From Phymorhynchus buccinoides (lineage: Eukaryota > Mollusca > Gastropoda > Neogastropoda > Raphitomidae), in the NCBI GenBank assembly GCA_017654935.2, contig CM065693.1, positions 13,436,326-13,500,325 on the forward strand: 64,000 nucleotides of DNA, in the 5' to 3' direction. Below are positions 1 to 64,000 of the stretch, one piece after another. How positions within the stretch are numbered: the stretch's first letter is position 1; each line of letters begins with the position of its first letter. Made by a program: the position numbers and the translations under genes. The notes under the pieces were generated by a model. It worked only from the letters and a program-made list of their open reading frames with translations, was not told the DNA's origin and made no database searches.

Positions 1-41
1 ATATCGATCTAATGAGTTATTGAATGCATTTAGTGACGATG

Positions 42-97
42 GTGGTGAATTTGAATTTTACGTCCTCTCGACCTGGGAAGGCACATATGGGACATAA
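42..97 (-). mobile_element. 5'-truncated SINE tail with target-site duplication (family D)
   Basis: About 56 bp matching the 3' end of a SINE family also present at 39670, 43044, 43473 and 63899 (shared words 'catatgggaca' and 'acgtcctctcg'). It is bracketed by a 14-bp direct repeat, atttagtgacgatg, at 28-41 and 98-111. I read it as a heavily 5'-truncated retroposition in reverse orientation. Confidence 0.6.
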
Positions 98-643
98 ATT
101 TAGTGACGATGCATTTACTGGATCGTTTGGAAGGTTATTCCATGCGTTAGTAGCACGATTAGTGAAAAGGTTTGTGCAAGTTTAGTGTTAGTATTTTTGG
201 GGGGAATAGTTTAAAAGTATGATGGCGGGTTCTTTCATCTTCACACAGAGTTAGTAATTGTTTTGTGGTAGTATAGTCATAATGCCCATGGATAATTTTG
301 TATACTTCTATAAGTAAGTAAGTCTTTCCTGATAACAGTAACTCATATTGTTGGTGCCCTGAATTTTCTTTGTGAACCTTTTCTGTACCCCTTCAACTAA
401 ATCTATATTCTTTCTTAGGTGTGGGCTCCACACAAAACTAAAATTCAATTAAAACAAATTCGTCGGAAACCCCCTTAACCAACAATATGATCCGCCCCTA
501 TTTAGACTAGAGTTGAACTTTGTCCCCACGAGAAAGTATTGTTCCGTTCGTTTCCTTCAGACGTTTCACTGGAACATAACCAAATTTCCCTGTACTGGCC
601 TTGGGTGAACTCAAACCTCAAGGCCACACGAGACAAACACAGC

Positions 644-783
644 ATGGCCGCTGCAGACATCGCGGTGATTGGAGGAGGTATCATCGGCTGCTCCGTGTTC
701 TTTGAGCTTGATCGACAAGGCTTCAGCTGCGTTTTGTTGGAGAAAAATGACAGTCTTATGTCAGAAGCCAGCAGTGGAAACAG
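644..783 (+). CDS. GlpA-like gene, exon 1 (start codon, FAD-binding motif)
   Basis: I chose the ATG at 644 because it opens directly into MAAADIAVIGGGIIGC, where this family normally begins. The same frame is open back to 539, but that upstream part has no family resemblance and is probably 5' UTR. The exon ends AACAG|GTGATT with two bases of an AGT codon, completed by exon 2. Confidence 0.88.
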
Positions 784-2032
784 GTGATTTATTTTATGCC
801 CAAAACGCATACGTATGAAATCACATGACCACCATCAAAACGCATACGTTTGTGACCATGACCATGATTGAAAACGAAAGTTGACTCACAATTTCCTTTT
901 CTAACTTTCCTTCCCATTAATTTTTTGCACTCCCAGTTTTTGAGAACGGGAAGACATTACAATGGGGTCGAGGGCTTTCTCTGTGAGTGTGCGTGGGTGT
1001 ATGGCATCCAGGGGAAGCTCATTGACTGGATCAAAGACTTCCTCAGCAACAGAAGGCAGGCAGTTGTCAATGGCGTCAGCTCCGCACAGATTGATGTATG
1101 CTCAGGAGTGCCTCAGGGATCCGTTCTTGGGCCTTGCCTTTTTCTAGCCTACATTAATGATTTGCCGGAAAGATTGACATCACCAGCCCGTCTCTTTGCG
1201 GATGACACAGCAGTGTACAGAGTGGTAGCGGCGCCCCAGGACCATGAACAGCTGCAGCATGACCTCCATCAGCTTGCTGAGTGGGAGAAGAGCTGGGACA
1301 TGGTGTTCCATCCTGTAAAATGCACCACCTTACCTGTCACCAGAAAGAGGCAGATGCAAGAAAGCAGGTATGTGCTCCATGGCCACTTGCTTGAAACTAT
1401 GGACTCTGCGAAATACCTGGGAGTCACCATCAGTAGAGACCTGAACTGGAAAAAACACATTCAAATCATCTCCTCAAGGGCCAATAGGACCCTAGGGTTT
1501 TTTAGAAGCAACCTGAAAATCAGTTCCCAGACCAGAGAAAGAGCATACAAGACATTTGTACATCCCATATTGGAATATGCTTCCACAGTATGGGACCCTC
1601 ACCAGCAACAGGACATCGACAGGCTCGAAGCAGTGCAACGGCGAGCAGCAAGATTCGTACTTCGCTGCTTCAGAAACGCATCAAGCGTGTCATATATGCT
1701 CGAGCAACTGAAGTGGCCCTCACTGCAACAAAGAAGAGAAACAGCAAGAGTTGTCATGATGTATAAACTCCATCACGAACTCGTTTCCATGAAGACCATG
1801 AAAGACAAACTGACCCCGGCACCACAACGCCAGCGTCGAGCCCACACCAAGCAGCTGGCCCAGATCTACTGTCGCACACAATACAGACAGGCCAGTTTCC
1901 TGCCACGCACCATCAAGGCATGGAACAACCTCCCGGAGCAGGCTGTTGAGGCGGGGACCTTGGGCACCTTCGTGTCCTGGGTCTCCAAATCACAATAACT
2001 TTACCCCACCCCACCTCTCTCTGTCTCTCTTT

Positions 2033-2066
<34 letters not shown>

Positions 2067-2497
2067 TTTTTTCCCCTTTTTCCCAGTGGCGCGGCATCAT
2101 GTTGGGGCCCGATTAGCGGGACCTGGCTGGCTGGGTAGGCAGCAAGTAGGCAGCACCTAAACTGCGGTATTAATGTTCATTAAAAAATTGGTAGAATTGT
2201 TCATGATATTATGGTAATGATGGAGGTAATCACCATAATGTCAATTTGCTTAATATATAAAAAAAATCAAATCGATTTCAAGTTTAGGTTTGTTATCAAA
2301 GTACATCTTTGACCGGAAGTTTTGCTATGCAATCAATCAATCAATCAATATTTTTGTTGTCCATTTTACAGGAAATTCTTTTTGCAGCAATAAAACAATC
2401 AACAAAACAACACAATAAAGACAGAGGCATAGTTTACAGAAAAGACAAAAAATGAAATATGCAACTGTTTTAAACACTGCGCACATACAATTCTTGG

Positions 2498-2531
<34 letters not shown>

Positions 2532-3018
2532 CACACACATCATGTGCACACATGCAACCATTTAACTACCCATCCATCTAACTTATACATATATACACAT
2601 GTTTACACATACATACAAACATACAACTTATGTTCACAAATTATATATCATACAAATATCTTAGTCTATGTGCATACATTCGTAATACAACATTACATAT
2701 CTACATGCATACACAAACATACATAGATAGGCCTGCATAGATACAATTGCTGTAGAATGTGTTTCTGTTCTCTATGGTTTCAGTGGCATGCTGCATACTG
2801 GTTTCGATGCCCCGGCAAACAGTTTAGAGCTTCACTGCATCAAGAAGTGTGTGCAGAGAGTGTTTGGCACTTTTGACGCCCTTGGTGTGCCATACAAGCA
2901 AAATGGATCAGTCATGGTGGCTTGGAACCCAGATCAGGTTGCATTAAATAGATCTAAAAACATGTGTTTATTCAGTGTGATTCACAGGCACAGACACACA
3001 CACACACATGGAGACACA

Positions 3019-3111
<93 letters not shown>

Positions 3112-3407
3112 GCGCGCGCACGCACGCACGCACGGAAGTGCCATGCTGCATCCATGGTGCTGTTTCCTTGGGAAAGACACTTTTTTCCTATTTCTGAGTC
3201 CTTCAGATGAGACTTAAAAACTGAGGTACTGTGTGCGAGCGCATACAAAAGATCTTGCGCACACATTAAAGCCCATTCGACTATTCAGTAGGAGTAGGAG
3301 TATGCTGTGTTGTGCCGGTGGGATGGATGACACGAACTCACATAGCATGCAAAAATAAGTGGTGCTGCACTAGCAGCGACATGCTCTCCAGGTGGGAGCA
3401 ACGCGAA

Positions 3408-3443
<36 letters not shown>

Positions 3444-6400
3444 GCGCAAAAATAATACTTAAAAAACATACTACAGTGGTCGCCGCTTTATAAAGCCATT
3501 TTGGGACCGACGAAAAATGGCTTTAATAAACGGCGGATTTAATAACCGGCGGTCCAGGATTACGTCATTTTCGAACTTTTTTTTTTTTGCTTCTCTTTTG
3601 TTTACGTCAGTCACACTTTCACACTTTCTTTCGTCATTTACACTTGCTTGAATCTAAACACAACTTCACAAGGCCTTTTAAATGATGTTGAACTTTTGTT
3701 TTGGTTTTTATTGACTGACATTCTTTTCTAAACTCAGTTACTTCGTGATACATGTGAGCGTGCACGTAAATATGTCTTGAGTGACACAAGTGACATATCT
3801 TCACGCCAAAAAAAAAGATAAAAGAAAAGAAAAAAGAACAAAATCGTGTGAGTTTTAGTCACAAACTATGTGATTTCTCTGAGATAAGCGGCGGGGTGGT
3901 TTTATTAAGCGGCTTTTTTAAATACATTACATATAGTGAAAAATCTGGACCATAAGAAATCGGTTTTAATAAGCGGCTGGCTCTATTAACCGCGGTTTTA
4001 TAAAGCGGCGACCACTGTACTACTAATACTACTTTCTGCCATTTAACCCTAGTGTTTCCATCGCAATTCTAAGGTGTCCAAGCTGGAGGAGATACGGACG
4101 TCCTCACTGTTGAAAGGCGTGGACAAGGTGTAGCTAGGGGATAGTTCCTTTTAACTGTCACTGCTGTTTCGGGAGGAACATTTAGTTTATGTATATTTTG
4201 AGAAGTTTTTTTTCAAGCCAACTTTAGATTACCATGAGTAACTTTTCATAAATAACAGTCACGAATATGTTGTAGCATATGACTAAATTACTTGTATTCA
4301 GTGGATATTGCTAGATTTTCACTCATGGGCAATCTTATTCATGCTTGCGATACTAAGTGTATTATTCAAGAACATTTTCCACTAAATATGTTGCATGACA
4401 CTGCTCAACAAAAATAAGTTTTTACCTTAAATCTGATGGAAGAAATATATTGAAAATCCAACGAAGAACATAGAGCCAAAATAGTAGCGCAAACGGATGC
4501 TTGGTGCAGTTTTTATCTAAGATTTATAGAGTCAGTCTTTTAACTAAACAGCTTGATTTGTGTGGGACGGAACAGCTGTGCTGTTACAGTGGAACCTCCC
4601 TTATAAGACCTCCCATTATATTAACCCTTTCACCGCCAAAGTCGCATTTTAGCACCATAGTCATTTAACACCTATGTCACTAAAAGGCATCAAATTGGGG
4701 TCCATTATCCAAAGACCCTATGGTCTTAGTTTGGTGAAGTAAGGATGGACCTTATTTTATATATGCCACAGAAGAATCCCCAATACTACAGATGGATTTT
4801 GTTCTCTACCCAGGTAAATTAAATGGATCATTTTGGCTGAAATATGGCTGGCGGTGAAAGGGTTAAGACTCCCTCCCATGTAAGACCTACTTCTCTGAGA
4901 CATTGCCCTTGTTTGTAAGTATTAAAATTACCCCCCTTGTAAGACCCCTCCCTTATAAGACCTCATTTTGGATGTTTTTTTGCAGGTCTTATAAGGGAGG
5001 TTCCACTGTACTAAAAATATAATACTACTTTCTGCCATTTAACCCCAATGTGTCTATCGCAATTCGAAGGTGTCCAAGCTGGAGGAGATAAGACATCATC
5101 ACTGTCAAAAGGCGTGGACAAAGTGTTCCGTCTATCGCTGGAGGATAGTTCCTTTTGACGTTTACTATAAACAAAATACTACTACAGTGGAACTTCCCTT
5201 ATAAGACCTTCAAAAATTATCCAAAATGAGGTCTTACAAGGGAGGGGTATTATAAGGGAGGTAATTTTAATACTTACAAAAAAGGGCAATGTTTCAGAGA
5301 GGTAGGTCTTATGTGGGAGGGAGTCTTGTAATGGGAGGTCTTATAAGGGAGGTTCCACTGTACTTTCTGCCATTTAACCCTAGTGTGTCTATGGCAATTC
5401 TAAGGTGTCCAAGCTGGAGGAGATAAGGACGTCCTCACTGTCGAAAGGCGTGGACAAGGTGTTCCACCTCCCACTGGAGGATCTGTACCGCAGGGAGCCC
5501 CAGCTAAGTGGTGACGCCCTGGGAGCTCTGTGGATCCCTGAGGAGACTGTGCTGGAGCCCTGTGTCTATGGGCTCCTGCTGGCACACCACGCCAGGAAGC
5601 AGGGAAACAAGGTACTGTGATTTGTGATATTTTTAATAATGAGGCAATGCAGTCCCCATTAGCACACCGCTCAAATGCCAACGTCGGCAATTGGTCGTAT
5701 ATATGACGGTCGGCAATGCGACCATTAGCCACCATACTGCCAACCATGGCCGACCATTTCCCGACCAGCCGACGTCGGCCCAACGTTGGCCCACGGTCAG
5801 CATGCTATCTGGGGTGCTAAAGGTCAAATCTATTCTATCATCCTTACCATTCCACTACAAAGTGCATATTTGTACAAGATTAGCTTGGAAGACAGAAATA
5901 AAACCAAGAGTGTCTTACTACCACAACTCCCAATCCAGGTAACTTCCGGCCAAGCAGACTACTCACTTTCTTTCAAGCTAGCATGGAAGGCAGGTTTGTT
6001 TTTCTGTTTCTCCAGGAATTTTGTCTCCTGCTTTCAGCTTAATGAGTGTCTTTTGTTTTCCTTTGGTTTTCTTTGTGTTGCTTTGCTACTTGGGTAAGTT
6101 CGTTCGGCCTCCCCCCTTTTTTGGTTGTAATCTTTGTGAAGATTTCGGGCCTGTTGGTCAAAAGGTGGGCGTGGCTTCTGGCTTCGGGTTTCGCGTTTTG
6201 GAATCTACTCCTTCTTTAGAAGGTTGTAGATTCTTCGGCGTTAGTTAGCAAACCTTCAAGTAGTTCAACTAAGGAACCTCAGCCTTCTCCTCCCAGGGAT
6301 GACAAAGACCGTTTTCTAATCTAGTCCTTCAGGAAAGTCTTTGTCCAAGTCAAATATCGGTCAAGAAGTTCGAGTAAGTCTCTTTCTTCGCGTTCGGTTC

Positions 6401-9400
6401 AAGTTACAAAGCAAGTGGTGTCGGAATTGCTGGCTCATTTGCGTTCTACGGGCGAATAGTCTTCGGCCATGCCGTTCTCCTTCTCCCAAGTGGATTCGGC
6501 TGGTTTGGTCCAGCACATTTCGGTGGATGTTTCTCATGTTGTTGGGTGTTTTGGACGTTGACCCGGCCTTTTCAACGGTTGGTCTTCCACTCCAGGATTC
6601 GTTGTCCGTTGAAGATCTCTCACGGATGGAGCTGCAAACCGGCATCCGGGTTTTTCCCGAACAAGGTCAGTACGGCTCTTCTAGCCAAGCTAGCTCCCGT
6701 ACCCCATTGGTTCCTGGCGTTCATGATACCGCACGGGCACTTCCGGTTCTGGAAGAAGAAGCTGCGAAGAAACCGGTGGTGCTGTCCGACTTGTCTTACA
6801 GAGCTATAGACAACCGGGCGGTACCCACCGATGCCACCATTACGCCTGGTGATGCCGGCCGAAAAACGGACGATGCCGCTAATGGGGGTAGCTTCCCTGG
6901 CGACGGCAGCCTCGGTGCCTTAGGCACCGGGCCGGCATCCGCACCCGGGGTTCTCCGGAGCGGACCGGCCACGGCAACATGGTCTCGCGGGTCCACCACG
7001 GGCACGGCGGCTACGGCCTCTCCCGTGGGTGGTCCCTGGCGACGGCAGCCTCGGTGCCTTGGGCACCGGGCCGGCATCCGCACCCGGGGTTCTCCGGAGC
7101 GGACCGGCCACGGCGACATGGTCTCGCGGGTCCACCACGGGCACGGCGGCTACGGCCTCTCCCGTGGGTGGTCCCTGGCGACGGCAGCCTCGGTGCCTTA
7201 GGCACCGGGCCGGCATCCGCACCCGGGGTTCTCCGGAGCGGACCGGCCACGGCGACATGGTCTCGCGGGTCCACCACGGTCACGGCGGCTACGGCCTCTC
7301 CCGTGGGTAGTCCCCAGACCCAGGGCCGTACGACGGCGGGCAGTCAGTCCATGGGACGTTTGCCTCAGCCCGTACCGGTCACGCCCGTTACCGCTGGTAT
7401 GGTTCTTCAGCGGACCTACTCTCACCAGGAGGTTATGGACCTTTTGTCGGGTTGTTCTTCCTTCGGTCAGTCAGCTCAACCAGCGGCGTCAGTTACGACT
7501 TCGGGTCACACGGTGGATTCTATGGAAGAGGTTTTTTCAGATCCTTCTGTTTCTGTCATTCAAGGGTATCTGGCGGCCTTGCAGCCTTACTGCGCTCCTT
7601 CTTTCACGGTTGCAACCGAGAGTTGTTCAACCGTACCCTTGTTGTCTTCCTTCTGAACGAATTTTTGCGGGGGCAACGGCCCCGGCTTCGCCGTTCTTTC
7701 GAATGATGTCTGTTCTGGCAGGCATGGTTTCTTCTGATTACAACCATGAGTTGTTCAACCAGTTGTCTCGTTCACCCGTTCCAGTAATCCTTTTTGGTCT
7801 GGTTCCGTCCCGATCGAACTATACTGTCCGGCTAACATGATCTTCCATGCCCAGCCGTCAGCTCAGTTGTTTGACTGGGTGGCGTTGAAATGGGTTAAGT
7901 CTACGTCACGTTTGCACACTGTTTCGCCTTTTGTCTACATGTTTTCCTTTTCGGTGGGGACATTTCCGCGTCATCTGGTTAGATTTGACGTCATGCGATA
8001 GCAACTATGTTGCTGTTTCGGTCTGTCCCTACGTCAGAGGTAGTTTTTTATTTTTACCTTCCAACGGTCTTAGCATGTAGAGTTGGTTACGACTTCTCAG
8101 TTTGCTAGTTCAGAGGTTGAATCTGCTGTTTTGCGGATTCTCATCTTAATCATTTAGTACTAGCTGTCTCTTCCCGTCATCGATCCTTTGCTTGCCCATT
8201 CTGAACAAGTCTTGTCCAAATGTGGGCCATTTTGTTTTTGACTCAGACTCGCCACTTCGATTTTTCTGGTTCGAAAGGGCGTAGCAGCGTGTGGTGGCCC
8301 GGTCCGGCCACTCATAGTCCGTTTTGTATCGGCCTTGGCTGCTCTAGGTGACTCCATGCGGAGTTTGTCATCTCCTGGCTGCTTTTCCAGGATGTTGTCT
8401 CGGTGGAGTCCACTCAGGTTCTGCCCCAGGATGATGCTTTCGGTACCCTTCTGTCTCGTGGGTGCCGATTCTTTTCTCCGCCTGCAGATCCTCTTCGCTT
8501 TCAGATCTTGGACGCAGAGGTCAAGTCCCTTCTGGACAAGGGTGCTGTGATTCCAGTACCCAACCCAGGCCCGGGTTTCTACTCGCGCATGTTCACTGTA
8601 CCAAAGAAGAACTGTGAGTTCCGTCCAGTGCTGGACTTGTCTCCTCTCAATGCTTTTCTACGCCCCATGGCGTTCAGAATGGAGACGGCTGCTTCGGTTC
8701 ACAACTTCATCCAGCCGGGGGATTGGGCGACTTCCATAGACCTCAAGGATGCCTTTTTCCATATTTCGATCCACCCAGATCGAAGGCATCTCTTGAGGTT
8801 CGTATGGGGGAACACGACTTATCAGTTCGTAGCCCTTCCCTCCGGGCTCTCTCTGGCCCCTTGGATTTTCACCATGGTGGTCAGGGAGTTCGTCGGCGTG
8901 GCCGGGTCCAGAGGGATCCGGCTCAAGGTGTACCTGGACGGCTGGCTCACCTCGGCTCAGTCCAGGGACCGGTGCCAGGAACACACTTCGGAGCTCCAGG
9001 ACCTGTCCGTCCAGGTTGGTTTTCAACATGAACGTCAAAAAGTCGGATTAGACTCCGGCCCAGGAATTCAAATTTCTGGGGATGGTCTTCAATACCCAGA
9101 CGTTCACGGTCTGTCCGTCTCCGGATCAGATCCAGTCCATTCAGTCCTTTCGGGAAAGTGTTCTGTTGGCAGGTTCAGCAACGGTTCGTCAACTTCTCAA
9201 GTTGCTGGGCATCATGGAGTCTTTGGCAGACCTCTTGCCTCTGGGACGTCTGCACAGGCGTCCGTTACAACGAAAGTGTGCGGAACTCAGGGTTTCTCAT
9301 CTTCCTCTGGAATCTCAGATTGTTTTGGGCTCGTGGTTTCGCGGCTCAGTTCTCCAGTGGTTGGATCCGGTTTGGCTGGGGTCCTCTGTTCCCAGTCGGC

Positions 9401-12400
9401 CTCTCCACCATCAAGAATTCCTTTTCACGGATGCATCAAAGGAAGGTTGGGGGGCTCATCTGGACCGGTGAGAGGTTTCGGGGTTGTGGTCCAAGCAGAT
9501 TCGTCTCTCCACATCAATTTTCTGGAGATGGAGGCGGTTTCGCTCGCGCTCAAAGCGCTACTTCCCCTGCTACGAGGCAAGTGGGTCACAGTTTGTGGCG
9601 ACAACTCCACTTGCCTCTCGTACCTTCGGCGTCAGGGGGGCACGAAATCGTCTTCACTCTCCAGGAAGGCAGGGGAGATCCTGCTTTGGACTGCACAGAA
9701 TTCCATTCTTCTAACCGTGGAGTTCTTTCCCGGGAAGTTGAATGTTCTCGCCGACCAGCTGGGCCGTTCCAACCAGGTGATTGCAACGGAGTGGACTCTC
9801 GTCCATCAGGTCCTTCAACCCATTTGGTCAATGTGGGGAAACCCACACATCGACTTGTTTGCAACTCGCTTCAGCCGGCGTCTTCCGCTTTTCGTCTCCC
9901 CGTTGGCAGATCCCTTGGCATGGGCAAGAAATGCCTTCAGTCTCCAGTGGACGGGTCTGTGGGCCTACGCCTACCCATCCACAGCTCTTCTTCCAAAGGT
10001 GTTGGAAAGGTGTGCTCGGGAGCGTCCTGCTCTGATCCTCATAGCGTCAGGATGGGAAACTGTCCGTTGTTCCCCGAGCTGTTAGCTCTCACCCACGTTC
10101 CGGGTGTTCCCCTCCAGTTGTCACCAAGTCACTTGTTCAACCGCGGACAGGCGTTCCACATCGAAATCCTGCCGTCCTTCACCTGACCGCTTGGCTACTT
10201 TGCGGTCAGGATTGCGGTCACAGGGTCTGAAAGGTGAAACCTTTGAAGTGATTCTTCAATCCCGTCGTCAAAGCATGAATACCTTGTTTTCCTTGCGTTG
10301 GACCTCTTGGTTCAATTTCTGTTCTATGAGTCTTTTTCTCCTTTGCACCCGACTGGTGCTCAGTTTGTTTTCTTTTCGTCTCATTTGCATAATGAGAAGG
10401 GCCTCTTGGACCAAACTTGTCAGGTTATAAGTCGGCAGTTAGCACTATTTCGATTGCTACTGGTCGTCAACCTTCCTTTGCTTCTTCTGTCTTGGTTTCC
10501 CATTTTTTGGATGGTTTGCGTAATAAGTCGATTCGCCCAACCATCAGACTTCCGCTATGGGACGTTTTTTCTTGTGCTTCACTTTCTCAGGTCAGAATGT
10601 GAACCGCTTTCTTCGTTATCTTTTAAGCTTCTTTCTGTTATAACGCTTTTCCTCGTTAGTCTTGCCTTAGCGAGACGTGTGAGTGGTATCCACGCTCTTA
10701 GCGGTTTAGTTAATGATTATGAATTCGCGGAGGATGGTTCCTCGATCTCCCTGGCTTTTCTACCGGAATTCCGTGCGAAAAATCAATCGGCTCAGCAAGC
10801 TTCTCCGTTGGTTGTTATCGAAAGTCTCTCTAACATCCTCGCTCCGGACGATGAGGAAAATGTCTTGTGTCCGGTTCGCTGTTTGCGGGCATTTCTCCTT
10901 CGTTCAGTCTCGTTCCGTAGCCAGAAACGCCGCCTTTTCATTTCTTTGAATTCCAACTATTCAAATGATATCCGTAAGGCCACTTTGGCTCGCTGGTTAG
11001 TCGAGTTGATTCGACTAGCCTACTCCCACGCCGATCGTTCTGCGCCCCCAGGTATACGGGCTCACGAAGTTAGGGCTATTAGCACCTCACTAGTCTTGGT
11101 CAGGGGTGTTCCAGTCCCTTCCTTATGTCCTCCGCCTTCTGGAAGTCGGAGACTACATTTACCTCTTTCTGCCTGCGCGAGTTTTCTACTCTCCGGCAGG
11201 ACAACACGTTTGGCATTCGACGTGCTGTGTTGTCCTCCAAGACGGTGTCCTTTTGAGGTTTGACTTATTGTCTGTTTGTTTTTATAGACTTATGTCTTTT
11301 GGGGGATATGTAAACATGATTTGCTGTTTTACCTTCTTATTTTAGATGGTATGTGTGTGTTTATGTGGTATCTCTGTCATGGTTTGTTCCATGGTTCTCA
11401 GAGTAGTGCTTAACCATTACCCACCTCCTTGTTGGTAATCATGCACTTTGTAGTGGAATGGTAAGGATGATAGAATAGATTGAGGAATTTTTATTAATTC
11501 TACTATCTATTTTATCTATATACTTACCATTCCACTACATTTAATTGACCCACCCACCTCCCTCCTAATGGTTTTTGAACGTGTACCTTCCCTTTTTATT
11601 AGATGCTTGCTTTCAAGAAAGTGAGTAGTCTGCTTGGCCGGAAGTTACCTGGATTGGGAGTTGTGGTAGTAAGACACTCTTGGTTTTATTTCTGTCTTCC
11701 AAGCTAATCTTGTACAAATATGCACTTTGTAGTGGAATGGTAAGTATATAGATAAAATAGATAGTAGAATTAATAAAAATTCCTCAATCTCTGTTTTTTG
11801 TTAGCTTTTTTTTTGTATTATGCATTTGACGACTCCAATTTTTCAGTGGAAGGAAAGCATTAAGATAAGACACTAAGCAGTTGAGAAAGGCATATAAAAC
11901 CAGAGAGAAGTAGATTAGGATACTATGAAGCTAGGAGATTCAAAAATTATACACAGAACAAAAGTGGATCATTTTCCATTTTAAGGGTGCATGTATATGT
12001 CTTTTAAAAGAGAGAAATAGGTGAAATTTTGATGGTTATGCCAAGTATTTGCATCCATAAATTGTGAAAAGACAATGAACATGTTTTTAAAATTGCAAAT
12101 TACCCCACAAGTAGATTGTCGAGTACTGTAATTGTTCGATACAGCAAGCTTCAGTTGTAATTTGTGTAACTTTTAAGTTCTAGGGCACACACACATTATA
12201 TCCGCAATCTGCAAGTTCCGTGCAAAAATCCTATACACTTAAATAAGCGGATGGGATTGCACATGGGTTTTCGCGTGAAATATGCACACTCTTTCATATT
12301 TCTTATAATTTACAGACTTTTATTTTGGTGTGAATTGCGCATGGGTTTTCGCACAAAACTTGCATGTACGTGTGCATGTGCCCTTATTCGACTATTTTTT

Positions 12401-14828
12401 AGTATTAATTTTGTGCGGGTCCATGAGATCACGGACACTGGAAAGGTCTATTAGTGCCTTGTTTAGAATTGCACTGCAATGATATCTATTACCAGTGATG
12501 TCCTCATGCCCAGGTCATAGGACATACCGTATTTTTCTGACTGTAAGGCGCACCTTTGTATAAGGCGCACCCCCAAATTTTACCCAAATTTCAGATTTTG
12601 TTGTTATATTTCTTCACTATACATGTATTAGTAGTCACATTATAAGGCGCAGGGGTCTGAATCTGGGGAAAAAGTATCGCCTTATAGTCAGAAAAATACG
12701 GTAGTCCTATTGGCATTGACAGTGCTCTACTCTGTTCGCCCTGTCAGGACAAATCTATTGAAATACAACTCTAGTGGACTTTTATCTATCAAATTATGAA
12801 TGCAAGATCCGAGACATTTTGTTCTACAGTGGAACCTCCCTTATAAGACCTCCCATTATAAGATTCCCTCCCACATAAGACCTACTTCTCTGAGACATTG
12901 CCCTTCTTTGTAAGTATTGAAATTACCTCCCTTTTAAGACCCCTCCCTTTTAAGACCTCATTTTGGATGATGTTTTAGGGTCTTATATGGGAGGTTCTAC
13001 TGTATTGATTTTCCTGTATCAGGACAGTTTGTTCCTATCGCTTACAGTAGTTTTCCATCCTTGATGCATCACTGCCCCTTGTCATTATTCTATGTGGAGT
13101 GACTAGCCATACTTTGTGTAATGCTTGTACAGTCGGTAATGAATAGACCACACCCCTTGCAGGGTCACTGTGACTATCTTCGGTGGTCAATCAATCAATC
13201 AATCAATCAATATTTTTATTGTCCATTTTACAGGAAAGTCTTCTTTGCAGCGATAAAACAAATCAACAAAACGACACAATAAAGTATGAAGGGCTGGTGT
13301 ACTGAAAATGTCTGACACCTAGCCGGGTTTTAACTTTCAGCTTTCTTTCTTAGAGCCCGCAAGCCGAGATTCATAAATTATAATGTGAGTCGCATCCGGC
13401 TTCGTACGCTTGGCTGTTTGTTTCTCCACTTCTCCCGCCCTGGCCAATGGCTGCCCGTGCAGCTCATCCACCCAGTGGTGCAGCGTAAACACCACAGCCT
13501 CACGTCGTTTAGCCCGCCAGTAAAGGCGGTTTGCCAGGGTGTGGCACATGGAGCCGGCACATGAAAGATTTGGGAGATGAGATGAGGTGCTATCTGTACT
13601 CAGAGCCCCCTACACTCCGTAGAGTGACCAGGCATGGGAATTGGAAGAAAATAAAAAAGCTGAAAAGCGGGGGTCTAAGGGCTACCGAAGGCCCCTAGTA
13701 GGGGTCCAGGGCGTACTGCTGAAGCTTTTTTGGTAATTGAAGCCCAAATTAAAACAGTATTAGAATGGATACATTTAGTTGTTTTTTTGGCAGACACTTT
13801 TTTCCGGCAGAAAAGCTGTTAGTGGAAATTTGCTGTTTGGTGGACAATTCCCATCCCTGAGTGACATTAACATTTAAGGATGGTGATGTGTTGTTTGCAG
13901 GTACTGACGCAGTGTGAGGTGCAGGGCCATGAGGTCAGTGCTAGCGGTCAGTCCATTCTGTCCACCACACGCGGCCCAGTGTCCGCCAAAGTGGTCATCA
14001 ACTGCGCCGGTCTCTATGGCGACCGGGTGCAGAACATGGCCGGCATCGACACCTTCTCGTACGTGTGGAATAGTTATGGTGGTTTTTTGTTTCTTTTTTT
14101 TTCTAATTCTAGTTTTGATGGTTTCTTTCAGTTCTTTTCATTTTCCCTTTCTTTTATGAAGTGGTGGGGGGAAATGGTTTTGTTTGTTGCTTGAAAATAT
14201 CATATTATATGTATTACCTTTTACCCCCCCCACATTTTTTTTTATAAAAAAATGTTACACTTAAAATGATAAAGTACTTGTAATGAATGTTTTTCAAATG
14301 AATTAATAATAATAATAATAATAATAAATAAAGCTTCTATAGCGCTCTTCGATGATCAAAAATCATCCTCAGAGCGCTTTACAATATTACGAGAGGGGGA
14401 AAAAAAACCCAAAAAAAACCAAACCAACTCACGCCGTTCATCCCACGGATGTAGTATTTCACATACACATTATTGACACAATTTCAAAGAAGGGGATAAA
14501 TAAATAAATAAAATAAATTTAAAAAAAAAAAAAGGCATGGACAAACAGACCCCCACACACCTCACCCTTTCAATACGCACGCCATTTATGCACTCACAAA
14601 TTCTCGGGGAGGGAGGGGGGGGGGGTCATACGAGCTCACAAATTCCCAAAACAATATGTGAATGTAAAACAATATTACGAGAAAGGCAGAGAGAGCGAAG
14701 GAGAGAGGGGGGGGGGGAGACAGAGGGGGGGGGGGGGGGGACAGAGGGGGGGGGATGAAAGGGTATAGGGGGGGGGGGGGGGAGAAAGAAAGAGATGGAG
14801 AAAGAGAGAGGGAGAGACAGAGAGAAAG

Positions 14829-14873
<45 letters not shown>

Positions 14874-17800
14874 GCACACTTTACACGGGGTTTGTGTGTG
14901 AGATTGAAATTATGAAGGGGAAAGGAACTTTTTGAACAGATGAGTCTTAAGGCCAGACTTGAATGCAGACAGGGACAGAGCGGACCGGAGGTAGAAGGGG
15001 AGCGAATTCCAGATGGTGGGTACTTGATAGCTGAAAGAGCGGTGACCAAAGGACTTAAGTTTCATGCGGGGGACTTTGAGGAGTTTCTCGCTGCTAGAAC
15101 GGAGAGTGCGGGATGGTTGATAGGTGATGAGATGCTTGGACAGGTATGTTGGCAAAGTGTTTTGAAAATGGCGGAATTTAAATCTGTCTTGATTTCTAGT
15201 TAAAGGAGAATAAATACTTGCCTTTGAACGCGCTTGAAGCTTTGAAACGTGACATTGTGGGTTCATTTTCTTGTTCCCCAGTTTTACTGTAAAGGGAAAA
15301 CTTTTGTTTCCCTCCTCTGTATTAACTTTTTGGTTTCTGTATTTAGAGAAGTTTCAACTACTGTTCATTCCTGAGAACCTCTTTAGCTGCTGAGAAAGTT
15401 TATCCCGTTGATTCCTACGGGCCTCTTTTGCTCGTGATATCAAAGTGTGCAACTGTTATTAATTTTCTCTTCTATAATTGCAATGAGGGTTTTTTTCCCT
15501 TTTCTTACTAGGTATAAATAGTTCCCCCACTTTCTGGGAGTTCTGTGCTTGTAACTTCCTCTCTTTGACTCTGCCTTTTCCCTTTGCTTGCTGTCATCTA
15601 CTATCTTTATGCCTGTCTGGACCATTCTCCTGCCTTTTTTCAAGAAACACTTTCAAAAAGATTCCTCGAGCCGAAGTCGGACATGCTGGGCCTAGTTATT
15701 TCTTACTTAGGCGCATAACGGCAGCATGATGCATCTGTGCTCATAATTGACAGGAAACTGTCTGAGCGATCAAAGAAGAACTGGGGCAAGTATTGTTTAT
15801 GAAAGAGAAACAGGCTGCTGAAAACATGCCGCATATTCACAGTAACATAACACCCCTTTATACAGTTTTACTCTCTCTGGAAACCCAGGAATAGGGAGAT
15901 AGAGAGCTCTATATAGCTAGGAATGTGCAGTTACTCCCATTCGTGCCCCACATGGCCGAAAGGCCAAAGAGGGCGTAAAACATTATTTCTTCCTACTCCC
16001 ATTCAACCTCAAAAGCGGTTCTCAGGAACGAAAGAGTTAACCCTTTCACCGTCAGTCGCATTTTAGCACCACAGTGATTTACCACCTATGTCACTAAAAG
16101 GCATCAAATTGGGGGGTCTATTATCCTAAGACCCTATTGTCTTAGTTTTGGGAAGTAAGGATAGACTTTATTTTACATATGTCACAGAAGAATCCCCAAT
16201 ACTGCAGATGGATTTTGTTCTCTACCCAGATAAATTTAATGGACATTTTTGGCTGAAATATGGCTGGCGGTGAAAGGGTTAAAGAAATCGTTTCAATTTT
16301 CTAGTCGATTGTTTTTATAGCAGGCGTTGTTGTTTTCAGCATCAAGCCAAGGAAGGGGCAGTACACCGTTTATAGCAAAGGAACCGGTCACCTGATAAAC
16401 TCCAGCATTTTGCCAGTTCCCACTGAGAAAACCAAGGGGGTCATTGTGTTCAAAACAGGTGTGTAGCCATCAACGTATAATTATGAAAGGATTGTCTAGG
16501 TACAGAAATATTATGAGCTCATTTGTTTGTTTTCAAAAGAAGAAAGTAAAACTAATGCATATCACCGTTGTAGAAATAGAAAATAAGCTCAGTAATATTT
16601 CCAGGTACAATTGTAGTTGATACAGTGTGTGCATGCGTGCGTGTGTCTGCATTAATTTTGTATGCGTTTGCTTCAAGTCCTGTGTCAAAGGATTGTGTGT
16701 GTCTAAGACTTTTTACAATTTTATTAATACAGTGGAACCTCCTTTATAGGACCTTCAAAAATCATCCAAAATGAGGTCTTATAAGGGAGGTAATTTTAAT
16801 ACTTACAAAGAAGGGCAATGTCTCGAAGAAATAGGTCTTATGTGGGAGGGAGGGTTATAATGGGAGGTCTTTTAAGGGAGGTTCCACTGCAATAATTATT
16901 ACCAAATTCTACACTTTAGCAACCCAATCCGAACAAAATTTTACCCAAGTCTTTTCTATGTCATTGTACCTATATTGGAGTACCAATATTAATTTGTAGA
17001 TTTAGCAACTTTTGGGACCACTTTCTTCTTCTTCTTCTGCGTTCCCAGGCCATATGGGTAATATAAGGTACGCATGTGTCCGGTTTTCAGTTTTCACTGG
17101 TCTCCCTGCTGCGTACAGCAGACACATTCCGATTTCGGAGGAGCTCAAGGGACCGCTTTAAATACAGCTTGCAATCTTTTCTCATGCTGCAGTGCACGAC
17201 AATATCATAGTCGGGCCGACAGCGGAAGACGTGAGCGGTCGGAACAGAGCACCCATCGACCCCCGCATCACAGAGCGATTGGTGGAGGTGGGGCGACACA
17301 CTGTGCCCCTGCTGACCAGCTGCTCTCCCATTGGTCAATACACAGGGGTCAGACCCGCCACAGAGTTCAAGGACTACCAAATAAGGGCGTATTCCGACAG
17401 GTCAGAATCTGTCTTTTCTTTTATTCTAGTTTGTTGTATTTAGAATGTCACGCTTTTTTGCAATTTTCCATAAGTATCTAAAAATCTCATACTTTTGTCC
17501 ACTTTTGTTGTTTATTTCAAGAAATTAATTATGAGGATGTCATGCTTATAATTTCTTTGTTGCAATTTTCCAGATTCTATTATCATAATATACTCTACTT
17601 TGTGAACATGTTTATGAAAGAAAAAAAAAACAACTAGCCAGAATGTAATCTTTTAGTATACTGTTGCCAGTGTTGGCTATTTCCAGAAACAAACGAGATA
17701 CTCATACTGTCATCTTTTATTGCTGTTTTGGCATTGCACACAAATTGGAAGTAGTGATAACTTTTTTTTTTTTTTAACCTTATTTTACTTTGCTGAATCA

Positions 17801-20505
17801 CAGTGGTCAGTTGAATGTAACCAGTCAAGCCCCTTGGTGGCAGTTTGCTTAGTATCAGTACTTTCAAGTATGCATGGGTGCAACTTTTCTCAAGGATTTC
17901 CATTTTTTAAATTGTACCTGAAAAGAAAGTTCCCTTTTTTTTTAAATTTGAAAAAAAAGAGAAAAAACAAAAGGCAAGTCAGATCAACTTAAATCGACAA
18001 GGGGCGTTTTGAAGGTGGTCTTCCTTCCTTTCTTCAGTTGAGTGACCAATACGTGGTAAGATTTAATGTGGTGACAGCCCTGACATGGCCTTTTTGTTGA
18101 CGGGGCTATAATTTTAATCTTAATCTTAATTCTGTCAATTAAAACGTGGGGATCGGCGGAAGAATGGAGCCTGGGAGTCTAGAAAACAGCAGATTGTTTT
18201 CAAACACAATGTACCCCCCGTGGGGATACCGGGGGGTCTTTTGTATAAATAGTTCCCCCACCTTCTGTGCTTGTAACTTCCTGTAATCTGTCACTCTCTT
18301 TAACTCTGCCTTTTCCCTTTGCGTACTGTCATCTACTATCTTTCTGCCTTACCAGTCCATTCTCCTGCCTTTTTTCAAGAAACTCTTTCAAAAAGATTTC
18401 CTTCAGCTGAAGCCATACTTGCTGGACCTAACTATTTCTTAGTTAGGCGCATAACTGCAGCATGACGCATCTGCGCTCATAATTGATAGGAAACTGTCTG
18501 AGTGATCGAAGAAGAAGAATGTTGACTACTCATTTTCATGAGGCTTATCGGACGTCGTTGCCCCCCTGAACCCCTCCAACAATGCCCTGCCCCTGTACTC
18601 CACCATGAAAACTGTATTTAATAAAGTTGATTCATTATGGTGTTTACTGTGTTTAATTGATGGAGTAAAGGGGGAGATAAAGTTGATTCATTATGGTGTT
18701 TACTGTGTTTAATTGATGGAGTAAAGGGGGAGATAAAGTTGATTCATTATGGTGTTTACTGTGTTTAATTGATGGAGTAAAGGGGGAGATAAAGTTGATT
18801 CTTTATGGTGTTTGTGTGTTTAATTGATGGAGTAAAGGGGAGACAGAGTTGATTCATTATGGTCACTGTGTTTAATTGATGGAGTAAAGGGGGAGATAAA
18901 GTTGACATTATGGTGTTTAAAGTGTTTATTTTATTCACAAAAGACAAAGATAAAATTCTTACTGGATGTTTACTGTGTTTGCGCCTTGGAGTAAAGGGGG
19001 ACATAAAGTTGATTCATTATGGTGTTTACTGTGTTTAATTGATGGAGTAAAAGGGGGAGATAAAGTTGATTCATTATACTGTTTACTGTGTACAATTGAA
19101 GTAAAGGGGTAAAGTTGATTCATTATGGTGTTTGATGTGTTTAAGGATGGAGTAAAGGGCCGAAAAGTATCCATTGTGGTGTTTACTGTGTTTAATTGAT
19201 GGAATAAAGGGGGAGATAACGTTGATTTACACTTGTCGTTTAGTGTGTTTGTCTGATGGAGTAAAGGGGGAGATGTGGTTGATCCAGGAACTGTTTCACA
19301 GTGGGAGGCATCATGGTCCAAAGGGGGTGATCCGGTTGTTCATTTGGTGTTTTGTGTTTAAATGATTGAGTAAAGTGAGATGTTGAGGAACTGGGTGTTT
19401 ACTGTGTTTAAATGATGGAGTAAAGGATCAAGGATCCATTATGGTGTTTACTGTGTTCCCTGGGGAGTAAAGCGGAGTAAAGTTGATCCTCCCTGGTGTT
19501 TACTGTGACCACCTGATGGAGTAAAGGGGGAGATAAAGTTGATTCGCCCGTGGTGCCTCCTGTGTTTAGCCTGGAGTACTCCGAGTGGAGCCTGATTCCC
19601 CATGGGAATCTGTGCTTAATGGAGGAGTAATCAGTATGAAGTGTGTCACCCTATTACGTTGTACGGGATGAAAGAGTAAAGACGTGAAGTCATTATGGTG
19701 TTTACTGTGTTTAATTGAGGAGGAAAGGGGGAGATAAAGTTGATTCAGGTGTTTGCTCTAGAGTGGAGCAATCAATCCCTTCAAACAGAAGAATCTTGTT
19801 GCCCTGCTGGAGGGTAAAATACATCAGTAATGAAGTGTGTCACCCTATTACGTTGTACAACATGAAAGAGGGACAATGAAGTCAAACAATAGGCTGTGAG
19901 GAGGAGGAAACAATGAGGTTAGCAGGAGCACACTAGAGTGGAAAACACAAAAATTTAATAAAGCTCCCCCAGTTAAATGCTTAGCCTAAATTAAAAGTCA
20001 ACAGTATGAAGTTGCATAAATACATAAAGGATATTACGTTAGATGCCTTGGTATCACAAGAAAGAAAACTGAAAATATTGCGCAGTCGAAAGGCAGCAAC
20101 TGTGTCGCGCCCCTCAGAGTTACCTCCCCAGTAATGGAGAGTTACTTCCCGAGTGGTGGAGTAAAGGGGGAGATAAAAGTTGATTAAAAAAAAGAAAAGA
20201 AAACCAAACAAAATCCTGTATTTTATTGGTTGTGGTTGTCCAGGAACTGGATCACAGTGGGAGGCATCAGGTCCACGGGGGTGTCTGGTTCCCTGGGGAT
20301 TGCGGAGTACGTGTCCTCCCTGGTTGTGGACCACCTGAACGCTGAACCCTCCGGCTTCGCCCGTGGTGCCTCCCGCAGCCTGGAATACTCCGAGTGGAGC
20401 CTGCTCCCCCAGGGAATCTTGGCTGTGGAGGGTCATCAGTATGAAGTGTGTCACCCTATTACGTTGTATGGGATGAAAGAGGGACGTGAAGTCAGCAGGC
20501 TGTGA
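644..20505 (+). CDS. GlpA-like FAD-dependent oxidoreductase, 7-exon gene, putative peroxisomal
   Basis: Seven exons (644-783, 2784-2937, 5405-5611, 13901-14058, 16340-16458, 17193-17400, 20244-20505) total 1248 nt, which gives 415 residues and a stop. All introns are GT/AG and all phases agree. The N-terminus has the Rossmann dinucleotide-binding motif VIGGGIIGC at about residues 8-16. Later come GMLHTGFDAP, the C-terminal FAD-domain block NCAGLYGD, the signature IKPRKGQYTVY with LPVPTEKTKGV, and VGGIRSTG. These are hallmarks of the GlpA-like glycerol-3-phosphate dehydrogenase branch of the DAO superfamily. The length suits the single-domain form without the BFD iron-sulfur domain of bacterial GlpA. 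The last three residues, Ser-Arg-Leu, match a type 1 peroxisomal signal. The likely reaction is FAD-linked oxidation of glycerol-3-phosphate or a related 2-hydroxy acid; the substrate is not provable here, and L-2-hydroxyglutarate dehydrogenase is a related alternative. Most of the 20-kb span is transposon-filled intron. Confidence 0.88.
960..2195 (+). mobile_element. 5'-truncated LINE (jockey/CR1-like) with reverse-transcriptase C-terminal half
   Basis: An open frame runs to the stop at 1996. From about 998 it encodes the LINE RT block YGIQGKLIDWIKDFLSNRRQ, then GVPQGSVLGP, and the catalytic FADD at 1195-1206. The distal part ends in the thumb and tail region with FLPRTIKAWNNLPEQ. The fingers, the first half of the palm and the endonuclease are missing, so it is a dead 5'-truncated copy. 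The 3' UTR has a T-rich run (2031-2064) and a GC-rich stretch to about 2190. It sits in intron 1 of the GlpA-like gene in the same orientation. Confidence 0.85.
2334..2425 (-). repeat. Dispersed repeat with (ATTG/CAAT)n tail
   Basis: A (CAAT)n run is followed by 'tgtccattttacaggaaa' and 'gcaataaaacaatcaacaaa'. The same arrangement recurs at 13192-13290 and, inverted, at 52430-52500. This is probably the 3' end of a non-LTR element with a TTGA-type simple tail, read on the minus strand. Confidence 0.55.
2500..2720. repeat. CA microsatellite and AT/CA-rich low-complexity tract
   Basis: A (CA)n run at about 2500-2540 is followed by low-complexity 'acatacata' sequence up to the acceptor of exon 2. 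I see no gene-like signal apart from that acceptor. Confidence 0.7.
2784..2937 (+). CDS. GlpA-like gene, exon 2
   Basis: It begins after a pyrimidine-rich acceptor (..ggtttcag|tggc) and ends CAG|GTTGCA at a codon boundary. It encodes SGMLHTGFDAPANSLE and continues to VMVAWNPDQ. The GMLHTGFDA block after the FAD motif is typical of GlpA-like proteins. Confidence 0.87.
2989..3133. repeat. (CA)n(CG)n compound microsatellite
   Basis: A long CA run passes into alternating CG at about 3097-3120 and then CGCA. Such alternating purine-pyrimidine DNA can form Z-DNA. The long open frames across it on both strands are simple-repeat artefacts. Confidence 0.9.
3134..3412 (+). mobile_element. SINE body fragment without its head
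   Basis: It contains a central block of the kind 'gagtccttcagatgagac' followed by 'aaactgaggt', and a 3' part 'ctccaggtgggagcaac' that matches the tRNA-headed SINEs at 31433 and 33520. The head is replaced by the adjoining CA/CG repeat. Confidence 0.5.
3474..4017. mobile_element. Tigger/pogo-like MITE with inverted termini
   Basis: The termini are inverted copies, 'cagtggtcgccgctttata' on the left and the complementary 'aaagcggcgaccactg' on the right, flanked by TA on both sides. The interior repeats 'aataaacggcgg' and 'ataagcggc' motifs and codes for nothing. The CAGTGG start and TA duplication fit a non-autonomous Tc1/mariner-pogo element. Confidence 0.75.
4028..4160 (+). pseudogene. Partial tandem copy A of GlpA-like exon 3 with its acceptor
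   Basis: It repeats the intron end 'actttctgccatttaaccc', a splice acceptor, and about 57 bases of exon 3 from 4074. In frame it reads VSKLEEIRTSSL and then hits TAG at 4131-4133, so inclusion would truncate the protein. After that it diverges from the exon and shares 'atagttccttttaac' with copy B. Confidence 0.85.
4587..5008. mobile_element. Tigger/pogo-like MITE (family T1) interrupted by a piggyBac-like MITE
   Basis: The left end 'cagtggaacctcccttat' and right end 'ataagggaggttccactg' are perfect inverted repeats flanked by TA. A second MITE (4625-4862) splits it at a TTAA-like site, so this copy is the older of the two. Other family copies are at 5185, 12827, 16730, 26500, 37713 and 62018. 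Confidence 0.85.
4625..4862. mobile_element. piggyBac-like MITE, TTAA target duplication
   Basis: The termini 'ccctttcaccgccaa' and 'tggcggtgaaaggg' are inverted, and the element is flanked by TTAA at 4621-4624 and 4863-4866. It is 238 bp, the same length as the copy at 16041-16278. The TTAA duplication and CCC start are piggyBac hallmarks. Confidence 0.85.
5020..5175 (+). pseudogene. Partial tandem copy B of GlpA-like exon 3 with its acceptor
   Basis: The same intron end and acceptor (aattcgaag|GTGTCC, exon-like from 5070) are followed by about 85 bases similar to exon 3. A small deletion after GAGGAGATA shifts the frame. It then shares 'ctggaggatagttcc' with copy A. Confidence 0.85.
5185..5360. 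mobile_element. Tigger/pogo-like MITE (family T1), intact 176 bp
   Basis: Inverted termini 'cagtggaac..' and '..gttccactg' are flanked by TA. Its right end lies 44 bp from the acceptor of the genuine exon 3, just as other CAGTGG MITEs lie just before copies A and B. Confidence 0.87.
5405..5611 (+). CDS. GlpA-like gene, exon 3
   Basis: Acceptor ..attctaag|GTGTCC, donor AACAAG|GTACTG, phase 0 at both ends, 69 codons. It encodes VSKLEEIRTSSLSKGVDKVF and continues to LSGDALGALWIPEE, the cap-domain segment found in GlpA-like proteins. Two degenerate upstream copies (4074 and 5070) carry the same acceptor. Confidence 0.87.
5640..5826. repeat. GC-rich imperfect inverted repeat next to the DIRS insertion
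   Basis: Words such as 'ccaacgtcggcaatt' and 'gacgtcggcccaacgttgg' occur in opposite orientations, suggesting a small foldback element. The DIRS element begins immediately to its right. Confidence 0.4.
5827..5985 (+). repeat. DIRS left inverted terminal repeat
   Basis: The stretch containing 'taccattccactacaaagtg' and 'acttccggccaagcagacta' is the reverse complement of the right terminus at 11604-11790 over roughly 150 bp with few differences. Confidence 0.9.
6341..7656 (+). pseudogene. DIRS gag-like ORF, frame broken by a 139-bp triplication
   Basis: The first open frame (6341-7201) and a second (6979-7656) overlap across three 139-bp direct repeats. Because 139 is not a multiple of three, each extra copy shifts the frame. 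Two surplus copies (278 bp) exactly account for the offset between the two frames, so one continuous gag-like frame existed before the triplication. The product is Ser/Thr/Pro/Gly-rich with no enzymatic motif. I assign it as gag by position upstream of RT, as is usual in DIRS. Confidence 0.7.
6901..7317 (+). repeat. 139-bp GC-rich tandem repeat, three copies
   Basis: The unit starts 'cgacggcagcctcggtgcct' at 6901, 7040 and 7179. The copies are nearly identical, so the amplification is recent relative to other damage in the element. GC content is far above the surroundings. Confidence 0.92.
7657..8402 (+). other. Degenerate gag/pol junction of the DIRS element
   Basis: Short open segments lie in different frames (for example 7610-7840), and no conserved motif was recognised. 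This is probably the decayed 3' part of gag and the linker to the RT frame. Confidence 0.5.
8403..10085 (+). pseudogene. DIRS reverse transcriptase-RNase H, inactivated
   Basis: The frame from 8403 encodes RT blocks FRPVLDLSPLN, SIDLKDAFFHISIHP and FVALPSGLSLAP. The YxDD box reads YLDG (8931-8942), so the second catalytic Asp is replaced by Gly (GGC). Near 9020 an extra T shifts the frame; homology continues in another frame, with TAG at 9049-9051, through GMVFNTQTF and the RNase H motif FTDASKEGWG near 9427. A second shift near 9500 returns to the first frame, with LHINFLEMEAVSLAL, the RNase H block CGDNSTCLSYLRR and HIDLFATRFSRR. The RT-RH order and these motifs are typical of DIRS and Ngaro elements. 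Confidence 0.9.
10140..11256 (+). pseudogene. DIRS tyrosine recombinase, inactivated
   Basis: The frame from 10298 gives RRVSGIHALSG (box I Arg) and the HEVR motif (HxxR) at 11063-11074. The C-terminal block is in another frame (11125-11256): SAFWKSETTFTSF, then CLREF and RRAVLSSKTVSF. The position normally holding the nucleophilic Tyr is Cys (TGC, 11170-11172). At least one frameshift separates the HxxR part from this block. The enzyme normally inserts the circular DNA intermediate, and this copy cannot be functional. Confidence 0.85.
11442..11545 (+). repeat. DIRS internal complementary region
   Basis: 11442-11480 is the reverse complement of the first bases of the left terminus. 11472-11545 is the reverse complement of the right terminus edge, including the 'tgaggaatttttattaattc' stretch. 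This fused complement of both ends is the template that joins the ends in DIRS replication. Confidence 0.9.
11604..11790 (-). repeat. DIRS right inverted terminal repeat
   Basis: Inverted copy of 5827-5985 ('agtctgcttggccggaagtt', 'cactttgtagtggaatggta') followed by a right-specific end 'aaaaattcctcaatc'. The longer right arm is usual for DIRS. Confidence 0.9.
11791..12526. other. Intron 3 of the GlpA-like gene, no gene seen
   Basis: AT-rich, with a diffuse repeat around 12180-12400 ('gggttttcgc', 'ataagcgga') resembling sequence at 45290-45440, probably an old MITE. No coding signal. Confidence 0.5.
12527..12701. mobile_element. MITE with CCGTATTTTTCTGAC termini (family Z)
   Basis: The left end 'ccgtatttttctgact' and right end 'agtcagaaaaatacgg' are perfect inverted repeats with flanking TA. 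Interior words 'ataaggcgcac' recur in copies at 29123, 31789, 34197, 39561 and 62123. Confidence 0.8.
12827..13002. mobile_element. Tigger/pogo-like MITE (family T1)
   Basis: Starts 'cagtggaacctcccttat' after TA and ends 'gaggttctactg' before TA. One terminal mismatch shows moderate age. Confidence 0.82.
13192..13290 (-). repeat. Dispersed repeat with (CAAT)n tail
   Basis: Same family as 2334-2425: (CAAT)n, then 'tgtccattttacaggaaa' and 'gataaaacaaatcaacaaaa'. Confidence 0.55.
13337..13560 (-). other. Short open frame of unknown origin, possibly transposon-derived
   Basis: A 70-residue frame reads MCHTLANRLYWRAKRREAVV.. and ends just before the CAAT-tailed repeat on the same strand. It may be the 3' coding end of that element. 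I do not recognise a domain, and the base composition is higher in GC than its surroundings. Confidence 0.25.
13901..14058 (+). CDS. GlpA-like gene, exon 4
   Basis: Acceptor ..gtttgcag|GTACTG, donor TTCTC|GTACGT. It encodes VLTQCEVQGHEVSA.. and the FAD-site block VVINCAGLYGDRV, equivalent to the VNCAGLWAD motif of DAO-fold proteins. It ends with two bases of a Ser codon. Confidence 0.87.
14303..15270 (-). mobile_element. 5'-truncated L2-like LINE with (TTA)n tail
   Basis: On the minus strand a 118-residue frame (15266-14910) has the L2/CR1-type C-terminus: TYQPSRTLRSSS, LKSFGHRSFSYQVPTIWNSL and FKSGLKTHLFKK. It is followed by a simple-repeat-rich 3' UTR, an 'agcgctatagaagc' end block and a TTA tail (14305-14330). 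The same end block marks L2 tails at 25079, 37195 and 54664. Confidence 0.8.
14610..14872. repeat. G-rich, GA and CA simple repeats inside the L2 3' UTR
   Basis: Runs of 9-14 G separated by short spacers (14613-14782), then GA-rich and (CA)n. The G-runs could form quadruplexes on the plus strand. Confidence 0.85.
15513..15785 (+). mobile_element. SINE-like dispersed repeat, family C
   Basis: The body 'tataaatagttcccccac', 'ctgccttttccctttgc', 'ggcgcataacggcagcatga' and a GAAGAA-type end recur at 18218, 32370 and 34811. No reading frame is conserved between copies. About 270-310 bp. Confidence 0.65.
15943..15993 (+). mobile_element. 5'-truncated SINE tail (family D) with 11-bp target duplication
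   Basis: 'gccccacatggccgaaaggc' and 'gagggcgtaaaac' match the 3' end of the family D SINE at 39670-39865. Flanked by tactcccattc at 15932-15942 and 15994-16004. Confidence 0.65.
16041..16278. mobile_element. piggyBac-like MITE, 238 bp
   Basis: Same termini as 4625-4862, flanked by TTAA at 16037-16040 and 16279-16282. Confidence 0.85.
16340..16458 (+). CDS. GlpA-like gene, exon 5
   Basis: Acceptor ..gttttcag|C, donor ACAG|GTGTGT. It encodes IKPRKGQYTVYSKGTG.. and LPVPTEKTKGVIVFKT, the most diagnostic GlpA-like signature in the gene. Confidence 0.89.
16730..16889. mobile_element. Tigger/pogo-like MITE (family T1)
   Basis: Inverted ends 'cagtggaacctcctttat' and 'aagggaggttccactg'. The right TA duplication is mutated to CA. 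Confidence 0.8.
17193..17400 (+). CDS. GlpA-like gene, exon 6
   Basis: Acceptor ..catgctgcag|TG, donor GACAG|GTCAGA. It encodes HDNIIVGPTAEDVSGR.., SPIGQYTGVRPATEFKDYQI.. and SDR, the VGPTAEE / G(V/L)RPATE blocks of the family. Confidence 0.88.
17401..18217. other. Intron 6, no gene seen
   Basis: T-rich intronic sequence with short A/T runs. No recognised element until the family C repeat at 18218. Confidence 0.5.
18218..18515 (+). mobile_element. SINE-like repeat, family C
   Basis: Starts 'ccccgtggggataccggg' like the copy at 34811 and ends with a GAAGAA-type tail at about 18512. Confidence 0.65.
18634..19280. repeat. 56-bp minisatellite
   Basis: The unit includes 'tggtgtttactgtgtttaat', 'tgatggagtaaaggggga' and 'gataaagttgattcatta'. 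The first copies repeat at exactly 56 bp (18661, 18717, 18773). Later copies decay and then merge with exon-7-like sequence. Confidence 0.9.
19281..19960. other. Mosaic of the 56-bp minisatellite and GlpA-like exon 7 sequence
   Basis: Short blocks of exon 7, in the correct order, alternate with satellite words. Examples are 'ggaactgtttcacagtggga' near 19288, 'ttccctggggagtaaag' near 19459, 'tactccgagtggagcctga' near 19577 and 'tgtgtcaccctattacgttg' near 19639. Stops and indels rule out coding. It is either a gene-conversion patchwork or an assembly consensus artefact. Confidence 0.75.
20244..20505 (+). CDS. GlpA-like gene, exon 7 (stop, PTS1-like end)
   Basis: Acceptor ..gttgtccag|GAACTGG. 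It encodes NWITVGGIRSTGVSGSLGIA (the VGGIRSTG FAD-site motif) and ends GREVSRL with TGA at 20503-20505. Ser-Arg-Leu is an accepted PTS1 tripeptide, pointing to import into the peroxisome matrix. Confidence 0.88.
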
Positions 20506-20527
20506 GGAGGAGGAAGAGGAGCAGGAG

Positions 20528-20810
20528 TATTCTAGAGTGGAGCCTGCTCCCCCAGGGAATCTTGGCCGTGGAGGGTCATCAGTACGAAGTGTGTCACCCT
20601 ATTACGTTGTACGGGATGAAAGAGGGACATGAAGTCAGCAGGCTTTGAAGAGGAGGAGGAGGAACAGTGAGGAGGAGGAGGAGCAGGAGTACTCTAGAGT
20701 GGAGCCTGCTCCCCCAGGAAATTTTGGCTTTGGAGGAGTATGACTATGAAGTGTGCCATCCTATTACGTTGTATTGGGTCTGAGAAAGATTTGAAGTCAG
20801 CAGGCTATGA
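20528..20810 (+). pseudogene. Two tandem copies of the 3' end of GlpA-like exon 7
   Basis: Unit about 160 bp starting 'tctagagtggagcctgctcc' (20531 and 20691). Copy 2 keeps CHPITLYGMKEG..EVSRL and stop. Copy 3 is more decayed but again ends in a frame reading EVSRL and stop. The spacers are GGA-rich. They lie beyond the genuine stop codon. Confidence 0.85.
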
Positions 20811-21420
20811 TTGTGATGATGATAATGATGATGATGACTGTGGAAGAGGAGCATCAAGATGACTGTGAGGATACTTCAACTATCATTGTTCTTGGATGAA
20901 AACATACTATAATTTATAGTATAAAGCTGGTGCCACACATGCGCAAAATAGTATGGGGATGCGATGTGTTTGGGTCACGTGAGTCATGATTCACATGAAA
21001 TACTTCCGTCTAAAAAATTTGTTGCCATTTTCGCTCACTATACTCAAGCAGACCCAATACATGAATTTCACGTGAATCATGATTCACATCGTCAAAATCG
21101 CATCGCATTCAGATCCGAATCGTATATGTGTAGCAGGCATACCTTCTGGCTTTTACCTGAGAAGAATGATGGTATCTTCAGGTATATTACTCTTGGATGG
21201 CCATTATCATGATTATCAAGATGATGTTTAGGATAGTGGCAATGACCATGAGTGGTGATCATGATGAAGATGATGGTGATGAATGTGGTCACGATGATCC
21301 CAATAATGATTGATGATTGGCAGTCATGGTGAGCGTGATAATAATGGAGCTAGGTCATGATGATGGAGGTCATGATTGCGATAATCGCGAAAATAATTTG
21401 CTAATGAAGATGATTACTGT
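20811..21420. repeat. Degenerate GAT-rich low-complexity region and weak inverted repeat
   Basis: 'gatgatgataatgatgatga' runs at 20815-20840 and at 21200-21420. At about 20980-21080 'tgattcacatgaaat' faces 'atttcacgtgaatcatgatt', a probable old MITE. No gene. Confidence 0.5.
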
Positions 21421-22296
21421 GATAAACAGACATAGACCAGAGCTTCAGATTATTTTCAGATTTCATGGGTCATACGGCCCATGATTACAGAAAATGACGG
21501 GTCGTTTTTTAAAAATGATGGGCCACTGATGTGTTACTAAAACTTTAACCCTCTTGTATTCGCATTTGTTACAGAAAAAAACACCCAACCTTCTAGCATT
21601 CAGATTCTTTCACACATTTTCGTGAAAATTTGTATTTTGAAGCGCACAGAGCGCCATACAGTTTCTATCACATCATTGTAAGTGATAAGCTTCCTCATAG
21701 TGTGTGTATAACAAGCCAGAACTTAGCGAGTGATGAAAATGTCATCAGAGGGGGTCTCAGAGTGGGGGGAAGCTATAGGCGGTTTTGACCGGCTTGAATA
21801 CACAGAGGCAACTTCCGGATGGGCGGTTTTGGCCGGAATAAATGCAAGAGAGTTAAACCTACATTTCAAAACAATGCATTATGCGTGTAGGCATAGCATT
21901 ATATATGGGGGGGGGGGGAGGGGGGGACGCACGCATGACAGTAGTATTGTAGTACCATGGGTGAATAAATTTGCCCAAGTATCACTCTACACTCCCACCA
22001 AATGCAAAGACATTCACTGCCAAGTACCCTGCCGTGTGTTTGTTTATTTTTATACCTTAACGGACTCTTTCTTCTGTTAAAGCAAAATGTACACGCTCGG
22101 AGAAAAAAAAAATGTTACTCCTCTCTTGTCGGTTGAGATGCAACGGACAACCAAGAACGTCAACAAATACATGGCGCTAAAAGAGCTGAGTGTATGAACA
22201 GAACTTTTATTTCCATAAAAAGTAAAGGTAGTACATATTGGGCACTCATATATAAAAGAGAGACAGAGACACAGGACTCCCAATGTTGTTATCCTG
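21421..22296. other. Intergenic, no gene seen
   Basis: Unique-looking sequence with a G-run at about 21908-21925. The 116-residue frame at 21730 has no recognisable domain and crosses the G-run. Confidence 0.4.
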
Positions 22297-22420
22297 ATCG
22301 CTTCTTGGCCTTTTGGCTAAGACAGTGATTCAGGAACATAAATTTTTGTTTATACCATGGTTGGTTTGTTCAGCCCGTCGTACATGGCGAAAGCCGATAC
22401 GCGACGTTAAACTGAACTTC
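22297..22420 (+). mobile_element. U2-snRNA-headed SINE, copy 1
   Basis: Starts atcgcttcttggcc at 22297 and continues cttttggctaag, so it matches the first 26 nt of U2 snRNA with one mismatch. It then diverges into a private body 'gattcaggaacataaat', 'cagcccgtcgtacatggc' and 'cgcgacgttaaactgaac', ending 'ttccatcca'. Two more copies with the same body lie at 42903 and 43700 on the other strand. It lacks the U2 branch-site-pairing region, so it is not a U2 gene. Confidence 0.75.
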
Positions 22421-23580
22421 CATCCAGGACTCCCAGGGACGCCCATTTGGGGGTCTATGAAGTACTAGAATTTTAAAGGACCCTCTAAAAGAATGTGCAG
22501 GGATGCACTATAAAAATTCTTTTTAGCATTCACAACGTCATTGGGACCCTCTATCCCTCCTCTAGGACCCTCTATACCGTAAGTGAATGAGTCCCTGGGA
22601 CCCCTAGTTTTGCAGGATGATTGGGAGCCCTGGAGACAGACAGACTGAGGGGAAATGTGGATGCATAAGCTTAGCCCATAAGTTTACAGTCATGTCGTTG
22701 TAGATCTAGAAAACGAAAACAAAGACCATGCAACTTTTTGTGCCTACAAAACAATTTTAGATGGCTGAACGACGTATAATGTTGACATATTTGTGACCTG
22801 CTGGAAAAAGAAAGATGACCCCCCCCCCCCCCTCTCATGCTTGATAATTGGCATGCGCCAGACAGGCGCATTGCATTGCAATGTGTAAACCTGCTTCATT
22901 TAAAAAAAATGATGCGTGCATGGCATGGGCGCACCAGCACTCTGAAGCTCTGAAAGACGATAATTCTTATTGATGATGATAGCAGTGGTGATGATAATAG
23001 GTAGTTAAAGACACACTGACGCACCACAATTATGTCCCTTGTTTTTTTCTGGGTAGCTGTGACCCACATACATATGTCCCCAACTTCAAATTGAGGCTGC
23101 TCTTTAAAATGTTTCGTTTTCATTTGGGGGGCATTTGTATGGGAGTCAAACCTGGTCAAAACAAAATTTCTTATCAGCTATGAGGGAAAACACGTGAAAC
23201 ACGTGATTTTGACACGTGACCCGGTGGGTCTTTAATGACAATGACGGTTATGAATGATGATGATGATGGTGGTGGTGGTGGTGGTGTCAGTGACAATGAT
23301 AACAATTGTTTGCAATGATAATGATGATGATGATGAATGAAGATTATGAGTTTTAATGGCACTGATTTTATTGAATCAGTTTAAAAGTGAATGTGAAAGG
23401 GAACAGTACATTATAAAATATTGTTGATTAGGAGTGATTGATATGTTTGTGCTTGTGTGATTAAAAGGAGGAAGTTTTTTTTTTAAATTTGCAGTAGTAG
23501 CAATTTGTAAATATGAAAGAAAGTGACACAGTTTGTTTCTCAAATTAAAAAAACCCAGGAAAACGTTAAAATTAAATTAA
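22421..23580. other. Intergenic, low-complexity patches
   Basis: Contains a C-run (22819-22832), GAT/GGT trinucleotide patches (23255-23285 and 23318-23340) and 'gagaga' at 23583. No coding signal recognised. Confidence 0.5.
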
Positions 23581-23615
23581 AAAGAGAGAGAGAGAGAGAG
23601 TGGAGTAATTTTATG

Positions 23616-23925
23616 TTGTTGTACCCTGGCTTAAAGACTCCAGGGATCATCGCAACAGCCGAAGCAATTGAACACCACAGTACGAATGCACCAGCCAGGG
23701 ATCAGAACATTACGTGTGTGACCGTTTTTTATTACCCCGCCTGTGGGCATCCACACTCCGACTTCAGAGGATTTTGGACCGATGATGTTATGCTAGGAGC
23801 TTGTCATGGATAAAGACAATCCCCGCATAACTATGCGGAACATAACAACATTTTGACGTAGCCTTGGTGTTCTAGCTTATGTCAATTGGTCCGACACAGC
23901 CTTATGCCAAGGCGGGATTTTCTGT
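23616..23925 (-). mobile_element. SINE-like dispersed repeat, family B
   Basis: Words 'ggcttaaagactccaggga', 'acgtgtgtgaccgtttt', 'cacactccgactt' and 'tgtcatggataaagacaat' recur at 25585 (part), 32583 and 38366. On the minus strand copies end in an ACAACA-type tail, which sets the orientation. Confidence 0.7.
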
Positions 23926-24068
23926 TGTAAATTTGAAAGGGAAATACACTTTCACTTTTTGAAATAAAACGATTTTCCATTTGTGAATTGGAAAGTATTT
24001 TTCCTTTTTAATTTGTAAAAAAAAGACAGATTAGCACTCCTGTTACAATTATAGAGATTTAAAATTTT

Positions 24069-24518
24069 CAGAGTTCCCACAGATCTCTAAAAGAAAAATT
24101 CTAGGACCATGCTGGTAAATTTCAAGGACTAAAAATTCTGCCTGTGTTATGGATGAGCATTACGATAAGAGATGTGCTGATGTCGAACTACTCTGATTAC
24201 ATGTATTTGAAACTAAATAACTGCACACACCATAAGTTCACACGCAATGGAATGGTGGTCTGCTGTCACAATAGCAGGCGGTCAAAAGTTTGGATTAAAA
24301 AGTAACTTTTATGTTTCACTAAATATATTTTCAAAGAGACCCACTCCCAGTTTTGGTTTTGCTAGCTTGAAAGTTGAGAATCTGGTTAGCAGGTTAAGAA
24401 AATTCCAGGACTTTTCCAGGAACTTTTATGGCCTGTGCTGTTGTTCAAGTATTTTCAAGCCCCTGGAAAATGCCTTTCTAATTTTCCAGGATGTTTTCAA
24501 GGATTTGTGGGAACCCTG
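24069..24518. mobile_element. hAT-like MITE
   Basis: Ends 'cagagttcccacaga' and 'tttgtgggaaccctg' form an imperfect inverted repeat of the CAGGGTTCCCAC type common in hAT elements. The interior has repeated 'ttccagga' words and no frame. Confidence 0.6.
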
Positions 24519-24638
24519 AATTTTGTAATTGGTGATTTTTTAAAATGTGCAAGACTAGGCATACGATTATTTCAAGGACAAGAAAGTTTACACGACTTAA
24601 TTTCCTCGTCATAATCTGGGATCATCTGATTTGTTTCT

Positions 24639-25037
24639 AGACCTGTTTACCCTTAAAATTAACCACCTGGAATTTGCCACAGAAAAACCTGGAATTTGAG
24701 AAACAAAAACAGATTTCACATCGGAGCATGACTCGCGATAAATTTTGAAGTCCACGTTGCAGTACTTGCAGTGTGCATGCTCGTCTCCCAAACGCGAACT
24801 TGTTATTCCTGGCACTTTCAAATACTTTCGAGAAAACTTCTGCTTCACTTTTGACCGTTTCACCCTATCACTCCAAGGTTTCGGTCAACCCTTGCATCTT
24901 TTCATACAATCAGAAACAAATAATAGACGTTTTTTCAAAATCCCGGGAGTTTCAGCGTTCACCCAGAATTTATTATTTTACCCAGAATTTCTGCAAATTC
25001 CCGGGATAATTCCGGCAAAACCGGGAGGGTAAACAGG
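24639..25037 (-). mobile_element. hAT-like deletion derivative keeping a BED-type zinc finger
   Basis: Inverted ends 'agacctgtttaccct' and 'agggtaaacaggtct'. On the minus strand, from 24863, a frame reads FSRKYLKVPGITSSRLGDEH, then CKYCNVDFKI. The CxxC followed by DF resembles the BED finger at the N-terminus of hAT transposases. The His ligands and catalytic domain are absent. Confidence 0.6.
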
Positions 25038-25078
25038 TCTGTGTTTCCCTTCTGTTCTACATGTAACAGCCACTGTAA

Positions 25079-25260
25079 ATAATAATAATAATACTGAACA
25101 TTTATATAGCGCTTTACTCCCTTTGCAGGGAGCTCAAAGCGCTTTACATAGACAATAAAACACAAATAAGTCATTATACACATAAGACTCACTACAATCA
25201 AATCAAATATACATAAAATAATATTATTTAAACAAAGCCCTGTTCATAACCACAAAATTT
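25079..25260 (-). mobile_element. 3' end of an L2-like LINE
   Basis: An AAT run followed by 'catttatatagcgctttact' and 'aaagcgctttacatag', matching the tails of the longer L2 copies at 14303 and 54664. Confidence 0.65.
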
Positions 25261-25344
25261 GAAACAATATTACAATATTATACGAAAAGAAACAAAATTG
25301 CAAGGGAAATCAAAGTTCATGAGCTACGTTATTGCGCAAACACA

Positions 25345-25455
25345 CACACTAATAGAGAAGCACACACACACACCACACACGCGCATGCACACACACACGC
25401 GTGCGCGTAATAATCAATGGGCATTCACACACACACACCACGCACGCACACCGTG
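25345..25455. repeat. CA/CG-rich microsatellite
   Basis: Interrupted (CA)n with ACGCG steps. No other content. Confidence 0.8.
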
Positions 25456-25584
25456 AAATGATTTTCCCTTGACATATTTTGGTTCCAAAAGACAAGTGAA
25501 GCGAAAAAAAAAAAAAAAAAAAAAAAAACGTTGGGAAATTTTTAACCGGCCACTGCTGGGGGCCGTTTCACAAGAGCTAACTGA

Positions 25585-25676
25585 CGATGTTATGCTAGGA
25601 GCTTGTCATGGATAAAGACAATCCCCGCATAACTATGCGGAACATAACAATATTTTGACGTAGCCTTGGTGTTCTG
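25585..25676 (-). mobile_element. Family B SINE, partial copy
   Basis: Matches the 'gatgttatgctaggagcttg' to 'ccttggtgttct' part of the copy at 23616. Confidence 0.65.
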
Positions 25677-25977
25677 GTTTGCTCGCTCAAATCGGCAAAA
25701 ACGGTCTAAGAAAAACCCTTCGTTTGCCGATAGTTTGCGTGGCGTTTTGTTCTTGCCAAACACCGAGCAAGCGGCGATCTATCCGGAACTAATAGGGGTT
25801 GAATACGTTTCTTGTTGTTGATTGGTCCATTAAAGTTTGTTTAAAATATAAAAAAATTCTGACCAATCAGACAAGAGCTTGTAATATTCTTCCGCAAACG
25901 CTTTCTAAAGTGTTTCTTAGGCCCCGTTTGGCGTAAGCGTTATTCGCACGGCGACCGTTATCTAGAGAAACTTGACC

Positions 25978-26119
25978 CTGGTCTTTGTCTACCCAGACTG
26001 ACTGGCAGTTGATGGGGTTTCTGTTGTTTTCTTCTGTGTTGATGATACTCAACTCAGAAAAAAGAACAGCAAACAGCAGTCCCATCAACTGCCAGTCAGT
26101 CTGGGTAGACAAAGACCAG
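25978..26119. repeat. Perfect 39-bp inverted repeat with 64-bp loop
   Basis: The left arm 25978-26016 starts 'ctggtctttgtctaccca'; the right arm 26081-26119 is its exact reverse complement. It can form a long hairpin. No longer termini were found, so it is either a small foldback element or an inverted duplication. Confidence 0.85.
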
Positions 26120-26499
26120 CAGTAGCCGGTTGAAAATTCCCCAAAGGTCTTTTCTTTTCTTTTGTTTCGTTTATTTTTTCGACTCTGAAACCAAAACATA
26201 TTATGAACAATTCAGAGTTGGAAAGGATCTTTGCTCAAGTAAATTTCCCTTGGTAGAAGTCTGCACAGTGTCAGTGATTTTCAGCTATTGTGTCGACGCT
26301 GTAGTCCTCTAGTCTGTTTTTATATAATTGTTTTTTTGTTGTTTTTGGTGATCAACCTTCAAATCTCAACCTCAAGTACTATGATCAAGTCAGCCTGCTG
26401 ATTGTGAGCACTCTACAGAAGAACTACTTATACTTGTAAGAACTCTCCCATTTTCTCTCCTTTTCAAAAACCACCACCACCACAACATTCTTACTACTA

Positions 26500-26661
26500 C
26501 AGTGGAACCTCCCTTATAAGACCTCCCATTATAAGACTCCCTCCCACATAAGACCTATTTCTCTGAGACATTGCCCTTCTTTGTAAGTATTAATAAGACC
26601 CCTCCCTTATAAGACCTCATTTTGGATGTTTTTTGAAGGTCGTATAAGGGAGGTTCCACTG
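26500..26661. mobile_element. Tigger/pogo-like MITE (family T1)
   Basis: Inverted termini 'cagtggaacctcccttat' and 'ataagggaggttccactg' with flanking TA. It has a short internal deletion relative to 5185-5360. It lies about 80 bp past the POLI stop codon. Confidence 0.85.
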
Positions 26662-26742
26662 TACTGTGAAGAAAAGCACATTTGTTTGAGTTTATGTTTA
26701 TATGTCTGCAGTTTTCGAACTGTGCATACATCAAAGCATCAA

Positions 26743-28610
26743 TCACGTTTTCCTCAAGTAGTTCAGTATAGAGTTGGCAGGACTTTTGTTCATGCCTTTC
26801 CTCACACTGGCGCCAACAGTCTGCTCTGATTCTGAAGAGGGAATCACGTTGTGTTTCTTCATGGCCATTTCCGCAGAAACCTCTCTCTGAATATCCGGCG
26901 GCAATGTGGAAAAGACGTCAGGGGCAACGCCTTTAGGGATGGGCATCTTTGGACTGTGGATGGAATTGATCACGGAATTTCTGGCATTGTAGCTTTGATG
27001 AAGGTTTTTACCGCATGTTTCTGTTAATGTCACTGTTTGTCGAGAATAGGGCAAGCATTTGTTAGAGGCCTCAATATTTGGGTTTTTGTGTTTGTTTTGT
27101 GGAGAAAAGCATCCAGGACTTGAATAGGCTTTCAAGTCGCTTTTTGCCGAAGTGCAGCTAACTTTCTGTTCTGAGTGTTTTTCAACTTTTGTTTTTGAGT
27201 CAGAATTTGAATTATCACGCTTCTGGTCGTCTGTGTTTGCCCTACACAGAACCTTTTGATCGGAAACACATGGTGTGACACAAGATTCTGGGGTTTTCAG
27301 TTTTGTGTGACTGAATATTGTGTTCTTTCTTTGAACAAAGTCTCCTTCCACAACTCTAGGTTCTTCTGTTGTAGAATGAAACATCTTGTCAATACGCTCA
27401 GTCGAGTCGCTGCCAGATGAATTGTGTTGCAGAACCAAGGAGTCATGTCCTGATGTTCTGCAGGATGGATTTCCCTGTGGAACACTCTGAAGAATTTCTT
27501 GTTGGATGTCTGCCGGCAGATGATCGAAAACCTCCGGGTCTACACCTGGCGGGAGAGTGATGGGCCTTGCTGCGTCACTCTCCTGATGTGAAATTTGAGA
27601 AGAGTGTGGTTTCGGTGAGCAACTGTTTCTGGCGTAATTTTCATTATCTGGTGAAATCTGAAACGACCGTTGTTGACTGTTGTTTTTACAAATTGTAACA
27701 CTTTGCACTGTTTCTGTAAGGTCCTTCATTGTTTCACTCATCTTTGGTTTCTTCGTAAAAAAATAAGTCAGATCACCACCACTTTTTCGTTTAGTTTTAG
27801 AATTCTCTGTTGCCATTCTCTTAAGACAGTCTGTTGTTAATGTTTCAGCACTTTCTGTTGCCTTTCTTTTACCACACTTTTCTACTGCAGCATTGTTCAT
27901 TGCTGATCTTTTAACACGATTGTCTGAAGTATTGTCTTCTGTCACCGTTCTTTCAGCACCGTTCGTTGCTGCACCGTCAAATGCAATTCTTTGAAAATGG
28001 CCCATAGTTGCTGTGTCTGTTGCCATTCTTTTCACATCGTCTGTTTTAGCACCGTCTGTTGCTGTTTTAGCACTGTCTGTTGCTGTTTCAGCCTTGCCTG
28101 TTGCTGTTTTAGCACTGTCTGCTGCTGTTTCAGCCTTGCCTGTTGCTGTTTGAGCATTGTCTGTTGCTGTTTTAGCCTTGCCTGCTGTCTTAGCATTGTC
28201 TGTTGCTGTTTCAGCCTTGTCTGTTGCTGTTTCAGCCTTGTCTGTTGCTGTTTCAGCCTTGCCTGTTGCTGTTTCAGCCTTGTCTGTTGCTGTTTCAGCA
28301 TTGTTTATTGCTGTTTTACCACCACCCCACTCTGTATCAGCAGTGCTGTCCGAGCTGTCTTCCACCGACCCAGCAATATCGTGGACCCCAGCACTGGCGC
28401 TTTCCTGAAGACATTTGGGAGGTGTATGGGGCACGGGAGCTGGTGAGTGTGCGGTGAAAAATGCAGCAATGCTGTTAGCAGCCGGGTCCTCCAGCTTGGT
28501 CAGTGCCACGTTGATCAGTGTCAGGTGGAAAGGCTGACCGGTGTCCACCATCTTGTGCAGCAGTGACATCGCCGTGGAAACCAGAAGTTTTTGGGCCATT
28601 TCCAGTTGAC
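26743..28610 (-). CDS. POLI: POLI exon 9: end of little finger and ubiquitin-binding tail
   Basis: Acceptor ..ctttgcag|GTCAAC. It encodes [14 protein letters not shown].. and [16 protein letters not shown] (end of the polymerase core), then a long low-complexity tail. The tail holds UBM1, [19 protein letters not shown] (about 27487-27555), and UBM2, [17 protein letters not shown] (about 26868-26937). PIP-box-like segments include SIAAFFTAH and DLTYFFTKK. The frame is open for more than 1.8 kb, and the stop is next to a MITE. Confidence 0.92.
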
Positions 28611-31600
28611 CTGCAAAGTGGGGTACAGAAAGGCAGATGTCTTTTAGGTCGTTTTTACATGTTGTCCATGTGCTTGCTCACGCGCGAGCATGCACACATG
28701 CGCGCATATGCACACACAGACACATGCACGCACACACACAAATGCGCATGTCATAAACACACACACAACCTAAAGTTAATAGAATCTTCAATGGGTAAAA
28801 GCTTACCCCCCCCTCCTCCCCCTTCATTACATCTATTCATAACATTTTGGGTAATGTTGCTAACTAAGTCACACACAAAACAGCCCAAAACATCTTTAGT
28901 GAATCAGACATTCTTTACATTTCTTCAGAAGACACATCACAGTCTCACCAGAATTGATTTTGGCGGCAACAGCAGAAGGGAGGTTACACTGTCGACTTTC
29001 TCTGTGCATGTAGCGATTATCCCCCTTGCTGACTCTGCGCACTGTCAGCCTGAAGGTGTGAGGCGTGCGCCCATCCTGCTGCGCTCTGAAACGAACACAG
29101 GGTCAACACACCATGGTAAATACCGTAATTTTCGGACTTATAAGGCGATATTTTTTTCTCCAATTTCGACCTATGCGCCTAATAAACAAGGGCGCACTAT
29201 TAGTGAACAAGATTAAGAGAAGAGAGGCAATGATTGCCGTACTCAGTACAGTCTACTGTGAGTCACTACATCGAATGGGGTAACGAGTCGCCGATACGAC
29301 GAATACTCATGTTAAAATGCTTCAAAATCCCTATTATCATCCGAGATACCGTCCAACAGATGCCATACCCTTCATTGGATGTAAAAAGCATTGTTGTAGA
29401 GCTTAAAATGCCATAATTCTACCAGTTTTCGCGAAGAAAAGTCCAAACACAACAACCGGAAGTTGCAAAAACGGAAGTTTGATTATTTGAGAAAGGAGCC
29501 AACTCGTTTATGACAGCAGTAATGGTGGTCAGTAAGCGTTTACAGGACGTGTACAGGCTTCAAAGTTTGACTTTCTTTTGCAAGGTGTGTATCGACTTAT
29601 AAACGAAGGCGCTTTTTACTTTAATTTTTTCAGATTTTTCTTGAAAATTGCCTTATTTGCCTTATAAACAGCAGCGCCTAATGATGTGAAAAAAATATGG
29701 TAATAATAATCATTCTCAAACGACTAATGTTTTTTTTTTAAAGCTTGACCCAAACACAACAATGGCATAGACTATGAATTCAGATCCTAAGTTCTCATTC
29801 ATTTTCCATGACAAATTACCTTGTAATCATATCACTTCTCATTCATTTATATCTCTGAAAGCGTTCATACTGAATTCTGGTTTGTTAATTAATACCATTA
29901 AACCGTAAAATTCACAGGCACTGAGAATAGAGCCAGGCTTTTTTTTTGTTAGCTGGCAACAAAGTTTTGGCAATCTTGTACTTTAGTCACTCCCCTGATG
30001 TTTACGACCCTCAATCTCAAAGTCTGTTTCTTTCAGTCTTACAAAAATAATCCTAGGCTGATCCCAACCCTATCCCTTTCCTACAAACTGGCAGAATGTT
30101 GCCTTCAAGTCACGCCTTGCTGCCTTCTGGTCGAAGCTCCCTACAGTCTACGACCCAGAATGCTATCACTGACTTAGGAGTTCGCAACCACCACGCGCAC
30201 ATAACGTCTTAAGTCTGCCACCTTGATAGGTGAACAGGCATCAATTGATGCCTCAAACACGTCTTAAGTTCAACTCAACTCAACTCAACTCAACTGAATT
30301 AAAATTTCCAATGCGAAAATTGGGGGGGGGGGACTAAATAACAAGATAGCGAAAGTTTTTAGAAAAGGGTTATGGTTACCTTGGAAGCAGATTAGAGATG
30401 AGCTGTGACAGCCTGGACACAGCGTCCTTCTCAGTGCTGCAGCGGCGGAAAGAGTCCTCGATGCTCAGCATCTGGTGAAGAGAGATAATTAATTACCATA
30501 TTAGCTGAAAGTAAATTACAACGGAGGAAAGAGTCCTCGATGCTCAGCACCTGGTGCAGAGAGAGAATTAATTACCATATTAGCTGAAAGTAAATTACAA
30601 CGGGGGAAAGAGTCCTCGATGCTCAGCACCTGGTGCAGAGAGAGAATTTACCATGTTAACTGAAAGTAAATTACAACGGGGGAAAGAGTCCTCGATGCTC
30701 AGCACCTGGTGCAGAGAGAGAATTTACCATGTTAACTGAAAGTAAATTACAACGGGGTGATAGTCCTCGATGCTCAGCACCTGGTGAAGAGAGAGAATTT
30801 ACCATGTTAACAAAGTAAATTACAACGGGGAAATAGTCCTCGATGCTCAACACCTGGTGCAGAGAGAGAATTTACCATGTTAACTGAAAGTAAATTACAA
30901 CGGGGGAAATAGTCCTCGATGCTCAGCACCTGGTGCAGAGAGAGAATTTACCATGTTAACTGAAAGTAAATTACAACGGGGAAAATAGTCCTCGATGCTC
31001 AGCACCTGGTGAAGAGAGAGAATTTACCATGTTAACTGAAAGTAAATTACAACGGGGAAAATAGTCCTCGATGCTCAGCACCTGGTGAAGAGAGAGAATT
31101 TACCATGTTAACTGAAAGTAAATTACAACGGGGAAAATAGTCCTCGATGCTCAGCACCTGGTGAAGAGAGAGAATTTACCATGTTAACTGAAAGTAAATT
31201 ACAACGGGGAAAATAGTCCTCGATGCTCAGCACCTGGTGCAGAGAGAGAATTTACCATGTTAACTGAAAGTAAATTACAACGGGGAAAATAGTCCTCGAT
31301 GCTCAGCACCTGGTGAAGAGAGAGAATTTACCATGTTAACTGAAAGTAAATTACAACGGGGGAAATAGTCCTCGATGCTCAGCACCTGGTGAAGAGAGAG
31401 AATTTACCATATTTTTTAAAAGCAAGTACCGTAGGTGTAGAGTGGCACAGTGGTAGCGCGTTCGCATCGTGTCAAGTAAACCCGAGTTCAAACCTGGGTT
31501 CAGGGGATATTTCCTCACACTTACGGTCTGAACGTGGAGTCTTTCGGACGAGACGATAAACCGAGGTCCCATGTGCCCATGCACTTAGCACACATTAAAC

Positions 31601-34600
31601 CCAGTGGCAACGAAAAAGTTGTCATTTGTCAAAATTTACCGTCTCCCTTTCCTTCCTCACCAGTCACACAAAAATCGCAAGCAAAAAAACCCAATGGGTG
31701 GCGTGTCTCTGGCTGTGACGCGCTCTCCAGGTGGGAGTAACCCGAATTTCATAGACGCCTCTGTGACTATAAAGTACCTAATAATAATAGTAATTCACAG
31801 ACTACAAGCCGCTTCGTAATGCAAGCCGCACCCCCCTACTTTTTAAAAAAGAAAAGAAAAAAAGTAACGCATGAGTCGTGTTGAAGCATAAGCCGCGGAA
31901 GCGTGGCGATGCACGATGTCCACTTCCGGTTGAGTCTAGAGTTGATCGCGGGTGCGTTGACTGCCAAAACGAAAGTGTCGGGACCGCGAAACAGATCGTC
32001 ATTTTGTGAAAAATATACTGAAATCAATGTGATGTTTTTGTCATCAACCGTGGACAAGGCCACAGATCAAAGGTCTGAATCAAGGATGCCACTGAGTTGA
32101 GCTTACTTTCACTTTCGGTAACGTTTAGGCCACGGCACTTTACTAGCCGCAGGGGTGGGGGTGTTAAAAAAAAGTTGCGGCTTATAGTCCGTGAATTATG
32201 GTATACGAAATAATAAAAGGATAAGACTAAAAGTCGAGGTGTGAAAACATTCTTTTATATATCATATTTGCAACATCAAAATACATAATCAGCACAATAA
32301 TTGTAGACATAAGTAATGACTAATTTTATCATATTATCTTAGCAGGGGATTTATTGAGTTATGGATCCCCCTTCCTGCCTTTTCCCTACTATCTTTTCCC
32401 TACTATTAAGTACTATCTTTCTGCTTTACTGGCCCATTCTCCTGCCCTTTTTTTCTAAAAATTATCACAGAGTTTCTCCAGCCAAAAACGGACATGCTGG
32501 GTTCTAACTATTTCTTAGTTAGGTGCATAATGGCAGCATGATGCATATGCGCTCATTATGACAGGAAACTGAGCAATCGATGTTATTGTTATTCCCTGGC
32601 TTAAAGACTCCAGGGATCATCCCAACAGCCGAAGCAATTGAACACTATGGTACAAATGCGCCAGCTAGGGATGAGAACATTACGTGTGTGACCGTTTTTG
32701 ATTACCCCGCTACGTGCAGCCACACTCCGACTTCGGAGGAAGAGCAATCGATGAAGAAGAAGAAGAAGTTCCCGAAGCTTCGCTCGACAAATAAAAACAA
32801 TGCAACGCTACCTGAGGTTTGCAATAGGTGACCACAGGACTATCGTCCACGCCAAAGGCCAGTTTGTGTAGGGTTGTGGCCAGTGGAGACCCAAACTCTT
32901 CCTGCAGGCGATGGGTGGGAAAGCTCTGCAGGTCACCCACTGTCTCCACACCCAGGGACTTCAGGCGCTTGCTGGTTGCCGAACCAATGCCTGGGTGATA
33001 GGGGGGAAAAGCGCACTACGTGATTAACACGATTAAATATATAGAATTTATAGCTTAGAAATACTGTACAACTGAATAATTCTTTAGGGCAACCACTGTC
33101 TCCACACTCAAAGACTTCAGTCGCTTGCCGGTTAACGAACCAATGCCTAGGTGATAGGGGGAAAAAGCGCACTACGTGATTAACATGATTAAATATGCAG
33201 GATTTACAGCTTAGAAATACTGTACAACTGAATAATTCTGCAGGTCTCTCATTGTCTCCACATCCAGACTTCAGGTGCTGTCTGGTTGCCGAATAAATGC
33301 CTAGGTGATAAGTGAGGGGGGAAAAAGCACACTACTTGATTAACATGATTAAGGATTTACAGCTTAGAAATACTCTACAAGTACAACTGAATAATTCTCC
33401 CATTGTCTCCCCACCCAGAGACTTCAGGCGCTTGCCGGTTGACGAACCAATGGCTGGGTGATAGTGAGGGGGGGAAAGCGCACTACTTGATTAACACGAT
33501 TAAATATATAGGTATTAGGGTATTAGGTACTTTATTGTCACAGAGGCGTCTCTGTGAAATTCAGGTTGCTCCCACCTGGAGAGCGCGTCGCAGCCAGAGG
33601 CGCGCCACCAACTTTTTTTTGGGGGGGCATGCTATTTTTGTGTGACTGATGAGGAAGGAAAGGGAGGGGGGGGGGGGTAAATTTTGACCATTGACCAAAT
33701 GACAACTTTTTCGTTGCCACTGGGTTTAACGTGCGCTAAGTGCATGGGCACACAGGACCTCAGTTTATCATCTCATCCGAAAGACTCCACGTTCAGACCG
33801 TAAGGCCTAGCGCAAAGTGAGAGGAAAAATCCCCTGTACCCAGGTTCGAACACAGGTTTACTTGACACGAAGCGAACGCGTTACCACTGTGCCACTCTAC
33901 ACTGCAAATTATAGGACTTAACCTTTAGCACACTGCATTTTTGCTGACGTTCCGTACTCTGCCACTGCATTCTTTTTGAGGCGGTGGAAAAACGCTTACA
34001 CCCACTTGATTAAAAATGCTCTAATTTTCTCTGTGTGTTGTGTGCAGACTTGATTATTGGAATACTAATAAAGAGAGATGATTGAGGAAAGTTTTGATAT
34101 GATGTATTTTGTTGTCTGTGTATATTTTGTTGTTAAAAAAAAAAAAAGCGAAAGTGTTGACTTACTGTTTCGGCACGGTCGGAATGAGAGTCTTTTTGTA
34201 ATCTATATATAAGGCGCACCCCCCAAATTTTGGATTTTGCTATTTTATATTCTTACTATTTTATTAGTCATATTATAAGGCACAGGGGTCTGAGTCTGGG
34301 GAAAAAAAGTATTGCCTTATAGTCCCAAAAATACGGTACCTTACTGATAATTACCAGTTAATGCGATCACTGCTGTCATATTACGTCACATCATGTCATG
34401 TCAAGTGCCACATCTCACCGGGGATGTGATGGGCGCTGGGCAGACCGCGGACGAGCGACAGAGCGCGGCAGGGATAACACTACCATATCATGTCATGTCA
34501 AGTGCCACATCTCACCGGGAATGTGACGGGCGCTGGGCAGACCGCGGACGAGCGACAGAGCGCGGCAGGGATAACACTACCATATCATGTCATGTCATGT

Positions 34601-37600
34601 CACCTGTGCCACATCTCACCGGGGATGTGATGGGCGCTGGGCAGACCGCGGACGAGCGACAGAGCGCGGCAGGGATAACACTACCATATCATGTCATGTC
34701 ATGTCATGTCACCTGTGCCACATCTCACTGGGGATGTGACGGACGCTGGGCAGACCGCGGACGAGCGACAGAGCGCGGCAGGGATAACACTACCATATCA
34801 TGTCATGTCATTCCCCCCGTGGGGATACCGGAGAGTCTTTTGTATAAATAGTTCCCCCACCTTCTGGAAGTTGTGCTTGTAACTTCCTCTAATCTGTCAC
34901 TCTTTGATTCTGCCTTTTCCCTTTGCTTGCTGTCATCTACTATCTGTCTGCCTTACACCGGTCCATTCTCCTGCCTTTTTTCACAAAACACTTTTAAAAA
35001 ACATTTCCTCCAGCCGAAGTCGGACATGCTGGGCCTAACTACTTCTTAGTTAGGCGCATAACGGGCAGCGCATGATGCATCTGCATTCATAATTGACAGG
35101 AAACTGTCTGAGCGATCAAAGAAGAAGAATATCATGTCATGTCATGTCACCTGTGCCACATCTCACCAGGGATGCGACGAACACTGGCTAGCCCTGCCAA
35201 AAAGTGACAGAGCGTAGCAGGGGTAACACTACCATATCATGTCATGTCATGTCACCTGTGCCACATCTCACTGGGGATGTGACGGACGCTGGGCAGTCCA
35301 CTGACGAGCGACAGAGCGTGGCAGGGTAACACTACCATATCATATCATGTCATGCCATGTGCCACATCTCACCAGGGATGTGACGGATGCTGGGCAGCCC
35401 GCGGACGAGCGACAGAGCGTGGCAGGGGAACACAGTGGTCTGCTGGCTGGGCTTGTGGCAGCTCCCGCCCAGCTTGGCCAGCAGCTTGTTGTGAGCGATG
35501 CCCGCGCAGCACGTGATGCCCAGCTCAGCGCGCAGAGCCGACCGGAGGTCTGCCGCGATCTGCGAGCCAACCGCCAGCCGACGGTGACATGAGCAGGGCT
35601 TGGGTGGTTTCCATGGTTCTGATGTATCACATCACAAAAGGCTGTAGGCTATAGCACTTTCCCGAAACTCGATCAATTAGCGTTATCTGCCCCTGCTCTG
35701 GTGTGTCGCAGGTGAGTTCCGGCAAAGTACTTGTTAAAGTGCACAAACAACCCATGGAAAACTCGCAAACCATGACGGATTACGAGCTAGCGAGCTACAG
35801 CGGCTCCTCTTTCTCTTTACTGTCATTGTGTGTGTGTGTGTGTGTGCGTTGCGTGTGTGCGTGCGTGCGTGCGCGCGCGTGTGCGTGTGCGTGTGTGTGT
35901 GTCACTGTGTTTGTGTGACCGGAACTCACTAGGGCATGCAAGGGACATCACTCATCCAAATTTTCTTACTTGGTTGTAGGATAGGGCTATAAGCCTGGGC
36001 CTGTATTCATGTTACTTGTTAGCATGATGCTAACTTAGAAGCTCTTCCAATGTCCTATAGGATTTAATAGGACTTTTGGAAGAGCTTCTAAGTTAGCATG
36101 ATACTAAGTCTCATGCTATCTCAACGTGAATACAGGCCCTGGTCGGAAACTATTTGGTCTGTTGTTGTTGTTCTTCTTCTTAGGTTGTCAAGTAACGGTT
36201 ACAAGAAACAAAGTGGAATAGCATGTTTGTTGAAGAGTGCTAAACATACCAGGTACTGCATCAGTGCATGTAATTAGCGCTGCAAAGCTACTGACAATAA
36301 ACATTGTTATCCTTGTTGTAGGTTAACAATTCCTTTTTTACTTTTACATGCTTTTAATTTGCTAAGTTTTACTTATTAAAGATTATGGAGTTAACATCGA
36401 ATCTTGTTTTGGAGAAACCTTAAACTTTCCACCAAACGCTATTAAAACTCACTCATAAGTTAATAAGTAAATTCATTGACAAGCAAACTTACAAACCAAC
36501 AGGCAAATCATTACCTCTTTAGTGAAAGTAAATAAAGAGAGATAAAGTAGGATTTAAACAAAAAATGCACACTTCAATCTGAAAACAGACTAGATTATAG
36601 GACTCTAAACAGTTGACTTAAAGCCACAACAGGAGTATACAAGGAGAGTGGCTCGAGGCGCGCTTAGCATTTGAACCACTACAGGCCACAGAAGCGGGTT
36701 TCCCCCTACTTTCCCCCTATTGTGTGAGGGAGAAGGCTTCGCGCGCCGCGTCAGATGTGTCGGACAAGCGTTACCCAATTCTATGGATCGGTTGATAGGC
36801 CTTTAAAGCAGCAGCAATACCTGACAACTATTAACCAAAATCTACCCCAACAGACCTGGAGGAGAGAAAACATGGCCGTGGACCTCGGTTTTTGCGGTGC
36901 CCCCTCGAATCCTCTGGTCCACCATTTCTGTGACGTCCAGAAAGTTTTCGTCGAACCCCAGACGCTCCACACTAGGCGTGTATTTCATCAAGAATTCTGT
37001 CGACAGATAGACAAACCCTGGTATTGCACTATCTCCAGGACTGACCCACTATACATAGATGTCCCATATATGCGTGTGCGTGCGTGTGCGTGTGCGTGTG
37101 CGTGTGTGTGTGCGTGTGTGCGTGCGTGCGTGTGTGTTAAAGAGAGAGAGAGAGAGTTGCTTTGCATGTGCGCTGTTGGTGGTTGGTGTCACTCTTGAAT
37201 CTTGTTTTTTGTTATCTGTTGATGAATAATTGATTGTAAAGCGCTTTGGGCTCATCTGAGGTCAAGCGCTATATAAATGTACTGTTATTATTATTATTAT
37301 TATATATATATATCTGTCCCAGGTCGGAGGACGTTAAACTTCTCTTTTCCTGAGCCAAGCTAGCAAAATTGATAACCCCAAGAAATCTATCAACAGTAGT
37401 ACTCACAAACGTTTGTGTTAGAAAAAGTAAATAAACTATTCTGGCAATGTGATGACACCACATCTGACCAAGTATTCATTTACAAAAACAGACCACACAA
37501 CAAAAATTAAAGAAAAACAAATGGTAATCTAATGTGTAATGTGCATGGTTTGTTGTTTGTGGTGAGCAAGTGAACGGCTTTTTGTGTGAGCTCATGTGGG

Positions 37601-40600
37601 TGCCTGGAAAATGTTTGATACACTTCAGGCTCTAGCGAGGTAAATCAATTTATAATTTACAGAGCGTTTTGAGCAGTTGGTTGAGTGGTCAGAGAACTGA
37701 AGTTTGACAGTACAGTGGAACCTCCTTTATAAGACCTTCAAAAATCATCATGAAAATACATGTATACAACACACACCTGATATTTTGTAGGACATGTCCC
37801 TGTACTTGGTGAGGTCCTCTCCGCTGACCAGCACCAGGTGTGGGCACTTCTTCCTGGCCTCGCTGACCGCCATCAGCTTGGTGACCCCCAGCTCCCTGGC
37901 CACGTAGTTACAGGTCACCACCAGGTACTTCTGCTGAACGCCTGTGGTGTAGGACCATTGTATTTATACATGTGCAGCGCCTTGGCTTAACTCATTCAAG
38001 TCGTTCCACCCATACATGGCCGGAATTAATATATAGCTGTCAATTTGATGAATTTGTTTCAAGGGAAGTAAATATGTGTGCACACCACACTTTGGTCACT
38101 TCAAAACTCGCTTCGCTCCCTTAGACCACACTGTTGTCTCTTGTAGTGGTTTGAAGTGGGGAAATTAATTGCTGTAGAGATTTTTTTCTATATAAAGTCT
38201 ATATAAAAACGTTTGATCAACCGCTTCCCTATGTCTAAACCTGAAGTAAAAACCTGTAATCTTCTTTCATTTCTCCTTTTGTTTATGTCTGTTTTGTTTG
38301 TGTGTATGGCTGGGGTGATTTTTGAGGTTTTTTAATCATTCAAACTCATTGCGATGCGAATGAGTTAAAGGCTGTGTCAGACCAATTGACATAGGCTAGA
38401 GCACCAAGGCTACATCAAAATGGTGCTATGCTCTGCATAGTTATGCGGGGATTGTCTTTAGCCATGACAAGCTCCTAGCAGAACATCATAAGTCTCCAAA
38501 ATCCTCCGAAGTCGGAGTGTGGCTGCCCATGTGGCAGGGTAATCAAAAACGGTCACACACGTAATGCTCTCATCCCTAGCTGGTGCATTTGTACCATAGT
38601 GTTCAAGTGCTTCGTCTTTTGGGATGATCCCTGGAGTCTTTAAGCCAGGGTACAACAACAACTGGTGGTGTCCTGACCGTCACCATCCAAACCATGAATA
38701 CATGCTGTAGGAGTAATGCTACAAGAAGTGCGCATAAGATGGTACAGGGAAAAAGAAACACCCCAAGAGTAATGTAGGTTCACCCACCTAAAGGGACGTC
38801 TCTGAGAGCTGGGTTGTGGATCATCTCCACTTGAGCGTAAAAACAATCCACGTCAATGTGAACGATGGTCCGAGGATGATCGCACCTCGATGGAACAGAT
38901 ACTGCAATTCAAACAAATTACTACATTTATTTCATTATCTATAACAAAAAACCTTCTTGAGCGCATATTCTTAGACAGCTGGAGAGAATTGCCCAGGACA
39001 GAAGCAGCTGGAGGGGTCTTGTTGGCGGCCTATGCCCTGGGAGGGGTGATAGGAAAAAGTAGTAGTAAGTATATTCTTAGAGCCCTACAATTTCACTAAA
39101 ACATGTTAAAAATAAACCTTCACATACATGCTCAGACATACTGTCACGCCTCCTCCCCGCCACCTCCCCATACTCATATTTTCGCATGCACACACAAGGT
39201 TTTTGTTGATTTTACAAGAGACAGATAAAGCCAAAATAAGATTCAAAAATTTTAACAATTTGCACATAACTAATATTTTACGAGTAACAAGGACACACAA
39301 ACACATAAATGCATTACATACACACACATATGAGAGAGAGGGAGGGGGGAGAGGGGGAGAGACAGCGACATAGATATATAATACAGAGAGAGATGCATAC
39401 TCTCAATTTTTCACCATGACACATCAAACACTCAAAAGTAAAAGCAACAAAGTGCTTTAGAATATCTTCAGTTTACTAGAAATGACACTATTTTTCACAT
39501 AAGATAAACACAAACAATTGAACTTGTTTCCAAAACAGCTATTACTATTAGTATTACAACTACTGTATTTTATGGACTATATAAGGTGATACTTTTTTTC
39601 CCCAGACTGAGAGTGAGACCCCTGAGCCTTATAATGTGACAAACAACACAGTAAGTAAGAAAGTTCACTACTCATGTGGCGGTGCCATAGCCGATGAGGT
39701 TTATCCGAGGCGTGGTTACTGCTGCACATATCTGTATTTTTAAAAATAGATCGGGACTGTACTGGATAAGCACTGCCTCTGGGTATTGCCTCCAGTATTG
39801 TTCCCACCATCTTTATATTTACAAATGCCCCACATGGCCGAAAGGCCGAAGAGGGCGTAAAACCCTATTTTCATCAGTAAGTAAGAAAGTATGATGAACA
39901 AAAAACAACTGAACACCCACATTGTTGCTGGTACATGTAATATATTTAGGAACTTTACATCCCTTTGGGCCAAACAAAAAAAATATGTCTGTTTCCGGTA
40001 ACCCGACCGAGCCTAGTTTTTGCTGCCGACCCTAATTTATTTTTTGGACGAGTTTCCAAAAAAAAGAAAAAGAAGCAATTTGAGCAGACGACGCAAGGGA
40101 AACAACCATTGCACTCTCACTCGGCGTAGTCAAGGACCGTTACTCGCGCAGAATTTCATGATCAACATCCGCCAACACAATGGCGGGCGCAAGGCACGCG
40201 ATTGCCATTTCTATGTCTAAATGCGATCATGCGGACGCAGTCAAAATCGTCGCTCGTTCAAATCGGTCGCCCGCTACTATGAGAGTGTGTATTTGCGACA
40301 TTGAGCATGAACTACAAATTTCACTTTTTTCCTTAAATTATGAAATATGAACGATTGGAGTACGGAAAAATGGTTCAAGTAAAGAAAGAGTGAAATTTGT
40401 CGTTCATGCTCAATGTCGCAAATACACACTCTCATAGTAGCGGGTGACCGATTTGAACAAGCAACGATTTTGACTGCGACAACATGTTTCAGCAAATACG
40501 GCAAAAATCTTGCACCACGAAGGAAAAAAAAAAAAATTTCAAAGCCTACCTACCTATCCTATTTTTTGGGCCACGTTTCCGGAAACAGACACATTTTTTT

Positions 40601-41081
40601 GTTTGGCCTAATGTCAAACCCAATCATGGACTAAATTAAAATAGGCTGTGTGTGCCACACTCAGGGTTAAATCTTATGAAGACAGTTAACTAAAATGGCG
40701 GGGAAAAAAGAAGAAAAAAAGGGGGGAAAATTCACTCTAGCTCACACATAAGTTACACGTTCAAGTTAAATCTCAGGAAAAACAACAACAGTTTTACATA
40801 AGTAAGAAAGTATGGTAGCAAAATATGAATTTTGTGTGAAATTTTGGGGGTGCACCAAGCTCTTCATCCATATCTGAATGTGCTTTATAGTCCATAAAAT
40901 ATGGTACATATCTACACTCATTGCCCGGACCTGATGAAGACTGTTGCGGATGCTGTGACCAGCAGACATCTTTCTGTGTGCTGTCCGCTATGGAGTCCAG
41001 TATTCCCACAGGCCTTGACCACTGGTCATCTTCATCATTGTCGTTATCTTCAAACATGTATTGTTCAAGCTCTTCATCCAT
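26743..41081 (-). CDS. POLI: DNA polymerase iota, 9-exon gene
   Basis: Nine minus-strand exons (41081-40931, 38901-38788, 37941-37777, 36996-36856, 35618-35373, 32990-32812, 30471-30380, 29085-28949, 28610-26743) total 3093 nt, about 1030 residues. All introns are GT/AG with matching phases. Y-family hallmarks are present: catalytic [10 protein letters not shown] (Asp at about residue 67), [19 protein letters not shown] with the Asp-Glu pair at about 159-160, [13 protein letters not shown], the helix-hairpin-helix [14 protein letters not shown], and little-finger blocks [13 protein letters not shown] and ESRQC. The tail holds two ubiquitin-binding motifs, LPADIQQEI and LPPDIQREV, as in vertebrate Pol iota. 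It inserts opposite damaged bases in nuclear translesion synthesis and binds ubiquitinated PCNA. It is longer than the 740-residue human enzyme because the tail is expanded by heptad repeats. Several exons have tandem copies of their splice junctions. Confidence 0.93.
28030..28310 (-). repeat. Degenerate 21-bp coding repeat (heptad A-E-T-A-T-D-K) in POLI exon 9
   Basis: About 12 units code for ETATDKA-like heptads (variants with G, N, S, Q), adding about 95 residues that vertebrate Pol iota lacks. The frame is preserved in every unit, which argues that this is still coding. The Cys-rich frame on the opposite strand is a shadow. Confidence 0.85.
28949..29085 (-). CDS. POLI: POLI exon 8
   Basis: Acceptor ..tttcag|AGCGCAG, donor TTCTG|GTGAGA. 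It encodes [20 protein letters not shown].. and [11 protein letters not shown], little-finger strands conserved with human Pol iota (GRKPHTVRLIIRR, GRESRQCPIP). Confidence 0.92.
29123..29700. mobile_element. Long family Z MITE
   Basis: Starts 'ccgtaattttcggactta' and ends 'gatgtgaaaaaaatatgg', flanked by TA. The interior repeats 'cttataaacgaaggcgc' words. It lies in POLI intron 7. Confidence 0.65.
29701..30379. other. POLI intron 7, no gene seen
   Basis: Unique-looking AT-rich sequence with a CAACT pentamer run (30270-30295) and a G-run (30324-30333). Confidence 0.5.
30380..30471 (-). CDS. POLI: POLI exon 7
   Basis: Acceptor ..cttcaccag|ATGCTG, donor CCAAG|GTAACC. It encodes [20 protein letters not shown].., matching the human EEDSFKKCSSEVEAK segment. 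The internal ATG is not a start. Twelve copies of its acceptor and first bases lie just upstream on the minus strand. Confidence 0.92.
30472..31410 (-). repeat. 76-bp splice-acceptor array of POLI exon 7, 12 copies
   Basis: Each unit has, on the minus strand, ctcttcaccag (or ctctgcaccag) followed by gtgctgagcatcgaggac, so the acceptor and first 17 or so bases of exon 7, then about 45 bp of intron-like spacer containing 'actttcagttaacatgg'. Copies start near 30531, 30610, 30688, 30765, 30836, 30911, 30988, 31066, 31140, 31217, 31291 and 31368. AG dinucleotides are kept in all. Confidence 0.9.
31433..31788 (+). mobile_element. tRNA-headed SINE, complete copy
   Basis: The head has a pol III A box (gtggcacagtggtagcgc) and a B box (gagttcaaacc) at normal spacing. 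The body follows with 'tctttcggacgagacgata' and 'aaaccgaggtccc', and a 3' part 'ctccaggtgggagtaac' with an (ATA)n tail. A second copy, inverted, is at 33520-33905. Confidence 0.85.
31789..32203. mobile_element. Family Z-like MITE
   Basis: Ends 'aattcacagactacaagccgc' (first 20 bases compared) and 'gcggcttatagtccgtgaat' are inverted. Sits directly against the SINE tail. Confidence 0.65.
32370..32775 (+). mobile_element. Family C repeat, split by a family B insertion
   Basis: 32370-32582 and 32742-32775 together make one family C copy with a GAAGAAGAAG tail. The family B element at 32583-32741 splits it. Confidence 0.7.
32583..32741 (-). mobile_element. Family B SINE with 12-bp target duplication
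   Basis: Flanked by gagcaatcgatg at 32571-32582 and 32742-32753. This fixes the length of family B at about 160 bp for this copy and shows that it moved after family C. Confidence 0.75.
32812..32990 (-). CDS. POLI: POLI exon 6 (helix-hairpin-helix)
   Basis: Acceptor ..tatcacccag|GCATTGG, donor CCTCAG|GTAGCG. It encodes [20 protein letters not shown].. and [13 protein letters not shown].., matching the thumb HhH region of Pol iota (GIGYKTAKCLEALG, KLSFGEDNSPV). Confidence 0.93.
32991..33510 (-). repeat. 154-bp tandem copies of POLI exon 6 5' end and acceptor, three extra copies
   Basis: Acceptor boundaries at about 33146, 33300 and 33453 follow the real one at 32990/32991 with a period of 153-156 bp. 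Each copy holds about 60-65 bp of exon-like sequence (tccacacccagagacttcag, ggttgacgaaccaatg) plus intron sequence such as 'cagcttagaaatactgtaca'. Point changes and small deletions break the frame in the copies. Confidence 0.9.
33520..33905 (-). mobile_element. tRNA-headed SINE, inverted copy
   Basis: Read on the minus strand it has the same A box, B box (ggttcgaacac region at 33843) and body as 31433-31788. A C/G-run insertion lies near 33667. Confidence 0.82.
34197..34336. mobile_element. Family Z MITE, left-truncated
   Basis: Contains 'ataaggcgcaccccccaaat' and ends 'cccaaaaatacgg' followed by TA. Confidence 0.65.
34393..35372 (-). repeat. Splice-donor array of POLI exon 5, six extra copies
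   Basis: The unit (about 102-110 bp) carries, on the minus strand, the last 60 or so bases of exon 5 (ctgtcgctcgtccgcggtct, cccagcgcccgtcacatc) followed by the donor ccg|gtgagatgtgg and 'cacttgacatgacatgatat'. Donor boundaries are near 34419, 34514, 34620, 34729, 35169 and 35271, against the real one at 35373. A family C repeat (34811-35128) interrupts the array. Confidence 0.9.
34811..35128 (+). mobile_element. Family C repeat inserted in the POLI donor array
   Basis: Begins 'ccccgtggggataccggaga' and ends with GAAGAAGAAT. The flanks are the 'atcatgtcatgtcat' motif of the array on both sides, which fits a target duplication but is not proof, because the array is itself repetitive. Confidence 0.75.
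35373..35618 (-). CDS. POLI: POLI exon 5
   Basis: Acceptor ..gatacatcag|AACCATGG and donor CCCTG|GTGAGA fit the phases of both neighbours. It encodes [20 protein letters not shown].., [18 protein letters not shown].. and SIRHIP, equal to human LLVGSQIAAEMRE, GCAGVASNKLLAKL and IKEIPG. The first 12 or so residues are poorly conserved, so the acceptor choice is the least certain in the gene. Confidence 0.9.
35640..35998. other. POLI intron 4 with GT microsatellite (35825-35910)
   Basis: (GT)n with GC steps in the centre; otherwise unique sequence. Confidence 0.6.
35999..36139. mobile_element. Foldback MITE
   Basis: The arms 'gggcctgtattcatgttac'.. and ..'aacgtgaatacaggccc' are inverted, with a second inner pair 'agcatgatgctaacttagaa' / 'ttctaagttagcatgat' around a 30-bp centre. 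About 141 bp, no frame. Confidence 0.75.
36140..36855. other. POLI intron 4, no element recognised
   Basis: AT-rich unique sequence; no coding signal before the donor of exon 4. Confidence 0.5.
36856..36996 (-). CDS. POLI: POLI exon 4 (second catalytic acidic pair)
   Basis: Acceptor ..ctgtcgacag|AATTC, donor CTCCAG|GTCTGT. It encodes [20 protein letters not shown] and [14 protein letters not shown] holds the catalytic Asp-Glu pair (human Asp126/Glu127). Confidence 0.93.
37075..37160. repeat. GT microsatellite followed by GA run
   Basis: (GT)n with GC steps (37075-37138) and (GA)n (37141-37156). Confidence 0.85.
37195..37305 (+). mobile_element. 3' end of an L2-like LINE
   Basis: 'gattgtaaagcgctttggg' and 'caagcgctatataaatgt' followed by a (TTA)n tail at 37284-37303. 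Confidence 0.7.
37713..37752. mobile_element. Family T1 MITE, left end only
   Basis: 'cagtggaacctcctttataa' follows TA and the match stops after 'caaaaatcatc', 25 bp short of the POLI exon 3 donor. Confidence 0.65.
37777..37941 (-). CDS. POLI: POLI exon 3
   Basis: Acceptor ..acaccacag|GCGTTCAG, donor ATCAG|GTGTGT. It encodes [20 protein letters not shown].., [20 protein letters not shown], nearly identical to the human fingers region. The QQK/NY residues contact the incoming nucleotide in this family. Confidence 0.95.
38366..38663 (+). mobile_element. Family B SINE, longest copy
   Basis: Runs from 'ggctgtgtcagaccaattga' to 'gccagggtacaacaacaact', showing the ACAACAACA tail that defines the 3' end. 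Confidence 0.72.
38788..38901 (-). CDS. POLI: POLI exon 2 (first catalytic motif)
   Basis: Acceptor ..gaattgcag|TATCTG, donor CCTTTAG|GTGGGT. It encodes [20 protein letters not shown]: the metal-binding DxD ([12 protein letters not shown]) at the N-terminus of the palm. Confidence 0.95.
39345..39395. repeat. GA-rich simple repeat
   Basis: 'gagagagagggagggggg' run inside POLI intron 1. Confidence 0.7.
39561..39655. mobile_element. Family Z MITE fragment
   Basis: 'actgtattttatggactata' followed by 'agtgagacccctgagcctta' resembles the end of the copies at 12527 and 34197. Confidence 0.55.
39670..39865 (+). mobile_element. SINE family D, full-length copy
   Basis: 5' 'gcggtgccatagccgatgag' contains an A-box-like tagccgatgagg. 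The body has 'tattgcctccagtattgttc' and the 3' end 'gaagagggcgtaaaac'. Other copies are at 43044, 43473 and 63899, with truncated tails at 42, 15943 and 44068. Confidence 0.7.
39970..40608. mobile_element. Long foldback element, about 640 bp
   Basis: Outer arms 'ggccaaacaaaaaaaatatg' / 'cacatttttttgtttggcc' with 'tctgtttccgg' / 'ccggaaacaga'. The inner arms, from 'tatgagagtgtgtatttgcg' (40278) to its inverted copy ending at 40437, are nearly perfect over about 48 bp. No transposase frame. Confidence 0.78.
40800..40912. mobile_element. Family Z-like MITE fragment next to POLI exon 1
   Basis: Ends 'tttatagtccataaaatatg' followed by gta. It contains a 22-bp copy of the POLI exon 1 boundary (40858-40879). 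Confidence 0.5.
40931..41081 (-). CDS. POLI: POLI exon 1 (first coding exon)
   Basis: The ATG at 41081 begins [20 protein letters not shown], an acidic N-terminus like that of human Pol iota. Donor TCATCAG|GTCCGG gives phase 1, as exon 2 needs. The ATG is preceded by 'ttactcttcagatatgg', which looks like an acceptor, so a 5' UTR exon probably lies upstream. Confidence 0.8.
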
Positions 41082-41444
41082 ATCTGAAGAGTAAAAACAA
41101 ATAAAAAGAGAGGCAGTGAATCATTTAAATATAATCTGTGCAAATACTTCATAAAGATTGATCCATAGACTGATAGAGTTGTAAACTTTTTTTTAGATCT
41201 AAAGTACACTTGGCTTTGGTTGGCTTTGATGAATGATTGCATTGTTTGGATAAACAAAAATAAATACCATAAATGCATTGAAAGGCTGAATTTTCTGGAT
41301 TACTATTTTTTTTATATATAGATAAAACGATGCTCAGAAAAATGGTTTGCTAGAACGTAGCTTTGAGTTGCGTCGAAAGTGAAAATGACGACATAGAACT
41401 GGATTGCGAAAGTAAAACAACGTTTTTTCAGGGTCCAACTAAAA

Positions 41445-41675
41445 ATGCCTAAAGCTTGCTCTGCGGTTGGGTGCTTCGAAGAATGAGTACCCGAGTCATG
41501 CTACACATTTCACAGGTTTCCTTTCAAAGATCCAGCTCGGCTGCGAAATTGGGTGGAAAACATGAACAGGAGGGACCCCCATGTGACAGCCAATGTTGTT
41601 ATCGCTCTGCCACTCTTCATCTTCTTTCAACATCTTCTGTTTCTGCCAGTGGCTGGAATTGGTATGGTAGAATAA
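41445..41675 (+). pseudogene. THAP-domain fragment with in-frame stop
   Basis: The frame begins MPKACSAVGC (first two Cys of the C2CH zinc finger), meets TGA at 41484-41486, then continues with TFHRFPFKDPARLRNWVENM, the standard THAP core (FHRFP at 41508-41522). The spacing from the second Cys to FHRFP is normal, so the stop replaces a codon rather than marking a splice site. The rest, to TAA at 41673, does not match a THAP C-terminal half. It is divergent from POLI, 363 bp between start codons. It is either a dead gene, a transposase relic or one exon with an assembly error. Confidence 0.7.
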
Positions 41676-41729
41676 CCGACCCCCTAATTTGCTGGTTTTC
41701 CATCATAGTTATTCCTACGTTATAGAACA

Positions 41730-42897
41730 CGTTATGTCATAGGAACACAAAATCAGAAGTGCATTCCACTTGAGCGTCGCCTTGTCGAACACGGTGCTTC
41801 AAACAAAAAATTATTTCAAATCCCGCTTCAGATGAGTTGGAGACTAACAAGATAGAGTTAAAAATGGTGAGAAAACTTTATTCATCAACCTACAGTAGTC
41901 AACAAAAGCGTATTGTTTTGCTGAGAGCCGATTTGAAAAGATCTTTCAGGCAAAAGAACCTGGTCCCACCCTTTAAAGATGATGAAATTTACAAATAAAA
42001 AGAACAAACAAGAGCAAATCATAGTGTGTGTGTGTGTGTGTGTGACACTGACAGTACTTGTGTCACGGTGTAAGAGTGTGTGCGTCACTGAGTGAATGAC
42101 ACAGTGTACCTTCTTCTTATCTTATTGGCTATACTGTCCACTTCATCATTTTGAGGATTCCGACAGAGGTTCTGCGCTAGATTAGGTTTGGTTGTCAGTG
42201 TGTGTGTGTCACCCTGTGTGCGTACGTGAGTGTGTGTGTGGTGATTCGTTATAGTGGTGTGCTCTTTCTGTTTCAGTCTTTGTCACGTTTGTGTGTGTTT
42301 GCTTTTCTTCTTCTTCTTCTTCTGTGGTGGTGGCTTGTTTTCATAGAAGTAAATTAAATTAAAATAGTAAATCACTACTAAATGCACACACTTTCTTGCC
42401 ATGACTGCTTGCCTACCTGCAGCTTATATATCTATTTTTAAATCATAGACCAACACTGCATCCCATTCTGTAGGATTTGCACGAAAACAACAGCTAATTA
42501 GATCTTTCACACGATTTTCGACTTCAAAATCAATAATTCAGTGCATCATGCAGGTAGACATGTTTTCTGCTAGAAGCAGCCATGTTGGATCGCTCGTATA
42601 AAAAACAAACAACCACAATGTTTATTATTTTCTTCTAATGTATGTGACCCTTTAGTTGTATCTAATTGTTTTCATTAAAAATATTCTTTTAGTAAAACAT
42701 TGAAGATAGGTGCCAATAACTATTTTCTTTTTGTATTATTAGTGTGTTAAGCGGCATTTTTGTCGCCTATGACCTAAATAAAAATGTTTGAAAATCCGAC
42801 AAAAATATGTACTTTCCTTATCCCAGTTTCTAACCTCGATTATTCGTTATTACATACATTGGTCTTTAAAATATTTAGACACAACATGTCTTTAATG
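41730..42897. other. Intergenic, simple repeats only
   Basis: (GT)n at 42025-42044 and 42205-42240, a (CTT)n run at 42304-42322, otherwise AT-rich unique sequence. No coding signal. Confidence 0.5.
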
Positions 42898-42902
42898 GAT
42901 GG

Positions 42903-43034
42903 ATGGAAGTTCAGTTTAACGTCGCGTATCGGCTTTCGCCATGTACGACGGGCTGAACAAACCAACCAGGTTATAAACAAAAATTTATGTTCCTGAATCA
43001 CTGTCTTAGCCAAAAGGCCGAGAAGCGATCAGAA
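42903..43034 (-). mobile_element. U2-snRNA-headed SINE, copy 2
   Basis: On the minus strand it starts atcgcttctcggcctttt at 43029, identical to the first 26 nt of U2 snRNA. It has the same private body and 'gaacttccatcca' end as copy 1. Confidence 0.78.
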
Positions 43035-43043
43035 TCATTTGAC

Positions 43044-43255
43044 GGTCGGAAATGGAGTTTTACGTCCTCTTGGTCTGAATCAGACACATATGGGACATTT
43101 GTAAATACAAATATGGTGGGAACAATACTGGAGGCAATGCCCGGAGGCAGTACGAAACCAGTAAAGTCCCGATTGTTTATTAATACAGATAGCTGTAGCG
43201 GTGACCACGCCTCGGTTAAACCTCATCGGTTATGGCACCGTCACAAGTTATTATA
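43044..43255 (-). mobile_element. SINE family D
   Basis: Minus-strand copy from 'gtgacggtgccataaccgat' (right edge) to 'gaggacgtaaaactcc' (left edge). It lies against U2-headed copy 2. Confidence 0.72.
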
Positions 43256-43472
43256 AAGTGTGCGAAGAATCATTTGAAAAGTTTAATTATTCTTAACGTC
43301 CTCTCGGCCGAAACCATATGGGACATTTCGTTTTATTTTTAGATATTTGGAAGAAGGGGGAAGGGGAGAGAAAAGAAAAATTTAGTTTTACTTTAGATTT
43401 TTATTTTACTGTTTATAGATGTTTATATCTTGAATAAAGGTCAAGGTGTTACTTTTTATGAGACATGGCTGA

Positions 43473-43683
43473 CGTCGAAAATGGTGTTTTACGTCCTCTT
43501 GGTCTGAATCAGACACATATGGGACATTTGTAAATACAAATATGGTGGGAACAATACTGGAGGCAATGCCCAGAGGCAGTACGAAACCAGTAAAGTCCCG
43601 ATTTTTTATTAATGCAGATAGGTGTAGCGGTAACCACGCCTCGGTTACACCTCATCGGCTATGGCACCGCTACTGAATTCAGA
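43473..43683 (-). mobile_element. SINE family D with 16-bp target duplication
   Basis: Flanked by tatgagacatggctga at 43457-43472 and 43684-43699. High identity to 43044-43255. Confidence 0.8.
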
Positions 43684-43699
43684 TATGAGACATGGCTGA

Positions 43700-43839
43700 T
43701 GGAAGTTCAGTTTAACGTCGCGTATCGGCTTTCGCCATGTACGACGGGCTGAACAAACCAACCAGGATATAAACAAAAATTTATGTTCCTGAATCACTGT
43801 CTTAGCCAAAAGGCCAAGAAGCGATCAGAATTTGTTAAT
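43700..43839 (-). mobile_element. U2-snRNA-headed SINE, copy 3, with target duplication
   Basis: U2 position 1 is at 43825. Flanked by acatggctga at 43690-43699 and 43840-43849, so it inserted into the same target word already duplicated by the neighbouring family D SINE. Confidence 0.78.
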
Positions 43840-44067
43840 ACATGGCTGAACCATACACTTTCTTTTTTAAAGGATTTAAACGGCCCAACTACTGTCTAAT
43901 TATATGAATCGTAAGGAAGAACGCTATTCGCAAGAAATTGTGTGCCTGTCTCTATGCAGTCCATGTGTAAACAACACAGAAAGCATATTAAAATCTTACT
44001 GACTTGTAATAACTGGGATAAGATCTCCAAAGTTAACTATTTTAATCATAAATCCTTGATAATATAT

Positions 44068-44115
44068 TCAAATGTCCCACATGACCCATAGTTGGTTGAG
44101 AGGACGTAAAGTCAA
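44068..44115 (+). mobile_element. Family D SINE tail fragment
   Basis: 'tcccacatgacccatag' and 'gagaggacgtaaagtc' followed by a CAGT simple repeat. Confidence 0.5.
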
Positions 44116-44209
44116 AACGTCAGTCAGTCAGTCAGTAGTTTAAAGCACAGACAGAGGAAAATACAAGTCTTTGTATTTGTCTGAAATAATTTTGTTCTGT
44201 TCTGACTTC

Positions 44210-45110
44210 TTCTTCTCCTTAGGCAGCCAACCCCATCACCAACTCCTTCTTTGTAAGAACAGTGATGCAGTGGCCGGATTCAACTGACCAATGAAGCCAT
44301 CGCAGCAGGCCCCGCCAGCGCAGCACCATCAGTACCAGGCGGTTCACCTTCGGGTCTGCTCCAACTAAAGATTAAAATAGGGAATTAGAGGCCATAGGTC
44401 AAAGTAGTGGTAAATGAAGGGCAGGAGCTGTGCCGGTCGGGGTTCATCCCCAGTGAGCGCTATGCTAGCCGGCCATTGGTCCAGCCCGGATACTATGAAA
44501 AGGCCTATGGTCAACTCTTAAAAAACTGTCAACACCACCAGACAGTAAAACAAAGACACTTTCTTTATCTTAAAAAAAAGAAAGAAAATATTTTCTATTC
44601 AATTCTCAGTGCGCTCTCCCAGTTCTGTCGAGTACATAGCCTACATAGGCTCCTTCAACGTAAAGATACCAGAACCAGAACCAGATCACGTTGAAGATTC
44701 TGCTGCACTTTAGGGGGTACTGTAGTACGAAAAAGAGAGAAATAGCAAAAGATAGAGTACAAAGCGAAATGATAACATTATGGGGAAATAGAAAGAAAGA
44801 AATGATTGCAAGATAGTCAGGAAATAACAAGTATTTACAGATACACAGTTTACTATGTAGAAAGATATTAATGAGATTTAAAACCGAAAACAGTTAGTTC
44901 GATATGTGAAGATTTGATTTGGGGGGGGGGGGGGGGGGGGGGGGGGATAGAGGGGGTTGGGGGGGGGGGGGATAGAATGAAAGACGAGTTAAAGGTCATG
45001 CCCGACCGTTAAATGTCCCCAGCCTGGCCAGGGACACCCGGGGCCCACATGATGCATGTAGATCGAGTGTCATGCACGACCGTTTAGTCCCCCCAGATCA
45101 ACCAGGGAAA
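44210..45110. mobile_element. Composite of LINE 3' UTR fragments (same family as 53545-54523)
   Basis: 'tcaaagtagtggtaaatgaa' and 'ctgtgccggtcggggttc' at 44398-44450 (+) match the complement of 54100-54160. 'gaagattctgctgcacttta' at 44691 and 'cccagatcaaccaggg' near 45090 match 53590-53960. The pieces are in mixed orientation. Confidence 0.6.
44921..44972. repeat. Poly-G tract
   Basis: Uninterrupted run of about 26 G followed by shorter G-runs. Likely quadruplex-forming and an unreliable region for sequencing. Confidence 0.9.
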
Positions 45111-45478
45111 CGTGTGTGTGTCTCTGTGTGTGTGTCTGTGTGTGTGTATGTAACTTGGAGAATGTTGTGCTGTATCATATATAACATTGCCTTCCTGTGA
45201 TGTTCCAGCATGGGCCAACCCAGACGGACCAGCATGTCGCTCACACTTGAGGTGTGGTAGCGGTCGAGCTGACCTCAAGGCCGGGTTCACATTAGACGCG
45301 TACAGAAAACCATAAATAAATGGAAGAAAGGATAAAAGTTTACGCATATAGGGGAAACTCGGACACGTGCGCAAATCTTTTCCCTTAGTTTTTTCCACTT
45401 ATTTATGGATTGCGCACAGGTTTCCGCATGGAATATCCGCTTATGTGTGTACACGGCCTTAGGCTGCGATGCAGGAAC

Positions 45479-45550
45479 CCGTGTGTGTGTGTGTGTGTGT
45501 GTGCGTGTGCGTGTGCGTGTGCGTGTGCGCGTGTGCGTGTGTATGTATGT
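45479..45550. repeat. GT microsatellite
   Basis: (GT)n with GC steps. Confidence 0.9.
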
Positions 45551-45702
45551 GATGTATGTGCCTGGTACTTTTCCAACTTCCATGTGTTATATTATGTGGT
45601 CATCTAATTTCAGGGAAAAAATGTATTTCTTAATGTTACTATAAATGTTATGTCAGTTAAATTAAAGTGTCTATTGAACAATGAATTTCTTTTGCTTTTT
45701 AA

Positions 45703-45937
45703 CCCTTTCGCCGCCAGCGATTTTTCAGCCAAAAAATGACTAAGCTTAACTGGGTAGAGAAAGGAAATCTGCAATATTAGGAATTCCTCTGTGATGTATG
45801 TATAACATTAGGCCTATCCTTACCTCCCAAAGTTAAGAAAATAGGATCTTCCGATAACACGCTCTGATTTGATGCCTTTTATTGACATGGGTTTTAAACC
45901 TTTGCGGTGCATAAATGCGACATTGGCGGCGAAAGGG
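45703..45937. mobile_element. piggyBac-like MITE
   Basis: Ends 'ccctttcgccgccag' and 'ttggcggcgaaaggg', flanked by TTAA at 45699-45702 and 45938-45941. Confidence 0.83.
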
Positions 45938-46164
45938 TTAAAGACAATTAAAGAATTGTGATTGTGAGAAAATTCAAAATGCCCTTTTTTTCGGAGTGTG
46001 AATGTACGCACATGTGCACCACTGAAACACCCTTTTGTTTGTGTGTGCGTGTTTTTTGTGGTTTTTTAAAAAACACGTACAGATATTTTTGTCTTGCATG
46101 TAAAGATACAAATGTGTAATATTTTGAGGGAAACCAAGTTTTTTTTTAAAAAGAGCAGTGAGAT

Positions 46165-46385
46165 TTCAAAGGCTTGTGCATCATTTCTCCATAGGCAACC
46201 ATTGCAGTATCTCCAGGATCGACCCACTATCTTTACATATAGAATTGTTCCATATGTACCTGTACCATCTAGTTACAAAGGCTTGTGCGTCATTTCTCCA
46301 TAGGCAACCATTGTAGTATCTCCAGGATCGACCCACTATCTTTACATATAGATATATGTTCCATATGTACCTGTACCAAGTCGGA
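46165..46385 (+). repeat. 107-bp direct duplication
   Basis: 'catttctccataggcaacca' to 'gttccatatgtacctgtacc' occurs twice (46179 and 46286). Part of it ('tatctccaggatcgaccc') also resembles sequence at 37028. Confidence 0.8.
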
Positions 46386-46526
46386 GGATGTTGAACTCAT
46401 TTTCCTTTTCCATATGCTACTGCAAGTACGTGCAGGTGTGTGTCTCTGCTGCCTTTTACTGCACACATACTTTTTTGTTCAGAGTATGGTAGCTTTTAAA
46501 AAAAAATCGCTGTGATGTTATACATA

Positions 46527-46947
46527 TGTGACCCAGCACCACGAAAGGGACATTAAGTGTCAAATGATCATTATGTGACAAATGGAATGACTAAACTCTT
46601 CAGACACTTCTCTTTCGAATTATATAAGAACCATTTTTGTAACTTTTTTTTCGTTTTAGAGTTATGATCATTCAAAGTTGGTAGGGTGAGAGTCGGCCAT
46701 TTTGAGAAAACAGTGTAAAGTCTAGCCTAGCTGAAGAAAATGCATTCACATACTCGTTTTAAAACACTTATAAGACCATTTAGAGACCATATTAAAGATT
46801 GTCCTTTATAGATATGAAAGATAAAATGTTAGAGAACACGAAAATACTCATAACTCAAAATAGAAAAAAAAAAGATTTTGGACTTTCCAAGCCTGCTGTG
46901 AGAAACTAATCCAATAACTTAATGTTCCTTTCGTGGTGCTGACAACA
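46527..46947. mobile_element. MITE family M, TGACCCAGCACC termini
   Basis: 'tgacccagcaccacgaaagg' faces 'cctttcgtggtgctga'. A second, better preserved copy is at 60664-61102. No frame. Confidence 0.78.
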
Positions 46948-46949
46948 TA

Positions 46950-47990
46950 TGGGATATCAATTTCCTGTCTTTTTCAATTTCTTATCTTCACACTCTTTTG
47001 GAAATCAGTATGTTGTTGATGATTAAGGTATCAAGCCCCCCCCCAAAAAAAAACAACAACAACAAAACAAAACCCACACGCCCAAGAAAAAAATGTCATG
47101 ACAACCGTGAAATCAAATCATCACTTGAGGCTTAACACCTAAAGACCTGAAGCCCAAGTTCTATTTCTAGTCTTTTGGATATAATACATCGGCACTCGGA
47201 TAACGAATTATATTCTGTGAAAAGGTGATATGCGTGTTATTACATAATATATACTCTTCAATGTCACCCACACGTAAACAAAAGAAAAGAAATAGACAAG
47301 CTTCATATATTGTTTTATTGCACCAATGATCATAATCAATATCTTATTAAAAATAATGCCCAATTTGAGTACAATTAAAAGCCATAACAAATTAAAAAAC
47401 CCACAAATTTTGTGTGAATCTATGCTCATTCTTAAACACGCATTCCATAACCGTAATGTATTCACAATCATCGTAATTACCATGTTCCTTTAATATGCTT
47501 AACATTGATTTGTAAATGGCACTTTAAAAAAAAAAGAAAGAATAAAAATCAGGTACAGCATGTCAACACAGTATTATATCAGCATGATTTTTGTTATTGC
47601 ATAACAATTGTGCGAGTGTGCGTGAGTCAAAGCCAATGACACGCATTCAGCAATAATACTAGCAAATTAAAAACAAATATTAAAAAAACAAAAACCTGAC
47701 TATACTATACCCTGTGTATTATCTCCCTTTCAGGAATATAAACCTCTTGTATAAATCCTGAGTAATAGTACCCTTATAATGGGTATGAAAAGTTCACACA
47801 ATTTAAAAATAATATAACCTGATTATAAACATTACATACATAACATTATGGGAGTGGTGGGACAAGAAGAAAAGGTGGTGGGGGGTGGGGAATAATGGGG
47901 GAAAAAATTGTGTTGATTCAGTTGGTTATCTTTATTTTGGACAAAAAAAGGAAGCACACACAGACGCATGCAAACAAACCTTCACAAATA
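46950..47990. other. AT-rich intergenic sequence, no gene seen
   Basis: Strongly AT-rich with short A-runs. The 91-residue minus-strand frame at 47208-47483 has no recognisable domain. Confidence 0.5.
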
Positions 47991-47992
47991 TG

Positions 47993-48014
47993 GAGAGAGA
48001 GAGAGAGACAGAGA

Positions 48015-48066
<52 letters not shown>

Positions 48067-48144
48067 GAAGGGGGAAAGGCTTCAGGTTTCAGACAGGTTT
48101 TAATGTTCATAAGTCATCAGACTCCTAACATTTGAGGGAGATGG

Positions 48145-48214
<70 letters not shown>

Positions 48215-48297
48215 GAGAGAGAAGGGGAAAGGCTTCAGGTTTCAGACAGGTTTTAATGTTCATAAGTCATCAGACTCCTAACATTTGAGGGAGATGG

Positions 48298-48348
<51 letters not shown>
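47993..48348. repeat. (GA)n microsatellite with a duplicated 95-bp spacer
   Basis: Two copies of a spacer ('aaaggcttcaggtttcagac' to 'gagggagatggaaaagaga') at 48073 and 48227 separate three GA tracts. Confidence 0.9.
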
Positions 48349-48350
<2 letters not shown>

Positions 48351-48549
48351 ATTTGCTATAGATATCTCATCACTAGATTAATACTAGCTTTACAATATAT
48401 ATATAAGTAACCACAAAGACCACAAACACTAATTGAGCATTTCAATTTGGAAAAAATAAGAATAAGATTTAATTTAAGTTAAAATAAAAAAATTTTAAAG
48501 AAGCAAGGACAAAACTGCATTTCCATAATAAGTCACATTATTAGCAAAC

Positions 48550-48830
48550 ATCACAATTGTCATCATTTTCATTATTAATCTGCATAGTCATATTGACAAA
48601 GACGTCATCATCACCATCATCATCAGCATGTAGAGTCACATTATCAGTAAACATCACCATTATCATCTTTTTCATTATTAATCTGTATACTTATAGTCAT
48701 CATCAGCACGTAGAGTCATTATCAGTGAACATCACCATTGTCATCATTTTCATTATTAATCTATATAGTCATATTGATAAAGCCGTCATCATCACCATCA
48801 TCAACTTCATTATACCATATAGTAATTTTG
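48550..48830. repeat. Degenerate 95-110-bp tandem repeat, three copies, CAT-rich
   Basis: Words 'cattttcattattaatct', 'catcatcagca' and 'tgtagagtcac' recur near 48560, 48665 and 48740. Confidence 0.75.
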
Positions 48831-49695
48831 TTTACACATAATCATCGCCATCATTGCCATTAATTCATAGTCATTTTACAAACACACATCACAATCTCGA
48901 TTCATTAATTGATTAACTAGTCTCTATTATAATTAGTATGTTACAAAGACACACAGTATTGACAACAGCTGTTATTATCAAGCGAATATGTGGGAAATCA
49001 TGAAAAGGCAGGAGTAGTCACAGCTGTATTAATAATAATTTTAAAAAAACCTCATTAAAAGAACTGTACAGAAAATGGAAGACAGCACACAATAAAACAT
49101 TAATCAAAATCAAACACAATAATTACATAAAATTACAAAAAACTAATGAAACCCACCAAATGTTCACATTTATATAAATGTTAACAGTTTCATAAAGACA
49201 AAAATACATGGTTTCTTTGGGGTTGCCACATGAGTTAATTTCGTTCAATTAATTTGAAAGCCACCGGAGTATCACAATAATCAACATTCAGTATACATTT
49301 TTTTACATTTGCAAAAAGAACATATTGCATGTCAACACTTGGATTCTAATATTATCTGAACAACATGAGGGTTTTTTTAATCAGTCAAAAGCACATGGTT
49401 AGACACAGACATTATTTGAAGAAAACCTGCAATGAAGTTTATGATAGATTTTGTTAAATCTTTTTAACTTACAATCATCATATCAAATGGTTAAAATAAA
49501 GACCCATACCATGACAATTTAAATGCATTTCGAGCATCCTGTCACAAACGGGAAGACATGAATAAAATGTTAAAGAATCATAGTCAAAATAATTATATAT
49601 AACATGCATTCCTTTCATGCTTGCTTTTAATAAATAAAACAATCAACAAAAGGCTTAAAACATGCTTTTCATTAAAAAATAAATCTACAATCTGA
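48831..49695. other. AT-rich intergenic sequence, no gene seen
   Basis: No coding or repeat structure recognised. Confidence 0.5.
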
Positions 49696-49895
49696 ATGTG
49701 TAGATCAAAGAGTTATATCAAGAAAACATCTTATCCAATAAATCTGTATACAAAAGGAAAAAAAAGCAAAGTAAATTATATAAAAAATGGCACATGTGTA
49801 GATCAGTTATATCAAGAAAATATTTTATCCAATATATCTATACAAAAAGGAAAAAAAAGCAAAGTGAATTACCAAAAAAATGGCACGTGTGCTGA
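49696..49895 (+). repeat. About 100-bp direct duplication
   Basis: 'gtgtagatca..ttatatcaagaaaa' to 'aaaaaagcaaagt..aaatggcac' occurs at 49699 and 49795. Confidence 0.8.
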
Positions 49896-50869
49896 ACAAT
49901 CTAAATTGCAAACAGTTTTAAAATTAAAATTGTTTCAAAGTAAAAACTAAATGCTAAAAATGATGAACTTACATACAAAGAGTATACAAGAGGTACGGAA
50001 GTGGTTAAACATTAAAACGAGAACAGAGTTATCAATATTGCAAACATTTTATATTGCTCTTATTACATATAGATTGGAAGGAATTTTTACTTGTATTCCA
50101 TTACTGCATTTCATTCTTACATGCACAGTGTGGTTGGTATAATTATAATGCCAAAACTGTTGCCAAAACACCTGACAAAGATGAAAGTCACTTACAGTCT
50201 GATTAAATGGCGTGACCAAAAACTATTAAAGATGGACACTTTAAGGCCAGTAAGACATTTGAAGCGTCTGCACAATAACTTGAATACATAAATCACACTC
50301 ACATTATTTCACACTTAGGAATAACATGCGCGTCTACTACTGCAATGTGCCTCTATTTCTCAGACTTATCCCCTCCCATCCTCCAAAAAAGAAGAAGAAA
50401 AAGTTCAGGCATATTGAGAATTGTACACGTTCACTCTAATCCTGGGAAAGCAAAAATTCCACATCATCAAAATAATATGGAAGTCTTGGAATTTGCCAAG
50501 AAAATACATGCCTTTCAGAAACAGTTGATCTGAAGCAGAATCTACAGCCATGCTTCTCTTCATAACGTTTCTTTTCTTTGAAAGAAAGCAGAGAAGAAAT
50601 TATTTTCAACACAGTACATTGCATTCTCCCTAACAATGAACAAAGAGTTTTTCTTACATGCCCATTCTAACACTACTGACAAATGGTTGTGAAGATTATT
50701 CTAATCTAAGGGTGCAAATATGAGTCAACAAACCAATGCTTTTTTTTTCCATTGAGCACCATGCAAACTGTTAATAAAATGAAGGGTAAAAGTCTGGGCA
50801 TAGGTGGCACAAACAATGATTAATCACCTGAAACAAATTAACAAATATTACTTGTTATGGCAAATGTGA
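49896..50869. other. AT-rich intergenic sequence, no gene seen
   Basis: Short open frames with no recognised domain. Confidence 0.5.
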
Positions 50870-52225
50870 TTTATCATGTTGTGTGTTAGTAAAGAGTGAG
50901 CAAAAAGATTTATGTGATTTATCGTGTTGCTTATTAGTAAAGAGTGAGCATAGAGATTAATGTGATTTATTGTGTTTATTAGTAAAGAGTGAGCATAGAG
51001 ATTAATGTGATTTATCATGTTTATTAGTAAAGAGTGAGCAAAGAGATTAATGTGATTTATCATGTTTATTAGTAAAGAGTGAGCAAAAAGATTGATGTGA
51101 TTTATCGTGTTGTTTATTAGTAAAGAGTGAGCAAAGAGATTAATGTGATTTATCGTGTTGTGTATTAGTAAAGAGTGAGCAAAGAGATTAATGTGATTTA
51201 TCGTGTTGTGTATTAGTAAAGAGTGAGCAAAGAGATTAATGTGATTCATCGTGTTGTTTATTAGTAAAGAGTGAGCAAAAAGATTGATGTGATTTATCGT
51301 GTTGTGTATTAGTAAAGAGTGAGCAAAAAGATTGATGTGATTTATCGTGTTGTTTATTAGTAAAGAGTGAGCAAAAAGATTGATGTGATTTATCGTGTTG
51401 TTTATTAGTAAAGAGTGAGCAAAGAGATTAATGTGATTTATCGTGTTGTTTATTAGTAAAGAGTGAGCAAAGAGATTAATGTGATTTATCGTGTTGTGTA
51501 TTAGTAAAGAGTGAGCAAAGAGATTAATGTGATTCATCGTGTTGTTTATTAGTAAAGAGTGAGCAAAAAGATTAATGTGATTTATCGTGTTGTGTATTAG
51601 TAAAGAGTGAGCAAAGAGATTAATGTGATTTATCGTGTTGTTTATTAGTAAAGAGTGAGCAAAAAAGATTAATGTGATTTATCGTGTTGTGTATTAGTAA
51701 AGAGTGAGCAAAGAGATTAATGTGATTCATCGTGTTGTTTATTAGTAAAGAGTGAGCAAAGAGATTAATGTGATTCATCGTGTTGTGTATTAGTAAAGAG
51801 TGAGCAAAGAGATTAATGTGATTCATCGTGTTGTTTATTAGTAAAGAGTGAGCAAAAAGATTGATGTGATTTATCGTGTTGTGTATTAGTAAAGAGTGAG
51901 CAAAGAGATTAATGTGATTCATCGTGTTGTTTATTAGTAAAGAGTGAGCAAAAAGATTGATGTGATTTATCGTGCTGTGTATTAGTAAAGAGAGAGCAAA
52001 AAGATTGACGTGATTTATCGTGTTGTTTATTAGTAAAGAGTGAGCAAAGAGATTAATGTGATTTATCGTGTTTATTAGTAAAGAGTGAGCATAGAGATTA
52101 ATGTGATTTATCATGTTGTGCATTAGTAAAGAGAGAGCAAAAAGATTGACGTGATTTATCGTGTTGTTTATTAGTAAAGAGTGAGCAAAGAGATTGACGT
52201 GATTTATCGTGTTGTGCATTAGTAA
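50870..52225. repeat. 48-bp satellite, about 28 copies
   Basis: The unit is built of 'gtgatttatcgtgttg', 'tttattagtaaagagt' and 'gagcaaagagattaat'. Because 48 is a multiple of three, the minus strand stays open as 16-residue repeats (INLFAHSLLI..). Single-base variants alternate between neighbours. I treat it as non-coding satellite downstream of the SLC27 gene. Confidence 0.93.
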
Positions 52226-52429
52226 AGAGTGAGCATAAAGAAAACAACAACAACATTATGGCACTGTTCAAGAACAAGAACACTAATCCCATCCCCACCC
52301 CACCTCCCCCAAAGAAAAACCCAAGAATAATGTTTGTTTTAAAGGGAATTATAAATACACAATAAAAAACTATATGACCCTGATTGTACATAAAAGAAAA
52401 TTGATAGAAATTCAGAGCCATTTGTTGAT

Positions 52430-52500
52430 TGTTTTATCGCTGCAAAAAGAATTTCCTGTAAAATGGACAATAAAAACATTGATTGATTGATTGATTGATT
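52430..52500 (+). repeat. Dispersed repeat with (TTGA)n tail
   Basis: Plus-strand copy of the family at 2334 and 13192: 'tttcctgtaaaatggaca' then (TTGA)n. Confidence 0.6.
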
Positions 52501-52564
52501 AGCTTCACATCTCTCCTTTCCCATCCCTGCCACTCTATCTCCTATCAAAATAGAAAATAGACAA

Positions 52565-53020
52565 AAGGTTTTGATAACCCCCAACTCTCTTCTTCATCCA
52601 ACCCCCCTTTTTTTTCCCCCCCTCTTCCACAACCTTCCACCCCCACCTCCTTCGTTCCGCACATGTGTCCAAATCTTAGCCACCATCCAGCTCTCTTTTC
52701 CACCCCACATCCCCCTTTCCTCAACCTTCTACTTCCACCTCCTTTGCTTCATAAATTTATCCAAATCATAGCCACCATCCAGCTCTCTTTTTTTTTACCC
52801 TTAGCATCCCCCCGACATCTCCCCACTCCCACATTCTCTTCCACAACCCTCCCCCCTTCCCCCATCTCCGTCCTCTCTAATTCTAAACCTATCTTCTTCT
52901 TTTTTTCAGACAATAAAACAGACAAACAGGTTTTTGACACCCCACATCTCTCTTCTTTACTCCAACCACCTCCTATCTCTTCGACCCCTTCTCCTCATCC
53001 TCTCCACACTCCTCCCTCCC
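52565..53020. repeat. C/T-rich region with degenerate 110-120-bp repeats
   Basis: 'agccaccatccagctctct' occurs at 52678 and 52769, and 'acaccccacatctctcttct' resembles 'acccccaactctcttcttc' upstream. It lies directly after the SLC27 stop codon on the minus strand. Confidence 0.7.
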
Positions 53021-53024
53021 CAAA

Positions 53025-53341
53025 TCACAGCTTGGAGTGCAGAAAGGTGGGCAGACTCTCAGCGGTCAGCGGGGAGTAAGTGGCGGCCTTGACGTCCAAG
53101 AAATACAGGCGGTCGTCAGTGACCTTGTCCAAATCGTAGCCCTCCTGTCGGAACTCCACCTTGCGCTGTTTGTAGGTGCCCGTCAGCACGTCCTCCTGGA
53201 GAACTCGCATGAACAGGGGCCGGGCGTACAGGGGCAGGTCGTGCTGGCAGGTGGTGTAGAGGCTCTTCAGCTGGTCCCTGGTCAACGTCTGGGAGTCTGG
53301 GGTCAGGCTGAGGGCCGCCATGCCTGCTCTGCCGTCGTGAC
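53025..53341 (-). CDS. SLC27-like gene, terminal exon (stop, SKL end)
   Basis: Acceptor ..gttgttcag|GTCACGAC. It encodes HDGRAGMAALSLTPDSQTLT.., CQHDLPLYARPLFMRVLQED.. and LHSKL with TGA at 53025-53027. Confidence 0.92.
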
Positions 53342-56300
53342 CTGAACAACAGCAAAGTTCAATTTTACATATTTTTCAATTAGAGGCTCTTCAGCTGGTC
53401 CCTGGTCAACGTCTGGGAGCCTGGGGTCAGGCTGAGGGCCGCCATGCCTGCTCTGCCGTTGTGACCTGAACAACAGATGAGGTTCATGCATCACTTTGGC
53501 TCCTGAGCGAAACCACAAACTGTCTATGTTCTCATGTTCTTTTGGTTCTCTTCTTCTTCTTCGCCTTAGGCAGCCAACTTCAACACGCTGAAGATTCTGC
53601 TGCACTTTAGGGGGCAGTACGAAAAAAGAAAGAAAATAAGTTCAGCAAAGATAGGGTAGATAGTGAGATAGGATGAAATATTATTATGGGGGAAAGATAG
53701 AGCCAAGATAGTCAGGAATAATTTAAGTATTTGATACTCCGTTTGCTGTATGTAAAGGATAATATTTTATGAAATAGATAGATTTATAACTTTAAGGAAA
53801 TCAATTAAATATTGGAGGGGGGGAGATGTGTGAGGAAAAGACGAGTTAAAAGTCATACACGACCGTCAAATGCCCCGGTCTAGCCGGAGACACCTGGGCC
53901 CCGCATGATGTATGCAGAGTGTGTCATGCATGACCGTTAAGTCCCCCCGGATCAGCCGGGGAAACTCTGGCCCCACATGATGCATGCAGAGGAATAGGGG
54001 GGGCATGTGTGACAGTAAGGCCACACATGTTGCGTGCAGAGAAGGACCACAGACCTTTCACAGTATCTAGGCAGGACCAATCCGGCTACCGTAGCGGCCT
54101 CCGGGGTCGAACCCCGACCGGCACAGCTCCAGCTCTTCATTTACCACTACTTTGATCTATGTCCCCTAGTTCCCTGATTTAGTTTTGATGTGAGGATGGG
54201 GCAAGGGGGGCAGGGGGGGGGGAGGGGAGGGGGGGCTGAGACGGTGTGGGCTGGTGGAGGTGTTTATGGAGTGCTGTTTTGACTGCATCCAGTGACTGAT
54301 TGGAGGCAACTTGCTCGGGGAGACTGTTCCACTGAGGGATAGTGCGGGGAAAGAAGGTGGATTTTCTGTACTGAGTTCTATGGCTGGGGATGTCATATGA
54401 TGCTGAGTGGGATTGACGGAGAGTCTGTGTGTGTGTGCATGGTTGCTCCTGGGATATTTTAAAAAATCCTGCAAGGGGGCGGCCCTTGCACAGACTCAAC
54501 AGAAACAAGACAGGAGTATGCATTATATCTTAGACAGGTTTACACACCCTGACGTACAATCTTTTAAGAACTTTCCAGCAAAACTACATTTCGACGAGTA
54601 GATGTGTAATGTCATTCAGTTACAGGAATTTTTTAATCATATTCATCTAAATCCTGTGTGGATAATAAATAATAATAATAATAATAATTGGCACTTATAT
54701 AGCGCACATATCTAGAAAATTCTATTCATGGCGCTTTACAAAGAAATAAAACTATAAACATTCACACACACACACACACAAAAAAAAGACGATGAAGGGG
54801 AGAGGGTGGGAAGGGGGGTGACGCGGGGGGGGGGGGGGGGGGGGGTGTGTGTGTCACACACACATACACGCTGCATGCACACACACACACACACACAAAA
54901 AGAAAGACGATGAAGGGGAGAGGGGGGGAGAGGGTGGGAAGGGGGGGGGGGGGGGGGGGATGCGGGGGGGGGGGGGGGGGGGGGGGGGGGGGCGTCACAC
55001 ACACATACACGCTGCATGCACACACACACATACACACACACGCACGCGCGCACGCACGCACGCACACACACAAACACAAACAAACACACCACTCAATTTC
55101 CATACGGCACAATCAACACACACACTGCATACACACACACACACATTGCACGCACACGCACACGCACGCGCACACGCACACCACTCAATGTCCACACTGC
55201 ACAATCAACCTATGCATGTCAGCTACAACTTAGAAAAGAGATGAGTTTTTAGACTGGCCTTGAACGCGTCCAGAGAGTCAGAGTGTCTGAGAGACAGGGG
55301 TAAGTTGTTCCACACAGATGGAGCCTGGAACGAAAAGGACCTTTCACCATAGGTTTTGGTTTTGACAGTGGCTGGTTGCAGAAGGCGAGTGTCAGAGGAA
55401 GAGCGGAGGACACGAGAAGGTGTGTAGAGATGAAGTAGGTCAGACAGGTAATCAGGGGCAGAACCAGAGATGACAGTGAAGGAAAGAGTGGAGAGTTTAT
55501 AGTCAATCCTATCCGAGATTTTTAACTAGTGCTGAGAGTGCAGAAGTGGCGTGACATGTTCATACTTAGAAGACTTAAGGACTAATCGGGCAGCATTGTT
55601 TTGAATTCTTTGGAGGCGACTGACAAGATACTTTGGGAGGCCAGCAAGGAGAGAGTTGCAGTAATCGATTTTAGACAAAACAAAAGCACAGACCAAAGTT
55701 TTCGTGGCGTCAGTAGATAGATAGTGGCGAACAGAACTTATTTTGCGGAGCTGAAGGTATGCAGATCGACAAATTAGGCTTTAAGCAAATCAAAACCATT
55801 GTCCCTCTTGGTAAAAATGTTCAGCATCAGTGCTTTCAAGTTTACTTTTTGTCGTTTTTATACTATGGTGATTTAAAAAAAAAGTATTTGAGCCATAGCA
55901 TTATATTATTAAACCTTTGTTAGATCTGTGACCAAAAATGGCACATGAGTTATTAAAACAAAACAAAAAAAGGGTGAGTGGAAATTCACAAAAGTAATTG
56001 ATTTGCATTAGTTAATTCCAACACAAACAACTACAGATTTTGACAAAACTGAAACAAGAAACGTTCAAACGAGAATATGTAAATAACTGAAAAATCTACT
56101 GGATAATCAAGAGGGAAAATGACAACCAATAATCCATCCATATATTAATAATAATCAGTCCTACCTGGCACGGCAACCCCATAGACGTTAGCGTCCATGA
56201 TGAAGTCCAGACAGGTCAGAACGTTAGCCACGTCTGTGGAGGACACATTCTCCCCTTTCCATCTGCACAACCAACAAAGTAACATTCCTCCCCTTTCCAT

Positions 56301-59300
56301 CTGCACAACCAACAAAGTAACATTCCTCCCCTTTCCATCTGCACAACCAACAAAGTAACATTCCTCCCCTTTCCATCTGCACAACCAACAAAGTAACATT
56401 CCTCCCCTTTCCATCTGCACAACCAACACAGTAACATTCCTCCCCTTTCCATCTGCACAACCAACACAGTAACATTCCTCCCCTTTCCATGTGCACAACC
56501 AACAAAGTAACATTCCTCCCCTTTCCATCTGCACAACCAACACAGTAACATTCCTCCCCTTTCCATCTGCACAACCAACAAAGTAACATTCCTCCCCTTT
56601 CCATCTGCACAACCAACAAAGTAACATTCCTCCCCTTTCCATCTGCACAACCAACAAAGTAACATTCCTCCCCTTTCCATCTGCACAACCAACAAAGTAA
56701 CATTCCTCCCCTTTCCATCTGCACAACCAACACAGTAACATTCCTCCCCTTTCCATCTGCACAACCAACAAAGTAACATTCCTCCCCTTTCCATCTGCAC
56801 AACCAACAAAGTAACATTCCTCCCCTTTCCATCTGCACAACCAACAAAGTAACATTCCTCCCCTTTCCATCTGCACAACCAACACAGTAACATTCCTCCC
56901 CTTTCCATGTGCACAACCAACAAAGTAACATTCCTCCCCTTTCCATCTGCACAACCAACACAGTAACATTCCTCCCCTTTCCATCTGCACAACCAACAAA
57001 GTAACATTCCTCCCCTTTCCATCTGCACAACCAACAAAGTAACATTCCTCCCCTTTCCATCTGCACAACCAACAAAGTAACATTCCTCCCCTTTCCATCT
57101 GCACAACCAACAAAGTAACATTCCTCCCCTTTCCATCTGCACAACCAACAAAGTAACATTCCTCCCCTTTCCATCTGCACAACCAACAAAGTAACATTCC
57201 TCCCCTTTCCATCTGCACAACCAACACAGTAACATTCCTCCCCTTTCCATCTGCACAACCAACAAAGTAACATTCCTCCCCTTTCCATCTGCACAACCAA
57301 CAAAGTAACATTCCTCCCCTTTCCATCTGCACAACCAACAAAGTAACATTCCTCCCCTTTCCATCTGCACAACCAACAAAGTAACATTCCTCCCCTTTCC
57401 ATCTGCACAACCAACAAAGTAACATTCCATCTGCACAACCAACAAAGTAACATTCCTCCCCTTTCCATCTGCACAACCAACAAAGTAACATTCCTCCCCT
57501 TTCCATCTGCACAACCAACAAAGTAACATTCATCCCCTTTCCATCTGCACAACCAACAAAGTAACATTCCTCCCCTTTCCATCTGCACAACCAACAAAGT
57601 AACATTCCTCCCCTTTCCATCTGCACAACCAACAAAGTAACATTCCTCCCCTTTCCATCTGCACAACCAACAAAGTAACATTCATCCCCTTTCCATCTGC
57701 ACAACCAACAAAGTAACATTCATCCCCTTTCCATCTGCACAACCAACAAAGTAACATTCCTCCCCTTTCCATCTGCACAACCAACAAAGTAACATTCCTC
57801 CCCTTTCCATCTGCACAACCAACAAAGTAACATTCCCCCTTTCCATCTGCACAACCAACAAAGTAACATTCCTCCCCTTTCCATCTGCACAACCAACAAA
57901 GTAACATTCCTCCCCTTTCCATCTGCACAACCAACAAAGTAACATTCCTCCCCTTTCCATCTGCACAACCAACAAAGTAACATTCCTCCCCTTTCCATCT
58001 GCACAACCAACAAAGTAACATTCCTCCCCTTTCCATCTGCACAACCAACACAGTAACATTCCTCCCCTTTCCATCTGCACAACCAACAAAGTAACATTCC
58101 TCCCCTTTCCATCTGCACAACCAACAAAGTAACATTCCTCCCCTTTCCATCTGCACAACCAACAAAGTAACATTCCTCCCCTTTCCATCTGCACAACCAA
58201 CAAAGTAACATTCCTCCCCTTTCCATCTGCACAACCAACAAAGTAACATTCCATCTGCACAACCAACAAAGTAACATTCCTCCCCTTTCCATCTGCACAA
58301 CCAACAAAGTAACATTCCTCCCCTTTCCATCTGCACAACCAACAAAGTAACATTCCTCCCCTTTCCATCTGCACAACCAACAAAGTAACATTCCTCCCCT
58401 TTCCATCTGCACAACCAACAAAGTAACATTCCTCCCCTTTCACCATGGGGAAAATATATTTGGTATTTGGTATATTCTAGTCACAGAGACTTATTATCTT
58501 TGTGAAATTCAGGCTGTGTGTCGCCGATTGTCATATTTGAGCTGAAAGTGTCGCTGATTCTGTCATATTTTAGCTGAAAGTGTCGCCGATTCTGTCATAT
58601 TTTACCTGAAAGTGTCACTGATTTTTTTCATATTTTACCTGAAAGTGTCACCTATTCTGTCATATTTTAGCTGAAAGTGTCGCCGATTCAGTCCTATTTT
58701 ACGTAAAAGTGTCACCGATTCTGTCATAATTACCTGAAAGTGTTGCAGATTCTGTCCTAATTTACCTGAAAGTGTCTCCGATTCTGTCGTGGAAGTAGAC
58801 AAAGTACTCGTGGTCCAGGTAGAGGACGTCCCCAAAGTTGAAGTAGAGGTCGCCCTCCTTGAAGGCGCTGCGCACCAGCTTCTTCTCGTTGGCCTCCTTG
58901 GACGACTTGTACACAGCAAGCGTCCCGTTGGTCTTCACAGAGTCTGGAACTTTGGCGATGAACAGGCCCGCCTCGCCTACACAACAGAAACCTTGTGAAT
59001 GAATGAATGTGCAAGGACATTTCTTGTGTGAATCTCCCCTACATGGGTGAAGGTGACAGATTTTGAAAATAAGGAAAAGGCGAGGGCGGGGGTGGAGGTG
59101 GGGGGTGTTCCGGGGCTGCTTAGGCTTCGGTGGGGTGTAGGGGCAGCCACCTGCTTAGGGGATCTTTGGGGCAAACATCCCAGAAGCTGACAAGAATTTA
59201 CAAATAAATGCCAATTTTGTGAGCTCTCCTGAGGTCTTTCATTCACATTTATGAATTGCTTTGAACTCTAAAATGACATTGAAGGTGAAAGTTCTCAGGA

Positions 59301-61243
59301 GCAGCCACACTTTGTGGCTTTTGGTTGCTCAAATCGGTCGATTTCTAGTTTTTTTCCCCCTTCAAATTCTTAAAATAAGGAATTCCTTATTTTCTGATTT
59401 TGAAATTAAGGAAATCCTTGCTGAGAAGGAAAACTTTCACCCATGCCCCTATAGCAAGAACATTTCTTGTGTGAATCTCCCCTGTAGGAAGGGGTTAAAA
59501 TACTAACCATCTTTTTCTTTTTTGTTGTTGTTGCTGTCCCATCTTCTTGGCCGTACAGTGGTGTTGCTCCCAGTGACGCCGGTCATTCCGAATCCCAACT
59601 CGTAGCCACACCTCTGCACGTTCAGGTCACAGAATCTGAGACCAGTAGTCCAAGGGGAGTTTGTTAGGCCATCAGGAGGCATCCAACCGAGGAGATACTG
59701 CACTGCTGCTGAGTCACTTCAGTGGCGTTCAGTAGAGCCTGTTCAGGACACCACCTACTAAGCCCCCTACTGACGACACTATTCTTTTAGTCGCGGAGCC
59801 AGCGTGAGTGAGGTCCTCCTCCGAGGGCGCCACCACGACCGTCCACTGACAGCTCCACAGAACAAACTGCTCCCCATGACTTAAAATACTAACCATCTTG
59901 TTAAAGTTGTGGCTTAAAGCACAAACTTTGTTATCTTCCTCAAGTTATAGGTATCTTGTAATACTGCTTTAGTAGAAAGCAAATTTTGTTGCATTGCCTG
60001 AAGGTGATTTGCAAAGTATTTTCTTTCATGTTACTTTCAAACTACTTTTCTCCAGCCTTTTGTTCCACAGGGGTGGGTAATGGTTGTAGAAAATGGGTTT
60101 GGCTTCTCTTCAAGTCACTTGGAGGTTGACTGCTCAGTTCAGTTTCAGAGGCAACATTAACCCCTTGACTGCCAGAGAAAATTAAAGAGAAAAATCATTG
60201 GGCAAATCATGCCATGAAAAAGACAACTAATAGAGCCAATCTGGCAAAATGGTCTAGGGATATTACTCTCTTGACTGTGTTAGAGCAAAGCCAGCATATC
60301 AGGCATATTCCTCTTCATCTGATGACGTCATCAGTGATGTCATCAGGTCAGTACGTAATACGTTGGTGGCAGTCAAGGGGTTAATCTGCTATTCTTCTGT
60401 GATCTCACAGCAGGATGGAATCAAGTAAGGCTCACGGAGCTTGATTTGAGACTGAGGGTAGTCGCTTTATATCAAAGTCCATTACATTACACCAAACCCA
60501 CCCCATCCCATCTTATCCCACCTTATGTTATCCCATCTTATCCTATATTATCCTATCCCATTATATTATGAATCACTGACCGGGTTTCACGTTGATGCAT
60601 CAACCACGGCTGTCTCTGATGGGGGTAGCACTGGCTACATTAAGTCATTGCATTACATTATATGTGACCCAGCACCGTGAAAGGGACATTAAGTGTCAAA
60701 CTGACCATTCTGTGAAAATTATACATTTAAAAACTTCAGACAAATCTCTTTCTAATGATACAAGAATCATTCTTGTATCTTTTTTCGTTCCAGAATTATG
60801 GGCATTTCAAGCGTCTGCCATTTTGAGAAAACACAGTCTAAAATCTAGCTTAGATGAAAATGCATTGACCTACTCATTTTAAAGCACCTATACGACCATT
60901 TAGAGACAATATTAAAGATTGTCTTTTATAAATATGAAAGATAATATGTTACTTTTTTTTCTTTTGTTGCTACATGTATTAGAGAACAAGAAATTATCCA
61001 TAACTCAAAATTGACCCCCCCAAAAAGAGATTTTTGACTTTCCAAGCCGTAATTGAGAAACTAGCCCAGCGACTTAATGTCCCTTTTGTGGTGCTGGGTC
61101 ACAAATTACCTCAATGCATCGTGCTACATTATGAATCACTGACCTGGTTTCACCTTGATGCATCGACCATGTTTATCTCTGATGGGGATGGCAGTGTCCA
61201 AGTCATACTTCACCAGCACTTTGGGGTCTGGGTCCAGCAACGA
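53025..61243 (-). CDS. SLC27A2-like very-long-chain acyl-CoA synthetase / fatty acid transport protein, last four exons
   Basis: Minus-strand exons 61243-61144, 58976-58766, 56262-56165 and 53341-53025 join in consistent phase into about 241 residues. They cover the C-terminal third of an SLC27 protein: LLDPDPKVLVKYD, KPGEAGLFIAKVPDS, GDVLYLDHEYFVYFHDRIGD followed by TFRWKGENV (the AMP-binding/VLACS motif), VPGHDGRAGMAAL, LPLYARPLFMRV and GTYKQRKVEFRQEGYD. The family activates long and very long fatty acids to acyl-CoA with ATP. The C-terminus is HSKL, a canonical PTS1, which favours a peroxisomal SLC27A2-type enzyme. The ATP-binding P-loop and N-terminal exons lie beyond the right edge. Every exon here has tandem copies of at least one of its splice junctions. 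Confidence 0.92.
53383..53475 (-). pseudogene. Tandem copy of the SLC27 terminal-exon acceptor and first 80 or so exon bases
   Basis: 124 bp upstream (in transcript sense) of the real junction. ..gttgttcag|GTCACAACGGCAGAG is repeated nearly exactly, then runs into the intron at 'cctctaattg'. The partial exon has no donor of its own. Confidence 0.9.
53545..54523 (-). mobile_element. 5'-truncated LINE with C-terminal coding end and 3' UTR
   Basis: On the minus strand a frame (54523-54179) contains SHRTQYRKSTFFPRTIPQWN and SLPEQVASNQSLDAVKTALH, the distal tail of jockey/CR1-like RT proteins (compare FLPRTIKAWNNLPEQ at about 1900). The 3' UTR ends with a GAAGAAGAAG tail at about 53550. Confidence 0.75.
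54664..55780 (-). mobile_element. 5'-truncated L2-like LINE
   Basis: Minus-strand translation gives IDYCNSLLAGLPKYLVSRLQ, NNAARLVLKSSKYEHVTPLL, then (after a stop and small shift near 55530) ISGSAPDYLSDLLHLYTPSR, YGERSFSFQAPSVWNNLP and FKASLKTHLFSK. The 3' UTR is full of G-runs and CA repeats; the end block 'agcgccatgaatag' and (TTA)n tail are at 54664-54735. Confidence 0.85.
54760..55180. repeat. Poly-G and CA/CG microsatellites
   Basis: G-runs up to about 30 (54828-54845, 54940-54958, 54965-54991) between duplicated CA-rich blocks ('cacacatacacgctgcatgc' at 54857 and 55002). Confidence 0.9.
55781..56164. other. SLC27 intron, no element recognised
   Basis: AT-rich sequence up to the donor of the 98-bp exon. 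Confidence 0.5.
56165..56262 (-). CDS. SLC27-like gene, 98-bp exon (RWKGENV motif)
   Basis: Acceptor ..gttggttgtgcag|ATGGAAAG, donor GTGCCAG|GTAGGA. It encodes (R)WKGENVSSTDVANVLTCLDF.. and NVYGVAVP. The acceptor and first 13 bases are the founder of the 2.2-kb satellite that starts at the next base. Confidence 0.93.
56263..58440 (-). repeat. 38-bp splice-acceptor satellite, about 57 copies
   Basis: The minus-strand unit is atggaaaggggagg, aatgttactttgttgg, ttgtgcag: exon start, spacer, pyrimidine/G-T tract and AG. Almost every unit keeps 'gttgtgcag' directly before 'atggaaagg', so each is a potential 3' splice site identical to the real one at 56263. 38 is not a multiple of three, yet no unit contains a stop in any minus frame, so all three frames are open for kilobases. 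Shortened units occur near 57423 and 58249, and a higher-order repeat of 11 units (418 bp) is visible. Confidence 0.95.
58463..58517 (-). mobile_element. tRNA-headed SINE tail fragment
   Basis: 'ctagtcacagagacttatta' and 'gtgaaattcaggctg' resemble the 3' end of the SINE at 33520. Confidence 0.45.
58512..58765 (-). repeat. 34-bp splice-donor array, seven extra copies
   Basis: On the minus strand each unit has cagaatcggagacactttcag followed by an intron-like gtaaaatatga, repeating the last 20 or so bases of the adjacent exon and its donor. Copies lie near 58528, 58563, 58599, 58635, 58667, 58699 and 58733. Those near 58599, 58635 and 58733 keep AG|GTA. The others have AG|CT or a shifted site. 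Confidence 0.88.
58766..58976 (-). CDS. SLC27-like gene, 211-bp exon
   Basis: Acceptor ..gttgtgtag|GCGAGG, donor TTTCAG|GTAAAT. It encodes EAGLFIAKVPDSVKTNGTLA.., FKEGDLYFNFGDVLYLDHEY and FVYFHDRIGDTF, conserved SLC27 sequence leading into the FRWKGENV motif. Confidence 0.93.
59041..59494. other. SLC27 intron, no element recognised
   Basis: Unique-looking sequence. A short phrase 'acatttcttgtgtgaatctc' occurs twice (59018 and 59460), a small internal duplication. Confidence 0.45.
59514..59880 (-). mobile_element. Retroposon with 19-bp perfect target duplication
   Basis: Flanked by ttaaaatactaaccatctt at 59495-59513 and 59881-59899. On the minus strand it ends in a CAACAACAACAAAAAAG-type tail. 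About 367 bp. The 66-residue frame is not recognised. The perfect duplication means a young insertion. It may be a SINE or a truncated LINE end. Confidence 0.82.
59900..60160. other. SLC27 intron, nothing recognised
   Basis: AT-rich unique sequence. Confidence 0.45.
60161..60380. mobile_element. piggyBac-like MITE, divergent copy
   Basis: Ends 'ccccttgactgccaga' and 'ggtggcagtcaagggg', flanked by TTAA at 60157-60160 and 60381-60384. Confidence 0.8.
60574..60640 (-). pseudogene. Copy of the 3' end and donor of the SLC27 100-bp exon
   Basis: The minus strand gives 'cccatcagagacagc..' to 'gaaacccg|gtcagtgattc', matching exon end and donor at 61144 with several substitutions. The MITE at 60664-61102 lies between copy and exon, so the duplicated unit may have included or flanked it. 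Confidence 0.8.
60664..61102. mobile_element. MITE family M, well preserved
   Basis: Inverted termini 'tgtgacccagcaccgtgaaa' and 'ttttgtggtgctgggtcaca'. Similar to 46527-46947 throughout, about 440 bp. Confidence 0.82.
61144..61243 (-). CDS. SLC27-like gene, 100-bp exon (most 5' exon in the window)
   Basis: Acceptor ..cattgcag|TCGTTGC, donor AAACCAG|GTCAGT. It encodes SLLDPDPKVLVKYDLDTAIP.. and GRCIKVKPG, the family segment before PGEPGLL. Upstream exons must lie beyond position 64000. Confidence 0.92.
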
Positions 61244-61269
61244 CTGCAATGAAAACATCGACAATATTG

Positions 61270-61930
61270 TACACCACGGCATACTGATGTTACATGGAAG
61301 GGAACACCAACAATACTGAACATTATAATACACAGGCATACTGTGGCTAGATCATATGTTATCAGCACTTTGGGGTCTGGGTCCAGCAACGACTGCAATG
61401 GAAACATCGACAATATTGTACACCAAGGCTGATGTTACATGGAAGGGAACACCAACAATACCGAACATTATAATACATAGGCATACTGTGGCTAGATCAT
61501 ATGTTATTAGCACAATACTGATGTTACATGGAAGGGAACACCAGCAATACTGCACATTATAATACATAGGCATACTGTGGCTAGATCATATGTTATTAGC
61601 ACAATACTGATGTCATATGGAAGGGAACACCAACAATACCGCACATTATAATACACAGGCATACTGTGGCTAGATCATATGTTATTAGCACAATACTGAT
61701 GTCATATGGAAGAAGGGAACACCAACAATACCGAACATTATAATACATAGGCATACTGTGGCTAGATCATATGTTATTAGCACAATACTGATGTTACATG
61801 GAAGGGAACACCAACAATACTGAACATTATAATACAATACCGCACATTATAATACACAGGCATACTGTGGCTAGATCATATGTTATCAGCACTTTGGGGT
61901 CTGGGTCCAGCCATGACTGCAATGGAAATA
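61270..61930 (-). repeat. 95-100-bp intronic repeat with two extra copies of the SLC27 exon acceptor
   Basis: About six units share 'aatactgatgttacatggaa' and 'gcatactgtggctagatcat'. Two of them (61361-61395 and 61887-61920) also carry cattgcag followed by 'tcgttgctggacccagac', the acceptor and first 35 bases of the 100-bp exon. Confidence 0.88.
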
Positions 61931-62017
61931 TCGACAACAGCATACACTACAATGTAAAGGCATCTTGATACACTATAAGATGCAGCATCAACAATATCGC
62001 ACTCCACACAGACACAC

Positions 62018-62120
62018 GCCCTTCTTTGTAAGTATTAAAACTACCTCCGTTATAAGACCCTTCCCTGTTAAGACCTCATTTTGGATGATTTTTTAAGGTC
62101 TCATAAGAGAGGTTCCACTG
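62018..62120. mobile_element. Family T1 MITE, right part
   Basis: 'cccttctttgtaagtatt' to 'agaggttccactg' followed by TA. The left half is missing. Confidence 0.75.
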
Positions 62121-62122
62121 TA

Positions 62123-62290
62123 TGTGCTATGTTTTTTCTGACAATAAGGCGGTTTTCCCCCCCAGACTGAGACTTGTAATATGATTAATAATATAGTAAA
62201 AAAAAAAGCATAACAAACTGAATTTTTTTCATTTTTTCATTTTTAGGGGGTGTTCTTTATAAGATCTTATGGTCTGAAAAATATAATATC
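62123..62290. mobile_element. Family Z MITE, degenerate
   Basis: 'ttttttctgacaataaggcg' and 'atcttatggtctgaaaaata' are imperfect inverted ends. Directly abuts the T1 fragment. Confidence 0.55.
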
Positions 62291-62299
62291 AATCTGCCA

Positions 62300-62316
62300 C
62301 TATATCATTTAATCAG

Positions 62317-62351
<35 letters not shown>

Positions 62352-62407
62352 ACATGCCATGAAAGGGATTGTCGATCAATCAGTCTGTAGGTTTGTTTGT
62401 CCAAGCT

Positions 62408-62452
<45 letters not shown>

Positions 62453-62685
62453 AACATGCCATGAAAGTGGATTGTCGATCAATCAGTCTGTAAGTTTGTT
62501 TGTCTAAGCTGGCTCTCTCTCTCTCTCTCTCCTCTCTCACACAAAACATGCCATGAAAGTGGATTGTCGATCAACCAGTCTGTAAGTTTGTTTGTCCAAG
62601 CTGGCTCTCTCTCTCTCTCTCACACAAAACATGCCATGAAAGTGGATTGTCGATCAACCAGTATATAGGTTTGTTTGTCCAAGCT

Positions 62686-62751
<66 letters not shown>

Positions 62752-62808
62752 AAACATGCCATGAAAGTGGATTGTCGATCAACCAGTCTATAGGTTTGTT
62801 TGTCCAAG

Positions 62809-62882
<74 letters not shown>

Positions 62883-62975
62883 AAACATGCCATGAAAGTG
62901 GATTGTCGATCAACCAGTCTATAGGTTTGTTTGTCCTAGGGTTAGCTACAGTTTGTAGGTTTGCTTGTCCAAGCT

Positions 62976-63051
<76 letters not shown>

Positions 63052-63110
63052 AAACATGTTATGAAAGGGGATTGTCAATCAATCAGTCTATAGGTTTGTT
63101 TGTCCAAGCT

Positions 63111-63146
<36 letters not shown>

Positions 63147-63311
63147 CTCTCTCTCAAAACATACCATGAAAGTGGATTGTCGATCAATCAGTCTGTAGGT
63201 TTGTTTGTCCAAGCTGGCTCTCTCTCTCTCTCTCACTCTCTCAAACACACACACAAAAATGTCATTAAAGGGGATTGTCGATCAATCAGTCTATAGGTTT
63301 GTTTGTCCAAG

Positions 63312-63355
<44 letters not shown>

Positions 63356-63590
63356 AAACATGTCATGAAAGGGGATTGTCAATCAATCAGTCTATAAGTT
63401 TGTTTGTCCAAACTCTCTCTCTCTCTCTCTCTCACACAAAACATGTCATGAAAGGGGATTGTCAATCAATCAGTCTATAAGTTTGTTTGTCCAAACTCTC
63501 TCTCTCTCTCACACAAAACATGTTATGAAAGGGGATTGTCGATCAATCAGTCCATAGGTTTGTTTGTCCAAGCTGGCTCTCTCTATCATA
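62300..63590. repeat. Composite satellite: (CT)n plus 75-80-bp spacer, about 13 copies
   Basis: Spacer 'acatgccatgaaagtggatt', 'gtcgatcaaccagtct' and 'ggtttgtttgtccaagctgg' alternates with CT tracts of very different length (14 to about 80 bp). The long Ser-Leu frames on the plus strand are repeat artefacts. Confidence 0.93.
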
Positions 63591-63898
63591 ATATTACTGA
63601 CAATAATAATGCTGAGGAGTGTTATCCTTTGCTGATTTTATGATTACATGATGTGACTTTTTTCCCCTTGTACTTTAAATTCCCAATTTTCCCCATCCTT
63701 ATCCCCCTCTATGCCCCCTCCCCCCTCCCTTTTGTTCTCATTTCTGCATGTACATATATTATTTAGCTTTCTTGTTAGATTTACTTCATTTTCCCCAGGG
63801 CTGGGTGGAAAAAAGCATGTAACTTGTTTATCTCATGTTCCCTGGTTAAATATAATTTCCTTTTGGTTTTTCTCTCTGTGTATCATTCATAAAAATTA
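63591..63898. other. SLC27 intron (or upstream region), no gene seen
   Basis: C/T-rich patch at 63700-63730; no exon signal recognised. Confidence 0.45.
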
Positions 63899-64000
63899 CT
63901 ACTTGTGGCGGTGCCATAGCCGATGAGGTTTAACAGAGGCGTGGTCACCGCTACAGCTATCTGTATTAATAAAAACAAATCGGGACTTTACTGGTTTCGT
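63899..64000 (+). mobile_element. SINE family D, cut by the window edge
   Basis: Starts 'acttgtggcggtgccatagc' and follows the 39670 copy up to the last base. Confidence 0.75.

Follow-up and report, generated by a model that had tools for sequence, protein, structure and literature searches.

Genes of the window and arrays at their exon edges

The window, that is, the whole analysed stretch of 64,000 nucleotides from the gastropod Phymorhynchus buccinoides, corresponds to positions 13436326-13500325 of contig C14 in a 2.12-Gb assembly of 3962 contigs. It carries three intact genes, whose spliced models have reading frames that are open throughout:

644-20505, + strand: seven exons encoding a 415-aa FAD-dependent oxidase of the glycerol-3-phosphate-oxidase type
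minus strand: POLI, 1031 aa, 9 coding exons
minus strand: 3' part of an SLC27 gene (a fatty-acid-transport gene), final four exons

Among the best 120 of 1600 matches obtained with its first 506 residues, the predicted POLI protein was closest to that of Nucella lapillus (69%), with Branchiostoma at 52%, which spoke for a gastropod host and against amphioxus, and the annotated Nucella POLI was colinear with it over 471 aligned positions. The minus-strand gene at the 3' end is presumably an SLC27 gene, a name that we took from the preliminary description of this DNA and from known motifs; its best family matches were long-chain acyl-CoA synthetase models. For the oxidase, the closest family model was type 2 glycerol-3-phosphate oxidase, with a score below the cut-off of the model, and the top solved relative was L-alpha-glycerophosphate oxidase 4x9m. 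GlpA was rejected as a name for this gene, earlier labelled GlpA-like, since the type 2 glycerol-3-phosphate oxidase model is nearer. A retroelement reverse-transcriptase open frame (PF00078) is located at 868-1995, within oxidase intron 1, and the last coding exon of POLI includes an in-frame 21-bp minisatellite (28041-28322, ~13 copies) encoding a seven-residue repeat.

Local direct repeats were defined as copies of at least 40 bp and at least 75% identity lying within 4 kb, after simple repeats had been taken out. Ten of the 36 splice junctions of the window (3 donors and 7 acceptors, distributed over all three genes) were located inside such repeats, with the additional copies extending into the intron. 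The repeated units included intron sequence together with the original splice site, and in the intact gene models the true exon formed one end of the array. The following features were identified:

5336..5482, + strand: true segment of the oxidase exon 3 acceptor (exon 5405-5611 in the model, a start at 5384 also being in frame), with local repeats at distances 352 and 1331
3994..5159, + strand: two extra upstream copies of the oxidase exon 3 acceptor (~3994-4155 and 4985-5159), with inserted elements between them
18621..20290, + strand: oxidase exon 7 acceptor, a 56-bp array and a mosaic second copy (exon 20244-20505; suspect sequence)
20392..20810, + strand: tandem copies, 143 bp each, of the terminal part of the last oxidase coding exon with its stop codon (no splice junction)
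30440..31413, - strand: POLI exon 7 acceptor array, 76 bp, 13 copies including the true one (exon 30380-30471; CAG in 13/13)
32925..33511, - strand: POLI exon 6 acceptor array, ~156 bp, 4 copies including the true one (exon 32812-32990)
34377..35433, - strand: POLI exon 5 donor array, ~101 bp, 7 copies including the true one (exon 35373-35618; GT in 7/7), divided by an insertion at ~34812-35128
53257..53476, - strand: SLC27 last-exon acceptor, one extra copy 124 bp upstream (exon 53025-53341; also in the paralogue)
56245..58441, - strand: SLC27 acceptor array, 38 bp (~19 exon + 19 intron), 58 copies including the true one (exon 56165-56262; CAG in 56/58)
58518..58788, - strand: SLC27 donor array, 32 bp, 8 copies including the true one and a truncated end (exon 58766-58976; GT in 5/8)
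60562..60633, - strand: one extra copy of the donor edge of SLC27 exon 61144-61243 (84.7% over 72 bp)
61203..61950, - strand: acceptor array of SLC27 exon 61144-61243, two extra acceptor copies and 89-bp repeats (local repeats)

A masked scan for splice-site cores missed or misread POLI exon 6, oxidase exon 3, the 32-bp SLC27 donor and the SLC27 donor at 61144, and these were counted from the sequence instead. The recurrence of exon-edge duplications in all three genes, as given in the preliminary description, was confirmed, and so were its numbers of extra copies for POLI (six at the exon 5 donor, three at the exon 6 acceptor and 12 at the exon 7 acceptor), for SLC27 (57 at the 38-bp acceptor, seven at the 32-bp donor, two at the 61243 acceptor and one each at the last-exon acceptor and the 61144 donor) and for the oxidase exon 3 acceptor (two). 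Its accounts of one oxidase edge and of the unit lengths had to be amended. The reported duplication of the oxidase 'exon 7 end' concerns the terminal part of the last coding exon and the sequence 3' of it, where there is no splice junction, and the range of unit lengths, given as 34 to about 1000 bp, is 32 to ~156 bp, the spacings of 563-1331 bp being at least partly due to inserted elements.

The second copy of the oxidase exon 7 edge, upstream at 19255-19980, was a fine mosaic in which exon 7 and the 56-bp satellite alternated every 6-60 bp, which reflects either a consensus error or real recombination; the consensus may be bad here. This acceptor is the tenth case of the raw count and, given its mosaic sequence, was dropped or scored as a non-junction in the 'clean' tests. 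In the POLI exon 7 array, the true copy (30471) begins with ATG (Met, as in Nucella), and all 12 decoys begin with GTG, which generates AG|GT, possibly a zero-length recursive splice point. Among direct repeats within 4 kb, no introner-type family shared across introns was found: each array copied its own exon edge, and the arrays clustered separately.

A second SLC27 gene and the decoy splice sites

A second, closely similar SLC27 gene was located ~41 kb beyond the SLC27 exon of the window (2632-3023 and 4680-6290 of segment L012, C14:13530326-13540325); two 210-bp exon segments of the pair were 95.7% and 97.1% identical. In the matching intron, the same two exon edges were arrayed in both paralogues, with the sizes reversed. 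The window gene (A) had 8 donor and 58 acceptor copies, and the paralogue (B) had 43 donor copies and a single acceptor copy with a short remnant, so that copy-number instability (8/58 versus 43/1) was seen in a comparison limited to paralogues. When painted with 12-mers, 97.1% of the 2503-bp intron of the window gene and 99.6% of the 1396-bp intron of the paralogue consisted of exon-edge repeat. In both genes, the last-exon acceptor was repeated once, ~124 bp upstream. The SLC27 pair shows array turnover at fixed junctions. A separate 70-bp array of ~19 copies (L012 6347-7672) resembled in sequence the 'gcgccttataat' element near 34280 in an intron of the window; mobile-element sequence may thus seed arrays too.

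The decoy splice sites were mostly intact and were drifting, without being purged. In the 32-bp SLC27 arrays, GT was kept in 37/43 donor copies of paralogue B and in 5/8 of the window gene (0.86 and 0.62, respectively, versus 0.82 on average for the remaining neighbouring pairs). Reading through the SLC27 donor at 58766 led to an immediate stop codon (TTC AGG TAA), and misuse of this site would therefore be cleared. The 38-bp SLC27 acceptor array was open in all three frames, for hundreds of residues each. Because the true and decoy sites are near-identical, the choice between them must depend on position, most likely through exon definition across short exons. Correct splicing of the arrayed genes is expected from their intact reading frames and from the amphioxus reports considered below.

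Frequency of exon-edge arrays in the window and in independent loci

The window contained 24 local repeat clusters, 15 of which were located within introns of the three genes; the remaining nine (two in or just after coding exons and seven intergenic) were left out of the window test. Ten of the 15 intronic clusters straddled a junction, compared with 1.2 expected, and none of 100,000 random placements of seeds gave 10. When the footprint of each of the 15 arrays was held in its own intron, 1.1 were expected (P=1.6e-9), and without the mosaic acceptor 9 of 14 arrays were at a junction versus 1.0 expected. Unit lengths in these chance tests were set by hand. The result depended on the intron target. 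Limiting it to 250, 150 or 100 bp per exon side gave P=0.002, 0.04 and 0.22 when all 15 arrays were included and P=0.006, 0.07 and 0.30 when the mosaic acceptor was left out (14 arrays); Tandem Repeats Finder alone identified 10 arrays in the window, six of them at a junction, with corresponding values of P=0.03, 0.15 and 0.40. Compared base by base, 28% of junctions and 21% of introns in the window were in local repeats. This difference is small because a single array spans many intron bases, and seed units or footprints were therefore counted; the excess hinges on counting these rather than bases.

Since the window had been chosen for carrying the feature, we sampled other loci of the same assembly. 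From 142 matches to PF00069, 60 kinase exons were listed before any sequence was viewed, and 26 of the 60 were tested. The list was thinned by hand for near-identical clusters and was restricted to exons that contained no internal stop and whose open frame was below 250 aa, with one exception of 261; two listed pairs (C11, C15) were 15-17 kb apart and may belong to the same genes. A simple custom splice-site score predicted 43 junctions in the 26 loci, 11 of which were straddled by local repeats, the same rate as in the window, and the cases were found on several contigs other than that of the window. The arrays thus recurred systematically beyond the three window genes, as had been proposed. 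Pooling the window and the kinase loci, 21/79 junctions were affected (95% CI 17-38%).

In the 20 kinase loci with equal flanks, 10/36 junctions (6 donors and 4 acceptors) were straddled, whereas random seeds predicted 3.2 (P=0.0002). The nearest extra copy was on the intron side in all 10 cases, consistent with the window gene models and with the earlier statement that the genuine exon stands at the end of the array and copies spread intronward; in six alignments, the exon end was duplicated up to the splice site and past it. Under the strictest, footprint null, 10 of 19 kinase arrays were at a junction versus 4.9 expected (P=0.005). This test omitted three of 22 arrays, on sides without a predicted junction (L054, L061 and L068); of these, at least the L061 array at 544-947, which overlaps the exon core, is possibly an additional case. 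Hits at L046 and L047, from a 28-locus scan in which the strand was guessed from stop codons, were on the wrong strand and were not counted. Exon edges in the independent sample were struck about two to three times more than other intronic DNA. The preliminary description was therefore right in suspecting an excess at junctions, and the roughly ninefold excess in the window overstated its size: outside the window, the enrichment is real but modest.

The sampled parts of the genome were rich in tandem arrays generally. All 12 sampled 10-kb stretches contained local repeat clusters, from 1 to 5 apiece. Positions inside local repeats amounted to 26-28% of junctions, 14-26% of sites 20-300 bp intronward and 12-21% of sites 400-800 bp intronward, and exon midpoints were affected in 1/26 cases. 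Outside both samples, two of the 10 predicted junctions of five upstream exons of the window SLC27 gene were straddled, and the donor edge of one Y-family polymerase exon on contig C9 (L019), an example picked for an array near the exon, was present four times.

Origin of the arrays and comparison with known systems

The arrays are very probably mirages, that is, minisatellites with a unit spanning an exon-intron boundary, which arise by tandem-duplication turnover with an excess at exon edges. Initially, a short tandem duplication, produced by replication slippage or end-joining repair, would happen to take in an exon edge and its splice site. The array would then gain and lose copies as a minisatellite does, a step seen in the paralogue pair and in the copy variants. 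Since the copy next to the exon has to remain the coding one, growth would take place on the intron side; selection would hold this copy, and expansion into the intron would have no coding cost. The exon-proximal site would still be spliced, most likely by exon definition through pairing with the opposite end of this short exon, and the remaining copies would be removed with the intron. Repeated growth could finally replace nearly the whole intron with copies of its own exon edges, as observed in one gene pair. We raise more tentatively the wider possibility that exon edges are the preferred start of duplication in this gastropod lineage, with at least a quarter of all junctions self-copied, introns continually rebuilt and the spliceosome ignoring dozens of near-identical decoys.

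What directs the duplications to exon edges can be read in different ways. Seeding specific to junctions, in which R-loops, stalled transcription or splicing, or the step in composition between exon and intron starts the duplication, is conceivable, and we hold it with some doubt. It would explain why the excess was found in the independent sample under both nulls and why donors as well as acceptors were struck; however, the excess is moderate, arrays are also common far from junctions, and the units, from 32 to more than 150 bp with very different shares of exon and intron, have no common breakpoint. None of the results pointed to any one of the mechanisms suggested in the preliminary description, namely R-loops, splicing-coupled breaks and template switching. 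Nothing special may happen at junctions at all, an explanation that we regard as possible rather than probable: in an array-rich genome, arrays at edges would be easier to recognise, one copy being half conserved, or longer-lived, the exon anchor being unlosable. The repeat clusters in all 12 of the 10-kb stretches, the 12-26% of intron positions in local repeats and the weakening of the window excess when the intron target was 100-150 bp are in line with it. Against it, the kinase repeats were detected by one exon-blind method and 10 of 19 nevertheless touched a junction, and two of the 10 kinase junction repeats (L060 and L068) were 97-100% identical, which excludes recognition bias for those two.

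An artefact of long-read assembly or consensus is very improbable. The mosaic copy of oxidase exon 7 is what a poor consensus would yield, and one amphioxus mirage is reported to have been aberrantly assembled (PMC3087553); yet the copies vary by point changes and indels, kinase cases lie on several other contigs, and the diverged SLC27 paralogue is arrayed at the same junctions, which argues against such an artefact. Maintenance of the arrays by selection, as splicing regulators or as seeds of new introns, is unlikely. Most decoy sites are intact and could serve alternative or recursive splicing, and a new intron in potato is reported to derive from a tandem duplication that included an intron-exon boundary (PMC4974935), but the decoy donors decay about as the rest of the unit does, and copy number differs between paralogues by as much as 58 versus 1.

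The preliminary description was aware of no process by which splice-junction satellites arise so systematically. In this it was not right; the structure has been reported before, as minisatellite-like tandem copies of an exon-intron boundary have been named 'mirage' in the amphioxus Adh3 gene and are reported as well in the globins BflGb6 and BflGb9, troponin C and PGBD5, with regular splicing and unstable copy number (PMC3087553, PMC3902484); their mechanism was called unclear (PMC3087553). Like the amphioxus mirages as reported there, the snail arrays affect both 5' and 3' boundaries, place their copies in the intron, many with intact AG or GT, leave the coding exon intact and are unstable in copy number, here between paralogues, and the snail units in the window (32 to ~156 bp) compare with the 10-160 bp reported in amphioxus. 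Unlike those reports of single genes, the arrays described here occur in a gastropod, at about a quarter of the sampled junctions and with up to 58 copies, and include an intron that is almost wholly exon-edge repeat and reversed copy numbers between paralogues; splicing in the snail is a prediction. In the literature titles and beginnings of abstracts searched, no mirages by that name were found outside amphioxus.

Two related cases have been reported. In the RdRp gene of potato (PMC4974935), a tandem duplication including an intron-exon boundary likewise multiplied splice signals, and produced a new intron together with the insertion of a piece of exon; the snail arrays, in contrast, make introns that already exist longer and leave the predicted message as it was. 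For human genes that were recently duplicated, internal tandem repeats with units of ~30 bp on average are described (PMC2812944), some at exon-intron boundaries as in the snail; in that limited set of paralogues, with 27 intron modifications, exon length was altered or new introns arose, unlike in the snail.

What is new here is the host, the prevalence and the near-complete takeover of an intron. So far, mirages have been a peculiarity of a handful of amphioxus genes. Should roughly one in four snail junctions carry them, they would become a force in the growth of introns that can be measured, and they would offer a natural experiment on how the spliceosome settles on a single one of up to 58 almost identical sites, as well as abundant starting material for the gain and sliding of introns and for new exons. 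In the SLC27 pair, an intron that is almost all exon-edge repeat was arrived at by two different routes. In this snail, exon-edge arrays, otherwise a rare oddity, look common enough to illustrate how introns could grow from their own exon edges.
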